Shown: piece by piece, positions 1-64,000 of the stretch
How the letters are laid out: the number at the start of each line of letters is the position of its first letter
Position numbering within the stretch: position 1 is the first letter of the stretch
NCBI RefSeq assembly: GCF_900104775.1
Contig: NZ_FNSA01000001.1
Coordinates: forward strand, 186,001 to 250,000
From: Tsukamurella tyrosinosolvens
GTDB lineage: Bacteria; Actinomycetota; Actinomycetes; Mycobacteriales; Mycobacteriaceae
Direction: 5' to 3'
Length of the DNA stretch: 64,000 nucleotides
Translations under genes and position numbers: made by a program
Notes under the pieces: model-generated
Database searches by the model: none
What the model saw: only the letters and a program-made list of their open reading frames with translations
What the model was told of the DNA's origin: nothing

Positions 1-74
1 CCATCGTCGTGCTCGACATGCTGATGACGATCGGCATCTGGGGCGCCAGCAGCGAACTGGTCTTCCGGGGGTGA
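1..74 (+). CDS. YrbE/MlaE-family permease, C-terminal end only
   Basis: Only the last 23 codons are present, read from position 3 and ending in TGA; the gene starts outside the window. The fragment reads as a hydrophobic helix followed by a short polar end (…GASSELVFRG). Its place, 7 bases before the first MCE gene, is where the second YrbE permease subunit sits in actinobacterial mce operons, so it should be an integral membrane permease of the MCE importer. The family call rests on context more than on the fragment itself. Confidence 0.6.
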   Translation, partial: IVVLDMLMTIGIWGASSELVFRG

Positions 75-81
75 GGCGACG

Positions 82-1257
82 ATGACGACGCGCTGGCCCG
101 CGCCCGTGACGGGCATGATGACGCCCGGCCCGGTACTGCTGCGCCGCGGCCTCGCCACGATCCTGGTGGTGCTCCTCGCCGCGGCCGCGTTCTGGGCGGT
201 CCGCGCGATCGTCACCGTCCCGCCGAAGACCCTGACCCTCGTGGTGCGCAGCGTCGCGCCCGGTGTCGCGCCCGGCACCGCCGTCGAGATGGACGGCCTG
301 CGGATCGGCGAGGTCAGCGACATCGTCGACCGCGGCGCCGGCCGACTCGGCGTGGCGATGCGGCTCAACGGCGCCGCCGACGACCTCGTGACCGACGCCG
401 TGCGGGTCGCCTTCGCGCCCGGCAACACCTTCGGCATCACGGTGGTCTCGCTGACCCCCGGCCGGGGCGGCCGGACCCTCGCCGAGGGCTCCTCCTGGGA
501 ACCGATCTCGACGCCCGACGACGCGACGATGGCCTCCCTGCTCCGCTCGCTCAGCACCATGGAGCGGGAGAGCTTCCGGCCCCACATGGCGCAGCTCATC
601 GCCCAGATGGACACCACCACCCGCCAGTTCCTGCCCTTCCTCGGCGCCGTCGGCGCCATCGCGGAGGCCAACGCCGACACCCAGCGGATCCCCACCGGCG
701 AGACTCTGCCGACGATCGCGACCACACTCGGCGCCCTCGACACGTCGGTCAAGCGGATGCTCCCCGGGCTCCGCGCGCTGTGGTCCTGGACCGGCCCCGA
801 CACTCCGGGCTACCCCGAGCGGCAGAAGGGGACCATCGACGCGTTCGCCTACGACTTCTCGCCCGCGCTCGCCGCCCTGCTGAGCGCGCCCAACGTCGCG
901 GCGCTCACCGAGGTGCTGGTGCCGGTCCGCGAGCTCTCCACCCGGGCGGTCTCGAGCTTCCCCGACGCCGCCCGCAACGGCCGTCAGCTCGAGGAACTCA
1001 TCGAGCGGATCCGGCGATCCATGCCGGACAACGGATCCGGCCCCGTCCTCAACCTCGACGTCACGTTCCAGCAGTTCCCCGCGATCGCCTCCCTGCTGCC
1101 GCCGGTGCCGCAGTTCTCCGTGACTCCACCCGGCAAGCCCGCACCCGGCAAGCCCGGACCGGGGGCGGCCGCGACGTCCACCGCCCCGTCCGCGCCGAAG
1201 CCCACGGGCGCACCGTCGACCTCCACCGCCGCGCCGACCACGACGAGGGGCCGCTGA
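82..1257 (+). CDS. MCE family protein, first of six (MceA position)
   Basis: 391 residues. One membrane anchor (about residues 24–45) is followed by an MCE/MlaD domain (about 50–128, including GTAVEMDGLRIGEV), a long helical region, and a low-complexity Pro/Ser/Thr/Ala tail from about residue 346. MCE proteins of one operon assemble into a periplasm-spanning tube that carries lipids between the outer envelope and the YrbE permease. It is first of six consecutive MCE genes and starts 7 bases after the permease. The tail carries an Ala-Pro-Ser stretch encoded by the recurrent 9-mer GCACCGTCG (1210–1218). The substrate cannot be read from the sequence. Confidence 0.92.
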   Translation: MTTRWPAPVTGMMTPGPVLLRRGLATILVVLLAAAAFWAVRAIVTVPPKTLTLVVRSVAPGVAPGTAVEMDGLRIGEVSDIVDRGAGRLGVAMRLNGAADDLVTDAVRVAFAPGNTFGITVVSLTPGRGGRTLAEGSSWEPISTPDDATMASLLRSLSTMERESFRPHMAQLIAQMDTTTRQFLPFLGAVGAIAEANADTQRIPTGETLPTIATTLGALDTSVKRMLPGLRALWSWTGPDTPGYPERQKGTIDAFAYDFSPALAALLSAPNVAALTEVLVPVRELSTRAVSSFPDAARNGRQLEELIERIRRSMPDNGSGPVLNLDVTFQQFPAIASLLPPVPQFSVTPPGKPAPGKPGPGAAATSTAPSAPKPTGAPSTSTAAPTTTRGR

Positions 1258-1258
1258 C

Positions 1259-2278
1259 GTGCGCACAGCCCGCAATCCCGGAACCCTGCTGCTGATCTTC
1301 GTCGTCCTGATCGCGGTCGGCGCGGCCTTCACCGTGCGCGCGCTCACCCGCCCCGCCGAGGCCGCGCAAGCGTCGTACACCGCCGAGTTCACCAACGCCT
1401 CCGGGCTCCGCTCCGGCGACGATGTGCGGCTGCTCGGCGTCCAGGTGGGCAAGGTCCGCGACGTCACGCTCGACCAGGACGACACCGCGCGCGGCTCGCT
1501 CGCCCGGGTCGCGTTCACCGTCGACCGCGACCAGCGGCTCACCACCGCCACCACGCTGTCCATCCGGTTCCAGAACCTCACCGGCCTCCGCTATCTCGAG
1601 CTCTCCCCGAGCGACGCCCGGGCCGAGGCGATCGCCCCGGACTCCACGATCGGCACGACCCGGACGGTGCCGTCCTTCGACGTCACGACGATCTTCAACG
1701 GCCTGCAGCCCGTGCTCGCCTCGATGCAGCCCGATCAGATCAACCACCTCGCGCAGTCCATCGCGGCCGTCGTCGAGGGCGACGGTTCCGGGCTCGGTCC
1801 CCTGCTCGACGCCCTCCAGACGCTGAGCCGGTTCAGCAACGACCGCTCGGCACTGCTGCAGACACTGGTCCGCAACCTCAAGGCGATCAACGACAGCCTC
1901 GGCGGCAAGTCGGGGAGCCTGCCGACCGTGATCGGCTACCTCCAGGGCATCGGCGAGGTCATGCGCAACGCCGCGCCGTCGACGAAGGTCCTCTCCGACC
2001 AGGGCGCCGAGCTCATGACCGCGGCCGACGCCCTGCTCCGCGGCGCGGGCCTGCAGCCCGCCGGCAGCTCGCTGCTCGAACTCGCCCGACCCGAACTGCC
2101 CCGGCTGCAGAGCCTCGTCGACCTCGCCGCCCTCCTGCCCGGGCTGTTCGCGAACCTCACGCAGCAGCAGGTCCCCTCCGCGGGCGGCGACACCGGCTGC
2201 AGCCGCGGCGAGGCCCAACTGCCCGCCGGCGTCCTGGTCTTCCTCCGAGGATCGAAGGTGACGCTGTGCAAGCGCTGA
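1259..2278 (+). CDS. MCE family protein, second of six (MceB position)
   Basis: 339 residues from a GTG start one base after the previous stop. A transmembrane anchor lies at about residues 9–28 and the MCE domain at about 38–115 (GLRSGDDVRLLGVQVGKV). The remaining two-thirds is predicted helical, as in the needle-forming part of MCE subunits. Two cysteines near the end (…GGDTGCSR… and LCKR) could form a disulphide outside the membrane. Its end overlaps the next gene by 13 bases, consistent with coupled translation of the complex. Confidence 0.92.
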   Translation: MRTARNPGTLLLIFVVLIAVGAAFTVRALTRPAEAAQASYTAEFTNASGLRSGDDVRLLGVQVGKVRDVTLDQDDTARGSLARVAFTVDRDQRLTTATTLSIRFQNLTGLRYLELSPSDARAEAIAPDSTIGTTRTVPSFDVTTIFNGLQPVLASMQPDQINHLAQSIAAVVEGDGSGLGPLLDALQTLSRFSNDRSALLQTLVRNLKAINDSLGGKSGSLPTVIGYLQGIGEVMRNAAPSTKVLSDQGAELMTAADALLRGAGLQPAGSSLLELARPELPRLQSLVDLAALLPGLFANLTQQQVPSAGGDTGCSRGEAQLPAGVLVFLRGSKVTLCKR

Positions 2279-3330
2279 ACCTGCCCACGACCCTGCTGCG
2301 CGACGGCTACCGGCTGGCACTGAAGTTCGCCTCCGGCGTCGAGGAGGCCTGGGCCCTACCGAGCTCGAAGAACCGGCAGCTGCTCTTCGGCGTGCTCGGC
2401 GTCGCGCTGGCGCTGATCGTGATGATCGCCAGCTCGGTGCTCGCCGTCCGGCCCCTCGGAACCACCACCTACACCGCGCACTTCCCCGAGGCGGGGATGG
2501 TCCGCACGGGCGACGACGTGCGGGTGGCCGGCGTCTCCGTGGGTTCCGTGCAGCGGGTCGCGCTCGACGGCGGCCACGTCGACGTGGGGCTGCGGATCAA
2601 GAAGAAGGTGCACATCGGCGACCAGTCCCGCGTCGCCGTGAAAATGCTGACCGGCGTCGGTGGCTACTTCGTCGACATCGACTCGATCGGCACGGGATCC
2701 CTGGGGGCGACGCCGATCCCGCCGGCGCGGGTGCGGATCCCGTACAGCCTGGTCGAGACCTTCCAGCAGGCCGATCCGAAGGTCCGCGCGATCGACCCGA
2801 CGCCGCTGCGCGAATCGCTCGCGCAGATCCAGCGCGCGACGAGTGGCAACTCCGGCCAGCTGAAGGAGGTGCTGTCCACCCTCCAGGGCGTGGTGCAGAG
2901 CCTGTCGACGCAGAAGGACGAGGTCGGCGGCTTCGTCCAGACCCTGGCGGAGTACTCCGCCGCGATCGATCGCAACGGAGACGTCCTCACCCAGGTGATG
3001 CGCGACATGAACATCTACTTCTCCACCGCGCGGCTCAACGTGGCCGGGTACAAGCGGTTCATGAGCGCCTTGGACATGGTGCTCACCCGGATCATCCCGC
3101 CGGCCAACTTCTACCAGGAGAACCTCGCGTCGATGGAGGCGCAGGTGAACCTCATGTCCGGCCAGATCGGCGGGCTGCTCACCAAGTACCAGAAGATGAT
3201 CGACGACGCGATGGCCCTGTTGCGGCGGATCCAGTCCTCGGTCAAGCCGGACGGCACCATCGTCTTCGACGGTTCCGTCCCCACCCTCTCGTCCCAGTAC
3301 TGCATCCCGCTGGAAGGGGCACCGTGCTGA
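2266..3330 (+). CDS. MCE family protein, third of six (MceC position)
   Basis: 354 residues. The GTG start lies inside the end of the previous gene. An unusually long cytoplasmic segment (about 37 residues) precedes the membrane anchor (about 38–61). The MCE domain follows at about 68–150, with the typical motif VRTGDDVRVAGVSVGSV. The C-terminal part is helical and ends with a cysteine pair (YCIPLEGAPC). It overlaps the next gene by 7 bases. It is expected to be one of six non-identical subunits of the lipid conduit. Confidence 0.92.
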   Translation: MQALNLPTTLLRDGYRLALKFASGVEEAWALPSSKNRQLLFGVLGVALALIVMIASSVLAVRPLGTTTYTAHFPEAGMVRTGDDVRVAGVSVGSVQRVALDGGHVDVGLRIKKKVHIGDQSRVAVKMLTGVGGYFVDIDSIGTGSLGATPIPPARVRIPYSLVETFQQADPKVRAIDPTPLRESLAQIQRATSGNSGQLKEVLSTLQGVVQSLSTQKDEVGGFVQTLAEYSAAIDRNGDVLTQVMRDMNIYFSTARLNVAGYKRFMSALDMVLTRIIPPANFYQENLASMEAQVNLMSGQIGGLLTKYQKMIDDAMALLRRIQSSVKPDGTIVFDGSVPTLSSQYCIPLEGAPC

Positions 3331-4439
3331 TGGTCTCCAAGATCCTGGGCTCGAAATGGCTGATCACCGCGATCGCGATCACGGTGGTCGGGTCGATCAT
3401 CGCCGCCGCCCTGTACGTCGCCCGCACGCCCGAGAAGGCTCAGGCCAGGTACTGCGCGATGATGCCCGACGCGATCGGCCTGTACGTCGGCAACCCCGTG
3501 ACCCGGCTCGGCGTGCCGATCGGGAGGGTCACCGCCGTCCGCCCCGAGAACGCCGCGGCGCGTGTGGAGTTCGACGTGGACGCCGACCAGGCGATCAGGG
3601 CCGGCACCGGTGCGGTGACCGTCGCCGCCTCGCTCATCGCCTCCCGGCAGCTGGCCCTCGTCGACGGCGCCGCCCAGGGCCCCGCGCTGCAGGCCGGGAA
3701 GTGCCTGACCGACACCAAGACCCCGCAGTCCCTGAGCCGGAGCCTCAGCTCGATCGGCGACGCCGCGGCGAAGCTCACGACGGGCGGCGGGCCGGAACAG
3801 GCCAAGCAGGTTCAGGACTCACTCACCTCTCTCGCGGCCGCTGTCGACGGCACCGGGCCCGACGTCAACGGCGTCATCGGCAGCCTCGCCGCACTGCTCG
3901 ACGACCCCGGCCCCGGCATCGGCGACGTGGGCCGCAGCCTCGACGCGGTCTCGTCCCTCACCGGCGGCATGACCTCGAACTGGAGCCCACTCAAACAGCT
4001 CCTGACGACCACCCCCGACGGCCTCGCCGAGATCATCGTCCCGACGGCGAGGACCACGGAGACCCTCGCAGAGGCACTGATCCCCCTCGGAAAACTGCTG
4101 CGGGACCTGATCTCCCACTACGGCCACAACCTGTGGCCGATCCTCGACACCGTGATCCCCGCATCGCGGCTGGTCAGCGCCGGCGTGCGGAACTGGGGCG
4201 ATCTCCTCGGCTTCCTCCCGCCCCTGATCGACGCCTTCAACGTCTCCTTCGACCAGCGGACCCTCGGACTGAAGATCGTCTTCACCCCGCCGTCGACGAA
4301 GATGGTCGCCCGCAACCCCGAGTTGACCTGCGCCAACGTCAACCGCATCGCACCGGGCCAGTGCAAGGTCGTCGACCCCGGCCACATCGACGTCGACCTG
4401 ATCTCCGCCGTGCTCCGCGGAACGGGGGCCGCCCGATGA
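3324..4439 (+). CDS. MCE family protein, fourth of six (MceD position)
   Basis: 371 residues from a GTG start overlapping the previous gene. The membrane anchor is at about residues 12–34 and the MCE domain at about 37–120 (GLYVGNPVTRLGVPIGRV). The later region is mostly helical and carries a few cysteines near the end (ELTCANVN, GQCKVV). An alternative start two codons downstream (ATG, Met3) is possible. It overlaps the following gene by 4 bases. Confidence 0.92.
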   Translation: MLMVSKILGSKWLITAIAITVVGSIIAAALYVARTPEKAQARYCAMMPDAIGLYVGNPVTRLGVPIGRVTAVRPENAAARVEFDVDADQAIRAGTGAVTVAASLIASRQLALVDGAAQGPALQAGKCLTDTKTPQSLSRSLSSIGDAAAKLTTGGGPEQAKQVQDSLTSLAAAVDGTGPDVNGVIGSLAALLDDPGPGIGDVGRSLDAVSSLTGGMTSNWSPLKQLLTTTPDGLAEIIVPTARTTETLAEALIPLGKLLRDLISHYGHNLWPILDTVIPASRLVSAGVRNWGDLLGFLPPLIDAFNVSFDQRTLGLKIVFTPPSTKMVARNPELTCANVNRIAPGQCKVVDPGHIDVDLISAVLRGTGAAR

Positions 4440-5476
4440 ACCGCCCCACCGTCCGCAGCCGGATCACCCGCGGCCTGCTCCTCCTCGTCGTCCTCGCGCT
4501 CGGCGTTCTCGGCGTGCTCCGCGCGAGCCCGTCGACCCTGCCGAGTCCCACCGGCTGGTCGTCGGGATGGCCTCTGCGCGTGGAATTCTCCAACGCCCTG
4601 AACCTGCCCGACCAGGCGCAGGTCCGGTTCAACGGCCGCTCCGTCGGCACCATGGATTCGGTGCGGCTCGACGGCGATCGGGCCGTCGCGACCCTGACCA
4701 TCTCGGAGCCCGCGAGCATCCCCGCCGACACCACCGCCGAGCTGCGCCAGGACACGCTCCTCGGCGACGTCTACATCGCGCTGGTCTCGGCGCCCACCTC
4801 GACCGCGCAACCGCTCCGCGCGGGCGGGCTGATCCCGCTCGCGCAGAGCCGCCCGCCGGATCACGTGGAGGACCTCATGACCAGCCTGTCGGGCTTCCTC
4901 GGCAGCGGCGGCGTCGCGCAACTCGGCAACACGGTCCAGCGGATCGACGGTGCCTTCCCCGATGATCCGACGCGCACCCGCACGATCACCGACAACCTGG
5001 CGTCCACCGTCATGGCGTGGGCCGACGACACCGCCTCACTCGACGCGGCGCTGCGCTCCGTCGTCGGGGTCACCGGCACCGTCGCGGCCGAGCACCGGAT
5101 GCTCAGCGACTACCTCTCCCCCGACGGGCTCCGCCGCTGGGGCGTCATCTCCGAGACCGCCCGGGTGACCGAGGTGTTCGCCTCGCTGGCACCGCTGATC
5201 AAGAACACCGCGCCGCTGACCCCGGGTGTCCGCGACCTCGCGGCGCTGTTCACGCAGGTGGTCAGCCCCCTGCTCCTCCTCGACCGACCGGTGGGCGCCG
5301 TCCGCCCTGACAATCTGATCAACCTGCGGAACCTGTTCCGGGACACGATCATCCCGTGGGTCGAGCACGGCCCGAAGGTGAACGTGGTCAAGGTCTCCGA
5401 CGGTCCCGCCGTGCCCACCGAGGAGAAGGCGGAGCAGGCGCTCCGCGCGATGCGCATGATCGGGGCGGTGCGATGA
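4436..5476 (+). CDS. MCE family protein, fifth of six (MceE position), without lipobox
   Basis: 346 residues; ATG overlaps the previous stop (ATGA). The membrane anchor is at about residues 12–28 and the MCE domain at about 45–125 (ALNLPDQAQVRFNGRSVGTM). In many mce operons the fifth protein is a lipoprotein, but here the hydrophobic segment is followed by Arg-Ala-Ser and no Cys. It should therefore be a membrane-anchored rather than a lipid-modified subunit. It overlaps the next gene by 4 bases. Confidence 0.9.
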   Translation: MNRPTVRSRITRGLLLLVVLALGVLGVLRASPSTLPSPTGWSSGWPLRVEFSNALNLPDQAQVRFNGRSVGTMDSVRLDGDRAVATLTISEPASIPADTTAELRQDTLLGDVYIALVSAPTSTAQPLRAGGLIPLAQSRPPDHVEDLMTSLSGFLGSGGVAQLGNTVQRIDGAFPDDPTRTRTITDNLASTVMAWADDTASLDAALRSVVGVTGTVAAEHRMLSDYLSPDGLRRWGVISETARVTEVFASLAPLIKNTAPLTPGVRDLAALFTQVVSPLLLLDRPVGAVRPDNLINLRNLFRDTIIPWVEHGPKVNVVKVSDGPAVPTEEKAEQALRAMRMIGAVR

Positions 5477-6432
5477 AGAAGGAACTGGTGGCGAACGCGA
5501 TCACGTTCACCGTGGTGCTCGTGGTCGGCCTGCTCATCCTCCTGGTCGGCTACATGGGGCTGCGTCCCGGCGTGACCTACACGACGCTCTCGCTCAAGTT
5601 GGCCCACACCGGTCAGCTGTCGATCGGGTCGCCGATCCTCCTGCGCGGCGTGCGGATCGGCGACGTCACCGCCGTCGAGCCCTCGACCGAGGGCGTCCGG
5701 GTCGCCCTGCGCTACCCGTCGGAGTACCGGATCCCGGTGGACTCGGCCCTCTCCGTCGAGCAGCTCAGCGCGCTCAGCGAGCCCTACGTCGAGTTCGCGC
5801 CCCGCTCCTCCGACGGCGCCGTCTTCGCCTCGGGCGCCGAGATCCCCGCGACGGCCGTCACCCAGTCCCGCTCCGTCAGCGACGTCTTCGAGGCGCTCGC
5901 AGCGCTCAACCGCACCGCGGACTCGGGTGCGCTCGGGGGAATCGTGAAGACGGCGTGGCAGGCGACCTCCGGCCGCGACGACGACCTGACCACCCTCAGC
6001 CGCGCCGGGCAGCTGCTCAGCTCCACCGTGCTCAGCCGGATGCCCGCGATCCGCAGCATGTTCGCCAACACCCAGGTCTACTCCGCGGACCTGGGGTGGA
6101 CCGCGAACGCCGTGCGCCGACTCGGCACCGAGTTCGAGAACACGGCCGACGTGGTGCTCAGCGCCGTGCAGGCCGTGCAACGCATGGTGATGACCCTCGA
6201 CGCGCCGGACCCGTTCGTGAACACCATCGACCCGTTCCTCAAGCGGCTCAAGCCCTACCTCGACGAGCTGCTCCCCGCGGTCGCCACCACCGGCGGCCCG
6301 TTCATCTCCATCTTCTCGGCGGTCAACCGCACGGTGCCGCAGATCGATCTCAGCACGCTGCTGTCGAACGCGCTGCAGGTCGCCGGGACCGACGGTGCCG
6401 CGCGCGTCACCCTGACCCTCCCCCGCCCCTGA
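5473..6432 (+). CDS. MCE family protein, sixth of six (MceF position)
   Basis: 319 residues from ATG at 5473. The membrane anchor is at about residues 10–29 and the MCE domain at about 36–115 (GQLSIGSPILLRGVRIGDV). The remaining helical region is shorter than in the other five. It closes the run of MCE subunits and is followed 17 bases later by an Mce-associated protein. The short C-terminus has no proline-rich tail. Confidence 0.92.
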   Translation: MKKELVANAITFTVVLVVGLLILLVGYMGLRPGVTYTTLSLKLAHTGQLSIGSPILLRGVRIGDVTAVEPSTEGVRVALRYPSEYRIPVDSALSVEQLSALSEPYVEFAPRSSDGAVFASGAEIPATAVTQSRSVSDVFEALAALNRTADSGALGGIVKTAWQATSGRDDDLTTLSRAGQLLSSTVLSRMPAIRSMFANTQVYSADLGWTANAVRRLGTEFENTADVVLSAVQAVQRMVMTLDAPDPFVNTIDPFLKRLKPYLDELLPAVATTGGPFISIFSAVNRTVPQIDLSTLLSNALQVAGTDGAARVTLTLPRP

Positions 6433-6449
6433 CCACCAGAGAGGAATCC

Positions 6450-7325
6450 ATGCCGCAGGAGCACGACGACCCCGACGAGGTCGCCGCCGACGCGTCGGCC
6501 CCCGACGACGAGAACTCCGCCGAGGACGACGCTGCCGATCAGGCGGCCGAAGACGCCGCTGACGAGGCCGCGCCGCCGGTCTCGACCGAGAAGCCGCGGA
6601 AGCCGGGGCCCGCCCGATCCGCCACGCCCCCTTCCGGATCCGCCGCCGCGCGGAAGAAGTCGCTCGGGAAGGCCCCCGACGAGGAGCCCGCCCGGCGGGC
6701 ACCGTCGGGCACACTGCGCACCGTCCTCGCGACGGTCGTCGTCGTCGCGCTCGTCGCCGTCTCCGTCCTGCTCTACCTGCAGACCCGCGCCCTCGACGCG
6801 GAGCGGCAGGAGGCGTCCGACCGGGCCCGCGCCGAGCAGATCGCCTCCGACTACGCCGTCAAGGCCGCGACCATCGACTACCGCGACCTCACGCCGTGGA
6901 TCAACGGGCTGAAGGCCGGAGCCACACCGGAACTGGCGAAGAAGTTCGACTCCATCCTCGACGTCATGCGCGAGATCGTGACCCCGCTGCGGATCACCGC
7001 CACGGGCAAGGCATCGTTCGCGAAGACCACCTCCGAGGTGAACGGCATCTACCAGGTGAAGGTGGCCGTCGACGTCTCGACGCAGAACATCCAGGCCCCG
7101 CAGGGCACTCTCAGCACCAGCACCTACTCGGTGAGCCTCGACCGCAACCGGGACTGGATCATCACCGAGGCCGGCGACCCGGCCAACCCGAACGCCGTGC
7201 TCAGCGGTCTCGGCGGCGGAACGGGGACGGCCCCGTCGGCGAACCCGTCCGCGCCGTCGAACCCGCAGCAGCCCGCCACCCCGACCATGCCCGCCCTGCC
7301 CGCACCGTCGGGCACCCCCAACTGA
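6450..7325 (+). CDS. Mce-associated membrane protein
   Basis: 291 residues, with GAGAGGAA before ATG as ribosome binding site. The first ~85 residues are acidic and Ala/Pro-rich and should be cytoplasmic. One transmembrane helix lies at about 89–110 (TVLATVVVVALVAVSVLLY). A folded extracytoplasmic domain of about 150 residues follows (the region of VSTQNIQAPQG and NRDWIITEAGD), then a Pro/Ser/Ala tail. This order matches the Mas proteins that follow mceF in mycobacteria and are thought to stabilise the importer. Two copies of the GCACCGTCG 9-mer lie in its disordered parts (6699–6707, 7302–7310). Confidence 0.82.
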   Translation: MPQEHDDPDEVAADASAPDDENSAEDDAADQAAEDAADEAAPPVSTEKPRKPGPARSATPPSGSAAARKKSLGKAPDEEPARRAPSGTLRTVLATVVVVALVAVSVLLYLQTRALDAERQEASDRARAEQIASDYAVKAATIDYRDLTPWINGLKAGATPELAKKFDSILDVMREIVTPLRITATGKASFAKTTSEVNGIYQVKVAVDVSTQNIQAPQGTLSTSTYSVSLDRNRDWIITEAGDPANPNAVLSGLGGGTGTAPSANPSAPSNPQQPATPTMPALPAPSGTPN

Positions 7326-7343
7326 CGCCCGGAGGACCCGACG

Positions 7344-7559
7344 ATGGTGCAGCGCTTCCTCGATTACGAGATGAAGGTCTCGGAGTTCATCGGCCTCCTC
7401 GTCCTCGTGGGCATCCCGTACGGGATCATCGGCGTCGTCTGGTCGCTGACCCACATGGACCACCTCGGCGACCTCAGCGGGATCGACCGGATCGTCTCCT
7501 TCCTCGGTGCCGTCGTCTGCTGGCCGGTGCTGCTCTTCGCGAACGTGACGATGCGGTGA
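7344..7559 (+). CDS. Small membrane protein of the mce operon (71 aa)
   Basis: 71 residues with two predicted membrane helices (about residues 11–34 and 49–68), starting 18 bases after the Mce-associated gene behind a GGAGGA site. Its stop overlaps the next start by one base (TGATG). I do not recognise a named family. Its position suggests a small accessory subunit of the MCE importer or of the oxygenase encoded three genes on. The small size leaves some doubt about expression. Confidence 0.7.
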   Translation: MVQRFLDYEMKVSEFIGLLVLVGIPYGIIGVVWSLTHMDHLGDLSGIDRIVSFLGAVVCWPVLLFANVTMR

Positions 7560-7753
7560 TGGCCCTGGTGTGGATCATCGACGTGGTGGTCCAGTACGTG
7601 AAGATCCTCGGCGGCCGGCAGCGGGTGCCCGCAGTGGTGCGGATCGCGGCCTGGCTCCTGCTCCTCGCCGCGGCGGTCGCGGGTGTCGTGCTCGTCGGCG
7701 CCGGGCTGGTCCTCCTCGACGACTACCTCGCCACCCTCCCGCCGACGCGATAG
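7559..7753 (+). CDS. Small membrane protein of the mce operon (64 aa)
   Basis: 64 residues. The ATG shares its A with the preceding TGA stop, a clear sign of coupled translation. A short amphipathic start (ALVWIIDVVVQYVKIL) precedes one long hydrophobic helix at about residues 32–55 (Leu/Ala/Val-rich). No family is recognised. It sits 8 bases before the MpaB-type oxygenase, so it may help place that enzyme at the membrane. Confidence 0.65.
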   Translation: MALVWIIDVVVQYVKILGGRQRVPAVVRIAAWLLLLAAAVAGVVLVGAGLVLLDDYLATLPPTR

Positions 7754-7761
7754 GAGCCTCC

Positions 7762-8679
7762 ATGTCACGCTCGTCCACTCCTGCCGGGGACCTCGGCGCG
7801 CCCGACGATGCCCCACTCACCCTGGAGCGCACCAGGATCTCGATCCCGGGCACCCACCGGCGGTACACGACCCGCGAGCTCGCGGTGACCGACGCCCTCG
7901 ACTTCTGGGGCTTCGCCGGCGCGGCCGCGAACGTCGCGATGCAGATGATGAGCCCGGGCGTCGGGCACGGCGTGGTGGAGTCGACGGTGGAGAGCGGCGC
8001 GCTGATGAAGCGCCCGTGGAAGCGCGCGCGCACCACCACCCAGTACCTCGCGGTCGCGATCCTCGGCAGCGACGCCGAGAAGGAGGCCTACCGCGAGGCC
8101 GTCAACGGGGCGCACCGGCAGGTGAAATCGCAGCCCGGGGCGGCGGTGAAGTACAACGCCTTCGACCGGGACCTGCAGCTCTGGGTGGCGGCCTGCCTCT
8201 TCGTCGGCTTCGAGGACACGTACCAGATGCTCAACGGGCGGCTGCCCGAGAACCAGGCCGAGAGCTTCTACCAGTCCTGCGCGACGCTCGGCACCACCCT
8301 GCAGGTGCCGCGCGACATGTGGCCGGCCACGCGCGCCGACTTCGACGACTACTGGGTCCGCGCGTGCGGAGAGATCCGGCTCGACGAGCCCGTCGCCGCC
8401 TACCTCGACGACCTGCTGCACCTGCGGATGATCACCTGGCCGCTGCATCTCGTCTTCGGCGGGCTGCTGACGTTCCTCACCGCCGGCTTCCTCGCGCCGT
8501 ACTTCCGGGAGCAGATGCACGTGGCCTGGACGGCCGCGGATCAGCGCCGGTTCGAGAACCTCTTCGCGTTCGTGGGCTTCGTCAACCGCTTCATCCCGCG
8601 GTTCCTGCGGTTCGGGCCGACGCGATCGCTCATGGTGGACCTGCGGCTGCGGATGGGCGCGGGCAGGCCTCTCATCTGA
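7762..8679 (+). CDS. MpaB/DUF2236-family oxygenase, end of mce operon
   Basis: 305 residues from ATG 7762 after TAGGAGCC. It matches the rubber-oxygenase/MpaB (DUF2236) fold: an N-terminal FWGFAGAAANVAMQMM region, then RPWKRARTT, then the conserved segment with a His (NGAHRQV) and Asp/Tyr residues (KYNAFDRDLQLWVAA), and a C-terminal FRFGP region. Family members include latex-clearing proteins and fungal MpaB, which oxidatively cleave isoprenoid chains, in several cases with haem. Here the substrate is unknown; a lipid delivered by the MCE system is a fair inference. A paralogue lies at 10022–10966. Confidence 0.85.
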   Translation: MSRSSTPAGDLGAPDDAPLTLERTRISIPGTHRRYTTRELAVTDALDFWGFAGAAANVAMQMMSPGVGHGVVESTVESGALMKRPWKRARTTTQYLAVAILGSDAEKEAYREAVNGAHRQVKSQPGAAVKYNAFDRDLQLWVAACLFVGFEDTYQMLNGRLPENQAESFYQSCATLGTTLQVPRDMWPATRADFDDYWVRACGEIRLDEPVAAYLDDLLHLRMITWPLHLVFGGLLTFLTAGFLAPYFREQMHVAWTAADQRRFENLFAFVGFVNRFIPRFLRFGPTRSLMVDLRLRMGAGRPLI

Positions 8680-8708
8680 ACGCGGACGCCCGCCGGCGCG
8701 GTGCCCGC

Positions 8709-9893
8709 TCAGCCTCCGAACAGCACCGCGCAGACCAGGGCGTAGACCTCGGCCTGGAACGCCGGGTCGGTGTCGAAGCGGCGGGTGCGGCCCACGTCGA
8801 AGACGACGGCGAACGCGGCATGGACGAGGAAGGTGGCCTCGGCGGCGCTGAGCTCGGGCCGGACCGCGACCACGGCGTCGGCGAACGCGGCGATGTTGGC
8901 GCGCTGGATCCCGGCGAGGCGGCTGCGGTCCGCGTCGGGCACGTTGCCGATCTCGCGGAAGTACACGGTCATCAGCTTCGACCGCAGGAACGACAACTGC
9001 ACGTAGGCCTGCGCGAGGGCCGCGAGTCGGGCCGTGGGATCCGGCACCGTCGTGGTGACCTCGGCGATCGCGTCGCCCACCCCCTTGCCGGCGTGGTCGA
9101 GAGCGCTGACCAGAATGCCTGCCTTGCTGGGGAAGTAGCGATACATGCCGGACGGGACGATCCCGGCCGCGCGCCCGATCTGGCCCATGCTCACGTTGTG
9201 GAAGCCGTGCTGGAAGATCTGCTCGATCGCCTCGACCAGCACCTGCTCCTGCCGGCCCGCGTCGGGATTGGGCTCCGGCGGCGGCCCGACGGTGAACGGC
9301 ACCGGCGGGGTGGGCAGCGCCAGCACCTGCCGCGCCGCGGCGCCGAGCACGGCCTCGGCGCGCTTCTGCGCGAGGACGGTCCGGTGCGCGGTGACGCTAC
9401 CGGTCACGCTGATCAGCGCCACGCTGCGCAGCTCGATCTCGGCCCGGTCGACGCCGGGGAGCGCCGGCGCCGCGGCGTCGGCGACCGTGCCGATCATCGC
9501 GGTCAGCTGCTCGCGGATCCGCGACCTGTCCTCGCCCTCGAGCAGGCGCTGCTCCCAGCGGAACAGGCCGCCCGTGTTCCGGCGCTCGAAGGAGATCCGC
9601 AGCGCGGCCTCGATGATCGCGTCGACCCGCGCCGCCGGCTCCTGCCCCGCCGTGGCCTCGGCCGCCTCGTCGACGGCGTTGCACAACGCGTCGGAGGCCG
9701 AGGTGATCGCGTGCTCGAGCAGCGCGTACTTGTTGGGGAAGTGCCGGTAGACCGCCGGCCCGCTGATGTCGAGCGACGCGGCGATCTCCTCGATCCCGAC
9801 GCCGTGATAGCCGCGCCGGGAGAAATCCTCAGCGGCGACCCGCGCGATCTGCTCGCGCCGGTCCTTGGGCCGCTTCCGCCGCGCCTGGGTCAC
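8709..9893 (-). CDS. Tandem-domain TetR-family regulator
   Basis: 394 residues, twice the usual TetR length, and it contains two complete TetR units. The first helix-turn-helix is at about residues 12–58 (GVGIEEIAASLDISGPAVYRHF). The second begins at about 205 (VSMGQIGRAAGIVPSGMYRYF). Each is followed by its own helical ligand domain. It is convergent with the mce operon and divergent from a second MpaB-type gene. An inverted repeat GTGAA-CA-TTCAC at 9975–9986 in the shared upstream region is a likely operator. It probably represses the oxygenase gene, and perhaps itself, until a lipid ligand is present. Confidence 0.9.
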   Translation of the reverse strand: MTQARRKRPKDRREQIARVAAEDFSRRGYHGVGIEEIAASLDISGPAVYRHFPNKYALLEHAITSASDALCNAVDEAAEATAGQEPAARVDAIIEAALRISFERRNTGGLFRWEQRLLEGEDRSRIREQLTAMIGTVADAAAPALPGVDRAEIELRSVALISVTGSVTAHRTVLAQKRAEAVLGAAARQVLALPTPPVPFTVGPPPEPNPDAGRQEQVLVEAIEQIFQHGFHNVSMGQIGRAAGIVPSGMYRYFPSKAGILVSALDHAGKGVGDAIAEVTTTVPDPTARLAALAQAYVQLSFLRSKLMTVYFREIGNVPDADRSRLAGIQRANIAAFADAVVAVRPELSAAEATFLVHAAFAVVFDVGRTRRFDTDPAFQAEVYALVCAVLFGG

Positions 9894-9965
9894 GTCTACT
9901 CCTCTTCACCGTCCGCTTCGAGAGTACTCACTGTCAGGAGCCCGTCCGCGGTGTACCGTCAACAC

Positions 9966-9986
9966 TATAAGTAAGTGAACATTCAC
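9966..9986. promoter_or_regulatory. Divergent promoter with TetR-type operator
   Basis: TATAAG (9967–9972) resembles a −10 element for the rightward gene. It is followed by a perfect inverted repeat GTGAACATTCAC (5-base arms, CA centre) at 9975–9986. A separate 8-base palindrome GAGTACTC is at 9922–9929, near the start of the TetR gene. The site lies between the regulator and the oxygenase, which is why I assign it to that regulator. Confidence 0.55.
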
Positions 9987-10021
9987 ACACCGATTCGGTG
10001 GAAGAACCCGAAGGACCGCGC

Positions 10022-10966
10022 ATGACTCTGAGCGCCGAGCCCCACGCCACGCCCGCCGCGGCGACGGACACCGCACCGCCCGCGCCCCCGGCCCACCCCG
10101 TCGACCCGGTCGCGGAGGGCTACCGCATCACGATCACGGCGCCCGCGCGGCCCGCCCACGTCCTCACCACCCTGACCGACGCGATGGACGTCACTTCGCT
10201 CGCGGCCGGCGCCGCGAACGTGGTCATGCAGCTGGTCAACAAGCCCGTCGCCTACGGCGTGATGGAGTCGCCCGTCGACTCCGGCTCCCTGTACAAGCAC
10301 CCGGTCAAGCGCACCCGCACCACGATCAGTTACCTCGCCGTCGCGGTGCTCGGCACCCCCGAGGACAAGGCCCGCTACCGCGAGGCGGTCAACACCGCGC
10401 ACCGGCAGGTCCGCAGCACCGCGTCGAGTCCGGTCAAGTACAACGCGATGGACCGCGGGCTGCAGCTGTGGGTCGCGATGTGCCTGTACATCGGCTACGA
10501 GGACACGCACCAGCTGCTCCGCGGCCGCATGAACCGCGAGCAGCGCGCGCTGTTCTACCGCGACGCCGCGCCGCTGGGCACCACGCTGCAGGTGCCCGCC
10601 GACCTGTGGCCCGCGACGCCGGAGGAGTTCGACGCGAAGTGGGTCGAGCTGTGCGCCACGCGGATCAACCCCGACGAAACGGCCCGCACCTACCTGCGGC
10701 AGCTCGTCGACTTCACCTTCGTCGGCAACCTCCCCGAGCCGATCAAGGCCTTCAACCGGTTCCAGAACGCGGGCTTCCTCGCGCCGAAGTTCCGGGAGGC
10801 CATGGAGATCGAGTGGACCGCCCGCGATCAGCGCCGGTTCGACGCGTTCTGGCGGCTGGTCGCGTTCAGCAACCGCTTCACCCCGCTCGCGCTCCGGCGC
10901 CTGCCGTACCACCTGCTCCTCGCCGACCTCCGCCTCCGCGCGAAGTTCGGTCGTCGGCTGGTCTGA
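10022..10966 (+). CDS. MpaB/DUF2236-family oxygenase, second copy
   Basis: 314 residues from ATG 10022. It is clearly paralogous to the 7762–8679 product: both share FDR/MDR-x-LQLWVA, the SYLAVAVLGTPEDKARYREAVNTAHRQV-type core with its conserved His, the GTTLQVP motif and a closing FGP/LRR-L region. The N-terminal 35 residues are Ala/Pro-rich and differ between the copies. It is divergent from the tandem TetR regulator, so it is probably the regulator's main target, whereas the first copy is tied to the mce operon. The substrate is unknown. Confidence 0.85.
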   Translation: MTLSAEPHATPAAATDTAPPAPPAHPVDPVAEGYRITITAPARPAHVLTTLTDAMDVTSLAAGAANVVMQLVNKPVAYGVMESPVDSGSLYKHPVKRTRTTISYLAVAVLGTPEDKARYREAVNTAHRQVRSTASSPVKYNAMDRGLQLWVAMCLYIGYEDTHQLLRGRMNREQRALFYRDAAPLGTTLQVPADLWPATPEEFDAKWVELCATRINPDETARTYLRQLVDFTFVGNLPEPIKAFNRFQNAGFLAPKFREAMEIEWTARDQRRFDAFWRLVAFSNRFTPLALRRLPYHLLLADLRLRAKFGRRLV

Positions 10967-10983
10967 GTCGGCGGTGCACGACG

Positions 10984-11062
10984 GAGCCGGGGTTCTCGTT
11001 CGGAGGGCCCCGGCTCGTGCGTCCGGGCCCTCGCCCGACGGGGCCGGGCGGCACCGTCGGGC
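10984..11062. terminator. Double hairpin between convergent genes
   Basis: Two stem-loops fill the gap between the oxygenase and the FadD gene that faces it: GAGCCGGGG/CCCCGGCTC (10984–10992 and 11008–11016) and GCCCGACGG/CCGTCGGGC (11033–11041 and 11054–11062). Neither has a clear T-run, as is usual for actinomycetes. The second stem contains one full copy of the recurrent 9-mer GCACCGTCG (11051–11059). Confidence 0.6.
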
Positions 11063-11074
11063 GGAGGGGGACCG

Positions 11075-12658
11075 TCAGCCGAACTGCTGGCGCAGGACGG
11101 GCTTGGTGACCTTGCCCGTGGGGTTGCGCGGCAGAGCGTCGATCACGACCACGTGGCGGGGGTGCTTGTAGCGGGCGATGTGGTCGTTGAGGAACTCCGA
11201 GAGCGATTCGACGGTGAGCTCGGCGCCGTCGCGCAGCTGAACGACGGCCACCACGGCCTCGCCGAAGCGCTCGTCGGGCTTGCCGATCACGGCGACCTCG
11301 GTGACGTCGGGGTGCGCCGCGACGGCGTTCTCCACCTCGACCGAGTAGATGTTCTCGCCGCCCGAGATGACCATGTCCTTGGCGCGGTCGACGACGTAGA
11401 CGAAGCCCTCCTCGTCCATGCGGACGAGGTCGCCCGAGTGGAACCAGCCGCCGTGGAACGCCTCCTTCGTGGCCTCGAGGTTGTTCCAGTAGCCGGACAT
11501 CATGTTGGGCCCGCGGTAGACGATCTCGCCCACCTCGCCGCGGGGCACGTCGTTGCCCTCGGAGTCGATGACCCGGGCCGCGACGGTGCGCACGACCTTG
11601 CCGACGGAGCCGAACTTGCGCAGCGCGTCGGCGCCCGAGAGCGCGCAGGTGACGGGCGACATCTCGGTCTGGCCGAAGACGGCGCAGATCTCGGCGTCGG
11701 GGAACGTGGCGGCGAGCTCGCGGAGCAGCGTCTCGCTGGCCGGCGCGGCGCCCCACCACACGAACTTGAGCTTGAGGTCGCGCGGCCGCTGCTTCTGCTC
11801 GTTCACCGCGAGCTGCCATTGCATCGGCACCATGAACATGCTGGTGATGCCCTCGCGCTCCAGCGCGTCCAGCGTCTGGCCCGGGTCGAAGGCGCCGAGC
11901 GGGAAGATCACCGAGGTCAGGCCCTGCAGGAAGGCGGTCGCGAGCACGCCGAAGCCGGCGATGTGGAACAGGGGGACGGCGACCGCGCCCACGGCGTCCG
12001 GGTCGACGGCGCCCGGCGCGACGAGGTTCGTCCAGCCCTGTGCGGTCATGTTGACGTGGGTGAGCACCGCGCCCTTGGGGCGGCCGGTCGTGCCCGAGGT
12101 GTACATGATCAGCGCCGGTGAGTCCTCCGGGACGTCGACGTGCGGGTCGGGACGCCCCTCGGCGACGAGGTCCTCGAAGCCCAGCGCGCCGGCGGCCTCG
12201 TCGGCACCGTCGAACCGGATGCGCAGGCCGAAGTCGGCGCCCGCGCCCGCGACGCCCGCGATCAGCGGGTCGAAGGGCGCCTCGTAGACGACGGCGCTGC
12301 ACATCGTGTCCTGGACCAGGAAGGCCACCTCGGGCGGCGCCATCCGGAAGTTGACCGGGACGGCGATCGCGCCGAGCGCGGTGACGCCGAGGGCCGCCTC
12401 GACGTACTCGATCCGGTTCAGGCCCAGGATCAGCACCCGATCGCCGGCGGTGATGCCGCGCTCGCGCAGCGCGCCGGCGAAGGCCCCGACCCGCTCGGCG
12501 AGGCCCGCCCAGGTGACCTCCTTGTCGAGGTAGCGCAGCGCCGCCTGATCGCCGCGCATGACGGCGTGGTTGCGGACGCTGTTGTTCCAGGTGTTGCGCT
12601 GCGAGCTGCGCGGTTCCTCCGTGCGCGGGAACCAGGCGATGTTCTCAAGAGACGTCAT
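11075..12658 (-). CDS. Fatty-acid-type acyl-CoA synthetase (FadD family)
   Basis: 527 residues. It is an ANL-superfamily AMP-forming ligase: the nucleotide loop YTSGTTGRPKGA is at about residues 182–193, the core motif YRGPNMMSGYWNN follows, then HSGDLVRMDEEG, and the C-terminal catalytic lysine lies in RNPTGKVTK. It activates a carboxylic acid, probably a fatty acid or sterol-derived acid, to its CoA thioester. It is divergent from fadA/fadB. The promoter region carries overlapping palindromes that resemble a KstR-type site (12675–12688). Chain-length preference cannot be read. Confidence 0.88.
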   Translation of the reverse strand: MTSLENIAWFPRTEEPRSSQRNTWNNSVRNHAVMRGDQAALRYLDKEVTWAGLAERVGAFAGALRERGITAGDRVLILGLNRIEYVEAALGVTALGAIAVPVNFRMAPPEVAFLVQDTMCSAVVYEAPFDPLIAGVAGAGADFGLRIRFDGADEAAGALGFEDLVAEGRPDPHVDVPEDSPALIMYTSGTTGRPKGAVLTHVNMTAQGWTNLVAPGAVDPDAVGAVAVPLFHIAGFGVLATAFLQGLTSVIFPLGAFDPGQTLDALEREGITSMFMVPMQWQLAVNEQKQRPRDLKLKFVWWGAAPASETLLRELAATFPDAEICAVFGQTEMSPVTCALSGADALRKFGSVGKVVRTVAARVIDSEGNDVPRGEVGEIVYRGPNMMSGYWNNLEATKEAFHGGWFHSGDLVRMDEEGFVYVVDRAKDMVISGGENIYSVEVENAVAAHPDVTEVAVIGKPDERFGEAVVAVVQLRDGAELTVESLSEFLNDHIARYKHPRHVVVIDALPRNPTGKVTKPVLRQQFG

Positions 12659-12669
12659 GTATGGGATTG

Positions 12670-12688
12670 TGTTCTAGAACATGTTCGA
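12670..12688. promoter_or_regulatory. Overlapping palindromes upstream of the FadD gene (KstR-like)
   Basis: TGTTCTAGAACA (12670–12681) is a perfect 12-base palindrome, and it overlaps GAACATGTTC (12677–12686). TAGAACATGTTCGA (12675–12688) fits the pattern TnnAACnnGTTnnA that I recall for the mycobacterial cholesterol regulator KstR. The site is 12–30 bases upstream of the FadD-type start, where a bound repressor would block transcription. Another TetR protein could equally be the binder. Confidence 0.5.
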
Positions 12689-12768
12689 CGGGAGCCGAAT
12701 CGCGCAAAGTTAAAGAATAGTGATTCACTTGTGACATTCCCCGAGACAGCACCCATGGAAGGAACACC

Positions 12769-13980
12769 GTGCCCGAAGCATTCATCTACGAGGCGATCCG
12801 CACGCCGCGCGGCAAGCAGCGCGGCGGCGCCCTGCACGCCACCAAGCCCCTGGACCTGGTGGTCGGCCTGATCGACGAGCTCAAGAACCGCTACCCCACC
12901 ATGGACCCGTCCGCGATCGACGACATCGTGCTCGGCGTGGTCTCGCCCGTCGGCGAGCAGGGCGGCGACATCGCCCGCACCGCCGCGACCGTCGCGGGCC
13001 TGCCCGAGACCGTCGCCGGCGTGCAGATCAACCGCTTCTGCGCCTCGGGCCTCGAGGCCACCAACATGGCGGCCCAGAAGGTCGCCGCGGGCCTGGGCGA
13101 CGACCTCGTGCTCGCCGGCGGCGTGGAGTCCATGTCGCGCGTGCCGCTCGGCTCCGACGGCGGCGCCATGCACCAGGACGTCACCACCAACTACGACACC
13201 TACTTCGTGCCGCAGGGCATCGGCGCCGACCTGATCGCGTCGATCGACGGCTACACCCGCGAGGACGTCGACCAGTACGCCGTGCAGTCGCAGGCCAACG
13301 CCGCGGCCGCGTGGGAGAACGGCTGGTTCGCCAAGTCCGTCGTGCCCGTCAAGGACATCAACGGCCTGACGGTGCTCGACAACGACGAGCACCGCCGCCC
13401 CGGCACCACCCTCGAGGGCCTCGGCAAGCTGCGCCCGGCCTTCGACGGCATCGGCGAGATGGGCGGCTTCGACGCCGTCGCGCTGCAGAAGTACTACACC
13501 GTGCCGAAGATCAACCACGTCCACACGGGCGGCAACAGCTCGGGCATCGTCGACGGTGCCGCCCTGCTGCTGATCGGCAACGAGGCCGGCGGGCAGAAGG
13601 CCGGCCTGACCCCGCGCGGCCGCATCGTCGCCACCGCGGTCACGGGCTCGGAGCCGACCATCATGCTCACCGGCCCGACGCCGGCCACCGAGAAGGTCCT
13701 CGCCAAGGCGGGCCTGTCGAAGGAGCAGATCGACCACTGGGAGCTCAACGAGGCCTTCGCGTCCGTCGTGCTGCGGTGGATGAAGGACATGAAGCTCGAG
13801 CGCGAGCAGGTGAACCCGCTGGGCGGCGCCATCGCGCTCGGCCACCCCCTCGGCGCGACCGGCGCGATGCTGGTCTCGACGGTGCTCGACAACCTCGAGC
13901 GCACCGGCGGCCGCTACGGCCTGATGACCCTGTGCGTCGGCGGCGGCATGGGCATCGCCACCATCATCGAGCGCCTCTGA
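12769..13980 (+). CDS. fadA: Acetyl-CoA acyltransferase (thiolase) FadA
   Basis: 403 residues from a GTG start behind GGAAGGA. Thiolase signatures are complete: nucleophilic Cys near residue 90 in [14 protein letters not shown], the NEAFAS motif, the His motif GHPLGATGA, and the second catalytic Cys in [10 protein letters not shown] near 388. It cleaves 3-ketoacyl-CoA to acetyl-CoA and a shortened acyl-CoA, the last step of beta-oxidation. FadB follows 33 bases later. Length and pairing match the Rv0859/Rv0860 complex of M. tuberculosis. Confidence 0.95.
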
Positions 13981-14013
13981 CCGGCCGGAAAGACTACGGA
14001 GACAACAATAGAC

Positions 14014-16185
14014 ATGGCTGAGAACATGATCCGCTGGGAGCAGGACGCCGACGGCATCGTCACCCTGACGATGGACGACCCCACCAGCTCCGCGAACACC
14101 ATGAACGACCTGTACCGCGAGTCGATGGGCGCCACCATCGACCGCCTGGAGGCCGAGAAGGACTCCATCACGGGCGTCGTGCTCACCTCGGCGAAGAAGA
14201 CCTTCTTCGCCGGCGGCAACCTGGGCCTCATCCGCCAGGCGCGTCCCGAGGACGCCGCGACGCTGCGCGACAACGTCGAGTCGATGAAGGCCGCGCTGCG
14301 CCGCCTCGAGACCCTCGGCAAGCCCGTCGTCGCCGCGATCAACGGCGCCGCCCTGGGCGGCGGCCTCGAGATCGCGCTGGCCACGCACCACCGCATCGCC
14401 GCCGACGCGCGCGGCTCGCAGATCGGCCTCCCCGAGGTCACCCTGGGCCTGCTCCCCGGCGGCGGCGGCGTGACCCGCACCGTGCGGCTGCTGGGCCTGC
14501 AGGGCGCGCTCATGGGCGTCCTACTGCAGGGTCCGCGGATGAAGCCCGCGAAGGCCAAGGAGGTGGGCCTGGTCCACGAGGTCGTCGGCACCGTCGAGGA
14601 GCTGATCCCGGCCGCGAAGGCGTGGATCAAGGCCAACCCCGAGGGCGGCGTGCAGCCGTGGGACGTCAAGGGCTACAAGATCCCCGGCGGCTCGCCGAGC
14701 TCGCCCGCGATCGCCGCGAACCTGCCCGCGTTCCCCGCGAACCTGCGCAAGCAGCTCAAGGGCGCCCCGATGCCCGCGCCGCGCGCCATCATGGCCGCCG
14801 CGGTCGAGGGCGCGATGGTCGATTTCGACACCGCCAGCGTGATCGAGGGCCGGTACTTCGTCTCGCTCGCCACCGGCCAGATCTCGAAGAACATGATCAA
14901 GGCGTTCTTCTTCGACCTGCAGCACATCAGCGGCGGCGGCTCGCGCCCCGAGGGCTACGACAAGTACACCGCGAAGAAGGTCGGCGTCATCGGCGCCGGC
15001 ATGATGGGCGCGGCCATCGCGTACGTCTCGGCCAAGGCCGGCATCGAGGTCGTCCTCAAGGACGTCTCGCTCGAGGCGGCGCAGAAGGGCAAGGCGTACT
15101 CCGAGAAGCTCGAGGAGAAGGCGCTCGCCAAGGGCCGCACCACCGCCGAGAAGTCGGCCGAGCTGCTCGCCCGCATCACGCCGACCGTCGACGCCGCCGA
15201 TTTCGCCGGCGTGGATCTCGTGATCGAGGCCGCGTTCGAGTCGGTCGAGGTGAAGCACAAGGTGTTCCAGGAGATCGAGGACGTCGTCGAGCCCGACGCC
15301 ATCCTCGGGTCCAACACCTCCACGCTGCCCATCACCATCCTCGCCGAGGGCGTCAAGCGCTCCGAGGACTTCATCGGCATCCACTTCTTCTCCCCCGTGG
15401 ACAAGATGCCGCTGGTGGAGATCATCCGCGGCGCCAAGACCTCGGACGCGGTGCTGGCCAAGGTCATCGACTACACGCTGCAGATCAAGAAGACGCCGAT
15501 CGTGGTCAACGACTCGCGCGGCTTCTTCACCTCCCGCGTGATCGGCACCTTCGTCAACGAGGCCATCGCCGCCGTCGGCGAGGGCGTGAACCCGGTGCTC
15601 ATCGAGCAGGCCGGTCAGCAGGCCGGCTACCCGGCCGCACCGCTGCAGCTCATGGACGAACTGACGCTGACGCTGCCGCAGAAGATCCGCAAGGAGACCC
15701 GCGCCGCCGCCGAGGCCGCCGGCAAGCCGCTGCCCGCGCACGGCAGCGACGCCGTGGTCGACGCGATGGTGGACGCGGGCCGCACCGGCCGCAAGGACGG
15801 CGCGGGCTTCTACGACTACGTCGACGGCAAGCGCACCGGCCTGTGGCCGGGCCTGAAGGATCTCCTGCCCGCGGGCCAGGACATCCCGCTGCAGGACATG
15901 ATCGACCGGATGCTGTTCGCCGAGTCCCTGGAGACGGTGCGCTGCTTCGACGAGGGCGTCATGGACTCCGTCGCCGACGCCAACATCGGCTCGATCTTCG
16001 GCATCGGCTTCCCCGCGTGGACCGGCGGCGTGCTGCAGTTCATCAACGGCTACACCGCGCCGGACGGCACCGTCGGCCCCAAGGCCTTCGTCGCCCGCGC
16101 GCAGGAGCTGACCAAGTACGGCGAGCAGTTCACCCCGCCCGCCTCGCTGGTCGCCAAGGCCGAGGCCGGCGAGACCTACGAGTAG
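14014..16185 (+). CDS. fadB: Fatty-acid oxidation complex alpha subunit FadB (hydratase/dehydrogenase)
   Basis: 723 residues. The N-terminal crotonase domain (about 1–190) shows the oxyanion-hole segments KKTFFAGGNL and NGAALGGGLEIALATHHR. The NAD-binding fold starts at about 323 (VGVIGAGMMGAAIA). The hydroxyacyl-CoA dehydrogenase motif IHFFSPVDKMPLVEII is near 455, followed by two C-terminal helical domains. It hydrates enoyl-CoA and oxidises the 3-hydroxyacyl-CoA, passing the product to FadA. It ends just before a strong hairpin terminator. Confidence 0.95.
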   Translation: MAENMIRWEQDADGIVTLTMDDPTSSANTMNDLYRESMGATIDRLEAEKDSITGVVLTSAKKTFFAGGNLGLIRQARPEDAATLRDNVESMKAALRRLETLGKPVVAAINGAALGGGLEIALATHHRIAADARGSQIGLPEVTLGLLPGGGGVTRTVRLLGLQGALMGVLLQGPRMKPAKAKEVGLVHEVVGTVEELIPAAKAWIKANPEGGVQPWDVKGYKIPGGSPSSPAIAANLPAFPANLRKQLKGAPMPAPRAIMAAAVEGAMVDFDTASVIEGRYFVSLATGQISKNMIKAFFFDLQHISGGGSRPEGYDKYTAKKVGVIGAGMMGAAIAYVSAKAGIEVVLKDVSLEAAQKGKAYSEKLEEKALAKGRTTAEKSAELLARITPTVDAADFAGVDLVIEAAFESVEVKHKVFQEIEDVVEPDAILGSNTSTLPITILAEGVKRSEDFIGIHFFSPVDKMPLVEIIRGAKTSDAVLAKVIDYTLQIKKTPIVVNDSRGFFTSRVIGTFVNEAIAAVGEGVNPVLIEQAGQQAGYPAAPLQLMDELTLTLPQKIRKETRAAAEAAGKPLPAHGSDAVVDAMVDAGRTGRKDGAGFYDYVDGKRTGLWPGLKDLLPAGQDIPLQDMIDRMLFAESLETVRCFDEGVMDSVADANIGSIFGIGFPAWTGGVLQFINGYTAPDGTVGPKAFVARAQELTKYGEQFTPPASLVAKAEAGETYE

Positions 16186-16209
16186 GACTCACCGCTAGGC
16201 CGTAGCGCG

Positions 16210-16248
16210 AAGGGCCCGGCACCGTCTATTCGACGGTGCCGGGCCCTT
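16210..16248 (+). terminator. Intrinsic terminator after fadB
   Basis: Perfect 17-base stem (16210–16226 with 16232–16248) and 5-base loop TATTC, followed by TTTCGTC. Each arm contains GGCACCGTC/GACGGTGCC. The right arm is a full copy of the recurrent 9-mer and the left arm lacks only the last base, so the terminator is built as an inverted pair of that word. Confidence 0.85.
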
Positions 16249-16293
16249 TCGTCTCGTCACAGCGGCAACCTCACTGGTATGCCCGTGGCCGAA

Positions 16294-16355
16294 CATCTTT
16301 CGAAGCGTTCTGCGGTCGAATGGGCTGGATCGGTCGCAGAACGCTTCGAAAGATG
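16294..16355. repeat. Perfect 21-base inverted repeat with 20-base spacer
   Basis: Arm 16294–16314 is the exact reverse complement of 16335–16355. Each arm contains TTTCGAAGCGTTC. It lies between the fadB terminator and the end of the DUF805 gene (leftward, stop at 16363), so it may be that gene's terminator. The stem is unusually long, rather A+T-rich for this genome, and lacks a T-run. Confidence 0.8.
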
Positions 16356-16362
16356 GTGCCGG

Positions 16363-16866
16363 CTACGAGCGGGCATCGAAGCGGATTCCGGAGGGGTTGC
16401 TCGGCAGCACTCCGATCACGATGATCGCGATGTAGACGAGGAAGCCGACGAGCGGAATCGGTCCCAGCAGGAAGATCGGCAGGTACCACCAGCCGGAGGC
16501 GTTGATGTCGTGCAATCGCCGAATGGTCAGGCAGATGCTGCCGATGCCGAAGATGAAGCCACTCACCAGGAGGACAACCACGCCGATGATCGTGGGGATC
16601 ATGCCGGCACCGCTCGCCTCTTCCCCCGTGAGTGCGTTGCCGATGCCGATGAGCGCGACCCCGACGGCGGACACGGCCGCCGCCACGAGCGCCACCCACC
16701 AGAACTCACTTCGCGACGCACGGCCCGCGGACGTGAGGTAGCTCGCGAAGAATCGGCGAAGCGCCTGCCCGAAGGTCGCGCCGTAGAGCGGCAATGTCAG
16801 ATCGTCGGGACTCTGCGTCCCGGCGACCGGTGCCTGGTACTGGTGCTGATAATAGTCCGTCATCAA
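16363..16866 (-). CDS. DUF805-family membrane protein
   Basis: 167 residues. The DUF805 pattern is clear: GRASRSEFWW before the first helix, then further hydrophobic segments, and RRLHDINASGWW between the second and third helices, ending in a helical hairpin. About four membrane helices are expected. The second codon is also ATG (16863) and could be the true start. Function is unknown for the family. The gene stands alone between convergent neighbours and its 3' end faces the long inverted repeat. Confidence 0.85.
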   Translation of the reverse strand: MMTDYYQHQYQAPVAGTQSPDDLTLPLYGATFGQALRRFFASYLTSAGRASRSEFWWVALVAAAVSAVGVALIGIGNALTGEEASGAGMIPTIIGVVVLLVSGFIFGIGSICLTIRRLHDINASGWWYLPIFLLGPIPLVGFLVYIAIIVIGVLPSNPSGIRFDARS

Positions 16867-16973
16867 ATTCCCCCTGGTCAGTCGGCCGATGTTCGACCGT
16901 CGGGGAAAAACTTAGAGTGCCATAAGACGAACGTGCAATATGCTTTACATCACCCTTGGTTGAGCAAATGTGC

Positions 16974-21233
<4,260 letters not shown>

Positions 21234-21281
21234 CGGCACCGTCGACCTGCCCCCACGACCGGGGCCGATAGGGTGGTGCGC

Positions 21282-22718
21282 ATGTCCCGGCCCAGCTTCC
21301 GCCCCGATCGGGTGGCGTGGACCGTGCTCGGTCTCACCGTTCTCGCGCTCGTCATCGGCTACCAGATCAAGGCGCAGTGCACGGGCGCCCCGTTCGACGA
21401 GTTCGGCCGGTCCGAGGGCTTCGCGTCGACGCCCGGCCGGATCTGCTACTCCGACATCCAGTTCCTGTGGACGGGTCGCGAGGTCAACAACCACGTCTTC
21501 CCCTACCTCACCGGCTGGATCGACGGCGACGGCAAGCTGCAGGGCGGCGCGATCGAGTACCCCGTGCTCAGCGGCCTGCTGTTCTGGGTGGGCGCGATCG
21601 GCGCGCACAACGACGCCGAGTTCCTGCTGCACATGGCGCTGCTGCTCGCTCCGTTCGGGATGCTCACCGGCTGGGTGCTGGCCAAGATCTCGGGCCGCAC
21701 CGCCGCGCTGTGGGCGGTGGCGCCGCCGCTGGCGCTGTACGCCTTCCACAACATGGAGCTACCGGTGGTCGCCGCGGCGACCGTCGGTTTCGGGATCATG
21801 GCGTGGGCCGACCGGACCGGCGGGTCGATCCGCATCCCCGCGATAGCCACCGCAGCGGTGCTCGCCGTGGGCTTCGACCTCAAGATCTATCCGGGCCTGT
21901 TCGTCGCGCCGCTGGTGCTGTACGTGCTCACCCACGGCAGGACCGGCACCGTCGCGCTGCCCGACGGTCCCGGGCGGCGCGCCCGCGTCGACTGGCGCCT
22001 GCTCGACTGGGTGGGCGCGGCGGCGACCGCGGCGACGGCCGTGGTGGTGGCCGTCGCGATCAACGTGCCCTTCATGGTCTTCGGCTTCGAGGGCTGGCGG
22101 GCCTCGCTGAAGTTCCAGGAGCTGCGCACGGCCGACCTGTCGACCAACTCGATCTGGTACTGGGGCGTGCTCAAGGCGTTCGACGACCCGAAGGACTACG
22201 ACGCCTTCGTCTCGTCCGTCTCACCGCTGCTCATCGTGATCTCGATCGCGGCGCTGCTGGTGTACGGCTGGATGCACTACCGGCGCACCGGCGTGTACCC
22301 GTGGCTCGGCGTGAGCGGCGCGATCCTGGCCGCGTTCATGCTCTTCCACAAGGTGCACTCACCGCAGTACGTGCTGTGGCTGCTGCCCTTCTTCATCCTG
22401 CTCAAGGTCGACTGGCGGCTCATCGCGGCGTACCTCGTGTTCGACCTGAGCCTCGAGCTCACGGTGTGGAACTACTTCTCCGAGCACGCGGCGAACCTGC
22501 CGATCACCTGGTGGGTTCAGTGGGGCGTGTGGATCGGCGTCTGGGGCCGCGCCGCGCTGCTCGTGGTCTTCGTCTGGTACCTGCCGCGCTGCGCGCTGCG
22601 GCTGCGCAGCCAGGAGGAGTCGGGCGCACCGTCGAGCACGCCGCCTGCGGGATCGTCCAGCGGAGGCGAGTACGGCCCCGGGTACGTCGACCGGACCAGG
22701 TCCTCGTCGGGCCGGTAG
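21282..22718 (+). CDS. Membrane glycosyltransferase (DUF2029/GT87-like)
   Basis: 478 residues from ATG 21282 (GTG at 21273 is possible). About ten hydrophobic helices are seen, with an extracytoplasmic loop after the first (CTGAPFDEFGR…CYSDIQFLWTGREV) and an Asp/Lys pair in FDLKIYPGLF. This resembles polyprenol-phosphate-mannose-dependent mannosyltransferases of the GT-C class. The next gene on the other strand encodes a protein of the same architecture (CxQQK…CYSDTVPLYG), so the two are a diverged pair in tail-to-tail orientation. Its last 67 codons overlap that gene by 202 bases. Confidence 0.8.
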   Translation: MSRPSFRPDRVAWTVLGLTVLALVIGYQIKAQCTGAPFDEFGRSEGFASTPGRICYSDIQFLWTGREVNNHVFPYLTGWIDGDGKLQGGAIEYPVLSGLLFWVGAIGAHNDAEFLLHMALLLAPFGMLTGWVLAKISGRTAALWAVAPPLALYAFHNMELPVVAAATVGFGIMAWADRTGGSIRIPAIATAAVLAVGFDLKIYPGLFVAPLVLYVLTHGRTGTVALPDGPGRRARVDWRLLDWVGAAATAATAVVVAVAINVPFMVFGFEGWRASLKFQELRTADLSTNSIWYWGVLKAFDDPKDYDAFVSSVSPLLIVISIAALLVYGWMHYRRTGVYPWLGVSGAILAAFMLFHKVHSPQYVLWLLPFFILLKVDWRLIAAYLVFDLSLELTVWNYFSEHAANLPITWWVQWGVWIGVWGRAALLVVFVWYLPRCALRLRSQEESGAPSSTPPAGSSSGGEYGPGYVDRTRSSSGR

Positions 22719-24202
22719 ATCTGCCGGACCACCAGCACGCACAGGCCGATCACCGCGAGGTCGCGCAGGAGGACCGTGGCCGTGAAGGCCTGCTCCGGCA
22801 GCCCCTTGTTCTGCATGCCGAGGAAGTACATCATCCGCGGCACCCAGACCAGGGCGTCGATCGTCATCCACGCGAGCAGGAGCCGCGTGTGCGGGATCGC
22901 GAGCACCGCCAGCGGCACGAGCCACAGCGAGTACTGCGGGCTCCACACCTTGTTCACCAGCAGGAACCCGGCCACCAGGAGGAAGGCGAGCTGCGCGACG
23001 CGTGGCCGCCGGGGCGCCTTCAGCGCGAGGTAGCCGACGCCGGCGATCACGGCGAGGAAGAGCACCAGCGTGATGCCGTTCGCCAGCGACGAGGCACCGC
23101 CGCGCGGGCCCTCGCCGCCGAACACCCAGCCGCCGGTGAACGAGCTGATCACGGCGTAGATCGAGTCCATGTCGACCGCGCGGATCGAGTTCCGGTGGAA
23201 GAACTCCCACCAGCCGCGCGGGGCCGCGACGAGGATCGGCAGGTTGACCGCTACCCACGTCGCCAGCGCGACCGCCGTCGCCGTGAACCAGGGCCGCAGG
23301 CGGCCCGCGCGCAGGCACAGGAAGAACAGCACGATCAGCAGGAACGCGGGGTACAGCTTCGCGGCGGTGCCCAGCCCGAGGAGCACGCCGGCCCACACGT
23401 GCCGCTCCCGCGACCAGAGCAACATCCCCACCGCCATCGCCGCGACGGCGATCGCATCGAAATTGGTGAAGGCGTGCACGATGACCAGCGGCGACGCGGC
23501 CATGAGCATGACGTCCCACGGTCGGCGCGCGGCCGGGCGCGACGGGGACGCCGCGCCGCCGGCCAACCGCGTCGTCGCCCACACCGCGATGAGCCAGAAC
23601 AGCGCCAGCCCGACCGCGGCGACGGTGAAGAACAGCACCACCTCGATCGCCGCCGGCACGCCCCACTTCTCGTGCAGGGCGACCCACACCTTGGCGACCT
23701 TCATGGCGGCGTACTGATACATCCCGGTGAGCACCGGGTACTCCATGTAGCGCTCCTGGCGCGCACCCGTCGGGTCGGTGTCGAAGAACTGGGTCACGTA
23801 GGGCATGAGGCCCTCGTTCAGGCGCTCCGCGCCGTACAGCGGCACCGTGTCCGAGTAGCACATCGCGGCGTACGGCCGATTGCCCGACCAGTCCAGCACC
23901 AGCTGCCCGCCCTCGGACTTCTGCTGCAGGCAGCCGGCCTTCGTCGTCCAGCCCAGCGCCAGGAACAGCACCGTGACCAGCAGGATCAGGCGCAGCGGCG
24001 TGAAGAAGCGCTGGAAGCCGACGAGCGCGTGCGCGCCCACCGGACCGCCGAGCGCCGTCGAGAAGTCCCGCGCCACCGCATCCGTCCGGCTCGGCACGTC
24101 CCGGTCCGGCTCGATGACCGTCGCGGGGTCGAACCGTCCGGGGCTGACGTGGAGGCGATCGTCGTCCTCCGCCTCCGGGGCCGCGGCGCGGGGTTCCGTC
24201 AC
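22517..24202 (-). CDS. Membrane glycosyltransferase, Rv0051-like
   Basis: 561 residues with an acidic cytoplasmic N-terminus of ~75 residues and about ten membrane helices. Shared features with its neighbour: cysteines in the first loop (AGCLQQK, AMCYSD), MEYPVLTGMY, and AAKLYPAFLL in mid-protein. It corresponds by position to Rv0051, which follows ponA1 in M. tuberculosis. It overlaps the ponA1 stop by 4 bases (ATGA), so the two are translationally coupled, linking it to peptidoglycan/arabinogalactan or lipoglycan building. The last ~67 codons overlap the opposite gene. Confidence 0.82.
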   Translation of the reverse strand: MTEPRAAAPEAEDDDRLHVSPGRFDPATVIEPDRDVPSRTDAVARDFSTALGGPVGAHALVGFQRFFTPLRLILLVTVLFLALGWTTKAGCLQQKSEGGQLVLDWSGNRPYAAMCYSDTVPLYGAERLNEGLMPYVTQFFDTDPTGARQERYMEYPVLTGMYQYAAMKVAKVWVALHEKWGVPAAIEVVLFFTVAAVGLALFWLIAVWATTRLAGGAASPSRPAARRPWDVMLMAASPLVIVHAFTNFDAIAVAAMAVGMLLWSRERHVWAGVLLGLGTAAKLYPAFLLIVLFFLCLRAGRLRPWFTATAVALATWVAVNLPILVAAPRGWWEFFHRNSIRAVDMDSIYAVISSFTGGWVFGGEGPRGGASSLANGITLVLFLAVIAGVGYLALKAPRRPRVAQLAFLLVAGFLLVNKVWSPQYSLWLVPLAVLAIPHTRLLLAWMTIDALVWVPRMMYFLGMQNKGLPEQAFTATVLLRDLAVIGLCVLVVRQIYRPDEDLVRSTYPGPYSPPLDDPAGGVLDGAPDSSWLRSRSAQRGRYQTKTTSSAARPQTPIHTPH

Positions 24203-26925
24203 GGCACCGGGTTCGTCACCCGCGGCGCGACCGTGCGGCCGCCGTTACCGGGGACCGTCCCGTTGCCGCCCGGCCGGGGCCGCGTGGTGGGCTGCCCCGG
24301 GTAGGTCTGGCCGCCCGGCTGCGTCGTGGTCGGGTCCCACGGGAACGTCGGCATCGGCACGCCGGGCAGGCCCGGCACCGTGCGGGTCGCGGAGCCGCTC
24401 TCGCCCGCGGAGGCCGACGCCGAGCCGGTGCCCGTCGACGAGGTCCGGGTGCGCGTCTCGACCGGGACGCCCGCCTGGCCGCCGATCATGCCGGGGGTCG
24501 GGAAGGACTCGTAGTCGGTGTCCGCGAGCGCGCCGTCCATCGTCTGCTTCCAGACGGTCGACGGGACGCCGGAGCCGTAGATGGGACCGCCCCAGCCGTT
24601 GGTGATCGGGCCGCCCTTGTCGTTGCCGACCCACACCGCGGTGGAGATCGACGGGGTGTAGCCCACCATCCAGGCGTCCTTGTTCTGGCCGGTGTCCTGG
24701 TACTGCGCGGTGCCGGTCTTGGCGGCCGAGGCGCGGCCGCCCGCGAGACCGTTGCCGTTGGAGTACGACGCGATGGGCTGCAGCGCGGCGGTCACGTTGT
24801 TGGCGACGTCCTTGCTGAAGCGGCGCTCGCCCGGGTCGTTCTGGCGGTCGAGCAGCGTGCGGCCGTCGGCGGTGGTGACCTTGCTGATCAGGTGCGGCGC
24901 CCGGTAGATGCCCTCGGCGGCCAGGGTGGCGTACGCGGAGGCCATGTCGATGGGCCGGCTCTGGTACTGGCCGAGGACGACGCCGCCTTCGACGCCGCTG
25001 CCGTCTGACTGCGCCAGGGTCTTCTTGATGTCGCCGAAGCTCTCGGCGACGCCCGCCTTGTGCGCCGCGTCGGCGACATCCTGGGCCTGGTTGTTCAGGT
25101 CCATCATGAGGCGGTAGTAGACGGTGTTCAGCGACATCTTCATCGCCGTCGCCAGGTTGCAGCTGCCGCAGGACTCACCGTCGGAGTTGTTGACCGTGAC
25201 GCCCTGCGCCTTGAACGGCGAGGAGGAGTAGACGCGGGAGAGGCCGATGCCCTGCTCGAGGCCGGCGACCAGCGCGAAGACCTTGAACGACGAGCCGGTC
25301 TGCAGGCCGGCCTGGACGCGGTCGTAGCCGTTGCCGTCGCTGCCGCCGTAGTACGCGAGCACACCGCCGGTCTTGGGATCGACGGAGACGATCGCCGTGC
25401 GCAGGTCCTTCGGCTGGTTCTCGGCCATGTTCGCGGCGGCCTTCACGGCCGCGGACTGCGCCTGCTGGTCGATCGTGGTGGTGATCTTCAGGCCCTGCGT
25501 GCTCAGCGTCGACTCGTCGATGCCGGCGTCCTTGAGCTCGCGCAGCACCTGCGTCTTGATCAGGCCGTTGGGGCCCGCCGACAGGTCGTCGCTGGCGCCG
25601 CGGCCCGGCGCGACGGTCTTCGGGAACACCAGCTTGGCGCGCTGCGCGGGGTCGAGCGTCTTCATGTCGACCATGCCGTCGAGCACGTAGTTCCACCGGC
25701 CCGTGGCGTCGGCGAGGTGCGTCGTGGGCTCGTACAGCGACGGTCCGCGGACCAGGCCGGCGAGGAGCGCGGCCTGCTCCACCTTGAGGTCCTTCGCGTT
25801 GACGTTGAAGTACGCCTTCGACGCGGCCTGGAGGCCGTACGCCCCGCGGCCGAAGTAGATGGTGTTCAGGTACGCCGCCATGATGTCGTCCTTGGACCAG
25901 GAGTTGGACATCTTGGTGGAGATGATGAGCTCTTTCCACTTGCGCGTCAGCGACGATTCGTCGCCGACCAGCGCGTTCTTCACGTACTGCTGCGTGATCG
26001 TCGAGCCGCCACCGGCGTCCTCGCCGTCGCCGGCGACGCCGGGGATGCGCTTCCACACGGCGCGCGCGAAGCCCTTGAGCGAGAAGCCCGGGTTCGTGGC
26101 GAACTCCCGGTCCTCGGCGGCCATGATGGCGTTCTTCATGACGTCGGGGATGTCCTGCGCGGGCAGGATCTCGCGGTTGCCCTCGGGCGGCACGACGCGC
26201 GCGATGGGCGTGTTGCCGTCCTTCATGACGATGGTCGCGACCTGGTTCGTCTGGATCTCGCCCGGCTGCGGCACGTCGGTGCGCCAGTAGCCGACGAGGA
26301 AGGCGAGCAGCGCGATCACCATGATCAGCGCGACCGCGGCCACGCCGCCGGTCACGACACGTCGGAACAGTGAACCGCTCACGAGCGCTCGCAGGCCCTT
26401 CTTCTCGGAATCATGGTCGCCGTCGTCCGGCTCGTCGGGGCCGTCACCGTCGCCGCCGCCCGGTCCGTCGCCACCGGGACCGTCGCCGCCCGGTCCGTCC
26501 CCACCGGGACCGTCACCGCCGGGGGCGGGTGCGGCGGCGGCCGCCTTGCGGATCACGACGGGCTGCTCGGCCGGCTCTGCCGGTGCTGCCGGGCGGGGAG
26601 CGCTGCCGCGATCCGCCTCGGCCTCGAGCTCGGCACCGTCGACGGGGCGGCCCGAGAGGGGCTGGTAGGCCGTGCGCGGCGCACCCGGGTCCGACGGTGC
26701 CGGAGCCGACGGTGCCTGGCTCGACGGTGCGCGGCCGGCGCCGGGGGCAGGCGGCGGAGTGGGCGCCGAGGGGTTCGCGCCGCTCGGCGGGACCACCGGG
26801 AACTGCGTGGTGGGCGCCGCCTGCGGCGTCGCGGGTCGCGGCGGAACCGGCGGGGTGGGGCCTCCGGGCCGCGGCGGCCCTCCGGCCGCCCCGTTCCGCT
26901 CGTCCTTGCCACCCGGGTTCGTCAC
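24199..26925 (-). CDS. ponA1: Bifunctional class A penicillin-binding protein PonA1
   Basis: 908 residues from the GTG preceded by GGAGAA. Domains in order: a disordered Pro/Gly/Ala-rich cytoplasmic region (1–185), a membrane helix (about 188–213), a GT51 transglycosylase (AAEDREFATNPG near 265, then GGGSTITQQYVKNAL), and a transpeptidase with SSFK near 545, SLNTVYY and KTGTAQ near 734. A Pro/Thr/Ser-rich tail follows. It polymerises and cross-links peptidoglycan. Gene order DUF5318–ponA1–glycosyltransferase matches M. tuberculosis. The cytoplasmic part contains four GGDGP repeats and three evenly spaced Ala-Pro-Ser units. Confidence 0.95.
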   Translation of the reverse strand: MTNPGGKDERNGAAGGPPRPGGPTPPVPPRPATPQAAPTTQFPVVPPSGANPSAPTPPPAPGAGRAPSSQAPSAPAPSDPGAPRTAYQPLSGRPVDGAELEAEADRGSAPRPAAPAEPAEQPVVIRKAAAAAPAPGGDGPGGDGPGGDGPGGDGPGGGDGDGPDEPDDGDHDSEKKGLRALVSGSLFRRVVTGGVAAVALIMVIALLAFLVGYWRTDVPQPGEIQTNQVATIVMKDGNTPIARVVPPEGNREILPAQDIPDVMKNAIMAAEDREFATNPGFSLKGFARAVWKRIPGVAGDGEDAGGGSTITQQYVKNALVGDESSLTRKWKELIISTKMSNSWSKDDIMAAYLNTIYFGRGAYGLQAASKAYFNVNAKDLKVEQAALLAGLVRGPSLYEPTTHLADATGRWNYVLDGMVDMKTLDPAQRAKLVFPKTVAPGRGASDDLSAGPNGLIKTQVLRELKDAGIDESTLSTQGLKITTTIDQQAQSAAVKAAANMAENQPKDLRTAIVSVDPKTGGVLAYYGGSDGNGYDRVQAGLQTGSSFKVFALVAGLEQGIGLSRVYSSSPFKAQGVTVNNSDGESCGSCNLATAMKMSLNTVYYRLMMDLNNQAQDVADAAHKAGVAESFGDIKKTLAQSDGSGVEGGVVLGQYQSRPIDMASAYATLAAEGIYRAPHLISKVTTADGRTLLDRQNDPGERRFSKDVANNVTAALQPIASYSNGNGLAGGRASAAKTGTAQYQDTGQNKDAWMVGYTPSISTAVWVGNDKGGPITNGWGGPIYGSGVPSTVWKQTMDGALADTDYESFPTPGMIGGQAGVPVETRTRTSSTGTGSASASAGESGSATRTVPGLPGVPMPTFPWDPTTTQPGGQTYPGQPTTRPRPGGNGTVPGNGGRTVAPRVTNPVP
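26461..26520. repeat. Four 15-base tandem repeats inside ponA1
   Basis: Units 26461–26475, 26476–26490, 26491–26505 and 26506–26520 differ at few positions and encode Gly-Gly-Asp-Gly-Pro four times on the minus strand, in the cytoplasmic tail ahead of the membrane helix. The copy number is likely to vary between strains. Confidence 0.8.
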
Positions 26926-26989
26926 CGCTGGTTCTCCGCTCGTCTCTTCGTCGTCTCGTACGTTCCGTGCCGGTCCGGCCGCCGCTCGT

Positions 26990-27388
26990 TCAGCCTGGGG
27001 CCGCGCGGCGCTTGCGCCGTGGTCGCGGCGGGAGGCCCGCCACGTACGACTGCACCAGATGATTCCAGTTGCACGACCTGCACACTTCCACGACATGCAC
27101 GGAGAACTCCACCCGTGTGGATTCCATCTCGCTGAGCTCGGCGTCCGTCCGGGCCGAACCCGAGGCGTCGCCGAGGGACTCACCGAACACCCAGGACACC
27201 AGTGTCAGCTGCTCCTTGCGGCAGATCGGGCAGAGCACCTCGGACGGCCGGCCGTGGAACTTGGCCGCCCGCAGCAGGTACGGGTCGGCGTCGCACACCG
27301 CCTTCACGGCCGTGCGCCCGGCGTTGACCGACGCGAGCAGCGATCGCCGCTGCAGCGCGTAGTCCACCGTTTGCCTCTGCGTCCGCAC
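26990..27388 (-). CDS. DUF5318-family protein (Rv0049-like)
   Basis: 132 residues from GTG at 27388; an ATG ten codons upstream (27418) is less likely because similarity to the mycobacterial protein begins at RTQRQTVDYALQRR. Two Cys pairs, CPICRK and CRSCNW, look like a zinc-ribbon. The segment YLLRAAKFHGRPSE is characteristic. The gene lies 64 bases upstream of ponA1, as in mycobacteria, and may be cotranscribed. Function is unknown; a small zinc-binding cytoplasmic protein tied to cell-wall synthesis is an inference from conserved linkage. Confidence 0.82.
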   Translation of the reverse strand: MRTQRQTVDYALQRRSLLASVNAGRTAVKAVCDADPYLLRAAKFHGRPSEVLCPICRKEQLTLVSWVFGESLGDASGSARTDAELSEMESTRVEFSVHVVEVCRSCNWNHLVQSYVAGLPPRPRRKRRAAPG

Positions 27389-27518
27389 GGATCCAATGTA
27401 CGTGGCCGGGCCCGGCAACGCCGCGACAAGGGCATACCGCCCGGGACGGTCCTCCCCGGTCGCGCGCCTCCGGCACCTCTCGCCGCCGCCTGGCGTTCAC
27501 CGCCGGTTCACCGCTGAG

Positions 27519-27545
27519 GTATCGTCCTATATATCGGCGCGATAC
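27519..27545. promoter_or_regulatory. Candidate PadR operator
   Basis: GTATCG (27519–27524) and CGATAC (27540–27545) form an inverted repeat around a core with TATATA, a marked A+T dip for this genome. It lies between the divergent DUF5318 gene and the PadR gene, about 80 bases before the latter. PadR regulators bind palindromes of this size and often repress themselves. Confidence 0.5.
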
Positions 27546-27623
27546 AACTGCCGATCGATTGATGAGATAGATCCACTCGCGTCGGCCGCCCGGCTCGGCG
27601 CCGTGCCCCGGAAGGAGGCGGCA

Positions 27624-28160
27624 GTGCTCGAACTCGCAGTTCTGGGATTGCTGCACGACTCCCCCATGCACGGCTACGAGATCCGCAAGCGGCTGACGGA
27701 ACTGCTGGGCCCGTTCCGCGCGTTCTCCTACGGATCGCTGTACCCCGCCCTGCGCCGCGCGCAGGACGCCGGGTACATCGCCGAGGAGGACGGACCGGGC
27801 CCGTCGAAGCGCCGCGCGCGCCGTGTCTACGGTCTGACCTCGGCCGGCAAGGAGCGGTTCTCCGCCCTGGTCGCCGACACCGGCCCGCAGAACTACACGG
27901 ACGACGGGTTCGGCGTGCATCTCGCCTTCTTCACCGCCACCCCCGCCCAGGCCCGGCTGCGCATCCTCGAGGGTCGCCGCCGGCAGGTCGAGGAGCGGCG
28001 CGAAGAGCTCCGTCGGGCCCTCGCGGCCGGCGGTACCAGCGAGACGTACACGCGGCAGTTGCACGAGCTGGGACTGGAAACGACGGAGCGCGAGGTGCGG
28101 TGGCTCAACGAGCTGATCGCCGCCGAGTCCCGCTCCGACGCGAAGACCGACACCGACTGA
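27624..28160 (+). CDS. PadR-family transcriptional regulator
   Basis: 178 residues from GTG behind GAAGGAGGC. The N-terminal winged helix (1–85) has the family pattern [19 protein letters not shown], then [19 protein letters not shown] and the wing [18 protein letters not shown]-terminal helical dimerisation part is rich in Arg/Glu ([17 protein letters not shown]). It precedes ino1 by 11 bases, the same pair as Rv0047c–Rv0046c, so it probably controls inositol synthesis. The effector is unknown. Confidence 0.92.
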
Positions 28161-28171
28161 AGGGAACAACG

Positions 28172-29269
28172 GTGACTGACAACTCCACCAAGGTGCGCGT
28201 CGCGATCGTCGGCGTGGGCAACTGCGCCTCGTCGCTCGTGCAGGGCGTGCACTACTACAAGGACGTGGCCGACGACGCCACCGTGCCGGGCCTCATGCAC
28301 GTGAAGTTCGGCCCGTACCACGTGCGCGACGTCGAGTTCGTCGCCGCGTTCGACGTGGACGGCAAGAAGGTCGGCTTCGACCTCTCCGACGCGATCAACG
28401 CCTCCGAGAACAACACCATCAAGATCGCCGACGTGCCGCCCACCGGCGTCACCGTGCAGCGCGGCCACACCCTCGACGGCCTGGGCAAATACTACCGCCT
28501 CACCATTGAGGAGGCCCCGGGCGAGGGTGTCGACGTCGTGCAGGCGCTCAAGGACAACGAGGTCGACGTCCTCGTCTCCTACCTGCCCGTGGGCTCCGAG
28601 GAGGCCGACAAGTTCTACGCGCAGTGCGCCATCGACGCGGGCGTCGCCTTCGTCAACGCGCTGCCCGTCTTCATCGCCTCCGACCCCGAGTGGGCCGCGA
28701 AGTTCCGCGACGCGGGCGTCCCGATCGTCGGCGACGACATCAAGAGCCAGGTCGGCGCCACCATCACCCACCGCGTGATGGCGAAGCTGTTCGAGGACCG
28801 CGGCGTCACGCTGGACCGCACGTACCAGCTCAACGTCGGCGGCAACATGGACTTCAAGAACATGCTCGAGCGCGATCGCCTCGAGTCGAAGAAGGTCTCC
28901 AAGACGCAGGCCGTCACGTCGAACCTCAACGGCCCGCTCGCCGGCAAGGTGCACGACAAGAACGTGCACATCGGCCCGTCGGACTACGTCGAGTGGCTCG
29001 ACGACCGCAAGTGGGCGTACGTGCGCCTCGAGGGCCGCGCCTTCGGCGACGTGCCGCTGAACCTGGAGTACAAGCTCGAGGTCTGGGACTCGCCCAACTC
29101 GGCCGGCATCATCATCGACGCCGTGCGCGCCGCGAAGATCGCCAAGGACCGCGGCATCGGCGGCCCCGTGATCCCCGCCTCGGCGTACCTGATGAAGTCC
29201 CCGCCCGAGCAGATCGCCGACGACGTCGCGCGCAAGCAGCTCGAGGAGTTCATCATCGGCGCGGACTAG
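28172..29269 (+). CDS. ino1: Inositol-1-phosphate synthase Ino1
   Basis: 365 residues from GTG behind AAGGGAA, matching the mycobacterial length. The NAD-binding motif [16 protein letters not shown] is at the start. The catalytic core shows [24 protein letters not shown] and [11 protein letters not shown]. It converts glucose-6-phosphate to inositol-1-phosphate, the precursor of phosphatidylinositol, lipoarabinomannan and mycothiol. Mycothiol-dependent-type chemistry is also suggested by the gene at 55515–56156. A hairpin terminator follows 36 bases after the stop. Confidence 0.96.
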
Positions 29270-29304
29270 TCCCCGCCCCGGCCGGCGCGTCCGGCCACCG
29301 TCGT

Positions 29305-29335
29305 AGGGCCCGTCACCCGTGGGGTGGCGGGCCCT
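29305..29335 (+). terminator. Terminator after ino1
   Basis: AGGGCCCGTCACCC (29305–29318) pairs with GGGTGGCGGGCCCT (29322–29335) with one T·G pair and a 3-base loop. The following bases are CGTCGTG, without a T-run. Confidence 0.75.
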
Positions 29336-29434
29336 CGTCGTGCCCGCGGCCCCGCTCCTTCGCCCTGGGCGAAAAGTCCGAATCGCTCAGCTTCTCGTCA
29401 GCCGCGCGGCGGTCGACCTCGGTACCGTCGGGTC

Positions 29435-30196
29435 ATGGACCCCGTGCTGATCCTCATCGCCGTCGCCGTCATCGCGCTGATCGTGGTGCTCGTGATCCGC
29501 GGGAACCGGAACCGCACCACCGCGCTCGCCGACGCGCAGGCCGACGCCCGCGCCGCGATCGACCGCCTGGCCGGACAGGTGAACAACCTGGTCGGCTCGA
29601 ACGACGCCGCCCGGCAGGCCCTCGCCGACGCCGGCGAGCGGTACACGGCGGCCGGCGCCCAGGTCGGCGGTGCGAACACGCCCGCGCAGGCCCGGCTCGC
29701 CAAGCAGACCGCGCTCGAGGGTTTGTACTACGCGCGCGCCGCCCGGGTCGCGATGGACCTCGACCCCGGCCCGCCCATCCCCGAGCTCGACGGCCAGCGC
29801 ACCGCCGGCGCCGTCACCGAGGACCGGACGGTCGACGTCGACGGTCGCGCGCTCACGGCCTCGCCGTCGCCGTCGGACCGCACCCCGAACTACTACCCGG
29901 GCGGCACGGTGGCCGGCCGGCCGGTGCCCGCGGGCTGGTACAGCGAGCCGTGGTGGAAGCCCGCGCTCGTCGCCGGCGCCTGGGGCGTGGGCAGCTACCT
30001 GCTGTTCAGCTCGATGTTCGCGGGCATGGCCGGGGTCGGCCCGGCCGTCCTCGCCGATCCAGGGGTCGACGGTGCCGCCGACGCGGGCGGGGACGTCGGC
30101 TCCGACGGCGGGTTCGACGGCGGCGGGTTCGACGGCGGCGGGTTCGGCGACTTCGGCGGCGGGGATTTCGGCGGCGGCGACTTCGGCGGCTTCTGA
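29435..30196 (+). CDS. Membrane-anchored protein with Gly/Phe/Asp-rich tail, unknown function
   Basis: 253 residues from ATG 29435. A membrane helix at about residues 3–22 is followed by an Ala-rich helical region that resembles a coiled coil (residues 28–110), a YYPGGTVAGRPVPAGWY segment, a second hydrophobic stretch (about 172–205), and a 45-residue tail of GGGF/GGDF units. It converges on the AIM24 genes of the Ter locus, with 6 bases between stops. No domain is recognised. The position makes a role beside the AIM24 proteins possible. Confidence 0.75.
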   Translation: MDPVLILIAVAVIALIVVLVIRGNRNRTTALADAQADARAAIDRLAGQVNNLVGSNDAARQALADAGERYTAAGAQVGGANTPAQARLAKQTALEGLYYARAARVAMDLDPGPPIPELDGQRTAGAVTEDRTVDVDGRALTASPSPSDRTPNYYPGGTVAGRPVPAGWYSEPWWKPALVAGAWGVGSYLLFSSMFAGMAGVGPAVLADPGVDGAADAGGDVGSDGGFDGGGFDGGGFGDFGGGDFGGGDFGGF

Positions 30197-30202
30197 CGCG
30201 CG

Positions 30203-30970
30203 CTACTGCTGCTGGCCCAGCTGCTGCTGGACGGACGCGTTGATCTCGCGCAGGCCCCCGGCGGAGAGGCCGGGCAGCTGCCCCGTGATGTTGCGGACCA
30301 CGTGCCGGTCGTCGAGGACCTTCTCACTGGACTGCACGAGCACCGTGCCGGAGCCGGTGAAGTCGAACTGCCGCTCCTCGCCCGAACTGACCCCGAACGC
30401 CCGCCCGGCGGCCGCGACGAAGCTGCTCACCCACGCCTGGTCGTAGTGGTGGCTCGGCGACGGGCAGTCGGCCCAGCCGACGAGCGCCTCCGGGTCGACC
30501 CGCACGGGCGGCTCGACGAACATGACCTGCCCGTTCGACGAGGCGAGGAACCGGCCGGTGCCGATCAGCGTGACGAAGCCCGGCACGATGGACTGCTGCA
30601 GCGACAGGTTCGGCTCGAAGGCCAGGAGGTTCGCGGCGCGGATCGTCAGGTTGCCGTTGTCCTCGAGGTCGTAGGCGTTGATGTCGTTGCCGCGGTCGCC
30701 GATGATGAGCTTGCCGTGCCCCTCGGCCACGACGTAGTCACCGAGGTAGAGCGGCGCGGAGAACTGCTGCGCGACCATCTGCAGCAGCTGCCCCTGCAGT
30801 CCGTGCTGCAGCGAGGTGAAGGTCATCTGCCCGTAGTGGGCGATCATCGCGCCCTTGGACAGGAACCAGGGCTTGATCAGGTCGATGCAGTACGAGTACT
30901 GGTTCCCGGGAACGTTGTCGCCGCCGGCCGGGAGGGTGTGCGGGTTCCACACCGTGTCGAGTTCGCTCAC
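30203..30970 (-). CDS. AIM24-family protein, third of three
   Basis: 255 residues with an AIM24 (DUF124) beta-sandwich pattern: LSKGAMIAHYGQM near the start, alternating short strands and Gly turns, and a late FDFTGSGTVLVQSSEK. The N-terminal 35 residues and the tail (ISAGGLREINASVQQQLG) differ from its neighbours. Its start overlaps the stop of the second AIM24 gene by 4 bases. AIM24 proteins accompany TerD systems in many bacteria; their biochemical role is not established. It is the last gene of the leftward Ter operon. Confidence 0.85.
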   Translation of the reverse strand: MSELDTVWNPHTLPAGGDNVPGNQYSYCIDLIKPWFLSKGAMIAHYGQMTFTSLQHGLQGQLLQMVAQQFSAPLYLGDYVVAEGHGKLIIGDRGNDINAYDLEDNGNLTIRAANLLAFEPNLSLQQSIVPGFVTLIGTGRFLASSNGQVMFVEPPVRVDPEALVGWADCPSPSHHYDQAWVSSFVAAAGRAFGVSSGEERQFDFTGSGTVLVQSSEKVLDDRHVVRNITGQLPGLSAGGLREINASVQQQLGQQQ

Positions 30971-31665
30971 AGCCGGTGCTCCGATGCTTGGACGTAGACC
31001 ACACCCTGGCCGGTGCAGTCGAGCTGGAAGGCCTCGCCGCCGGTGCGGCCCATGTTCCGCAGGCTCACGGTGGAGCGCAGGTTGGTCTGGACCGGGCCGA
31101 GCGCCGCGGCGAAGGCCTGCGGGTCGACGGTGACCGGACGGTTCGGGGCGACCTGCAGGGTGATGAAGCCGCCGTGCCCGAGGATGACGGCGGCGCCCAC
31201 ACCGCTGAGCTGGGTGGTGAACATGCCCTGCCCCGTCGCCATGCCGCCCGCCGCGGAGCGCAGCGCGCCCATGAAGCCGCCCCCTCCGCCTCCGCCCGAC
31301 GCCGCGGTGGAGACGATCGAGGCCTGCAGGCCCTGCGTGTACGCGAGGAGCCGGGAGGCCTCGACGCGGAGCTCGCCGCCCTGCGGCATCTCGACGACTT
31401 CGACCTCGAGGCCGCGGAAGCCGTAGTGCACGGTGCCGTGCCCCTGCGCGACCATCGTCGCCTCGTGCTCGCCCTGCATCATCCGGCCGGCCATCCCGGC
31501 GAGTCCGCCGAGCGCGCCGCCCATGCCGCCGCCCATGCCCGGGATCTGGTGCGGCTGGAAGAAGACGTTCCCGGTGTAGAAGAGCATCGCGCCGCGCCGG
31601 GCGATGACGGGGCCGGAGCGCGTGAGGTCGATGGACACGACCTTGCCGTTGACCTTGGTGAACAC
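30967..31665 (-). CDS. AIM24-family protein, second of three
   Basis: 232 residues from a GTG start 5 bases after the previous stop, with GAGAGG upstream. It follows the AIM24 pattern (RRGAMLFYTGNVFF; HGTVHYGFRGLEVEVV; late FQLDCTGQGVVYVQ). It contains a Gly/Met-rich insertion (GMGGGMGGALGGLAGMAGRMM) near residue 45 and a Gly-rich loop further on, which could insert into or lie on a membrane. Its end overlaps the third copy. A longer open frame upstream is antisense noise over the first copy. Confidence 0.83.
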   Translation of the reverse strand: MFTKVNGKVVSIDLTRSGPVIARRGAMLFYTGNVFFQPHQIPGMGGGMGGALGGLAGMAGRMMQGEHEATMVAQGHGTVHYGFRGLEVEVVEMPQGGELRVEASRLLAYTQGLQASIVSTAASGGGGGGGFMGALRSAAGGMATGQGMFTTQLSGVGAAVILGHGGFITLQVAPNRPVTVDPQAFAAALGPVQTNLRSTVSLRNMGRTGGEAFQLDCTGQGVVYVQASEHRL

Positions 31666-31670
31666 CGCGC

Positions 31671-32291
31671 CTACCTCTCCGCCGGCTGGATGGAGACCAC
31701 GCCGGAGCCGTCCCAGCGCAGGGAGAAGGCCTCGCCGCCGCCCTGGCCCATGACGGACCGCCAGGACACGTCGGTCACGAACGACTGGGACAGCTGCCCC
31801 CGCGCGCACACGAAGGCGTCGGGGTCCACGACCAGCGGGTACTGCGGCGAGACCTCGAGGTGGATCAGGGGCCCGCCGAGCGAGAGCAGCGCGACCTGGC
31901 CGTGCCCCGTCACCGTCGTGGTGAACAGGCCCTGCCCGGACGCCCCGCCGCGCACGCCGGCGAAGGTCACGTTGGTCGACAGCTGCGGCGTGAGCGCGAG
32001 CAGCTGCTCGGACTCGACCTGCAGCGTCTCGCCGTTGAGGTCGACGACGGTGACGGTGGCCGCGTCCTGCGCCAGGTACACCACCCCCGTGCCGGCGCAC
32101 TCCATGAGCGACAGGCCCTCGCCGGTGGCGCGGCGCTTGAGACCGGCCACGACGCCGTCGCCCCCGCCGAACCCGGCGGATTTGAAGCTGACCTGTCCCT
32201 CGTAGGCGATCATCGAGCCGCTCACGGCGCGGATCGAGCTGTTGTTCAGGTGCGCCTCGACGACACGTTTGGTCTTCGACACGAGCTGCAT
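31671..32291 (-). CDS. AIM24-family protein, first of three
   Basis: 206 residues from ATG 32291, the most compact copy. Visible pattern: VSGSMIAYEGQVSFKSAGFGGGDGV, repeated short strands (GTGVVYLAQDAATVTVVDL), a Gly-rich SGQGLFTTTVTGHG and a closing FSLRWDGSGVVSIQ. The three copies are similar enough to be tandem duplicates that have diverged. It follows the TerA-like gene by 38 bases on the same strand. Confidence 0.87.
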   Translation of the reverse strand: MQLVSKTKRVVEAHLNNSSIRAVSGSMIAYEGQVSFKSAGFGGGDGVVAGLKRRATGEGLSLMECAGTGVVYLAQDAATVTVVDLNGETLQVESEQLLALTPQLSTNVTFAGVRGGASGQGLFTTTVTGHGQVALLSLGGPLIHLEVSPQYPLVVDPDAFVCARGQLSQSFVTDVSWRSVMGQGGGEAFSLRWDGSGVVSIQPAER

Positions 32292-32329
32292 GGGCTCCCC
32301 TCCCCCTCGTCGTACGCCACTCTAGGGCG

Positions 32330-33637
32330 TCATTTCCTCCCCGGCGTGAAGTTCAGTCCCCAGTGGTAGGCCTCGGCGACGGCGCGCTGCGAGCCGTGGA
32401 TGTACTGCACCTCGCGGGTCACGGTGAGCTCGCCGTTCACCACGTGCAGCTGCGCGATGGCGCAGGAGATGGCGCGCCGGTCGGGGTTGTCGAGGTGGAC
32501 CTCCACCTCGGGCCCGCCGGGCGGGAACAGCGTGACGACGCCGTTCGCGGACGCCCAGTTCGGGGTGCCCTCGTAGATGTAGGCGAAGATCAGGATCCGC
32601 ACGAAGTCGTCGAGGTGGGCCAGGTTGATGTGCAGGTTCTCGCCGCCCTGCGAGCGGCCGGAGCGGTCGTCGGCGTCGAGCTGGATGAACGGCGGCCGGT
32701 CGATGCTGCCGAAGGCGTTGCCCAGGGCCTGCACGCCGCCCCGGTCGCCGTTGCGGAGCTCGTAGAAGCAGGCCAGGTCGAGGTCGACGGCGTTGCCGCC
32801 GCCGAACAGGCCCTTCTTCCCCTGCGTCCAGTTCAGGTTCACGCGCATGGTGCCGGTCGGCCGCTCCGAGGACTTCGCCAGCGAGACCGTGGGCGCCGAC
32901 TTGGTCAGCGTGATCTTGGAGAGGTTCACCCGCGGCGCGGCCGGCGCCGGGGCGGGCGGCGGCTGGTAGGCGGGCTGGGCCGGCGGGTACGACGGTGCCG
33001 GCGGCGGCTGATACGCCGGGGGCTGCTGCGCGGGCGGCTGCTGGTAGCTCGGCGGGGCAGGCGGCGGCTGGTAGGCGGGCTGCGCCGGCGGGTAGGACGG
33101 TGCCGTGGGCGCGGCCGGGGCCGCCGGGGGCGCTGGGGCGGCGGCGGGCGGCGGACCGTCGACGGTGACGCCGTGCTCGGTGAGCAGGGCGACGAGCCCC
33201 CGGTCCCAGCCGGCGCTGACGTTGCGCACCTTCCACGCCCCGTTGCGCCGGTACACCTCGGCGAGCACCGCGGCCCGCTCGGTGGTCAGGCCGGTGGCGG
33301 GGCAGTCGTCGGCGCCGATCCGGGCGCTGAGCCCGGGGATCGAGGCGAGGGAGCCGGGGACCTTGTCGTCGAGCGCGACGGCGAGCCGGACGGTGCTGAT
33401 CGCCGCCGGCACCGCGGTGAGGTCGAGGGCGAGGGTGTCGGGTCCGGTGAGCCGCACGGCGCCCTCGGGCGAGGTGGGGCTGTTGAAGAAGACCAGGTCG
33501 GCGTCGCTGCGGACCCGGCCGTCGTCGGTCACCTGGAGGGCGAACAGGTCGACCGATCCCGGTGCCACGCCGGTGATGGAGACCGTGAGGGAGGTCTGGG
33601 ACAGGGCCGCGTTCTGACCGCGCGCGAGTGACGTCAC
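32330..33637 (-). CDS. TerA-like protein: two TerD-type domains joined by a Pro-rich linker
   Basis: 435 residues from GTG 33637. The first ~160 residues form a TerD-type domain (GRVRSDADLVFFN; RRNGAWKVRNVSAGWDRGL). Residues 162–234 are a Pro/Ala/Tyr/Gln linker with repeated YQPPPAP units. The C-terminal domain (about 240–435) has the TerA pattern: MRVNLNWTQ…GLFGGGNAVDLDLACFYEL, QLDADDRSG, GENLHINLAH, and HWGLNFTPG at the end. TerD-type domains bind calcium and sit at the inner face of the membrane. It heads the leftward operon, divergent from terD. The frame stays open far upstream but shows no coding character there. Confidence 0.88.
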   Translation of the reverse strand: MTSLARGQNAALSQTSLTVSITGVAPGSVDLFALQVTDDGRVRSDADLVFFNSPTSPEGAVRLTGPDTLALDLTAVPAAISTVRLAVALDDKVPGSLASIPGLSARIGADDCPATGLTTERAAVLAEVYRRNGAWKVRNVSAGWDRGLVALLTEHGVTVDGPPPAAAPAPPAAPAAPTAPSYPPAQPAYQPPPAPPSYQQPPAQQPPAYQPPPAPSYPPAQPAYQPPPAPAPAAPRVNLSKITLTKSAPTVSLAKSSERPTGTMRVNLNWTQGKKGLFGGGNAVDLDLACFYELRNGDRGGVQALGNAFGSIDRPPFIQLDADDRSGRSQGGENLHINLAHLDDFVRILIFAYIYEGTPNWASANGVVTLFPPGGPEVEVHLDNPDRRAISCAIAQLHVVNGELTVTREVQYIHGSQRAVAEAYHWGLNFTPGRK

Positions 33638-33823
33638 GCTGTCGATTGTTGCAAGAATCCGGCGAATCGGCGCGGAAGGTCGCGAAACCCGAGTGACACG
33701 TCGTTCACCACCGGGGCGGGCCCGCCGAACCCGGCGCCGCGCGCCCGAGATCGCGTACTGTGAATTTCGCGACCACGTCAGCGGGCGGCGGCGCGCCGTC
33801 GCCCATTTCTCGGGAGGAATCAC
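33638..33823. promoter_or_regulatory. Divergent promoter region of the Ter locus
   Basis: 186 bases separate the leftward TerA-like start from the rightward terD start and must carry promoters for both arms. Rightward, TACTGT (about 33757–33762) is a plausible −10 and CGGGAGGA (33809–33816) a strong ribosome binding site. No perfect long palindrome stands out, and no regulator gene is present in the locus. Confidence 0.55.
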
Positions 33824-34399
33824 ATGGGAGTCAGCCTCAGCAAGGGTGGAAACGTCTCGCTCACGAAGGAGGCCCCCGGCCTGACGGCGGTCGCCGTCGG
33901 CCTCGGCTGGGACGCCCGCAGCACGACCGGCGTCGACTTCGACCTGGACGCCAGCGCGCTCGCCGTGGACACCGCCAAGCGAGTGCTCGACGATCAGCAC
34001 TTCGTCTTCTACAACAACCTCCGCTCGCCCGACGGCTCGATCGAGCACACCGGCGACAACCTCACGGGTGAGGGCGACGGCGACGACGAGGTCATCAACG
34101 TCAACCTCGCCGGCGTGCCGCCGCAGATCGACGCCGTGGTCTTCCCCGTCTCGATCCACGAGGCCGACAACCGCGGCCAGTCCTTCGGCCAGGTCCGCAA
34201 CGCCTACATCCGCGTCGTGAACCAGGCCAACGGCCAGGAGATCGCCCGCTACGACCTGTCCGAGGACGCCTCCACCGAGACCGCCATGGTCTTCGGCGAG
34301 CTGTACCGGCACGGCACCGAGTGGAAGTTCCGCGCCATCGGCCAGGGCTACGCCTCGGGCCTCGCGGGAATCGCCCGCGACTTCGGCGTGAACATCTGA
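33824..34399 (+). CDS. terD: TerD-family protein, first copy
   Basis: 191 residues, the standard TerD length. Calcium-binding and fold signatures: [35 protein letters not shown] with its acidic loop, [18 protein letters not shown] and the end segment [22 protein letters not shown]. TerD proteins give tellurite and other stress tolerance and are proposed to form calcium-dependent membrane-associated complexes with TerC. A second, nearly identical gene follows after 102 bases with its own promoter-like sequence. Confidence 0.95.
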
Positions 34400-34441
34400 C
34401 CTTTCGGGAACTTCGTCCGGATCCGGTATCCGAAACGTCGG

Positions 34442-34496
34442 TATAGTTCGAATCACACGCGGGGGCGGTCGGCGTCGTCGTTCTACCAGGAGGAAC
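34442..34496 (+). promoter_or_regulatory. Promoter-like sequence and RBS of the second terD
   Basis: TATAGT at 34442–34447 resembles a −10 box in an otherwise G+C-rich gap. CCAGGAGGAACC (about 34487–34498) is a near-perfect ribosome binding site just before ATG 34502. This suggests that the second terD can be transcribed separately from the first. Confidence 0.5.
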
Positions 34497-34501
34497 CAGG
34501 T

Positions 34502-35077
34502 ATGGGTGTCAGTCTCGTCAAGGGCGGCAACGTCTCGCTCACCAAGGAGGCCCCCGGCCTCACCGCGGTGTCCGTCGGTCTCGGCTGGGACCTCCGCACC
34601 ACCACCGGCACGGACTTCGATCTGGACGCGAGCGCCATCGGCATCGACGCGAACAAGCAGGTCGCCTCGCCGCAGCACTTCGTCTTCTTCAACAACCTGC
34701 GCACGCCGGACGGCTCGATCGAGCACCTCGGCGACAACCTCACGGGTGAGGGCGACGGGGACGACGAGGTCATCAAGGTGAACCTCGCCGCGATCCCGCC
34801 GAACGTCGAGGGCGTGGTCTTCCCGGTCTCGATCTACGACGCCGACAACCGCGGCCAGTCCTTCGGCCAGGTCCGCAACGCGTTCATCCGCGTCGTGAAC
34901 CAGGCCAACGGTCAGGAGATCGCCCGCTACGACCTGTCGGAGGACGCCTCGACCGAGACGGCCATGGTGTTCGGCGAGCTGTACCGCAACGGCGCGGAGT
35001 GGAAGTTCCGGGCCGTCGGCCAGGGCTACGCCTCGGGCCTCGCGGGGATCGCTCGCGACTACGGCGTCAACGTCTAG
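34502..35077 (+). CDS. terD: TerD-family protein, second copy
   Basis: 191 residues, the same length as the first copy and very similar along its whole length (for example [50 protein letters not shown]). Differences cluster in residues 40–70 ([20 protein letters not shown]). The pair is a recent tandem duplication kept intact. Together they probably form homo- or hetero-assemblies at the membrane with TerC, whose gene follows. Confidence 0.95.
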
Positions 35078-35173
35078 TACCCGTACCTCTCGAGCAGAGC
35101 GCGTAGACCCGGCGAGCGGACCCCCGCACGCCGGGTCCTCGCGCTCCGCACCCCCTTCCTTCGAAAGGCCGAT

Positions 35174-36322
35174 GTGTTCCGCATCTTCGGACTGTCCTTC
35201 TTCGTCACGATCGCCGCCCTCGTGGCCGCGTTCTTCTACGGCGGCCCCGAGGCCCTGGTCCTCACGCTGATCCTCGGCATCCTCGAGGTCAGCCTCTCGT
35301 TCGACAACGCCGTCATCAACGCGACCGTGCTGCAGCGCATGAGCCAGTTCTGGGTGCGCATGTTCCTCACGGTGGGCATCCTGATCGCGGTCTTCGGCAT
35401 GCGCCTGGTGTTCCCGCTCGCGATCGTGTGGATCACCGCCGGCCTGAACCCGGTGCAGGCCCTCGATCTGGCGCTCAACCCGCCGGCCGACGGCGCCCAC
35501 TACTTCCCGGACGGCAGCGCCAGCTACCAGACGCTGATCGAGGCCGCGCACCCGCAGATCGCCGCCTTCGGCGGCATGTTCCTGCTCATGCTCTTCCTCG
35601 ACTTCATCTTCGATCCGGAGCGCGAGATCACCTGGCTCAGCTGGATCGAGAAGCCGCTGCAGCGCATCGGCCAGCTCGATCGGTTCCCGATCATCGTGGC
35701 CCTCGCCGCGCTGCTGGCCACCGGCATCTGGGCGGCGCACACCGTCGACGAGTCGAAGACGGTGTTCATCGCGGGCCTGCTCGGCCTCGTGACCTACATC
35801 GTGGTCAACGGTCTCGGCGAGTTCTTCCACGTGGAGGAGCTCGAGGAGGAGGCGGAGATCGCCCGGTCCGGCCCGTCGGAGCTGGCGAAGGCCACCGGTA
35901 AGGCCGGCTTCTTCCTGTTCCTCTACCTCGAGGTGCTCGACGCGTCGTTCTCGTTCGACGGCGTGATCGGCGCGTTCGCCATCACCGCCGACCCGATCAT
36001 CATCGCCCTGGGCCTCGGCTTCATCGGCGCGATGTTCGTCCGCTCGCTCACCGTGTACCTCGTGGAGAAGGGCACGCTCGCCGAGTACGTGTACCTCGAG
36101 CACGGCGCGCACTGGGCGATCGGCGCCCTGGCCGGCATCCTGCTGTTCTCGATCTACACCCCGGTCCCCGAGCTGGTCACCGGCCTCGTCGGCGTGGTGC
36201 TCATCCTCGCGGCGCTGTTCTCGAGCATCGTCCGCAACCGCCGCGAGGGCGGCGGCGAGGGCGACGGGCCGCTCATCGCCGACGGCCCGACGGTGTCCAC
36301 TTCGCAGACGATCGAGTCCTGA
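35174..36322 (+). CDS. terC: TerC-family integral membrane protein
   Basis: 382 residues from a GTG start behind GAAAGG. About eight to nine membrane helices are seen, with the two TerC metal-site motifs: LSFDNAVINATVLQRM near residue 36 and LDASFSFDGVIGAFAIT near 255. Both have conserved Asp within membrane segments. TerC proteins are linked to metal efflux, including manganese, and anchor the Ter complex. The cytoplasmic end is Gly/Glu-rich. The next gene starts 14 bases on. Confidence 0.95.
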   Translation: MFRIFGLSFFVTIAALVAAFFYGGPEALVLTLILGILEVSLSFDNAVINATVLQRMSQFWVRMFLTVGILIAVFGMRLVFPLAIVWITAGLNPVQALDLALNPPADGAHYFPDGSASYQTLIEAAHPQIAAFGGMFLLMLFLDFIFDPEREITWLSWIEKPLQRIGQLDRFPIIVALAALLATGIWAAHTVDESKTVFIAGLLGLVTYIVVNGLGEFFHVEELEEEAEIARSGPSELAKATGKAGFFLFLYLEVLDASFSFDGVIGAFAITADPIIIALGLGFIGAMFVRSLTVYLVEKGTLAEYVYLEHGAHWAIGALAGILLFSIYTPVPELVTGLVGVVLILAALFSSIVRNRREGGGEGDGPLIADGPTVSTSQTIES

Positions 36323-36336
36323 GCGGTCTCGAGACC

Positions 36337-37536
36337 GTGGCAGCGAATCCGTTCCGCAGGCTGTTCGGCGGGGAACCGGCCGGTTCCCCGCCGCATCAGC
36401 CTGGGGGCGGCGCCGATACCAGCCTGACCAGCGCCTTCCTCGATGCGGACCGCCGCTTCAGCTCGCTCGACGAGGATGTGCGGACACTGTCGGCGCAGAA
36501 CCCGAACGCGACCGCGGTGCAGCAGTGGCCGACCATCCGGGACCGCTTCGGCGGCGCCACGGAGCGGTACCTGTGGGCCAGCGGCAGCCAGTCCGGCACC
36601 CGCCCGCCCACGCCGCAGGACCGGGAGGCCACCGCGCGGGAACTGGCCGACCTGGTCGCGGTGCTGGACAGGTTCCACAGCGACCACCAGCGTGCGCTCA
36701 CCAACGCCCGCGGCGCCCGGGCCAGCTCGGCGGCGCAGGAGCAGGCGGCCCGCGTGGCCGCCGAGCGCGCCACCGACCTGCTCGCTGCCCCGTCGACGGC
36801 GCCGTACCTGACGCTGCGCCCCGTCGTCCGGGCGACCGATGCGCTCGTCGAGGCGGTGCGGCACCTGGACACCGCGCCGGACCTCGTCGCGCGCGACTCG
36901 GCCGCGCGAGCCGTGCAGGAGAAGGCCGCGGAGCTGACCGCCGCCGTCGAGGCCGCCCCGCGGATCGGCGACGACGCCCAGCGCTCGCTCGCCGCGGCCG
37001 GAACGCGCCTGCAGGCCGTCCGCAACCGCGCGAGCGACCTCGCGGACACCCGGTCCGCGCTGCTCCGCGAGTTCAGCGCGGCCTGCTCGACCGATCTCGT
37101 CGACAACGACAAGGTGGCCGCCCGCGAGTCGGCCGCCGCCGAAGAGGCGCTGTCGACCGCGGCTCTCCGCCTCCGCGAGAGCACCCCGGACCTGGCCCTC
37201 GAGCAGGTCGGCGTGGCCCGCGACCACCTCGACACCGCCGACGCCGCGGTGAACGCCGTCGGCGAGCGGCTCCGCACGCTGCGCGCCGCGAAGGCGGACC
37301 CGGCCGCCGTCGCCGCGCGCACCCGGTTCGCGCTCCGCGACGCCCAGCACCTGGCCGTGCAGAAGCAGCAGGTGCATCGCTGGGGCACCGTGCTCGACGC
37401 GCAGCACGCCCGCATCGAGCGGGCCATCGCCGACCTCGACCGGGTGCACCCCGACTACTGGCAGTACCTGCAGACCCTCGCCGACGTCGACCGCATGATC
37501 GCCGACGCCGTGGACCGGATGCGGGGCCGCGCGTGA
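36337..37536 (+). CDS. Coiled-coil protein of the Ter operon, unknown
   Basis: 399 residues from a GTG start. The product is almost wholly helical and rich in Ala, Arg, Glu and Asp, with heptad-like runs (AAQEQAARVAAERATDLL; AVQEKAAELTAAVEAAP; AARESAAAEEALSTAALRL). It has only one Cys and no membrane helix. The Pro/Gly-rich first 30 residues contain FRRLFGGEPAG. No family is recognised. Overlap of 4 bases with the next gene and position after terC suggest a scaffold between the membrane complex and the enzymes that follow. Confidence 0.78.
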   Translation: MAANPFRRLFGGEPAGSPPHQPGGGADTSLTSAFLDADRRFSSLDEDVRTLSAQNPNATAVQQWPTIRDRFGGATERYLWASGSQSGTRPPTPQDREATARELADLVAVLDRFHSDHQRALTNARGARASSAAQEQAARVAAERATDLLAAPSTAPYLTLRPVVRATDALVEAVRHLDTAPDLVARDSAARAVQEKAAELTAAVEAAPRIGDDAQRSLAAAGTRLQAVRNRASDLADTRSALLREFSAACSTDLVDNDKVAARESAAAEEALSTAALRLRESTPDLALEQVGVARDHLDTADAAVNAVGERLRTLRAAKADPAAVAARTRFALRDAQHLAVQKQQVHRWGTVLDAQHARIERAIADLDRVHPDYWQYLQTLADVDRMIADAVDRMRGRA

Positions 37537-38699
37537 GCGGCGCCCTGCACCACTTCGGCCAGCTTCCGGACGACGTGCGGGCCCGCCTGTTCCATCGCCC
37601 GCCGCAGCCCTTCGACCGGGACACACCCCGCGCGACCCTCGCGTACGCCCTCGGCGCCACCCTGTACGTCCCGGCGACCCGGGCGGATCTCGCGGCGACC
37701 GTTCGCCGGCGCCGCGACGACGGGGTGCTCTCGATGGTCATCGACCTCGAGGACGCCGTCGCCGACGATGCCGTCCGCCACGCCGTGGACGCCGCCACCG
37801 CGGCGCTGGCGGAGCTCGCGGACGACACGGATCCGGTGCCGCTGCTGTTCATCCGGCCGCGCACCACAGCGGACACCGCCGCCCTCCTCGACCACCTCGG
37901 CGACGGTGCCCGCGCGCTCACGGGGGTCGTCCTGCCGAAGTTCGCCGCCGCCGACGGGGCCGCCGCGCTCGCCGCCGTCGCGGAGCTCGCGTCCTCGCAC
38001 CGCCTGTACGCGATGCCCGTGCTCGAGACCCCCGAGATCGTCTACCGCGAGTCGCGCGACGAGCAGCTGGCGGGCATCTCCGAAGTCCTCCGCGCGCACC
38101 GGGAGCGGGTCCTCGCGGTGCGCATCGGCGCGACGGACATGTCGGCGCTGTTCGGCATCCGCCGCGACCGCGACCTCACGATCTACGACGTGCACGTCGT
38201 CGCGGAGACCATCTCGGCGATCGTCAACCGTCTCGCCCGGTCGGACGGCACCGGCTTCGTCGTCACCGGGCCCGTGTGGGAGTACTTCGCCGACCACGAG
38301 CGCATGTTCCGGCCGCTGCTGCGCGCCACGCCCTTCGAGCGCAACCACGCCGCCCGCTTCCGCGAGCAGCTCGTGGGGCGCGACCTCGACGGCCTGCTGC
38401 GGGAGACGGCGCTGGACCGGGCGAACGGGCTGCACGGCAAGACCGTGATCCACCCGTCCCACGTGGCGGCCGTGCACGCGCTCTCGGCCGTGACGCACGA
38501 GGAGTACGAGGACGCCCTCGCCATCATGGACGGCGACGCCGGCGGGGTGGAAGCCTCCAGCTACCGGAACAAGATGAACGAGATGAAGCCGCACCGCAAT
38601 TGGGCGCGGCAGACGCTGATCCGCGCGGACGTGTTCGGGGTGACCCGGGCCGAGGTCGGCTTCGTCGACCTGCTCACCGCGCTGGTGGAAGGACGATGA
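37533..38699 (+). CDS. HpcH/HpaI-type aldolase (CitE-like) of the Ter operon
   Basis: 388 residues from GTG overlapping the previous stop. TIM-barrel aldolase signatures: LYVPATRADLAATV near residue 43, MVIDLEDAVADD near 69 (acidic metal-binding pair), PVLETPEIV, and GKTVIHPSHV near 305. Relatives cleave or condense C–C bonds of CoA or keto-acid substrates with Mg2+. It is longer than classical CitE and lies in a run of genes that overlap by 4 bases, so it is probably one step of the Ter biosynthetic pathway. Confidence 0.87.
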   Translation: MSGALHHFGQLPDDVRARLFHRPPQPFDRDTPRATLAYALGATLYVPATRADLAATVRRRRDDGVLSMVIDLEDAVADDAVRHAVDAATAALAELADDTDPVPLLFIRPRTTADTAALLDHLGDGARALTGVVLPKFAAADGAAALAAVAELASSHRLYAMPVLETPEIVYRESRDEQLAGISEVLRAHRERVLAVRIGATDMSALFGIRRDRDLTIYDVHVVAETISAIVNRLARSDGTGFVVTGPVWEYFADHERMFRPLLRATPFERNHAARFREQLVGRDLDGLLRETALDRANGLHGKTVIHPSHVAAVHALSAVTHEEYEDALAIMDGDAGGVEASSYRNKMNEMKPHRNWARQTLIRADVFGVTRAEVGFVDLLTALVEGR

Positions 38700-39934
38700 T
38701 GGCGCGCACCCTCTGCGCGGAGCTGGGCATGCACGTGCGCGGCGACGCCGAGCTCGCGGAGCTCATCGTGCCGGGATTGCGGCGCAACCCGCGGCGCGCG
38801 CATCTCCTGGTCTCGACGGTGCTCGGCAAGCACATCCCCGCCGATCCGACCGCGGTGCGGGCCGCAGCCGACCGCCTCGCGGACCTGGTGGCGGAGCGCC
38901 TCGCCGGCCCGTGCGTCGTCTTCGGCTTCGCCGAGACCGCCACGGGGCTCGGGCACTGCGTCGCCGCACGGCTCGACGCCGCGGTGTACCTGCAGTCCAC
39001 GCGTCGGCCCGGCACGGTCGTCCACGGCGAGTTCACCGAGGGCCACTCGCACGCCACCTCGCACCTGGTGCAACCCACCTCGCCCGACCTGCTGTCCGCG
39101 GCCGACACGCTGGTACTCGTCGACGACGAGATCTCCACGGGCGCCACCGCACTCGACTCCATCCGCGCACTGCACGGCCTCGCCCCCCATCGGCGCTACG
39201 TGGTCGCCTCGCTCGTCGACCTGCGCTCGCCCGAGCACGTCGCGGACAACGCGCGCGCCGCCGCCGCGGCCGGGCTCGACGTCGCGTTCGTGGCCTTGGC
39301 GCAGGGCACCGTCGACCTGCCCGACGGCCTGCCCGCCCGGGTGGCGGACCTGCCGGCGACACCGTCGAACCCCCGCGCGCCGCGGCCCGGCACGGTGCGC
39401 GAGCTGCACGTGTCCTGGCCGCCGGACGTGCCCGACGGGGGCCGGCACGGCGTCCTCGCCGCCGATCAGCCACGGCTGACCGAGGCCGCCGCCGCGGTGG
39501 CGGCGACGATCGCGCCCGCCCTCGACGAGCGCCCCGTCATCGTAGTCGGCCACGAGGAGCTGATGTACCTCCCGCTGTGCGCGGCGGAGGCGCTGGGGCG
39601 CAGCGGCTTCCGGGTGCGCTTCCAGACCACCACGCGTTCCCCCGCCCTGGTCCGCGACGAAGAGGGCTACCCGTTGCGGCGCGGCTTCGAGTTCCTCTCC
39701 CCCGAGCCCGATGAGGAGGCGCCGCGCCGGCACCTCTACAACGCAGCATGGCCGGGCGAGGATGCGCGGATCGTGCTCGTCGCCGATTCCCCCGCCGACA
39801 CCGACCGGCTGCGGGCCCCCGGCGGGCTGCTCGACGTGCTCACCGGGGCGGGGCACGACGTGCTCGCGGTGATCGTGCCGGCGTCGGACCAGGCCGCCCT
39901 CGCCGCGGCCCGCACCTGGGCGGCCGCCCGATGA
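38696..39934 (+). CDS. Phosphoribosyltransferase with TRSP domain
   Basis: 412 residues (ATG 38696 or the adjacent ATG 38699). The N-terminal half has a phosphoribosyltransferase fold with the PRPP loop VLVDDEISTGATA near residue 140 and a GFAETATGLG motif. The C-terminal half shows the TTTRSPALV motif that gives the TRSP domain its name (near 305). It is expected to transfer a phosphoribosyl group to, or from, an unknown base-like substrate. It overlaps both neighbours by 4 bases. Confidence 0.87.
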   Translation: MMARTLCAELGMHVRGDAELAELIVPGLRRNPRRAHLLVSTVLGKHIPADPTAVRAAADRLADLVAERLAGPCVVFGFAETATGLGHCVAARLDAAVYLQSTRRPGTVVHGEFTEGHSHATSHLVQPTSPDLLSAADTLVLVDDEISTGATALDSIRALHGLAPHRRYVVASLVDLRSPEHVADNARAAAAAGLDVAFVALAQGTVDLPDGLPARVADLPATPSNPRAPRPGTVRELHVSWPPDVPDGGRHGVLAADQPRLTEAAAAVAATIAPALDERPVIVVGHEELMYLPLCAAEALGRSGFRVRFQTTTRSPALVRDEEGYPLRRGFEFLSPEPDEEAPRRHLYNAAWPGEDARIVLVADSPADTDRLRAPGGLLDVLTGAGHDVLAVIVPASDQAALAAARTWAAAR

Positions 39935-41055
39935 CCGCCGCGACGCCGCCGCTGCGCGGGCCCGGCTTCGGCTCGTACGCGCCCGACGAGGTGACCTGGC
40001 TGCTCAAGGACCTCTCGCACGTCGCGCTGGAGGCCGACATCGCCGAGCGGGAGCGGCGGATCCAGTCGGGCGAGGCGCACTACGCCGAGTCGCTGCCCGT
40101 CGAGTACCAGCCGAGCGCCGAGTACCGCGCCCTCTTCGACACGGCGCTCGCCACCTCGGCGCCGCGGCTGGCCGAGGCCGTGGGCACGGTGACGGAGCTG
40201 CTGCTCGCCGAGCGCGGCCGCGACCTCGTCCTGGTCTCATTGGCTCGGGCGGGCACGCCGATCGGCATCCTCATGCGGCGCTGGGCGCAGCGCTTCCACG
40301 CGCTGAACCTGCCGCACTACGCCGTCTCCATCGTGCGGGGCCGCGGCATCGACCACGTCGCGCTCGATCATCTGGTGGCGCATCATGATCCGGCGTCGAT
40401 CGTCTTCGTCGACGGCTGGACCGGCAAGGGCGCCATCACCCGCGAGCTCGCGGAGGCGCTCGACGAGTACGCCGTCGCCACCGGCGTCCGGCTGAACCCG
40501 GACCTCGCGGTCCTCGCCGACCCCGGCCACTGCGTGCGCACCTTCGGTACCCGCGACGATTTCCTCATCGCCTCCGCGTGCCTCAATTCCACGGTCTCCG
40601 GCCTGGTCTCGCGGACGGTGCTCAACGCCGACCTGATCGGACCGGCGGACTTCCACGGCGCCAAGTTCTACGCCGAGCTCGCGCCGCACGACGTCTCGGG
40701 CGTGCTGCTCGACACCGTGACCGGCGCCTTCGGCGGCGCCGCCCCGGCCGCGCGCGCCGAGTCCGCACGGCTCGCCGCCGATCCCGCCGCGCGCGAACCG
40801 GACTGGTCCGGCTGGGCCACGGTGGAGCGGGTGTGCGCCGAGTACGGGGTCTCGACGGCGAACCTGGTGAAGCCGGGCATCGGCGAGACCACCCGGGTGC
40901 TGCTGCGCCGCGTGCCCTGGCGGGTGTTGCTGCGCGACCCCGACGATCCCGATCACCTGCACATCCGCCGCCTCGCGGCGGAGCGCGACGTGCCGGTGGA
41001 GATCGTGCCCGGCCTGGCCTACGCGTGCATCGGCCTCATCAAGGAGGACTCGTGA
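39931..41055 (+). CDS. StiP/PELOTA-type phosphoribosyltransferase-like protein
   Basis: 374 residues. The main domain (to about 270) is of the StiP type. It contains LVSLARAGTPIGILMRRWA and a second PRPP-like loop FVDGWTGKGAITREL near residue 155, with a cysteine region (GHCVRTFG; SACLNSTVSGL). The C-terminal ~95 residues match a PELOTA RNA-binding-like domain (TRVLLRRVPWRVLLRD; IVPGLAYACIGLIKE). It was first noted as a tellurite-inducible protein and annotated as a cysteine protease; phosphoribosyl transfer fits its motifs better. Confidence 0.87.
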   Translation: MTAATPPLRGPGFGSYAPDEVTWLLKDLSHVALEADIAERERRIQSGEAHYAESLPVEYQPSAEYRALFDTALATSAPRLAEAVGTVTELLLAERGRDLVLVSLARAGTPIGILMRRWAQRFHALNLPHYAVSIVRGRGIDHVALDHLVAHHDPASIVFVDGWTGKGAITRELAEALDEYAVATGVRLNPDLAVLADPGHCVRTFGTRDDFLIASACLNSTVSGLVSRTVLNADLIGPADFHGAKFYAELAPHDVSGVLLDTVTGAFGGAAPAARAESARLAADPAAREPDWSGWATVERVCAEYGVSTANLVKPGIGETTRVLLRRVPWRVLLRDPDDPDHLHIRRLAAERDVPVEIVPGLAYACIGLIKEDS

Positions 41056-41903
41056 CCGCCTTCGTCACCAGCGATCTCGACCGCACGCTCATCTACTCGC
41101 AGGCCGCCGCGGGCCCGGCCTTCGCCTCCGCCGATCCGGTGTGCGTGGAGATCTACCGCGACGCCCCGCTGTCCCACATGTCGGCGGCCTCGCACGCCGG
41201 CCTCGCGGCGCTCGCCGCCGCGACGCCCGTGGTGCCCACGACGACCCGCACCCCCGAGCAGTACCTGCGGGTGCGGCTGCCGGGCGCACCCTTCCCGTAC
41301 GCGATCTGCTCCAACGGCGGCGAGATCCTCGTCGACGGTGCGCCGGACCCGCAGTGGCAGGCCCACATCCGCGGCCTGCTCGCGGCGCTCCCCGCAGGCC
41401 TCGACACCATCGCCGCCCAGCTGGAGTCCCGGCTCGCCCCGGAGTGGGGCGCGCGGCTACGCCTCGTGCCGGGCCTGTTCGCGTACGTCGTCTCCGACGT
41501 CCGAGTCCCCGGCGACGTGGTCGACGAATGGCGCGCGCACTGCGCCCCGCTGGGCTGGAGCATCTCGCAGCAGGGCCGCAAGCTCTACACCATTCCCGAG
41601 CCCGTGACGAAGTCCCGTGCCGCCCTGGAGGTCCGGCGGCGGTTCGAGGAGGCCGGCGCCCTCGCGCCCGGCGCTCCCTGGCTCGCCGCCGGCGACGGCG
41701 CCCTCGACGCCGACCTGCTGGAGGCGGCCGACGCCGCGATCCGGCCGCGGCACGGCGAGCTGGAGGAGCTCGGTTTCGCGCTCCCGCATCTCACGCTCAC
41801 CGCCAGCCGCGGCATCGACGCCGGTGCCGAGATCGTCGCGTGGCTCGCCGACCGCGCGGCCACCGCTGTCCCCGTCCCCGATCCGATCAAGGAGATCCGA
41901 TGA
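41052..41903 (+). CDS. HAD-superfamily phosphatase of the Ter operon
   Basis: 283 residues from GTG overlapping the previous stop. The HAD nucleophile motif is SDLDRTLIYS (Asp8, Asp10). Motif II is TTTRTPEQY (near residue 63), a lysine lies in VTKSRAAL, and the metal-binding AAGDGALDADLL is near 217. The cap is of the C2 type. It should remove a phosphate from a small metabolite, probably the product of the two phosphoribosyltransferases next to it. It overlaps the following TerD-type gene by 4 bases. Confidence 0.9.
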   Translation: MTAFVTSDLDRTLIYSQAAAGPAFASADPVCVEIYRDAPLSHMSAASHAGLAALAAATPVVPTTTRTPEQYLRVRLPGAPFPYAICSNGGEILVDGAPDPQWQAHIRGLLAALPAGLDTIAAQLESRLAPEWGARLRLVPGLFAYVVSDVRVPGDVVDEWRAHCAPLGWSISQQGRKLYTIPEPVTKSRAALEVRRRFEEAGALAPGAPWLAAGDGALDADLLEAADAAIRPRHGELEELGFALPHLTLTASRGIDAGAEIVAWLADRAATAVPVPDPIKEIR

Positions 41904-43279
41904 CCGCACTGTCCAAGGGCCAGAACGGACCGCTGCCCGCCGGGCCGGTGACCGTCACCGTCGAGCTGCCGGCCCCTGCCGACGTCTCGGCCCTGCTCGT
42001 GACCGAGTCCGGGAAGGTGCGCTCCGACGCCGATTTCGTGTTCTTCAACCAGCCCACCGGTCCCGGCGTGAGCCTGGCGAACGGCGCCCTCCGGATCGAC
42101 GGCGCGGGCCTGCCCGCGGACATCGCGCAGGTGCGCGTCGCGATCACGCTCGACGACGCGTCGGCGTCCTTCGGGCGGTTCGGCGCGCCCGTCGCCCGCG
42201 TCGCCGACGGCGCCGGCTCCCCGCTGTACGAGTACCCGATCGACGGTCTGAGCAGCGAGTCCGTAGTGATCGCGGTGGAGATCTACCGGCGCGGTGCCGA
42301 CTGGAAGGTGCGCGCCGTGGGCCAGGGCTACGCGGGCGGTTTCGCCGACCTGGTCCGCGACCACGGCGTCAGCGTCGACGACGCCCCGGCCGCCCCGCCG
42401 GCACCGCCGCAAGCCCCGCCCGCGGCACCGTCGAACCCGGTCCCGCCGACGGCCGCGCAGAACCCCCCGGCCGCGGCGTCCGGGCAGCCGATCGACTACT
42501 TCGCGAGCGGGACGGCACCGTCGGCCCCGGCCGGCAGCGCGCCGATCGACTACTTCAACACCCCGGCGCCGCAGCAGAACCCGGCCCCGCAGGCGCCGCC
42601 CGCCCAGCAGACGCCGCCGGCGCAGCAGCCCTTCACGCCCACGGCGCAGCTCGCGGGGCAGCAGCCGCCCGCGGGATCCGGCGAGATCAGCCTCACCAAG
42701 AACAAGCGGGTGGACCTGACCAAGGGCCAGAAGGTGGTGCTGCGCAAGGACGGCGGCGTCCAGCTCACCCGGATCGCCATGGGTCTGGGCTGGGATCCGG
42801 TGCGCAAGCAGGGCCTCTTCGGCTCCAAGGCCAAGGACATCGACCTCGACGCCTCGGTGGTGCTCTTCGCCGGCCAGCAGCCGGTGGACGTCGTCTACTT
42901 CGGCCAGCTCCAGTCGAAGGACGGCTCGATCCAGCACCTGGGCGACAACCTCACCGGCGCGGGGGACGGCGACGACGAGGTGGTGAACGTGAACCTGCCG
43001 TCGGTGACGCCGCAGGTCACCTCGCTGGTGTTCATCGTGAGCTCGTACCAGGGCCAGCGCTTCGACCAGGTCGACAACGCCTACTGCCGGCTCGTCGACT
43101 CGACAACGGGCGTCGAGCTGGCCCGCTTCGCGCTCGCCGGCGGCATGCCCTACACCGGGATCGTCATGTGCACCATCGCCCGCCAGGGCGGGGAGTGGAA
43201 GCTGCAGGCGATCGGCGAGTGCATCAACGCGAAGACCCCGCGCGACGCGATCCCGCAGCTCGCGCCCTTCCTCGGCTGA
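41900..43279 (+). CDS. Two-domain TerD-type protein with Pro-rich linker
   Basis: 459 residues. Residues 1–160 form a TerD-type domain (GKVRSDADFVFFNQ; RRGADWKVRAVGQGY). Residues 162–260 are a Pro/Ala/Gln linker with two PIDYF motifs (197–201 and 215–219) and an Ala-Pro-Ser piece. Residues 262–459 form a full TerD domain (RIAMGLGWDPVRKQ; DIDLDASVVLF; GDNLTGAGDGDDEVV). The layout mirrors the TerA-like protein at the other end of the locus. It closes the rightward operon and is followed by a strong hairpin. Confidence 0.9.
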   Translation: MTALSKGQNGPLPAGPVTVTVELPAPADVSALLVTESGKVRSDADFVFFNQPTGPGVSLANGALRIDGAGLPADIAQVRVAITLDDASASFGRFGAPVARVADGAGSPLYEYPIDGLSSESVVIAVEIYRRGADWKVRAVGQGYAGGFADLVRDHGVSVDDAPAAPPAPPQAPPAAPSNPVPPTAAQNPPAAASGQPIDYFASGTAPSAPAGSAPIDYFNTPAPQQNPAPQAPPAQQTPPAQQPFTPTAQLAGQQPPAGSGEISLTKNKRVDLTKGQKVVLRKDGGVQLTRIAMGLGWDPVRKQGLFGSKAKDIDLDASVVLFAGQQPVDVVYFGQLQSKDGSIQHLGDNLTGAGDGDDEVVNVNLPSVTPQVTSLVFIVSSYQGQRFDQVDNAYCRLVDSTTGVELARFALAGGMPYTGIVMCTIARQGGEWKLQAIGECINAKTPRDAIPQLAPFLG

Positions 43280-43282
43280 GAA

Positions 43283-43327
43283 CGTGTGTGGGATCGTGCC
43301 CGCTGAGCGGTCACGATCCCACACACG
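43283..43327 (+). terminator. Terminator closing the Ter operon
   Basis: A perfect 16-base stem, 43283–43298 with 43312–43327, and a 13-base loop, starting 3 bases after the stop codon. The next gene converges from the right (stop at 43343), so this hairpin probably serves both directions. Confidence 0.85.
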
Positions 43328-43342
43328 CCGGAACCGCCAGGA

Positions 43343-45325
43343 CTACGCGGGTTCCGCGGCGACCTTCTTCGTGCGCAGGTACAGCGCGGCACAGACCGCG
43401 GCGAACACGACGACGCCCAGCGCCTCGCCCCAGTGCAGCCAGCCCTCGCCGATGAACGGCAGCGCCAGCGGCTCGTCCTTGTCGGTGGCGACGACGATGC
43501 CGGCGTAGATCACGCCGAACAGCGACTCACCGACGATGAGGCCGGTCGCCAGCAGTGTGCCGAGGCGCTTGCGTCCCTCGGCGACCTCGCCGGTGGCGGA
43601 GCCGTCCGCCCAGCGGTTGTAGAAGAAGCCGAGCACGGCGCCGACGGGGATCATGAGGGTCACGCTCATCGGCAGGTACATGCCCATGCCCACGGCCAGC
43701 GGCGGCAACCGGAACTTCGAGGTGCGGGAGAGCACCTCGTCGATGAGGATGACGACGGCGCCGATGATCACGCCGAGGCCGATGAGGCCCCAGTCGAGGT
43801 CACCACCGAAGACGCCCTTCGACAGGCTCGCGAGCAGCGAGGCCTGGGGCGCGGCGAGGGCGCTGTCGCCCGCGCCGGGCGCCCCGACGAAGCCGAAGCC
43901 CTCCTGCAGGAGGTCGAGCACCGGCGGGATGATGGCGGAGCCGAAGGCCACACCGATCACGAGCGCCACCTGCTGCTTCCACGGCGTCGCGCCGACGAGC
44001 TGACCCGTCTTGAGGTCCTGCAGGTTGTCGTTGGATATGGTGGCGATGCTGAAGATGATCGCCGCGGTGAAGAGCGTGTACGCCACCAGCGCGGTGGCGG
44101 TATCGCCCTCCGACGGTCCCCAGACCGCGCGGATCAGGAGCGCGGCGGACAGCACGACGAGGATGCCGACGCCGGAGACGGGGCTGTTGGACGCGCCGAT
44201 GAGGCCCGCCATGTAGCCGCAGACGGAGGCGACGACGAGGCCGAGCACGAGGATGTAGACGATGCTCAGCGTGATGATGCCGCCGGCCTGGCCCTCGAGC
44301 GCGGTGCCGTTGGTGAAGGTCCACAGGAGTACGCCGATCGGCACGAGCGACGCGACGACGATGCCGGCGACGTACGGGAAGGGCATGTCGCGCTCGGTGA
44401 TGTCCACCAGCTCGCCCTCGCGGCGCTTGCGGGAGGAGGCGATCGAGTCGGCGATGCCGCGCAGGACCGGGCCGAGGATCTTGATGAGCGTCCACACGGC
44501 GGCCACGGCGATCGCGCCGGCACCGATGAGGCGGACCTCGGTGCTGAACGCGGTCGAGATGACCTTGGTGATGCTGCCGGTCTCCGGCAGGTCGCCCGCG
44601 GTCCACATCGGCAGCAGCACGAAGTAGGAGATGACGAGGCCCACGATCATCGCGAAACCGACGGTGACGCCGACGAGGTGGCCGACGCCGATGAGCGCGA
44701 AGGACAGGCCCGGCACGAACAGGGTGCCGCCGTTGCCGATCCGCAGCGTGGTCGACAGGCCCTCGGCCACGATCTTCATCTTGGCCAGCAGCGCGTAGCC
44801 CGCGGAGGCCAGCGAGCCGAGGACGATCAGGCGCAGGCCGCGCTTGTTCTCGCTCGCGCCCTCGGCGGTGTCGCCGACCTTGAGCACCTCGGCCGCGGCG
44901 ACGCCTTCGGGGAAGGGGAGGTCGGACCCCGTGACCAGGGCCCGCCGCAGGGGGATCGAGTACATGACGCCGAGCACGCCGCCCACCAGGCAGACCAGGG
45001 TGGTGGTCCAATAGGGGAAGTTCGCCCACCAGCCGACCATCACGAGACCGGGCAGGATGAAGACGATGGCCGAGAGGGTGCCCGCGGCCGAGGCGATCGT
45101 CTGGACGATGTTGTTCTCGATGATGGAGTGGTTCGCGAAGTAGCGCAGCAGCGCCATCGAGATCACGGCCGCCGGGATCGAGGTCGCGAAGGTCAGGCCG
45201 ACTTTCAGGCCGAGATACGCGTTGGCCGCGGTGAAGACGAGCGTGATGATGCCGCCGAGGATGACGGCGCGGGTGGTGAACTCGCGTACGCCGGATTTCG
45301 GCGCGGCGGGTGCCGGTGTGGACAT
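43343..45325 (-). CDS. OPT-family oligopeptide/metal-chelate transporter
   Basis: 660 residues from ATG 45325 with GAAGGGA upstream; a longer frame exists but the N-terminal extension is not convincing. About 14–16 membrane helices are seen, with OPT-type signatures: ITLVFTAANAYLGLKVGLTF near residue 26, GVLGVMYSIPLRRALV, PFPEGVAAAEVLKVGD and the late VGMGMYLPMSVTL. OPT proteins import peptides, glutathione or metal–siderophore complexes by proton symport. The substrate here is unknown. The divergent LLM gene shares its upstream region. Confidence 0.92.
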   Translation of the reverse strand: MSTPAPAAPKSGVREFTTRAVILGGIITLVFTAANAYLGLKVGLTFATSIPAAVISMALLRYFANHSIIENNIVQTIASAAGTLSAIVFILPGLVMVGWWANFPYWTTTLVCLVGGVLGVMYSIPLRRALVTGSDLPFPEGVAAAEVLKVGDTAEGASENKRGLRLIVLGSLASAGYALLAKMKIVAEGLSTTLRIGNGGTLFVPGLSFALIGVGHLVGVTVGFAMIVGLVISYFVLLPMWTAGDLPETGSITKVISTAFSTEVRLIGAGAIAVAAVWTLIKILGPVLRGIADSIASSRKRREGELVDITERDMPFPYVAGIVVASLVPIGVLLWTFTNGTALEGQAGGIITLSIVYILVLGLVVASVCGYMAGLIGASNSPVSGVGILVVLSAALLIRAVWGPSEGDTATALVAYTLFTAAIIFSIATISNDNLQDLKTGQLVGATPWKQQVALVIGVAFGSAIIPPVLDLLQEGFGFVGAPGAGDSALAAPQASLLASLSKGVFGGDLDWGLIGLGVIIGAVVILIDEVLSRTSKFRLPPLAVGMGMYLPMSVTLMIPVGAVLGFFYNRWADGSATGEVAEGRKRLGTLLATGLIVGESLFGVIYAGIVVATDKDEPLALPFIGEGWLHWGEALGVVVFAAVCAALYLRTKKVAAEPA

Positions 45326-45397
45326 GGATGTATCCCTTCTCAAGGACGTGGCCGGTGAGGCCGAACGTGAAAACACTAGGTCCAAGTGCGCGATCAC

Positions 45398-45463
45398 ACG
45401 ACTCGAACGCGCGAGGTCATGTGTAACGGTCACGAGTCGTCGTGCGTGACGGTCACGAGTCGT
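45398..45463. promoter_or_regulatory. Three ACGA-N-TCGt sites between OPT and LLM genes
   Basis: A 15-base direct repeat ACGGTCACGAGTCGT occurs at 45426–45440 and 45449–45463 (period 23). Each copy contains the odd palindrome ACGA-G-TCGT. A third, slightly degenerate site ACGACTCGA is at 45398–45406. The cluster spans most of the 149-base divergent promoter and ends 11 bases before the rightward start. Confidence 0.6.
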
Positions 45464-45474
45464 AGGCTGGACGG

Positions 45475-46350
45475 GTGCGATTCGGAGTGGTGATCCTGCC
45501 CCAGTACCCCTGGCCCGAGGCGCGTCGCCGCTGGCGCAAGGCGGAGGACCTGGGCTTCGACCACGTGTGGACCTACGACCATCTGTCGTGGCGCACGCTC
45601 GCCGATCAGCCGTGGGGCGCGACGATCCCGCTGCTCACCGCCGCGGCCACCGCGACGGAGCGGATCCGGCTGGGCACCTTCGTCACCTCCCCGAACTTCC
45701 GGCATCCCGTCCCGTTCGCGAAGGACCTGGCCGGCGTCGACGAGATCTCCGGCGGCCGCCTGATCCTGGGGATCGGCTCCGGCGGCACCGGGTTCGACGC
45801 CTTCGTCCTCGGGCAGCCCGAGCTCACCCCGCGGGAGCGGCACGACCGGTACGTCGAGTTCACGCGGGACCTCGACGTGCTGCTCCGGTTCGAGCAGGAG
45901 GGCCCCATCTCGTTCGACGGTCCGCTGTACCGCGCCGTCGACGCCCGCATGGTCGGGGAGCCCGCGCAGGCGCCGCGCATGCCCTTCGTGATGGCGGCCA
46001 ACGGTCCGAAGGGGCTGCGGCTCGTGGCGGAGCAGGGGCAGGGCTGGGTCACCACCGGGCCCGACGGTGACGGCGGCGACGCCTGGTGGTCGCGCGTCGC
46101 CGCGCTCGCCCAGCGGCTCGACGACGCCCTGGACGCCGCCGGCCGCGACCGCGGCACCGTCGACCGCTACCTGTCGATCGACTCGGGCGGCACCTACTCC
46201 CTGAGCTCCCCCGGCGCCGCCGACGACGCGGTGGGCCGCGCCGCTGAGCTCGGCTTCACCGACGTGATCCTGCACTGGCCGCGCACCGGCGAGCCCTACG
46301 AGGGCACCGAGGCCGCCCTCGACGCCTTCGCGGAGCGCCACCTGCGCTGA
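45475..46350 (+). CDS. LLM-class (probably F420-dependent) oxidoreductase
   Basis: 291 residues from GTG 45475. Luciferase-like TIM barrel: FGVVILPQYPWPEARRRWRKAEDLGFDHVWTYDH at the start (two parts), IRLGTFVTSPNFRHP, GRLILGIGSGGTGFD, RFEQEGPISFDGPLY, and a late GFTDVILHWPR. In mycolic-acid actinomycetes most such proteins use F420 rather than FMN, which I infer here. Substrate unknown. It is divergent from the OPT transporter with three palindromic sites between them, so the pair may respond to one signal. Confidence 0.88.
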   Translation: MRFGVVILPQYPWPEARRRWRKAEDLGFDHVWTYDHLSWRTLADQPWGATIPLLTAAATATERIRLGTFVTSPNFRHPVPFAKDLAGVDEISGGRLILGIGSGGTGFDAFVLGQPELTPRERHDRYVEFTRDLDVLLRFEQEGPISFDGPLYRAVDARMVGEPAQAPRMPFVMAANGPKGLRLVAEQGQGWVTTGPDGDGGDAWWSRVAALAQRLDDALDAAGRDRGTVDRYLSIDSGGTYSLSSPGAADDAVGRAAELGFTDVILHWPRTGEPYEGTEAALDAFAERHLR

Positions 46351-46413
46351 GACCGCACCGGCTTCCGGTCCACCAGGCCGGGGCGCGCGGGCGGCTTCAC
46401 ACGTCGGATCGCC

Positions 46414-46431
46414 GTTTACCCGCGCTTTCCC
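46414..46431 (+). promoter_or_regulatory. Candidate PHO box upstream of phoX
   Basis: GTTTACC (46414–46420), a 4-base spacer, then CTTTCCC (46425–46431) give two 7-base units with an 11-base period. This spacing is that of PhoP boxes (GTTCACC-like units) in actinomycetes. The match is loose, and support comes from the gene it precedes, about 80 bases on. Confidence 0.35.
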
Positions 46432-46513
46432 TACTGATCACGTTGCACTCCTACATTGGCGTGGATTCACGCCAGCCAGCACGATCAGCCCAGCTCAGCC
46501 TCAGGGAGACCCC

Positions 46514-48580
46514 ATGCGCCTGCCCAACCTGCGCCTGCTCACCGATCACGACGGTAAGTCGGCCCGCTCGCACACGACCTGCAAGTACAAGTGCGGCAAC
46601 CAGTGCTTCCGCGAGCACGACAACCAGTCGGACAACGAGTACTTCGGCGACATCACGCGACGCACCGTGCTCCGCGGCGCCGGCGTGGCGGCGCTGGGCG
46701 CGGGTGCGGTCACCGTCCTCGCGGCGTGCGGCGACAACGGTTCCAGCGGCGCGGGCGCCTCCTCGAGCGCGGCGGCGGGCAACGGCGCACCGTCGGAGAA
46801 CGTGAACGCCCCCGGCCTGAACTTCAACGCCATCACCCCGAACAAGGCCGACGCGGTGACCGTGCCCGAGGGCTATGAGCAGGCCGTCGTGATCCGCTGG
46901 GGCGACCCGGTCGTCCCGGGCGCACCGCAGTTCGACTTCGACAAGCAGACCCCCGAGGCGCAGGCGCAGCAGTTCGGCTTCAACAACGACTTCACGGATC
47001 TCATCCCCGTGGACGGCAAGCCGGACACCTTCCTCATGGTGTGCAACCAGGAGTACACGACCGGCACCGCGATGTTCAAGGGCTACAAGGAGGGCGACCC
47101 CACCGAGAACCAGGTGCGGGTCGAGATGGCCGCCCACGGCATCACCGTGGTCGAGGTCAAGGGCGAGCCCGGCTCGGGCAAGCTGACTCCCGTTCTGGGG
47201 GAGTACAACCGGCGCATCACCGCGTCGACGGAGTTCGAGCTGCGCGGCCCCGCCGCCGGCACCTTCTTCACGAAGACCACCGCGGACCCCACCGGCACCC
47301 GCGTCCTGGGCACCATCGCCAACTGCTCGGGCGGCATCACGCCGTGGGGCACCATGATCTCCGGCGAGGAGAATTACACCAACTACTTCTCGGGCACCGA
47401 CAAGCCGCCGCTGGACGGCCTCAAGGAGGGCTGGAAGCGGTACGGCGTGGGCAAGGACGAGGACGCCCACCACTGGATGAAGTTCGAGGACCGGTTCGAT
47501 CTGTCCAAGGAGCCCAACGAGATCAACCGGTTCGGCTACCTCGTCGAGGTCAACCCGCACGACCCGAAGTCCACCCCGATCAAGCACTCGGCCCTGGGCC
47601 GCATGAAGCGCGAGGGCGGCAACATCTACGTCACGCCCACGGGTGAGGTCGTGACCTACTGCGGCGACGACTCGAAGTTCGAGTACATCTACAAGTTCGT
47701 CAGCTCGCGGAAGATCCAGCCGGGCAAGGGCGCCGCGGCCATGGAGTCGAACATGCGGATCCTCGACGAGGGCACGCTGTACGTCGCCAAGTTCGAGGGC
47801 CAGAAGGTCGAGAACGGCACGGTCCCCGAGGGCGGCTACAAGGGCACCGGGAAGTGGATCCCCCTGCTCACCACCAAGGCCGACGGCAGCGCCGAGTCGC
47901 ACGTCGAGGGCATGCCGGCCGAGAACGTCGCGCTGTGGACCCGCGTCGCGGGCGACAAGGTGGGCGCGACCAAGATGGACCGCCCCGAGGACATCGAGCC
48001 GAACCCCAAGACCGGCAAGATCTACTGCGCGCTGACCAACAACAGCGACCGCGGCACCGAGGGCAAGGCCGGCATCGACACGCCGAACCCGCGCGTGAAG
48101 AACAAGAGCGGGCAGCTGCTCGAGATCACCGACAACCACACCGGCACCGACTTCTCCTGGGACCTGCTGCTGGTGTGCGGCGACCCCGCCGCCGCCGACA
48201 CGTACTACGGCGGCTTCGACAAGACCAAGGTCTCGCGGATCAGCTGCCCCGACAACGTCACCTTCGATTCGCACGGCAACCTGTGGATCTCGACCGACGG
48301 CACCAACGCCACCTTCGACAGCAACGACGGCCTGTTCGGCGTCGTCCTGGAGGGCAAGGACCGTGGCCTGACCAAGCAGTTCCTCACGGTGCCCTTCGGC
48401 GCCGAGACCTGCGGCCCCGTCGTGCGCGACAACCGCGTGCTCGTCGCGGTGCAGCACCCGGGCGAGACCGACGACGCGACGGCCGACAAGCCCACCTCGC
48501 ACTGGCCCGACGGCGGCTCCAGCCAGCCCCGCCCGTCGGTGGTCGCGGTATGGAAGAAGTCGGGGAACATCGGGTCGTAA
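46514..48580 (+). CDS. phoX: PhoX-family alkaline phosphatase (DUF839), Tat-exported
   Basis: 688 residues. A long N-region precedes the twin-arginine motif TRRTVLRGAG (Arg49–Arg50). A hydrophobic stretch then leads to LAACGD with Cys72, so the product is either a lipoprotein or a secreted enzyme. The mature part has PhoX blocks: CNQEYTT, NCSGGITPWGTMISGEENY, GRMKREGGNIYVT and CPDNVTFDSHGNLWISTDG. These supply the Ca/Fe cluster ligands of this beta-propeller phosphatase, which releases phosphate from organic phosphoesters outside the cell. Confidence 0.92.
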   Translation: MRLPNLRLLTDHDGKSARSHTTCKYKCGNQCFREHDNQSDNEYFGDITRRTVLRGAGVAALGAGAVTVLAACGDNGSSGAGASSSAAAGNGAPSENVNAPGLNFNAITPNKADAVTVPEGYEQAVVIRWGDPVVPGAPQFDFDKQTPEAQAQQFGFNNDFTDLIPVDGKPDTFLMVCNQEYTTGTAMFKGYKEGDPTENQVRVEMAAHGITVVEVKGEPGSGKLTPVLGEYNRRITASTEFELRGPAAGTFFTKTTADPTGTRVLGTIANCSGGITPWGTMISGEENYTNYFSGTDKPPLDGLKEGWKRYGVGKDEDAHHWMKFEDRFDLSKEPNEINRFGYLVEVNPHDPKSTPIKHSALGRMKREGGNIYVTPTGEVVTYCGDDSKFEYIYKFVSSRKIQPGKGAAAMESNMRILDEGTLYVAKFEGQKVENGTVPEGGYKGTGKWIPLLTTKADGSAESHVEGMPAENVALWTRVAGDKVGATKMDRPEDIEPNPKTGKIYCALTNNSDRGTEGKAGIDTPNPRVKNKSGQLLEITDNHTGTDFSWDLLLVCGDPAAADTYYGGFDKTKVSRISCPDNVTFDSHGNLWISTDGTNATFDSNDGLFGVVLEGKDRGLTKQFLTVPFGAETCGPVVRDNRVLVAVQHPGETDDATADKPTSHWPDGGSSQPRPSVVAVWKKSGNIGS

Positions 48581-48602
48581 TCCCCCGTTCCTCCGGTCCG
48601 AC

Positions 48603-48636
48603 GGTGCCGGGCTCGCCTGCGGGCGGGCCCGGCACC
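48603..48636 (+). terminator. Terminator after phoX
   Basis: GGTGCCGGGCTCGCC (48603–48617) pairs with GGCGGGCCCGGCACC (48622–48636), with one T·G pair and loop TGCG. The left arm overlaps a copy of the recurrent 9-mer (complement CGACGGTGC at 48599–48607). Confidence 0.75.
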
Positions 48637-48663
48637 ATCGTTCCAACCCTTAGTATCGAGGTC

Positions 48664-49149
48664 ATGACCCCCGCGTCCGAAGCACCCGGCGCACCGTCGG
48701 CCCCGGCGGCCGATGCCGCGATCGACGACCTCGCCTCCCGCCTGCGCTCCCCGCTGCTGCAGCTGCACTTCCTGGTGCGGCGCAACACCCCCGGCCCCGA
48801 CCTCACCCCCGCGCAGCAGGCCGCCCTGCAGAGCCTGCTGCTCCTGGGTCCGGTGCGGATGGGCGAGCTCGCACGCTACTTGCGGATCCGCCTGCCCTCT
48901 GCCACGAGCGCCGTGGACGGCCTCGAGCGGCTCGGCCTCGCGGAGCGCAGCCCCGACCCCGACGACGGCCGGGCCGTGGTCGTCAAGCTCTCCGAGCACG
49001 GGCAGCAGCTGACCTCCGAGCTGGTGGCGGCGCGCAACGCGATGCTGGCCGGACACCTGGGCGAGCTGTCCGACGAGGACCGCGCGAACCTGGATCGCGC
49101 GATCCCCGCGCTGCACAAGCTCATGGACCGGTACCGGGACGACCTCTGA
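48664..49149 (+). CDS. MarR-family transcriptional regulator
   Basis: 161 residues from ATG 48664. The winged helix lies at about residues 55–115 (VRMGELARYLRIRLPSATSAVDGLERLGLAERSPDPDDGRAVVVKLSEHG, read in parts), flanked by dimerisation helices. The first 20 residues are Ala/Pro-rich with an Ala-Pro-Ser unit. TAGTAT lies 10–15 bases upstream of the start, and the same hexamer precedes the following MFS gene. This favours control of the drug-efflux-like neighbour by the regulator. Confidence 0.9.
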   Translation: MTPASEAPGAPSAPAADAAIDDLASRLRSPLLQLHFLVRRNTPGPDLTPAQQAALQSLLLLGPVRMGELARYLRIRLPSATSAVDGLERLGLAERSPDPDDGRAVVVKLSEHGQQLTSELVAARNAMLAGHLGELSDEDRANLDRAIPALHKLMDRYRDDL

Positions 49150-49221
49150 GGAATCAGTCACACGCGCTTGCCTTTCGCACGGCGAATTAGTTAGGATTTC
49201 GTAGTATTGAAAGGAGCTGCG

Positions 49222-50493
49222 ATGACGACCACCGCCGACCACGACCAGACAGAGCACGCGCACCCCAGCCTGCGCGAGACCCTCTCCCATCAGCCCAAGG
49301 CGGTGTGGGTCACGGCCTTCGCCGCGGTCATCGCGTTCATGGGGATCGGCCTCGTCGACCCCATCCTGGTGTCGATCGCGGAGTCGCTACACGCGACGCC
49401 CAGCCAGACCACGCTGCTGTTCTCGTCCTACCTGGGTGTGCAGGTCGTGGCGATGCTCTTCATCGGCTGGTTCACCTCGATGTTCGGCGCCAAGCGCACC
49501 GTCATCGCCGGCCTGCTGCTCATCGTCATCGCCGCCGCGGCCTGCGCCCTCGCGAACTCGATCGGCGTGCTGGTGGCCTGGCGCGCGGTGTGGGGCCTCG
49601 GTAACGCGCTGTTCATCGCCACCGCCCTCGCGGTGATCGTCTCCGCCGCCACCGGCGGCCAGCAGGGTGCGATCCTGCTCTACGAGGCGGCCCTGGGCCT
49701 CGGCCTGGCCGTGGGCCCGCTGCTGGGCGCCGTGCTCGGCGGCGTCTCCTGGCGCGGGCCGTTCGCCGGGACCGCGATCCTCATGCTCATCGGCGCCGTC
49801 CTCTGCGCCACCATGCTCAAGCCCGATGCGGCCGAGGCGAGGGAGAAGCGACAGCGCGAGGGCACCGTCTCCCCTCTCGCTCCCCTGCGCGCCCTGCGCC
49901 AGCGCGGCCTGTTCCTCACCGGACTCGGCTCCGCGTTCTACACCGCGGCCTTCTTCACCATCCTCGCGTGGTCGCCGTTCGTGCTGCACCGCAGCGCCTA
50001 CTTCGTGGGTGCGGTCTTCGTCGGCTGGGGCCTGCTGGTCGCCGTGAGCGGCGTGTGGCTGGCGCCGAAGGTCGCCGCCGCCCTCGGCGAGCGGGCCGGC
50101 TCCATCGCCGCCGTGCTGGTCTACGGCGCCCTGCTGGTGGTCGCCGCCATCGGGCACGAGAACGTCGCGGTCGTGGTCACCGTCGTCGTACTCTCGGGCA
50201 TCCCGTCGGGCGTGCTGAACACACTGTTCACCGGCACCGCGATGTCGATCGCGGACGCGCCGCGCCCCGTCGCGAGCGCCGGCTACAACTTCCTGCGCTG
50301 GGCGGGCGGCGCCCTCGCCGCTACGTTCGTCGCGCACTTCGCGAACTGGTTCGGCAGCCCCGCCGCCCCGTTCTACATCGGCGCGATCGCCTGCGTCGTC
50401 GCCGCCGTCATCCTGACCCAGGTGCGCGGCCGGGGCGCCGACTCCCGCGAGGTGCCCGCCGAGGCCGCCCTCGTCGGCGACGCGGAGTTCTGA
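49222..50493 (+). CDS. MFS transporter, drug-efflux type
   Basis: 423 residues from ATG behind AAAGGAG. Twelve membrane helices are expected. The inter-helix motif GWFTSMFGAKRTVIAGLLL is at helix 2–3, and LAVGPLLGAVLGGVSW has the antiporter-type motif of efflux pumps in helix 5. It begins 72 bases after the MarR gene with its own TAGTAT −10-like box (49202–49207). It probably exports a toxic compound by proton antiport. A hairpin terminator follows. Confidence 0.9.
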   Translation: MTTTADHDQTEHAHPSLRETLSHQPKAVWVTAFAAVIAFMGIGLVDPILVSIAESLHATPSQTTLLFSSYLGVQVVAMLFIGWFTSMFGAKRTVIAGLLLIVIAAAACALANSIGVLVAWRAVWGLGNALFIATALAVIVSAATGGQQGAILLYEAALGLGLAVGPLLGAVLGGVSWRGPFAGTAILMLIGAVLCATMLKPDAAEAREKRQREGTVSPLAPLRALRQRGLFLTGLGSAFYTAAFFTILAWSPFVLHRSAYFVGAVFVGWGLLVAVSGVWLAPKVAAALGERAGSIAAVLVYGALLVVAAIGHENVAVVVTVVVLSGIPSGVLNTLFTGTAMSIADAPRPVASAGYNFLRWAGGALAATFVAHFANWFGSPAAPFYIGAIACVVAAVILTQVRGRGADSREVPAEAALVGDAEF

Positions 50494-50510
50494 GCAGCGG
50501 AACCATCCAC

Positions 50511-50550
50511 GAAAACCCCGGCGAATCCCCAGGATTCGGCCGGGGTTCTC
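50511..50550 (+). terminator. Terminator after the MFS gene
   Basis: The arm 50511–50528 pairs with 50532–50550 (core AACCCCGGC…GAATCC / GGATTC…GCCGGGGTT) with one bulged base and the loop CCA. TCTCGCG follows the stem. Confidence 0.7.
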
Positions 50551-50584
50551 GCGTTCGGGCGAAGCTGTTCGGTACCGTGGCGCC

Positions 50585-51262
50585 ATGACCGACACGCCTC
50601 TCGCCCTCGTGACCGGCGCCTCCCGCGGGCTCGGCACGCACATCGCGCGCGGGCTCGGCGCCTCGCACCGCCTGCTGCTGGGCGGTCGCCCCTCCCCCGC
50701 CCTCGACGCGCTCGTCGCCGAGTTCGACGGTGCCGCCGCCTTTCCGGCGGATCTCACCGATCACGCCACGGTCCGGGAGCTCACCGCACCCATCGACCGG
50801 CTCGACGTGCTCGTGCACAACGCCGGCATCGGCCGGATCGGCTCCATCGAGGACACGCCCGCGGCGGACTGGCGGGAGATGTTCGAGGTCAACCTGCTCG
50901 CGGTCGTCGAGCTCACCCGTGCGCTCCTGCCCGCGCTGCGGACCGCCGGCGGCCACGTGGTGCTGCTCAATTCCGGCGCCGGCAAGCGCGCGAACCCCGG
51001 GTGGTCGGCATACGCCGCCAGCAAGTTCGGGCTCACCGCGTTCGCCGAGGCTCTGCGGGCGGAGGAGCCCGCGCTGCGGGTGACGAGCGTCTTCCCCGGC
51101 CGGATCGACACCGAGATGCAGCAGGGGATCTTCGCCGCCGAGGGCCGCGAGTACGCCACCGACGGCCTGCTCCGCCCGGAGACGGTCGCGCGCGCGGTCG
51201 TCCAGGCGGTCACCACTCCCGGAGACGCGCACCCCACGGAGATCGTTCTCCGGCCCCGCTGA
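50585..51262 (+). CDS. Short-chain dehydrogenase/reductase
   Basis: 225 residues. Rossmann signature TGASRGLGTHIARGL at the start, NAGIGRIG near residue 78, and the catalytic YAASK near 142 with Ser preceding in LLNSGAGK. The C-terminal region (VFPGRIDTEMQ) is typical of NADP-using SDRs. The TGASRG motif and an Arg favour NADP(H). The substrate is unknown. Its stop abuts the stop of the opposite-strand gene with no intervening base. Confidence 0.9.
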   Translation: MTDTPLALVTGASRGLGTHIARGLGASHRLLLGGRPSPALDALVAEFDGAAAFPADLTDHATVRELTAPIDRLDVLVHNAGIGRIGSIEDTPAADWREMFEVNLLAVVELTRALLPALRTAGGHVVLLNSGAGKRANPGWSAYAASKFGLTAFAEALRAEEPALRVTSVFPGRIDTEMQQGIFAAEGREYATDGLLRPETVARAVVQAVTTPGDAHPTEIVLRPR

Positions 51263-51709
51263 TCAGCGGACCAGGTACCGCCCCGTGCACACACGGGTCC
51301 AGTTGTCGTGCCACGGCACCGGCCCGGGGCCGTCGGCGACGTGCACCAGCACGCGGAACTCGACGTCCCCCGGTCCCGTGGCCGCCCGGAAGAACGCGGC
51401 GTTGACGCCCTCGCCCGCGACGTGCCCCGTCGCGCCCGTGCGCAGGTTGCGCCAGTCCAGAGTGCCCGTCGCCTTGAAGGTGATGCCCGCCCAGAGCGGC
51501 CCGAAGTCCGCCCTCCCCGTGACGCCGACCCGGCCCGGGCCGTCGGCGGTGATCGTGGAGATGAGGCCGGGAACCCGGCAGAGGTTGTCGGGCGCGGGTC
51601 CCGGGCCGGGCGCCGCCCCGGCGACACCCGCGCCGGCCGCGACAGTCACGGCGACGACGGCGACCGCCGCCGTGCCCCGCACGATCGAGCGGATACTGGT
51701 GTGCTGCAT
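51263..51709 (-). CDS. Small secreted protein, unknown function
   Basis: 148 residues. A clear signal peptide (Arg start, hydrophobic Ala/Val core, cleavage near AGAAPG at about residue 34) leads to a mature domain of ~115 residues. Two cysteines (NLCRVPG and RVCTGRYLVR) near its ends could form one disulphide. Trp and Phe residues are conserved-looking in FGPLWAGITFKATG. No family is recognised with confidence. The fold may be a small beta-barrel. Confidence 0.8.
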   Translation of the reverse strand: MQHTSIRSIVRGTAAVAVVAVTVAAGAGVAGAAPGPGPAPDNLCRVPGLISTITADGPGRVGVTGRADFGPLWAGITFKATGTLDWRNLRTGATGHVAGEGVNAAFFRAATGPGDVEFRVLVHVADGPGPVPWHDNWTRVCTGRYLVR

Positions 51710-51860
51710 GAGAACTCCTCGGGTGCGTGATCGGATCGGTCCCCCACCCGTGGCTTCAGTGCGACCGCGCTGTCCGCACGGCTGACGTTAGAACCGCGGC
51801 CCCGGAAGCGCAACGATCCGGGGTTGTCCATGCCGGGACGGTCGGCATAGAGTCGAACGT

Positions 51861-52499
51861 GTGAGCAGCGAGTTGTGGGCCGGCGTCGACGACTACCTCG
51901 AGCGGACGGTGGCCGTCGACGCGGCGGCGTTCGAGCCGATCCGCGCCGCGCAGGCCGAGGGCGGCCTGCCGGACATCGCCGTCTCCGCCACCCAGGGCAA
52001 ATTCCTCTACCTGCTCGCGTCCATCGCGCGCGCCGACCGGGTCCTCGAGATCGGCACCCTCGGCGGCTACAGCACCGCGTGGCTCGCGCGCGCCGTCGGG
52101 CCGTCGGGATCGGTGGTCACCCTGGAGTTCGCGCCCGAGCACGCCGCGGTCGCGCGGGCCAGCCTCGACGCAGCGGGGATCGGTGACCGGGTGGACATCA
52201 AGGTCGGGGCCGCGCTCGACACGCTGCCCTTCCTCGAGGGCCCGTTCGACCTCGTCTTCATCGACGCCGACAAGGCGAACAACCGCGCCTACCTGGATTG
52301 GGCTCTGCGGCTGAGCGTTCCGGGCACCGTCATCGTGCTCGACAACGTGGTGCGCCGCCTGCACGACGAGGGCCCCGACGCCGACGGCATCCGCGGCGCC
52401 CTCGAGCGCCTGGGCTCCGACCCTCGGCTGGACTCCACGGCGCTGCAGACCGTCGGGATCAAGGGCTGGGACGGCCTGGCCATCGCCGTCGTCCGCTGA
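51861..52499 (+). CDS. Class I O-methyltransferase (CCoAOMT type)
   Basis: 212 residues from GTG 51861. SAM-binding motif LEIGTLGGYSTAWLARAVG near residue 60, acidic motif VVTLEF, and the metal/substrate segment FDLVFIDADKANNRAYLDWAL near 130. The final motif is VIVLDNVVRRLHD. It should methylate a hydroxyl on a small aromatic or catechol-like compound with Mg2+. Its stop abuts the stop of the convergent AlkZ-like gene. Confidence 0.92.
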   Translation: MSSELWAGVDDYLERTVAVDAAAFEPIRAAQAEGGLPDIAVSATQGKFLYLLASIARADRVLEIGTLGGYSTAWLARAVGPSGSVVTLEFAPEHAAVARASLDAAGIGDRVDIKVGAALDTLPFLEGPFDLVFIDADKANNRAYLDWALRLSVPGTVIVLDNVVRRLHDEGPDADGIRGALERLGSDPRLDSTALQTVGIKGWDGLAIAVVR

Positions 52500-53681
52500 T
52501 CAGGCCCCGTACGAGGGCAGGGTGATCGGGGACTTGTAGAGCGAGTTCACGCGCTCCCCCGCCAGCCACTCCTGTAGCCGCGCGGCCTCCGCGTCGAGCG
52601 CCTTGCGCGCCTCGCGGGGCGTGCCGGGGGCGAGAACCAGGCCGACGGCGCCCTCGTCGTCCTGGACGTAGGCCCCGATGACGCGGCCGTTCCACCACGC
52701 CGTGGTCCCGGCGTTGCCGGCGCTGTCGTAGATCGCGGTGGCGAAGCCGGGATCGAGATAGAAGGTGCGCTCCTTCCAGCCCATCGGCGTGGGATCGAGC
52801 GCGGGGAGGAGTGCCGCCCAGGGCTCCACGGGGTCCTCCGGGTCCACGTCGTTGGGCAGCACCCAGCCGGTTCCGTCGCGCTCCAATCGCACCTGGACCG
52901 CGCCGATCTCGGCGAGTGCGGCGCGGATCGCGGTCTTGGTAGCGCCGAACCACCACACCACGTCGGTCTCCGTGGCCGGGCCGAAGGCACGCAGGTACTC
53001 GCGTACCAGAATCGCGTAGGCCTCCCCCGGATCGACGCGCTCGGCCGGCTCGCCGAGCCACTCGTCGGCGCGGGACCACTGGTTCCGGTTCACCCGCCAG
53101 TGGCTCTCATTGTGGGCGCGCACCAGCTCGCCCGATGCGCCGAGCCACGTGAGAACCCTGGGCGCCAGATGCATCTCGCCGCCGTACTTCTTGCCCTCGG
53201 ACATCATCACCTTGCCGTCGAGCTCGGGCAGCCGCTCGCGGAGCCGCACGGCGCTGAGCTCGCAGCCGCGGAGGGCGTCGAGGACCGCGGCGCGCGCCTG
53301 CGCGAGCCAGGCCTCGCCGTCGTCGGCGATGCCGCCGCGGACCGCGTCCTTGGCGATCTTCGCGTGCTCCTGGGCCGCCACGCGATCCGACGGTCCGCTC
53401 AGCGCCGGGCCGTACAGCTCCCGCGGGAAGACGAACATGGTGCGGCGCATGGCGAGTTGCTTGACGAGGGAGCGCTCCACCCAGAGTTCGCGCTCGTACT
53501 CGTCACGGGCGAAGTCGTGCATCCGCGCGTGCACCGACAGGTACGGCGTCGCCGGCTCCGTGGCGTGCAGGACGCCGACGGCGCGCACCGCGTCCAGCAC
53601 GGATTCGGTGCGATGCTGCGGCGCGAGGGCGTGGCGGCGGGCCATGCGCGCGCGGCGCTCCGCATCGTCGATCAGGCGCAT
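52500..53681 (-). CDS. AlkZ/YcaQ-like winged-helix DNA-binding protein
   Basis: 393 residues. It shows HTH_42 (AlkZ-like) features: ARRHALAPQHR at the start, ATEPATPYLSVHARM near residue 41, LVKQLAMRRTMFVFP near 75, three winged-helix units, and a C-terminal WWNGRVIGAYVQDDEG segment. AlkZ unhooks interstrand crosslinks and some family members protect antibiotic producers. Whether this copy is a glycosylase is not shown; the catalytic Gln pair of AlkZ is not clearly identifiable by eye. Confidence 0.82.
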   Translation of the reverse strand: MRLIDDAERRARMARRHALAPQHRTESVLDAVRAVGVLHATEPATPYLSVHARMHDFARDEYERELWVERSLVKQLAMRRTMFVFPRELYGPALSGPSDRVAAQEHAKIAKDAVRGGIADDGEAWLAQARAAVLDALRGCELSAVRLRERLPELDGKVMMSEGKKYGGEMHLAPRVLTWLGASGELVRAHNESHWRVNRNQWSRADEWLGEPAERVDPGEAYAILVREYLRAFGPATETDVVWWFGATKTAIRAALAEIGAVQVRLERDGTGWVLPNDVDPEDPVEPWAALLPALDPTPMGWKERTFYLDPGFATAIYDSAGNAGTTAWWNGRVIGAYVQDDEGAVGLVLAPGTPREARKALDAEAARLQEWLAGERVNSLYKSPITLPSYGA

Positions 53682-53803
53682 CCGGCGCTCCCCTCATCCG
53701 AGGACTCCAGGCTAAGGCATCGTCGCCCCGTCGGAACCCTGTTCGAGCCTCTTGCTCTCTCTCGCACATCAGGGTAGACTTGCAGTAGCGAAGGGGGCGT
53801 CTC

Positions 53804-55444
53804 GTGATCGATTCCAGCACTGCGGCTGAATATCTCGCCGCGCTCGCCTCCTTCGAACAGGCCGCGGATCGCTTGACCTCGATGAACCCCGTCATGCTGT
53901 CCTCGCAGGAGGTCCTCGGCAGCCTCCGGCGCCTCGAGCGCGCCGCTCGCACGGTCCCCAGCAGCCAGCACTGGCTCACCGAGGTGGCCATCGAGCAGGA
54001 CCTGCCGGCCCAGCTCGGCTACACGGGCGCGAAGGAACTCCTGGTCGATCAGTTGTGCCTGGCGGGCGCCGAGGCCCGGGACCGGATCCGCGGTGCCCGG
54101 TCGCGCGCGCCGCGGCAGGAACGCGGGTACTCCCCCGAGCCGCGCCTGCCGCTCGTCGCCGACGCCCAGCGCGCGGGCACGCTGTCCGACCGGCACGCCC
54201 TGGCGATCGAGAAGGCCTTCGACACCTGCTCCCCCAAGCTGTCCCATCCCGACCTGCACGATCTGGAGGACATGCTGGTCACCGCTGCCGTCGGCGGGTG
54301 CACCCCGGAGGACGTCGTACTCCTCGGCCGGCGCGCGTACGAGCTCCTCGATCCCGACGGTGCCGAGCCCTCCGCGGAGGACATCGCCCGCAAGCGCGAG
54401 TTGACCGTCGGCAAACAGGGTGACGACCTCCTGTCCGCGCTCGGCGGAGTGCTGTCGCCGGAGGCCCGCGCGCTGCTGGACACGGTGCTGGAGAAGCTCG
54501 CCCGGCCCGGTGTGAACAACCCGGAGGACGCTGAGCACCCTGTCGACATCGACGACACCGAGGCCGTCGCCGAAGCGGCGAAGCGGGACCGTCGGAGCGC
54601 CGTCCAGCGCAACCACGACGCGTTCGTCGCGGCACTCCGGATCGTGATCGGTTCGGGTGCGCTCGGGCAGCACCGCGGGATGCCGTGCGTCCCGATCATC
54701 ACCCTGGGGATCGATCAGCTCGAGTCCGAGACCGGCATCGCCACCACCGCCACCGGCGGCCGGCTGCCCGTCGAGGACGCGCTCCGGATGATGGGCGCCA
54801 ACCCCAAATATGTTCTGCTGCTCGACCTCGCGTCCCGTCCGCTGTACTTGGGCCGGGAGAAGCGCCTCGCGTCCGCGGATCAGCGGATCGCGCTGTACGG
54901 ATCGGAGAAGGGCTGCAGTGCTCCGCGCTGCGACGCACCGGCCACGCGCTGCCAGGTCCATCACGTCACCGAGTGGCGGGACGGCGGGCGGACCGACATC
55001 AGCGTGCTCACGCTCGCGTGCGACGCCCACCACGGCAAGGCCGTGCCCAGCGGCGACGAGGTACGCCGCGGCTTCGAGACGATCACCCTGCCCGAGGGCG
55101 ACGAGTACGCCGGCCGTACCGGGTGGCGCCGCACCGGAGATCCCGCCGGTGAGTACCACCCGAATCACACGCACCACGCGCAGGAGCTCTACCGGCTGGC
55201 GCAGGAGCACCACCGGCAACGGCACCAGCAGTACGCCGACGCGTGGCGCGCGCAGGACGAACGCGCCCTCTACCGGGACTTCGTGGGCACCATCCACGAC
55301 GACATCGCCGCGATGCTGGACGGGCCGCACGGCCCGCCGCTGCTGGAGGACCTGCTCTCCGAACACGACGCCGACAACCATTGGCGCGAGGATCCGCCGT
55401 GGCCCGCGCACCAGACGCTGGATCGGCTGCACGCCATAGCGTGA
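53804..55444 (+). CDS. DUF222/HNH endonuclease-domain protein (13E12-type)
   Basis: 546 residues from GTG 53804 behind AAGGGGG. The N-terminal two-thirds is a DUF222 region, with LDTVLEKLARPGVNNPED and RRSAVQRNHDAFVAALR. The C-terminal HNH nuclease is seen as CSAPRCDAPATRCQVHHVTEW near residue 370 and LTLACDAHHGKAV, with paired cysteines. These proteins occur in many copies in Mycobacteriales genomes and the M. tuberculosis 13E12 repeat genes belong here. Role unknown; they are often linked to mobile DNA, but no transposase or att site is visible. Confidence 0.9.
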   Translation: MIDSSTAAEYLAALASFEQAADRLTSMNPVMLSSQEVLGSLRRLERAARTVPSSQHWLTEVAIEQDLPAQLGYTGAKELLVDQLCLAGAEARDRIRGARSRAPRQERGYSPEPRLPLVADAQRAGTLSDRHALAIEKAFDTCSPKLSHPDLHDLEDMLVTAAVGGCTPEDVVLLGRRAYELLDPDGAEPSAEDIARKRELTVGKQGDDLLSALGGVLSPEARALLDTVLEKLARPGVNNPEDAEHPVDIDDTEAVAEAAKRDRRSAVQRNHDAFVAALRIVIGSGALGQHRGMPCVPIITLGIDQLESETGIATTATGGRLPVEDALRMMGANPKYVLLLDLASRPLYLGREKRLASADQRIALYGSEKGCSAPRCDAPATRCQVHHVTEWRDGGRTDISVLTLACDAHHGKAVPSGDEVRRGFETITLPEGDEYAGRTGWRRTGDPAGEYHPNHTHHAQELYRLAQEHHRQRHQQYADAWRAQDERALYRDFVGTIHDDIAAMLDGPHGPPLLEDLLSEHDADNHWREDPPWPAHQTLDRLHAIA

Positions 55445-55472
55445 CGCGGCGACCTCTCCGTGCTCCGTCTCT

Positions 55473-55506
55473 CGTCGGAATGCCCCGGCCCCGAAGGGTT
55501 CCGACG
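55473..55506. terminator. Hairpin between convergent genes
   Basis: CGTCGGAA (55473–55480) pairs with TTCCGACG (55499–55506) across an 18-base loop. It begins 29 bases after the HNH gene and ends 9 bases before the stop of the leftward gene. Confidence 0.45.
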
Positions 55507-55514
55507 ACGACCGG

Positions 55515-56156
55515 CTATCGAATCAGCGCGCCGAGGTTGCGTGCGAGGCGATCCCGGCCCGGCCCGGACAGCTCGTCCAGCACGACGGTGCGGCCGCCCA
55601 TGGCGAGCAGCAGCGCCTCAGCCGTGCCGTGGACATCGGGCCCGCGGCCGAAGGACCAGTCCAGGTCGTCGGCGACGAGGCGCACTCCCCTGCCCCGCAC
55701 GGCACCGCGGACCGGCGGCGCCCACACGGCGAAGTTGAGTGCCGGACGGAGGCGATCAGCAGGGATCGCCCTCGGCAGGCTCAGTGGTCTACGGATGTCC
55801 TGCTGATGGATCATGCCGTCCAACAGCGAGATACGGCAGCCGAAGCCGGACGTCAGGCCCGTGGGCCGCAGGTGGGCCCGGAGCGCGTCCACGATCGCGT
55901 CCGTCGACAGGTCCGAGAGTTCCTCCAGCCGCGCGGCATTCGCGGCGCCGCCCGGGTTGGCGCGACCGGTCGCCATGCGTTGCACCAACTCCCGCCCCGT
56001 CAGCAGGTCGTACCCGATGTGGTGCAACACCACGTCGCGCACGCTCCACCCCGCGCACAGGGTCGGCGCGCGCCACTGCTCCTCGGTGAAGCCCTCCACC
56101 AGTTCCAGCAGGCTGCGCCGCTCCTCGGTCGCCAGGTCGGCCACGGATCCGATCAC
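55515..56156 (-). CDS. Maleylpyruvate isomerase/DinB-type protein, mycothiol-dependent class
   Basis: 213 residues. The family pattern is TEEQWRAPTLCAGWSVRDVVLHHI at residues 24–48, with metal-ligand His47/His48. A later His is in LLDGMIHQQDIRRPL (near 118). The C-terminal domain has LVADDLDWSFGRGP. Members act as mycothiol-dependent isomerases or transferases, or are of unknown function. It lies 34 bases after leuS on the same strand and may be read from the same transcript. Confidence 0.85.
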   Translation of the reverse strand: MIGSVADLATEERRSLLELVEGFTEEQWRAPTLCAGWSVRDVVLHHIGYDLLTGRELVQRMATGRANPGGAANAARLEELSDLSTDAIVDALRAHLRPTGLTSGFGCRISLLDGMIHQQDIRRPLSLPRAIPADRLRPALNFAVWAPPVRGAVRGRGVRLVADDLDWSFGRGPDVHGTAEALLLAMGGRTVVLDELSGPGRDRLARNLGALIR

Positions 56157-56190
56157 GGTCGCACCTCCTCCGGGAGCGGCAACTCCCCTG

Positions 56191-59040
<2,850 letters not shown>

Positions 59041-59122
59041 CCCACCAGCTTAGTGACGGTCCTGGTCGGCCCCGCAAACACCTGCATGAGAGCGATTTGC
59101 ACAGGTCTCTAAACTGGAGATC

Positions 59123-59593
59123 GTGTTCGTGCTGGTTGTGATCCTCGCCCTGGCCGCCGTGGCGGCCGTCGTCGTGGGCGGCGCCGGGCTCGCCGGCCGC
59201 CTCCCCGAGAACGGTGTCGTGGGGGTCCGCACCGAACAGACCCTCTCCGATCCGCTGCTCTGGCGCACCGCGAACCGCGTCGCGGGTCCCGGCCTGGTGG
59301 CCGCGGGTGTCATCTTCGGCGGCGGCGCCCTCATCGGCCTCGCGATGGACGCGCCGTGGTCCTACGTCGCGGTCGTCGTCGCCGTGGTCGCGGGCCTGTT
59401 CCTCGCCGGTTTCGGCGCGCTGCAGGGCGCTCGCGCGGCGTCGATCCAGGCGCGCCTGCAGATGCCCGAGGCGACGTGCTGCAGCGCCGACGAGGCACCG
59501 TCGGACGACCCGGCGGCGGACTGCGGCGTGACCGGCGGCTGTGGCGCGTGTGCCCTCAAGGGCATGTGCGACCACGAAGCGCGCCCCGCCTAG
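59123..59593 (+). CDS. SdpI-family membrane protein with Cys-rich tail
   Basis: 156 residues from GTG 59123. The SdpI signature LPENGVVGVRTEQTLSDPLLWRTAN is at residues 27–51 (two parts), between the first and second of three membrane helices. The tail of ~45 residues is unusual: CCSAD, then DCGVTGGCGACALKGMCDH, giving seven cysteines and a His that could bind a metal or an Fe–S cluster. SdpI proteins confer immunity to membrane-active toxins in Bacillus. It is followed 3 bases later by a BASS transporter gene. Confidence 0.85.
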   Translation: MFVLVVILALAAVAAVVVGGAGLAGRLPENGVVGVRTEQTLSDPLLWRTANRVAGPGLVAAGVIFGGGALIGLAMDAPWSYVAVVVAVVAGLFLAGFGALQGARAASIQARLQMPEATCCSADEAPSDDPAADCGVTGGCGACALKGMCDHEARPA

Positions 59594-59596
59594 CCG

Positions 59597-60586
59597 ATGC
59601 GGACCCTCCTCAGCAAGCTCTCGATCGACGGGTTCATCCTCGCGATCTTCGCCGCCGTCGGCGTCGCCGCCCTGTTCCCGGCGGAGGGCCGCGCGGTGCC
59701 CGTGGTCGACGGTGCCGTCACCGTCGCCATCGCGATCCTCTTCTTCCTGTACGGGGCGCGGATCCACCCCATGGAGGCCCTGGCCGGCCTCAAGCACTGG
59801 CGCCTGCACGTGGTGATCCTGGGCTTCACCTTCGTCGTCTTCCCGATCATCGGCGTCCTGCTGCGGTTCGCGCCCGAGGTGCTGCTGCGGCCCGAGCTGT
59901 ACGCGGGCGTCCTGTTCCTGACGCTGCTGCCGTCCACCGTGCAGTCGTCGATCGCCTTCACCTCGATCGCGGGCGGCAACGTGCCGGGCGCGATCGTCAG
60001 CGCCTCGGTCTCCAACCTGCTCGGGGTCTTCATCACGCCGCTGCTGGTCCTCGCGCTCATGGCGACCACCGGCGAGGTGCAGTTCCACAGCAGCTCGATC
60101 ATCGATCTGTGCCTGCAGCTCCTGCTGCCCTTCCTCCTCGGCCAGCTGTTGCGGCCCTGGGTGGGGGAGTTCGTGGCGAAGCACGCGGCGGCACTGAAGT
60201 ACGTGGACCGCGGCTCGATCGTGCTCGTGGTCTACGCCGCCTTCTCCGCCGGGATGCGCGAGCACATCTGGAGCCAGGTCTCCTGGGTGGGCGTGGTGCA
60301 GCTCATCGTGCTGTCCGTCGTGCTCGTGGTGGTGATGCTGTGGCTCACGCGGACCACCGCGGAGAAGCTCGGCTTCGACCGGGCCGACATGATCGCCGTC
60401 CAGTTCTGCGGCACCAAGAAGTCCATGGCCACCGGCCTGCCGATGGCGGCCGTCCTGTTCGCCGGGCAACCCGTCGGCCTGCTGGTGCTGCCGCTGATGA
60501 TCTTCCACCAGATCCAGCTCATGATGTGCGCGTGGCTGGCCGCGAAGTACGGGCGCGAGCTGGAGCCCGAGCCCGCCCCGGCCTGA
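59597..60586 (+). CDS. Bile acid:sodium symporter (BASS)-family transporter
   Basis: 329 residues from ATG 59597, 3 bases after the SdpI-type stop, so the two are cotranscribed. Ten membrane helices are expected. Family features are LLPSTVQSSIAFTSIAGGNVPGAIVSASVSNLLG (helix 4–5 crossing, two parts) and FCGTKKSMATGLPMAAVLF near residue 273, both sodium-site regions of SBF-like proteins. It may import an organic anion; the substrate is unknown. Its stop is 6 bases from the convergent lipoprotein gene. Confidence 0.92.
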   Translation: MRTLLSKLSIDGFILAIFAAVGVAALFPAEGRAVPVVDGAVTVAIAILFFLYGARIHPMEALAGLKHWRLHVVILGFTFVVFPIIGVLLRFAPEVLLRPELYAGVLFLTLLPSTVQSSIAFTSIAGGNVPGAIVSASVSNLLGVFITPLLVLALMATTGEVQFHSSSIIDLCLQLLLPFLLGQLLRPWVGEFVAKHAAALKYVDRGSIVLVVYAAFSAGMREHIWSQVSWVGVVQLIVLSVVLVVVMLWLTRTTAEKLGFDRADMIAVQFCGTKKSMATGLPMAAVLFAGQPVGLLVLPLMIFHQIQLMMCAWLAAKYGRELEPEPAPA

Positions 60587-60592
60587 GGCGCG

Positions 60593-61567
60593 TCACTCCA
60601 CGAGCGGCTGCTCCGCGACCTTCGCCAGGGTCGGCTCCATCGTCTGCAGGAACCAGGCGCGGCTCAGCGAGGTGGGTTGGTACACCGAGTAGGTGAGGTC
60701 CAGGTCCGCGACCACTGCGGTGCCCCGTTGCACCTGCGGCAGCGCGGAGTAGCCGGGCAGCTGCAGCAGGTCCTCGCCCGTCGCGCCGTTGGGGTAGATC
60801 GCCATGAAGTTCGCGCCCACGCGGGGGAGGAGCTCCAGCGAGACCATGCCGCGGGTCGCGGGGCTGACGAATCGCGGCTCGTCGCGGATCGCCTTCGGCA
60901 CCGTCAGCCCCAGCTCCGCGAGGAACAGGTTCGTCGGATCCTGCGGGCTCGCGATCACGTTGAAGCTGGACGCCGCGGCCGCGTACTGCGCCACGAACCC
61001 CGTCTTGCCCTTCAGCCCCGGGTACCGCTGCGCGAAGCCCGTCACCCGGTCGTGATCGGCCGCGATCACCCGCTTCGCCTCGGCCTCCTTGCCGAGGATC
61101 CTCCCGAGGGCCAGGAGCTGCGCGTTCCAGCCGGAATCGGGTCCCGTGGCGGCGATCCCGCCGAGCACCTTGGTCACGCCGCTCACCGCGGCGAAGTTCT
61201 CTCCCTTGACCACCCGGTGGTCGCCGACGAACAGGTCCGGCTGGTACGTGGCGATCTCCTCGGCCGGCAGGCTCGTGGCACCGGGGGCCTTGATCACGGG
61301 CACGTCCTTGAGGAGCTCGCGCTGCCACGCGGCGGGCAGCGGCTGCGTCAGCTGCACGATCGCGACGGGCTTGATCCCCAGTGCGAGCACGTTGTCGATC
61401 GCGTACCCCTGTGCCACGATCCGCTTCGCGCCCACGGGGTAGTCGATGGTGCCGTTGGCCTGTGCGATCGACACGGTCGAGGCCGACGGTGCCGCCGGGT
61501 CCGTCGTGCCCGATCCGCAGCCCGCGAGCAGAGCGAGGGCCGCGACGGCCGCCGCGAGGCGGCGCAT
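60593..61567 (-). CDS. Iron-siderophore ABC transporter binding lipoprotein, second copy
   Basis: 324 residues. Lipobox LLAGCGS with Cys near residue 19 follows a short signal (MRRLAAAVAALAL). The FecB/FepB-type periplasmic binding fold is clear: GTIDYPVGAKRIVAQGYAID, QPDLFVGDHRVVKGENF, a helical backbone, and LPGYSALPQVQRGTAVVADLD. The ATG shares a base with the previous stop (TGATG); a GTG one codon earlier is possible. It is a tandem duplicate of the gene upstream. No ABC permease or ATPase gene is in the window. Confidence 0.9.
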   Translation of the reverse strand: MRRLAAAVAALALLAGCGSGTTDPAAPSASTVSIAQANGTIDYPVGAKRIVAQGYAIDNVLALGIKPVAIVQLTQPLPAAWQRELLKDVPVIKAPGATSLPAEEIATYQPDLFVGDHRVVKGENFAAVSGVTKVLGGIAATGPDSGWNAQLLALGRILGKEAEAKRVIAADHDRVTGFAQRYPGLKGKTGFVAQYAAAASSFNVIASPQDPTNLFLAELGLTVPKAIRDEPRFVSPATRGMVSLELLPRVGANFMAIYPNGATGEDLLQLPGYSALPQVQRGTAVVADLDLTYSVYQPTSLSRAWFLQTMEPTLAKVAEQPLVE

Positions 61568-62568
61568 CACGCCACCGCCTGCTGCTGCGCGGCGTTCACG
61601 AAGAGCGGCTCGAGCTGGGGCAGGATCCACTCCCGGCTCAGCGGGGTGGGCTGGTTCAGCGCGATGACGGTCTGCAAGTCGACCACCTTCGTGGCACCCG
61701 ACGTCACCTGCGGCAGGCCCGCGTAGCCGGGCAGGCGCTGCAGGTCCGCCGCGGTGGCGCCGTTCGGGTAGATGACCATGAGGTTCGAGGCGATCTGGGG
61801 GAGCAGCTCCAGGGACACAGGCGTCCGTCCGCCCTGTTGGCCGGACCCGGTGGCGAACCGCGGGTTGTCCTTGATCGCCATGGGGAGGGTCATCCCCAGC
61901 TCGGCGAACATCGTGTTGGTCGGGTCGGCGGCGGAGGACACGAAGTTGAACGAGCTCGCCGCGGCGAGGTACTGCGCCAGGACGGCCGACTTGCCCCGCA
62001 GCCCCGGGTGTCGCTCGCGGACCGCCGCGAACCGCGCCTCGTCCTCCGCCAGGACCCGGCTCACCGCGTCCTCCTTGTCCAGGATCCGGCCGAGGGCCTT
62101 GAGCTGCACGTCCCACGCCGCGCTGGAGCCGTTCTCCTCGATACCGCCCAGGACCTTGGTGACCGCGGACAGCCGCTCGAAGGTGGGCCGATCGACCACG
62201 TAGTTGTCGCCGGCGAAGAGCTCGGGGCGGTACTTCGCGATCTCCTCGACCGGCATCGACTTCTTGTCCGGGGAGGTGATGATCGGGATGCCGTCGAGCT
62301 GTTTGCCGTGCCACGGCGCGGGCAGCGGAAGCCCGCCCTCGACGACGGCGACGGGCTTGATGCCCAGCGCCAGCAGGTTGTCGATCGAGTAGCCGGTGGC
62401 GACGATGCGGGTCGGGCCGACGGGGAACTCGGTGACACCGTTGACCTGCGTGATCGTCACGGTGCTCGCCGCGGGGGCGGCACCGTCGGATCCTGCGCCG
62501 CCGCATGCCGACGTGACCAGTCCGACCGCCGACAGAGCGGCGACGAACGCCGTGGTGAACCGCCTCAT
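61567..62568 (-). CDS. Iron-siderophore ABC transporter binding lipoprotein, first copy
   Basis: 333 residues with AGGAGG before ATG. Lipobox LVTSACGG, Cys near residue 22. The fold follows FecB/FepB: GVTEFPVGPTRIVATGYSID, YRPELFAGDNYVVDRPTF, and LPGYAGLPQVTSGATKVVDLQ. It is similar to the second copy along its length. A DtxR/IdeR-like iron box lies 20–38 bases upstream, so the two genes are expected to be expressed in low iron. Two binding proteins suggest two xenosiderophores feeding a transporter elsewhere. Confidence 0.92.
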   Translation of the reverse strand: MRRFTTAFVAALSAVGLVTSACGGAGSDGAAPAASTVTITQVNGVTEFPVGPTRIVATGYSIDNLLALGIKPVAVVEGGLPLPAPWHGKQLDGIPIITSPDKKSMPVEEIAKYRPELFAGDNYVVDRPTFERLSAVTKVLGGIEENGSSAAWDVQLKALGRILDKEDAVSRVLAEDEARFAAVRERHPGLRGKSAVLAQYLAAASSFNFVSSAADPTNTMFAELGMTLPMAIKDNPRFATGSGQQGGRTPVSLELLPQIASNLMVIYPNGATAADLQRLPGYAGLPQVTSGATKVVDLQTVIALNQPTPLSREWILPQLEPLFVNAAQQQAVA

Positions 62569-62587
62569 GAACCCTCCTGATCGATAG

Positions 62588-62606
62588 GAAGGTAAGACTA
62601 GCCTAA
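62588..62606 (-). promoter_or_regulatory. IdeR/DtxR-like iron box
   Basis: On the minus strand the sequence is TTAGGCTAGTCTTACCTTC, 14 of 19 matches to the consensus TTAGGTTAGGCTAACCTAA. It lies just upstream of the first lipoprotein gene and overlaps the stop codon of the membrane-protein gene before it. IdeR with Fe2+ would repress from here. Confidence 0.75.
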
Positions 62607-62977
62607 TTCGTGTGGTTCGCGACGGGTGCGCCGAACCTGAGGTACACCCCCAGGACGATCACCACGGAGTACAGGCACAGGTACAGGATCTCGACCGGGT
62701 GCGTCGGCACACCCGTGATGCGGTGATCGCTGTAGAAGAAGGCGAGGAAGGGGAGGCCGACCGCAGCCGTGTACGCCCACTGCTGATCCAGGAAGACGTT
62801 CGCGGAGACCACGCCGTAGGCGAACGCGGCACCCACGGAGCCCGCGACGACGTCCGTCGAGGAGGACAGCGCGGCCTGGGCCAGATGCGCGAGCGCCACC
62901 ACCACGAGCAGCGCGCCGAGAGTGGTCCGTGCGCTGCGGAAAAGACCTGGTCGAGCGACGATCGCCATCCATCGCAT
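62603..62977 (-). CDS. Small membrane protein, unknown function (four helices)
   Basis: 124 residues with four hydrophobic helices (about 18–40, 46–60, 66–82 and 96–115). It contains HLAQA in the first helix and a Tyr/Asp segment FFYSDHRITGVPTHPVEI before the last. The next gene upstream encodes a protein of the same layout (HLARIA; DYQSFRYYSNPIEAMDPLIDL), so the two are distant paralogues. No named family recognised. Its stop lies inside the iron box of the following gene. Confidence 0.78.
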   Translation of the reverse strand: MRWMAIVARPGLFRSARTTLGALLVVVALAHLAQAALSSSTDVVAGSVGAAFAYGVVSANVFLDQQWAYTAAVGLPFLAFFYSDHRITGVPTHPVEILYLCLYSVVIVLGVYLRFGAPVANHTN

Positions 62978-63004
62978 CCCTTCTGCCGCCCCCGGATCGG
63001 AATG

Positions 63005-63433
63005 TTACGACAACGGGTGCTGTCCGGCTCGGCGAGCGGATCGGGCCCTCATGCGGTCGATTCCAGTCGGCGTAGATCCCCTCCGAGCGGTCGCCCGGAT
63101 CACGTACACGGCGACCGGGACGACGAGGAGGTCGATCAGCGGATCCATGGCCTCGATCGGGTTGCTGTAGTAGCGGAACGACTGGTAGTCGCCGAGCAAC
63201 TGCCCGATCAGCGGGAAGACGGCCGCCGCGAGGTATCCCCAGCGCTCGCCGAGCAGCACCATGAGGACCAGAACGGCGTAGACGATGCCGAGGCCGGCAC
63301 ACGCCGCGCCGTCCGCGGCGCAGGGCGCGGTCGCGATCCTGGCCAGGTGCACGAACGCCGTCACCGCCAGGAGGGCGCCGAGGAGGAACCGGCTCCGGGG
63401 GTGTCCGCTGAGCACGCGCGTGACGACGGTCAT
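63005..63433 (-). CDS. Small membrane protein, unknown function, paralogue of neighbour
   Basis: 142 residues from ATG 63433, chosen over an earlier ATG (63481) because AAAGGAG lies 7 bases before it. It has four membrane helices, HLARIATAPCAADGAACAG between the first two, and SNPIEAMDPLID before the last. The basic tail (RRGSTPTGIDRMRARSARR) is absent in the neighbour. It is divergent from the MarR gene, with two palindromes between, so it is probably the regulator's target. Confidence 0.78.
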   Translation of the reverse strand: MTVVTRVLSGHPRSRFLLGALLAVTAFVHLARIATAPCAADGAACAGLGIVYAVLVLMVLLGERWGYLAAAVFPLIGQLLGDYQSFRYYSNPIEAMDPLIDLLVVPVAVYVIRATARRGSTPTGIDRMRARSARRAGQHPLS

Positions 63434-63446
63434 CTCGTCGCTCCTT

Positions 63447-63468
63447 TTAGTCAGTGTTGCCTGACTAA
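63447..63468. promoter_or_regulatory. Inverted repeat TTAGTCAG…CTGACTAA
   Basis: Perfect 8-base arms 63447–63454 and 63461–63468 with a 6-base spacer, 14 bases upstream of the leftward membrane-protein start and just beyond its ribosome binding site. A repressor bound here would block transcription of the leftward gene. Confidence 0.6.
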
Positions 63469-63473
63469 TGTAC

Positions 63474-63489
63474 GACAACACCTGTTGTC
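63474..63489. promoter_or_regulatory. Inverted repeat GACAACA-CC-TGTTGTC
   Basis: Perfect 7-base arms with a 2-base centre, the size and A/C/G/T pattern of a MarR-family operator. It lies about 50 bases before the MarR start and 41 bases before the leftward gene start, so it could control both. Confidence 0.6.
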
Positions 63490-63539
63490 ACACACGTCGG
63501 AGTGACGAGTTCAACAATCGTCCGGTTACCCTGACCATC

Positions 63540-64000
63540 ATGGCCAGGGGACAGTCCACCGCGACCGATTCGCTCGCGATCGTCGATCCGGGGCCCGACG
63601 CGCGTATCCACCTCCTCGCGCGCCGGGTGGGCGTGCTCGTCGCGGACCTGCTCCTCGACGAGGTCCACCAGTACGACCCCCGGCTGCGCACCGGACACAT
63701 GCGGGTGCTCGCGCTCATCGAATCGTCACCCGTGCGGATCGTCGATGTCGCGGCCCAGCTCGGAACGACCAAGCAGACGGTGGCGCCCACCGTCGACGAG
63801 CTCGTCTCCTGGGGTTTCGTCGCCCGCGCGGTCGACGAGAACGACCGGCGGGCGCGCATCCTCACCCTGACGCCCGCGGGGGAGGAGCTCACCGAGGCGA
63901 TGCTCGGCCGGTCCATCGCACTGGACGAGGAGTGGGGACGCCTGCTGGGCGCCGATGTCGAGGTGTGCCGCTCGGCGCTGTGGCGGATCATCGAGTCGCA
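63540..64000 (+). CDS. MarR-family transcriptional regulator (cut by the window end)
   Basis: 153 codons from ATG 63540 are present with no stop. The winged helix is at about residues 55–115 (VRIVDVAAQLGTTKQTVAPTVDELVSWGFVARAVDENDRRARILTLTPAG, read in parts), and dimerisation helices are visible on both sides. The usual length is about 150–160, so only a few residues are missing. It is divergent from two small membrane-protein genes. Confidence 0.88.
   Translation, partial: MARGQSTATDSLAIVDPGPDARIHLLARRVGVLVADLLLDEVHQYDPRLRTGHMRVLALIESSPVRIVDVAAQLGTTKQTVAPTVDELVSWGFVARAVDENDRRARILTLTPAGEELTEAMLGRSIALDEEWGRLLGADVEVCRSALWRIIES

Follow-up and report, generated by a model that had tools for sequence, protein, structure and literature searches.

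The window, i.e., the whole 64,000-nt stretch of the Tsukamurella tyrosinosolvens genome analysed here, holds 47 exact copies of the 9-mer GCACCGTCG, 25 on the plus strand and 22 on the minus strand (Table 1), with 38 of them in coding sequence. When both strands are pooled, it is the most frequent 9-mer in the window. Dinucleotide-preserving shuffling (100 shuffles) yields 3.9 ± 2.1 copies, with a maximum of 10, and the third- and fifth-order Markov expectations are 7.1 and 21.8, respectively. The preliminary description of this DNA had counted about 46 copies by eye (about 25 and 21 on the two strands), close to the exact figure, and all of its 12 example coordinates (12/12) were recovered by exact search.

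Table 1. Copies of GCACCGTCG and the associated inverted repeat in the window.
Feature	Position	Strand	Basis
GCACCGTCG copy	1210..1218	+	exact match
GCACCGTCG copy	4945..4953	-	exact match
GCACCGTCG copy	5076..5084	+	exact match
GCACCGTCG copy	6390..6398	-	exact match
GCACCGTCG copy	6699..6707	+	exact match
GCACCGTCG copy	7302..7310	+	exact match
GCACCGTCG copy	9044..9052	+	exact match
GCACCGTCG copy, outside called genes	11051..11059	+	exact match, gene calls
GCACCGTCG copy	11581..11589	-	exact match
GCACCGTCG copy	12204..12212	+	exact match
GCACCGTCG copy	13551..13559	-	exact match
GCACCGTCG copy	13877..13885	-	exact match
GCACCGTCG copy	14588..14596	+	exact match
GCACCGTCG copy	16067..16075	+	exact match
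GCACCGTCG copy, hairpin right arm, outside called genes	16231..16239	-	exact match, gene calls
Inverted repeat, perfect 17-bp, 5-nt loop; left arm has 8/9 letters of GCACCGTCG	16210..16248	.	
GCACCGTCG copy	17182..17190	+	exact match
GCACCGTCG copy	17708..17716	-	exact match
GCACCGTCG copy	18103..18111	-	exact match
GCACCGTCG copy	18806..18814	+	exact match
GCACCGTCG copy, outside called genes	21236..21244	+	exact match, gene calls
GCACCGTCG copy, outside called genes	21946..21954	+	exact match, gene calls
GCACCGTCG copy	22626..22634	+	exact match
GCACCGTCG copy, outside called genes	26633..26641	+	exact match, gene calls
GCACCGTCG copy, 1/3 at 15-bp spacing, outside called genes	26692..26700	-	exact match, gene calls
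GCACCGTCG copy, 1/3 at 15-bp spacing, outside called genes	26707..26715	-	exact match, gene calls
GCACCGTCG copy, 1/3 at 15-bp spacing, outside called genes	26722..26730	-	exact match, gene calls
GCACCGTCG copy	30067..30075	-	exact match
GCACCGTCG copy	32990..32998	-	exact match
GCACCGTCG copy	37901..37909	-	exact match
GCACCGTCG copy	38814..38822	-	exact match
GCACCGTCG copy	39306..39314	+	exact match
GCACCGTCG copy	41333..41341	-	exact match
GCACCGTCG copy	42425..42433	+	exact match
GCACCGTCG copy	42515..42523	+	exact match
GCACCGTCG copy	46154..46162	+	exact match
GCACCGTCG copy	46787..46795	+	exact match
GCACCGTCG copy, outside called genes	48599..48607	-	exact match, gene calls
GCACCGTCG copy	48691..48699	+	exact match
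GCACCGTCG copy	50725..50733	-	exact match
GCACCGTCG copy	54355..54363	-	exact match
GCACCGTCG copy	55583..55591	-	exact match
GCACCGTCG copy	57461..57469	+	exact match
GCACCGTCG copy	58883..58891	+	exact match
GCACCGTCG copy	59495..59503	+	exact match
GCACCGTCG copy	59707..59715	-	exact match
GCACCGTCG copy	61484..61492	-	exact match
GCACCGTCG copy	62480..62488	+	exact match

Positions 16210-16226 and 16232-16248 form the arms of a perfect 17-bp hairpin, the left arm reading GCACCGTCT and only the right one containing the exact 9-mer. An inverted pair had been described at 16218-16240: the hairpin is there, but the second exact copy is not. Between 16000 and 16400, no T-tailed terminator was called by a consensus scan. 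The hairpin, together with inverted pairs that contain the word and lie at the corresponding end of this gene pair in several related genomes, could suggest that the word is kept as the stem of transcription terminators. However, over 16 genomes, 251 places have the order GCACCGTC..GACGGTGC and 230 have the reverse order, which is near parity (the orders vary per species, e.g., 34 vs 21 in G001), and in T. tyrosinosolvens the 3,277 words compare with 18 inverted-pair places. The word is not clearly more frequent in convergent gaps (3 copies in 2.8 kb), and its position along genes is flat, with no bias toward gene ends. The enrichment in terminators claimed earlier is not supported by these counts; a terminator role is refuted as a general explanation, and its probability is close to nil. 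The spacing of the copies shows no added regularity (CV of 1.02 vs 1.01 for random placement), with mild heterogeneity in count between stretches (variance/mean 1.41).

Genome-wide (5.28 Mb), the 3,277 copies are divided into 1,644 and 1,633 by strand, and the same word read backwards occurs 83 times. The iteration beyond the window and the balance of the strands, both proposed in the preliminary description, are thus borne out. No strand or replichore skew was seen over the whole genome or in stretches sampled in the halves of contig C3 (68/76 and 64/54 by strand), the replichores being set from dnaA at C1:281947 and an assumed contig order.

The word reaches 0.42-0.82 copies/kb in 14 Tsukamurella species and 0.17 and 0.27 per kb in two divergent members, and stays at or below 0.18/kb in all 161 distinct genomes counted outside the genus (sets of 45 and 117, with one genome in both; genome sizes for densities were rounded). 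Among the genomes counted, the enrichment is restricted to Tsukamurella, and a class-wide survey found no second genus rich in the word among the genera drawn. For the low-count members, 47 copies were found vs 14.8 expected in G007, and 2 vs 1.1 in 23 kb of G006, whose ten leading contigs have 49% G+C and gave nothing useful when searched for a word of their own. One 20-kb stretch of G012 displays a weak excess (4 vs 2.4). Nine other genera of the family (60-100 kb each) yielded no word of their own above z 7.3, while Tsukamurella samples treated in the same way gave top-word z values of 16.8 (G001) and 8.2 (G004); the narrow margin between 7.3 and the G004 value leaves room for a weaker iterated word in another genus. 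An early signal of this kind in G034 vanished with more sequence, and the apparent words in L061 and L048 were traced to a 36-bp tandem array and to repeats of greater length.

A word of this type could simply reflect how high-GC actinobacteria choose codons, the make-up of the encoded peptides, or the nucleotide context, which would fit the weaker excess seen elsewhere: pooled stretches of other genera contain 24 copies vs 11.8 by codon shuffle (two-fold), and G020 contains 7 vs 1.8 in one test and 11 vs 4.9 in another. The Thr-Val sense frame is also frequent after shuffling, with 27 copies expected. Against this, a 484-kb sample has 282 coding copies where synonymous shuffling gives 44.6 ± 5.5, a 6.3-fold excess found in four of the six frames, with similar numbers in sense (149) and antisense (133) relative to the genes. 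The Ala-Pro-Ser frame holds 61 copies vs 1.1 after shuffling, and uses the rare Ala codon GCA. Gaps of at most 300 bp between called genes contain 18 copies vs 1.5 by Markov-3, this limit being used because the gene caller missed genes (e.g., comEC in L071), which biased an earlier intergenic value of 0.42/kb. Genera with similar G+C lack this excess. The preliminary description was right that several reading frames are used and that codon preference alone is insufficient; Ala-Pro-Ser as the dominant frame, which it had described for low-complexity linkers, is not supported over coding sequence as a whole, where this frame accounts for 11 of the 38 coding copies in the window and 61 of the 282 in the sample. 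Neither of the two outcomes that it named as refuting was observed: counts lie above the Markov expectation in the window and above codon shuffling in the sample, and the excess extends beyond the Ala-Pro-Ser frame. The abundance of GCACCGTCG is unexplained by codon usage: codon and composition effects cover roughly one sixth of the coding copies and are refuted as a full explanation, a role we regard as highly improbable for them.

The core is 9 bp long, with some one-mismatch forms in graded excess, at some positions only. The excess holds for all four left and all four right neighbours, the largest flank deviations being found at -1 (G/C) and +9 (A/G), and weaker deviations farther out read as codon periodicity. 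A longer word was considered and set aside, the flanks contributing little and no clear motif extending past the adjoining bases. Among relatives, gains of the word amount to 5.4 times the matched expectation and losses to 0.52 times, while nine control words of equal composition range from 0.58 to 2.27 for gains and from 1.02 to 1.65 for losses. It is well supported that GCACCGTCG accumulates through point mutation, under a genus-specific and sequence-specific pressure acting at the DNA level.

Mobile DNA is poor in the word. One island-like stretch of 20 kb has no copy, 40 kb of a second has 4, and element ends have 7 in 44.5 kb. An exception among foreign DNA is phage TPA2 (50 kb), which has 17 copies where codon shuffling gives 3.9 (14 where it gives 3.5 if the genes annotated in the record are used); phages TIN2 and TIN3 showed no excess in the same test.

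Competence-type genes, a Tad pilus locus among them, are widespread in the genus. ComEC is present in 16/16 Tsukamurella members, ComEA domains adjoining its gene in the T. tyrosinosolvens genome, and a T2SSE-family (Tad-type) ATPase in 15/16 (the G007 copy has an internal stop), with TadB in 14/16. Word-free relatives also have ComEC and T2SSE ATPases, so this machinery does not account for the genus specificity. In 5/16 species, tadA is split at one identical site by integrative elements, while tadA and tadB lie next to each other in, e.g., T. spumae and T. pseudospumae. The tadA of the T. tyrosinosolvens genome is itself interrupted, and through such insertions this strain and several others may have lost the capacity for transformation. 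Elements inserted in competence genes are known elsewhere (PMC4774983), and Micrococcus luteus provides a precedent for competence via ComEA/ComEC/Flp (PMC6370729). The literature searched yielded no published uptake, competence, or receptor for Tsukamurella.

Taken as a whole, the pattern is supported as uptake-sequence-like. Iteration, strand balance, use of several frames, and genus restriction stand from the original uptake-sequence reading, whereas terminator enrichment and Ala-Pro-Ser dominance are not supported. The best single mechanism, we infer, is that GCACCGTCG is a candidate uptake sequence for transformation, to which we give slightly less than an even chance. The pressure would then come from cells preferentially importing and recombining conspecific DNA: fragments with the word would be favoured by a receptor at the surface, either carried by a Tad/Flp pilus or associated with ComEA, ComEC would import a single strand, and recombination would swap homologous alleles, spreading those with the word, which would build up at any site where the peptide encoded, or the intergenic DNA, allows it. 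More tentatively, it may be a genus-wide self-DNA tag of a Gram-positive actinobacterium, outside the Pasteurellaceae and Neisseriaceae, with a Tad/Flp-pilus- or ComEA-linked receptor, opposed by elements that disable the system at the fixed tadA site. Random spacing, inverted-pair parity, the flat distribution along genes, the two-fold excess in other genera, the weak G012 excess, and the interrupted tadA were counted against uptake, and the TPA2 excess is not predicted by uptake bias. Published uptake sequences have some of the features lacking here, among regular spacing, close inverted pairs, and gene-end bias (PMC1626085; PMC2346458); somewhat regular spacing and close inverted pairs are typical in PMC1626085, but not class-defining.

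Direct selection on the cell, without uptake, offers another route, in which the word would be recognized by a chromosomal protein peculiar to the genus that binds or recombines DNA, e.g., as a Chi-like site of an end-processing nuclease or as the target of a nucleoid protein. The defined core, the genus restriction, and the scarcity in mobile DNA agree with this, and the TPA2 excess fits a protective Chi-like site better than uptake, although TIN2 and TIN3 lack it. Chi and KOPS are short, over-represented, asymmetric words read by chromosomal machines, and are usually skewed to one strand per replichore, whereas no skew is seen for GCACCGTCG. Random spacing and only mild heterogeneity also speak against such a site, which we regard as unlikely, though ahead of the remaining option, a HIP1-like, methylation- or mismatch-repair-linked process that would make and keep the word without uptake. 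The HIP1 and alternate HIP words of cyanobacteria are also iterated clade-wide and debated in function, and biased repair would likewise yield an excess of gains. However, HIPs are palindromes, linked by Elhai to resident orphan methyltransferases (PMC4390886), while GCACCGTCG is asymmetric and no methyltransferase in PF00145 or PF01555 is common to all 14 dense species: the C5 family (PF00145) has no match in two of them (G011 and G015) and matches at varied places elsewhere, and N6/N4 enzymes (PF01555) were matched in only three. This process appears rather improbable.

The candidate uptake sequence resembles USS/DUS (Haemophilus AAGTGCGGT, Neisseria GCCGTCTGAA) in being a non-palindromic word of 9-10 bp with thousands of copies, free of orientation bias, in excess in several frames, clade-specific, scarce in mobile DNA, and accumulating by point mutation with certain one-mismatch forms in excess. 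It differs in its letters, which bear no relation to the words of Neisseria and the Pasteurellaceae, in its high-GC actinobacterial host, and in its random spacing, without a clear excess of inverted pairs, an extended flank motif, or gene-end bias; the likeness is one of sequence pattern, while USS/DUS are defined by preferential uptake in competent cells. The genes used in Micrococcus luteus transformation (ComEA, ComEC, Tad/Flp pili) are of the same kinds as in Tsukamurella, and we know of no uptake sequence in that species. To our knowledge, uptake sequences are known in only two Gram-negative families, and natural transformation is not established in the mycobacteria-related group. The same two families are named in PMC1939737.

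If true, GCACCGTCG would be a third, independent case of an uptake sequence, in an actinobacterium, meaning that self-DNA tagging evolves repeatedly; natural transformation would be predicted in a group close to mycobacteria, and a receptor-word pair would await finding. Even if uptake is the wrong reading, a defined 9-mer repeated thousands-fold in one genus under ongoing pressure points to a sequence-specific process acting over the whole chromosome.

The 9-mer GCACCGTCG (the word) occurs as 47 exact copies in the window (25 and 22 by strand), against 3.9 ± 2.1 expected from dinucleotide shuffles, and every example coordinate in the preliminary description proved correct. The window corresponds to G000:C1:186001-250000. 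The whole genome (G000; 5,281,118 bases, 4 contigs) contains 1,644 and 1,633 copies on its two strands, compared with 42 and 41 for the word read backwards. Each of the 16 Tsukamurella members carries 827 to 4,002 copies, with densities of 0.42–0.82 per kb in 14 species, and of 0.17 and 0.27 per kb in G006 and G007. The G006 assembly consists of 890 contigs and is 93% complete; its first ten contigs (L027-L036), at 49% G+C, differ strongly from the rest of the genus and could represent contamination or mobile DNA. Outside the genus, the density was at most 0.18 per kb throughout; the survey took in 21 further genera of the same family, 24 genomes from other families, and 117 class-wide genomes, one being shared (genome sizes rounded).

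Codon use does not explain this abundance. In the window and 21 other stretches of the genome (484 kb; 440 genes from a home-made gene caller), 282 coding copies were found, versus 44.6 ± 5.5 after within-gene shuffling of synonymous codons (maximum of 58 in 200 shuffles). The excess is spread over several frames: Ala-Pro-Ser (61 vs 1.1), xGC-Thr-Val (86 vs 27.2), antisense Thr-Val (36 vs 5.9), and antisense Asp-Gly-Ala (97 vs 9.6), with 2 vs 0.7 for His-Arg-Arg and 0 vs 0.06 for Arg-Arg-Cys. The GCA codon needed by the Ala-Pro-Ser frame represents 3.7% of Ala codons, and the GGT needed by Asp-Gly-Ala 8.1% of Gly codons. Copies in sense and in antisense to genes are similar in number (149 and 133), and the unit is, therefore, DNA rather than RNA. 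Gaps of up to 300 bp between called genes hold 18 copies in 22.5 kb, versus 1.5 by a third-order Markov model; at 0.80 vs 0.70 per kb for coding sequence, intergenic DNA is thus just slightly denser. Smaller samples gave 19 vs 1.9 in T. pseudospumae (G001), 7 vs 0.8 in G008, 9 vs 1.1 in G004, 5 vs 1.2 in G009, 47 vs 14.8 in G007, and 2 vs 1.1 in G006, while G012 (4 vs 2.4) fell inside the shuffled range. Pooled stretches from other genera gave 24 vs 11.8, and G020, also outside Tsukamurella, 7 vs 1.8.

When 7- to 12-mers were ranked against the codon shuffle, the word topped the list (z 35.4), followed by its own overlaps; GCGCAGC was the best unrelated k-mer among those listed (z 12.3). For one-mismatch forms expected 10 or more times, the counts range from 0.23 to 2.9 times expectation, being highest at letters 1, 2, 4, and 9 (up to 2.4, 2.4, 2.2, and 2.9) and lowest at letters 8 (0.23) and 5 (0.69). 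Among neighbouring positions, the strongest deviations are at -1, with G or C, and at +9, with A or G.

The word also appears to be under continuing pressure. Alignments of 14 species (window 1-20000 and the comEC region) were scored for gain and loss, with matched substitutions elsewhere as the expectation. Among 10,001 ordered comparisons of one-letter-off blocks, 651 showed a change into the word, versus 121.4 predicted, and blocks of the word lost one letter in 651 comparisons, versus 1,262.5; no P value is attached, because the comparisons are unpolarised, share ancestry, and count the same events on both sides. This scoring has its own background level: the corresponding ratios were 0.58–2.27 (gain) and 1.02–1.65 (loss) for nine words of the same composition, and intermediate (2.58–4.80 and 0.65–0.77) for three control words sharing 7-8 consecutive letters with the word; the reversed word offered no copies to score. 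Simple conservation is less clear-cut. In the comEC region, 102 of 186 comparisons retain the G000 copy, versus 36% for coding 9-mers matched in G+C, and retention is higher than for such 9-mers in 12 of 13 species, sometimes just slightly, the exception being G012 (3/17 vs 24%). With every ordered pair included, the word is kept in 1,020 of 1,876 cases (54%). The rate for 40 common words matched in G+C is 42%; four of these, including one that overlaps the word, are kept more often.

Known uptake sequences share with this word its density, strand balance, and gradual build-up; PMC1939737 describes their gradual accumulation via mismatched forms. In contrast, their regular spacing, pairing, and gene-end bias, the latter reported for Pasteurellaceae in PMC2346458, are not seen here. 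Inter-site gaps are random (CV 1.02 vs 1.01 ± 0.06, empty stretch L017 excluded), and counts per 20 kb scatter slightly more widely than random (variance/mean 1.41). Positions along genes are flat, and the two gene halves do not differ in word density in either orientation. GCACCGTC and GACGGTGC, 3-12 bases apart, occur in this order at 251 places in the 16 genomes and in reverse order at 230, with individual species deviating in either direction; the hairpin pointed out in the preliminary description is real, but a single case. Strand counts in stretches sampled from the first and second halves of contig C3 are 68/76 and 64/54, leaving out the empty L017 and L016 near the middle (2/5), with dnaA at C1:281947 and replichores assigned from an assumed contig order. 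Several features met during the analysis are listed below.

Coordinates of features in the window, in the G000 genome and in one other genus
Feature	Coordinates	Remarks
Hairpin	window 16210-16248	
Triple word	window 26685-26730	one strand, 15-bp spacing, no called gene; possibly an in-frame peptide repeat
Two-gene block	window 12761-16254; second copy G000:C3:300535-304041	81-83% identity; in at least 14/16 Tsukamurella members; fatty-acid oxidation, judged by eye; in several relatives, word-bearing inverted pairs close to each copy's 3' end
tadA element of G000	C3 about 4704546-4747359	L168, L160
Word-free stretch L017	C3:2.60 Mb	
DnaA-family matches, seven of equal score	G000:C1:36883, C1:176934, C3:1703032, 2640932, 2735429, 2865287, 3141904	presumably as for an IS21-type helper ATPase
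Tandem array (G031, other genus of the family)	L061:13218-13550	ten copies, 36-bp spacing

Mobile DNA was also considered. L017 (20 kb), with island-like gene openings and a C5 methyltransferase match, has no copy; L002 and L003 (40 kb, C1), which by eye look like a metal-resistance island, have 4, and 44.5 kb taken from the tadA elements in ten pieces 7. L003, L018, and G004 share a protein of IS21-helper type without a difference over 219 residues. The contigs L004 (C2) and L006 (C4), of about 13 kb each, by eye contain one set of genes in two oppositely oriented copies, and look like fold-back assembly artefacts.

ComEC was found in all 37 genomes searched, including the 16 Tsukamurella, and G000 has comEA (HHH and SLBB domains) together with comEC. 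A single T2SSE-family ATPase is present in 14 of the 16 members; G006 gave no match, and G007 has one match with an internal stop and one below the cut-off. TadB was likewise found in 14; four of its matches include a single TGA, and that of G000 is the normal stop of the gene. The two lacking TadB, G006 and G007, have the lowest word density in the genus. Both also diverge most within the genus, with identities of 77% and 74% in the comEC region, and the link between TadB and density, therefore, amounts to one contrast. The tad locus looks complete in T. pseudospumae.

In five of the 16 species (G000, G004, G008, G010, and G013), tadA is split at one fixed place. In the numbering of the G001 gene, the left part ends at nt 1002 and the right part starts at 999-1009, beyond inserts of about 43, 15, 30, 39, and 35 kb, respectively (from coordinates). 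tadA and tadB are adjacent by coordinates in nine others; the G007 match also ends at residue 337, and this is perhaps a further interrupted member. Besides two tyrosine recombinase genes, the far end of the G000 element holds genes for a DUF6262 protein and an M78 peptidase, a set that resembles the Tn554 type; the other four elements have the same recombinase opening. Insertion of elements into competence genes has been described for several species, and is interpreted as a means of escaping removal by transformation (PMC4774983). The tadA insertions give circumstantial support to tad serving DNA uptake in Tsukamurella; the site may also be just a convenient attachment site.

Uptake has two live rivals: the word may act in DNA binding or in the manner of Chi, or it may arise through repair or methylation. 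The result pointing most away from uptake is the Tsukamurella phage TPA2 (L103), with 17 coding copies vs 3.9 by codon shuffle (14 vs 3.5 with the record's annotated genes), unlike TIN2 (3 vs 1.4), TIN3 (2 vs 1.0), and the related Gordonia phages Mariokart (6 vs 2.8) and AnarQue (2 vs 2.3). GTE6 and SPI1 gave 4 vs 2.8 and 1 vs 1.3. The TPA2 excess is just suggestive, since the word ranks third among this phage's own k-mers and other phages show unrelated words of higher z (up to 11.2). In the open-access papers searched, none combined Tsukamurella with 'DNA uptake sequence' or 'natural transformation', and none of seven on 'DNA uptake sequence' and 'Actinobacteria' (among them PMC6370729) presented an actinobacterial one in its title or abstract start. 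Of 107 papers containing the word or an overlap, the 20 listed had titles on unrelated subjects, and broader searches (one paper, and the 10 listed of 242 and of 578) gave nothing on it.

Overall, it is nearly certain that Tsukamurella maintains a real, genus-specific iterated word. An uptake sequence is the best single mechanism for it, a tentative reading to which we give slightly less than an even chance.
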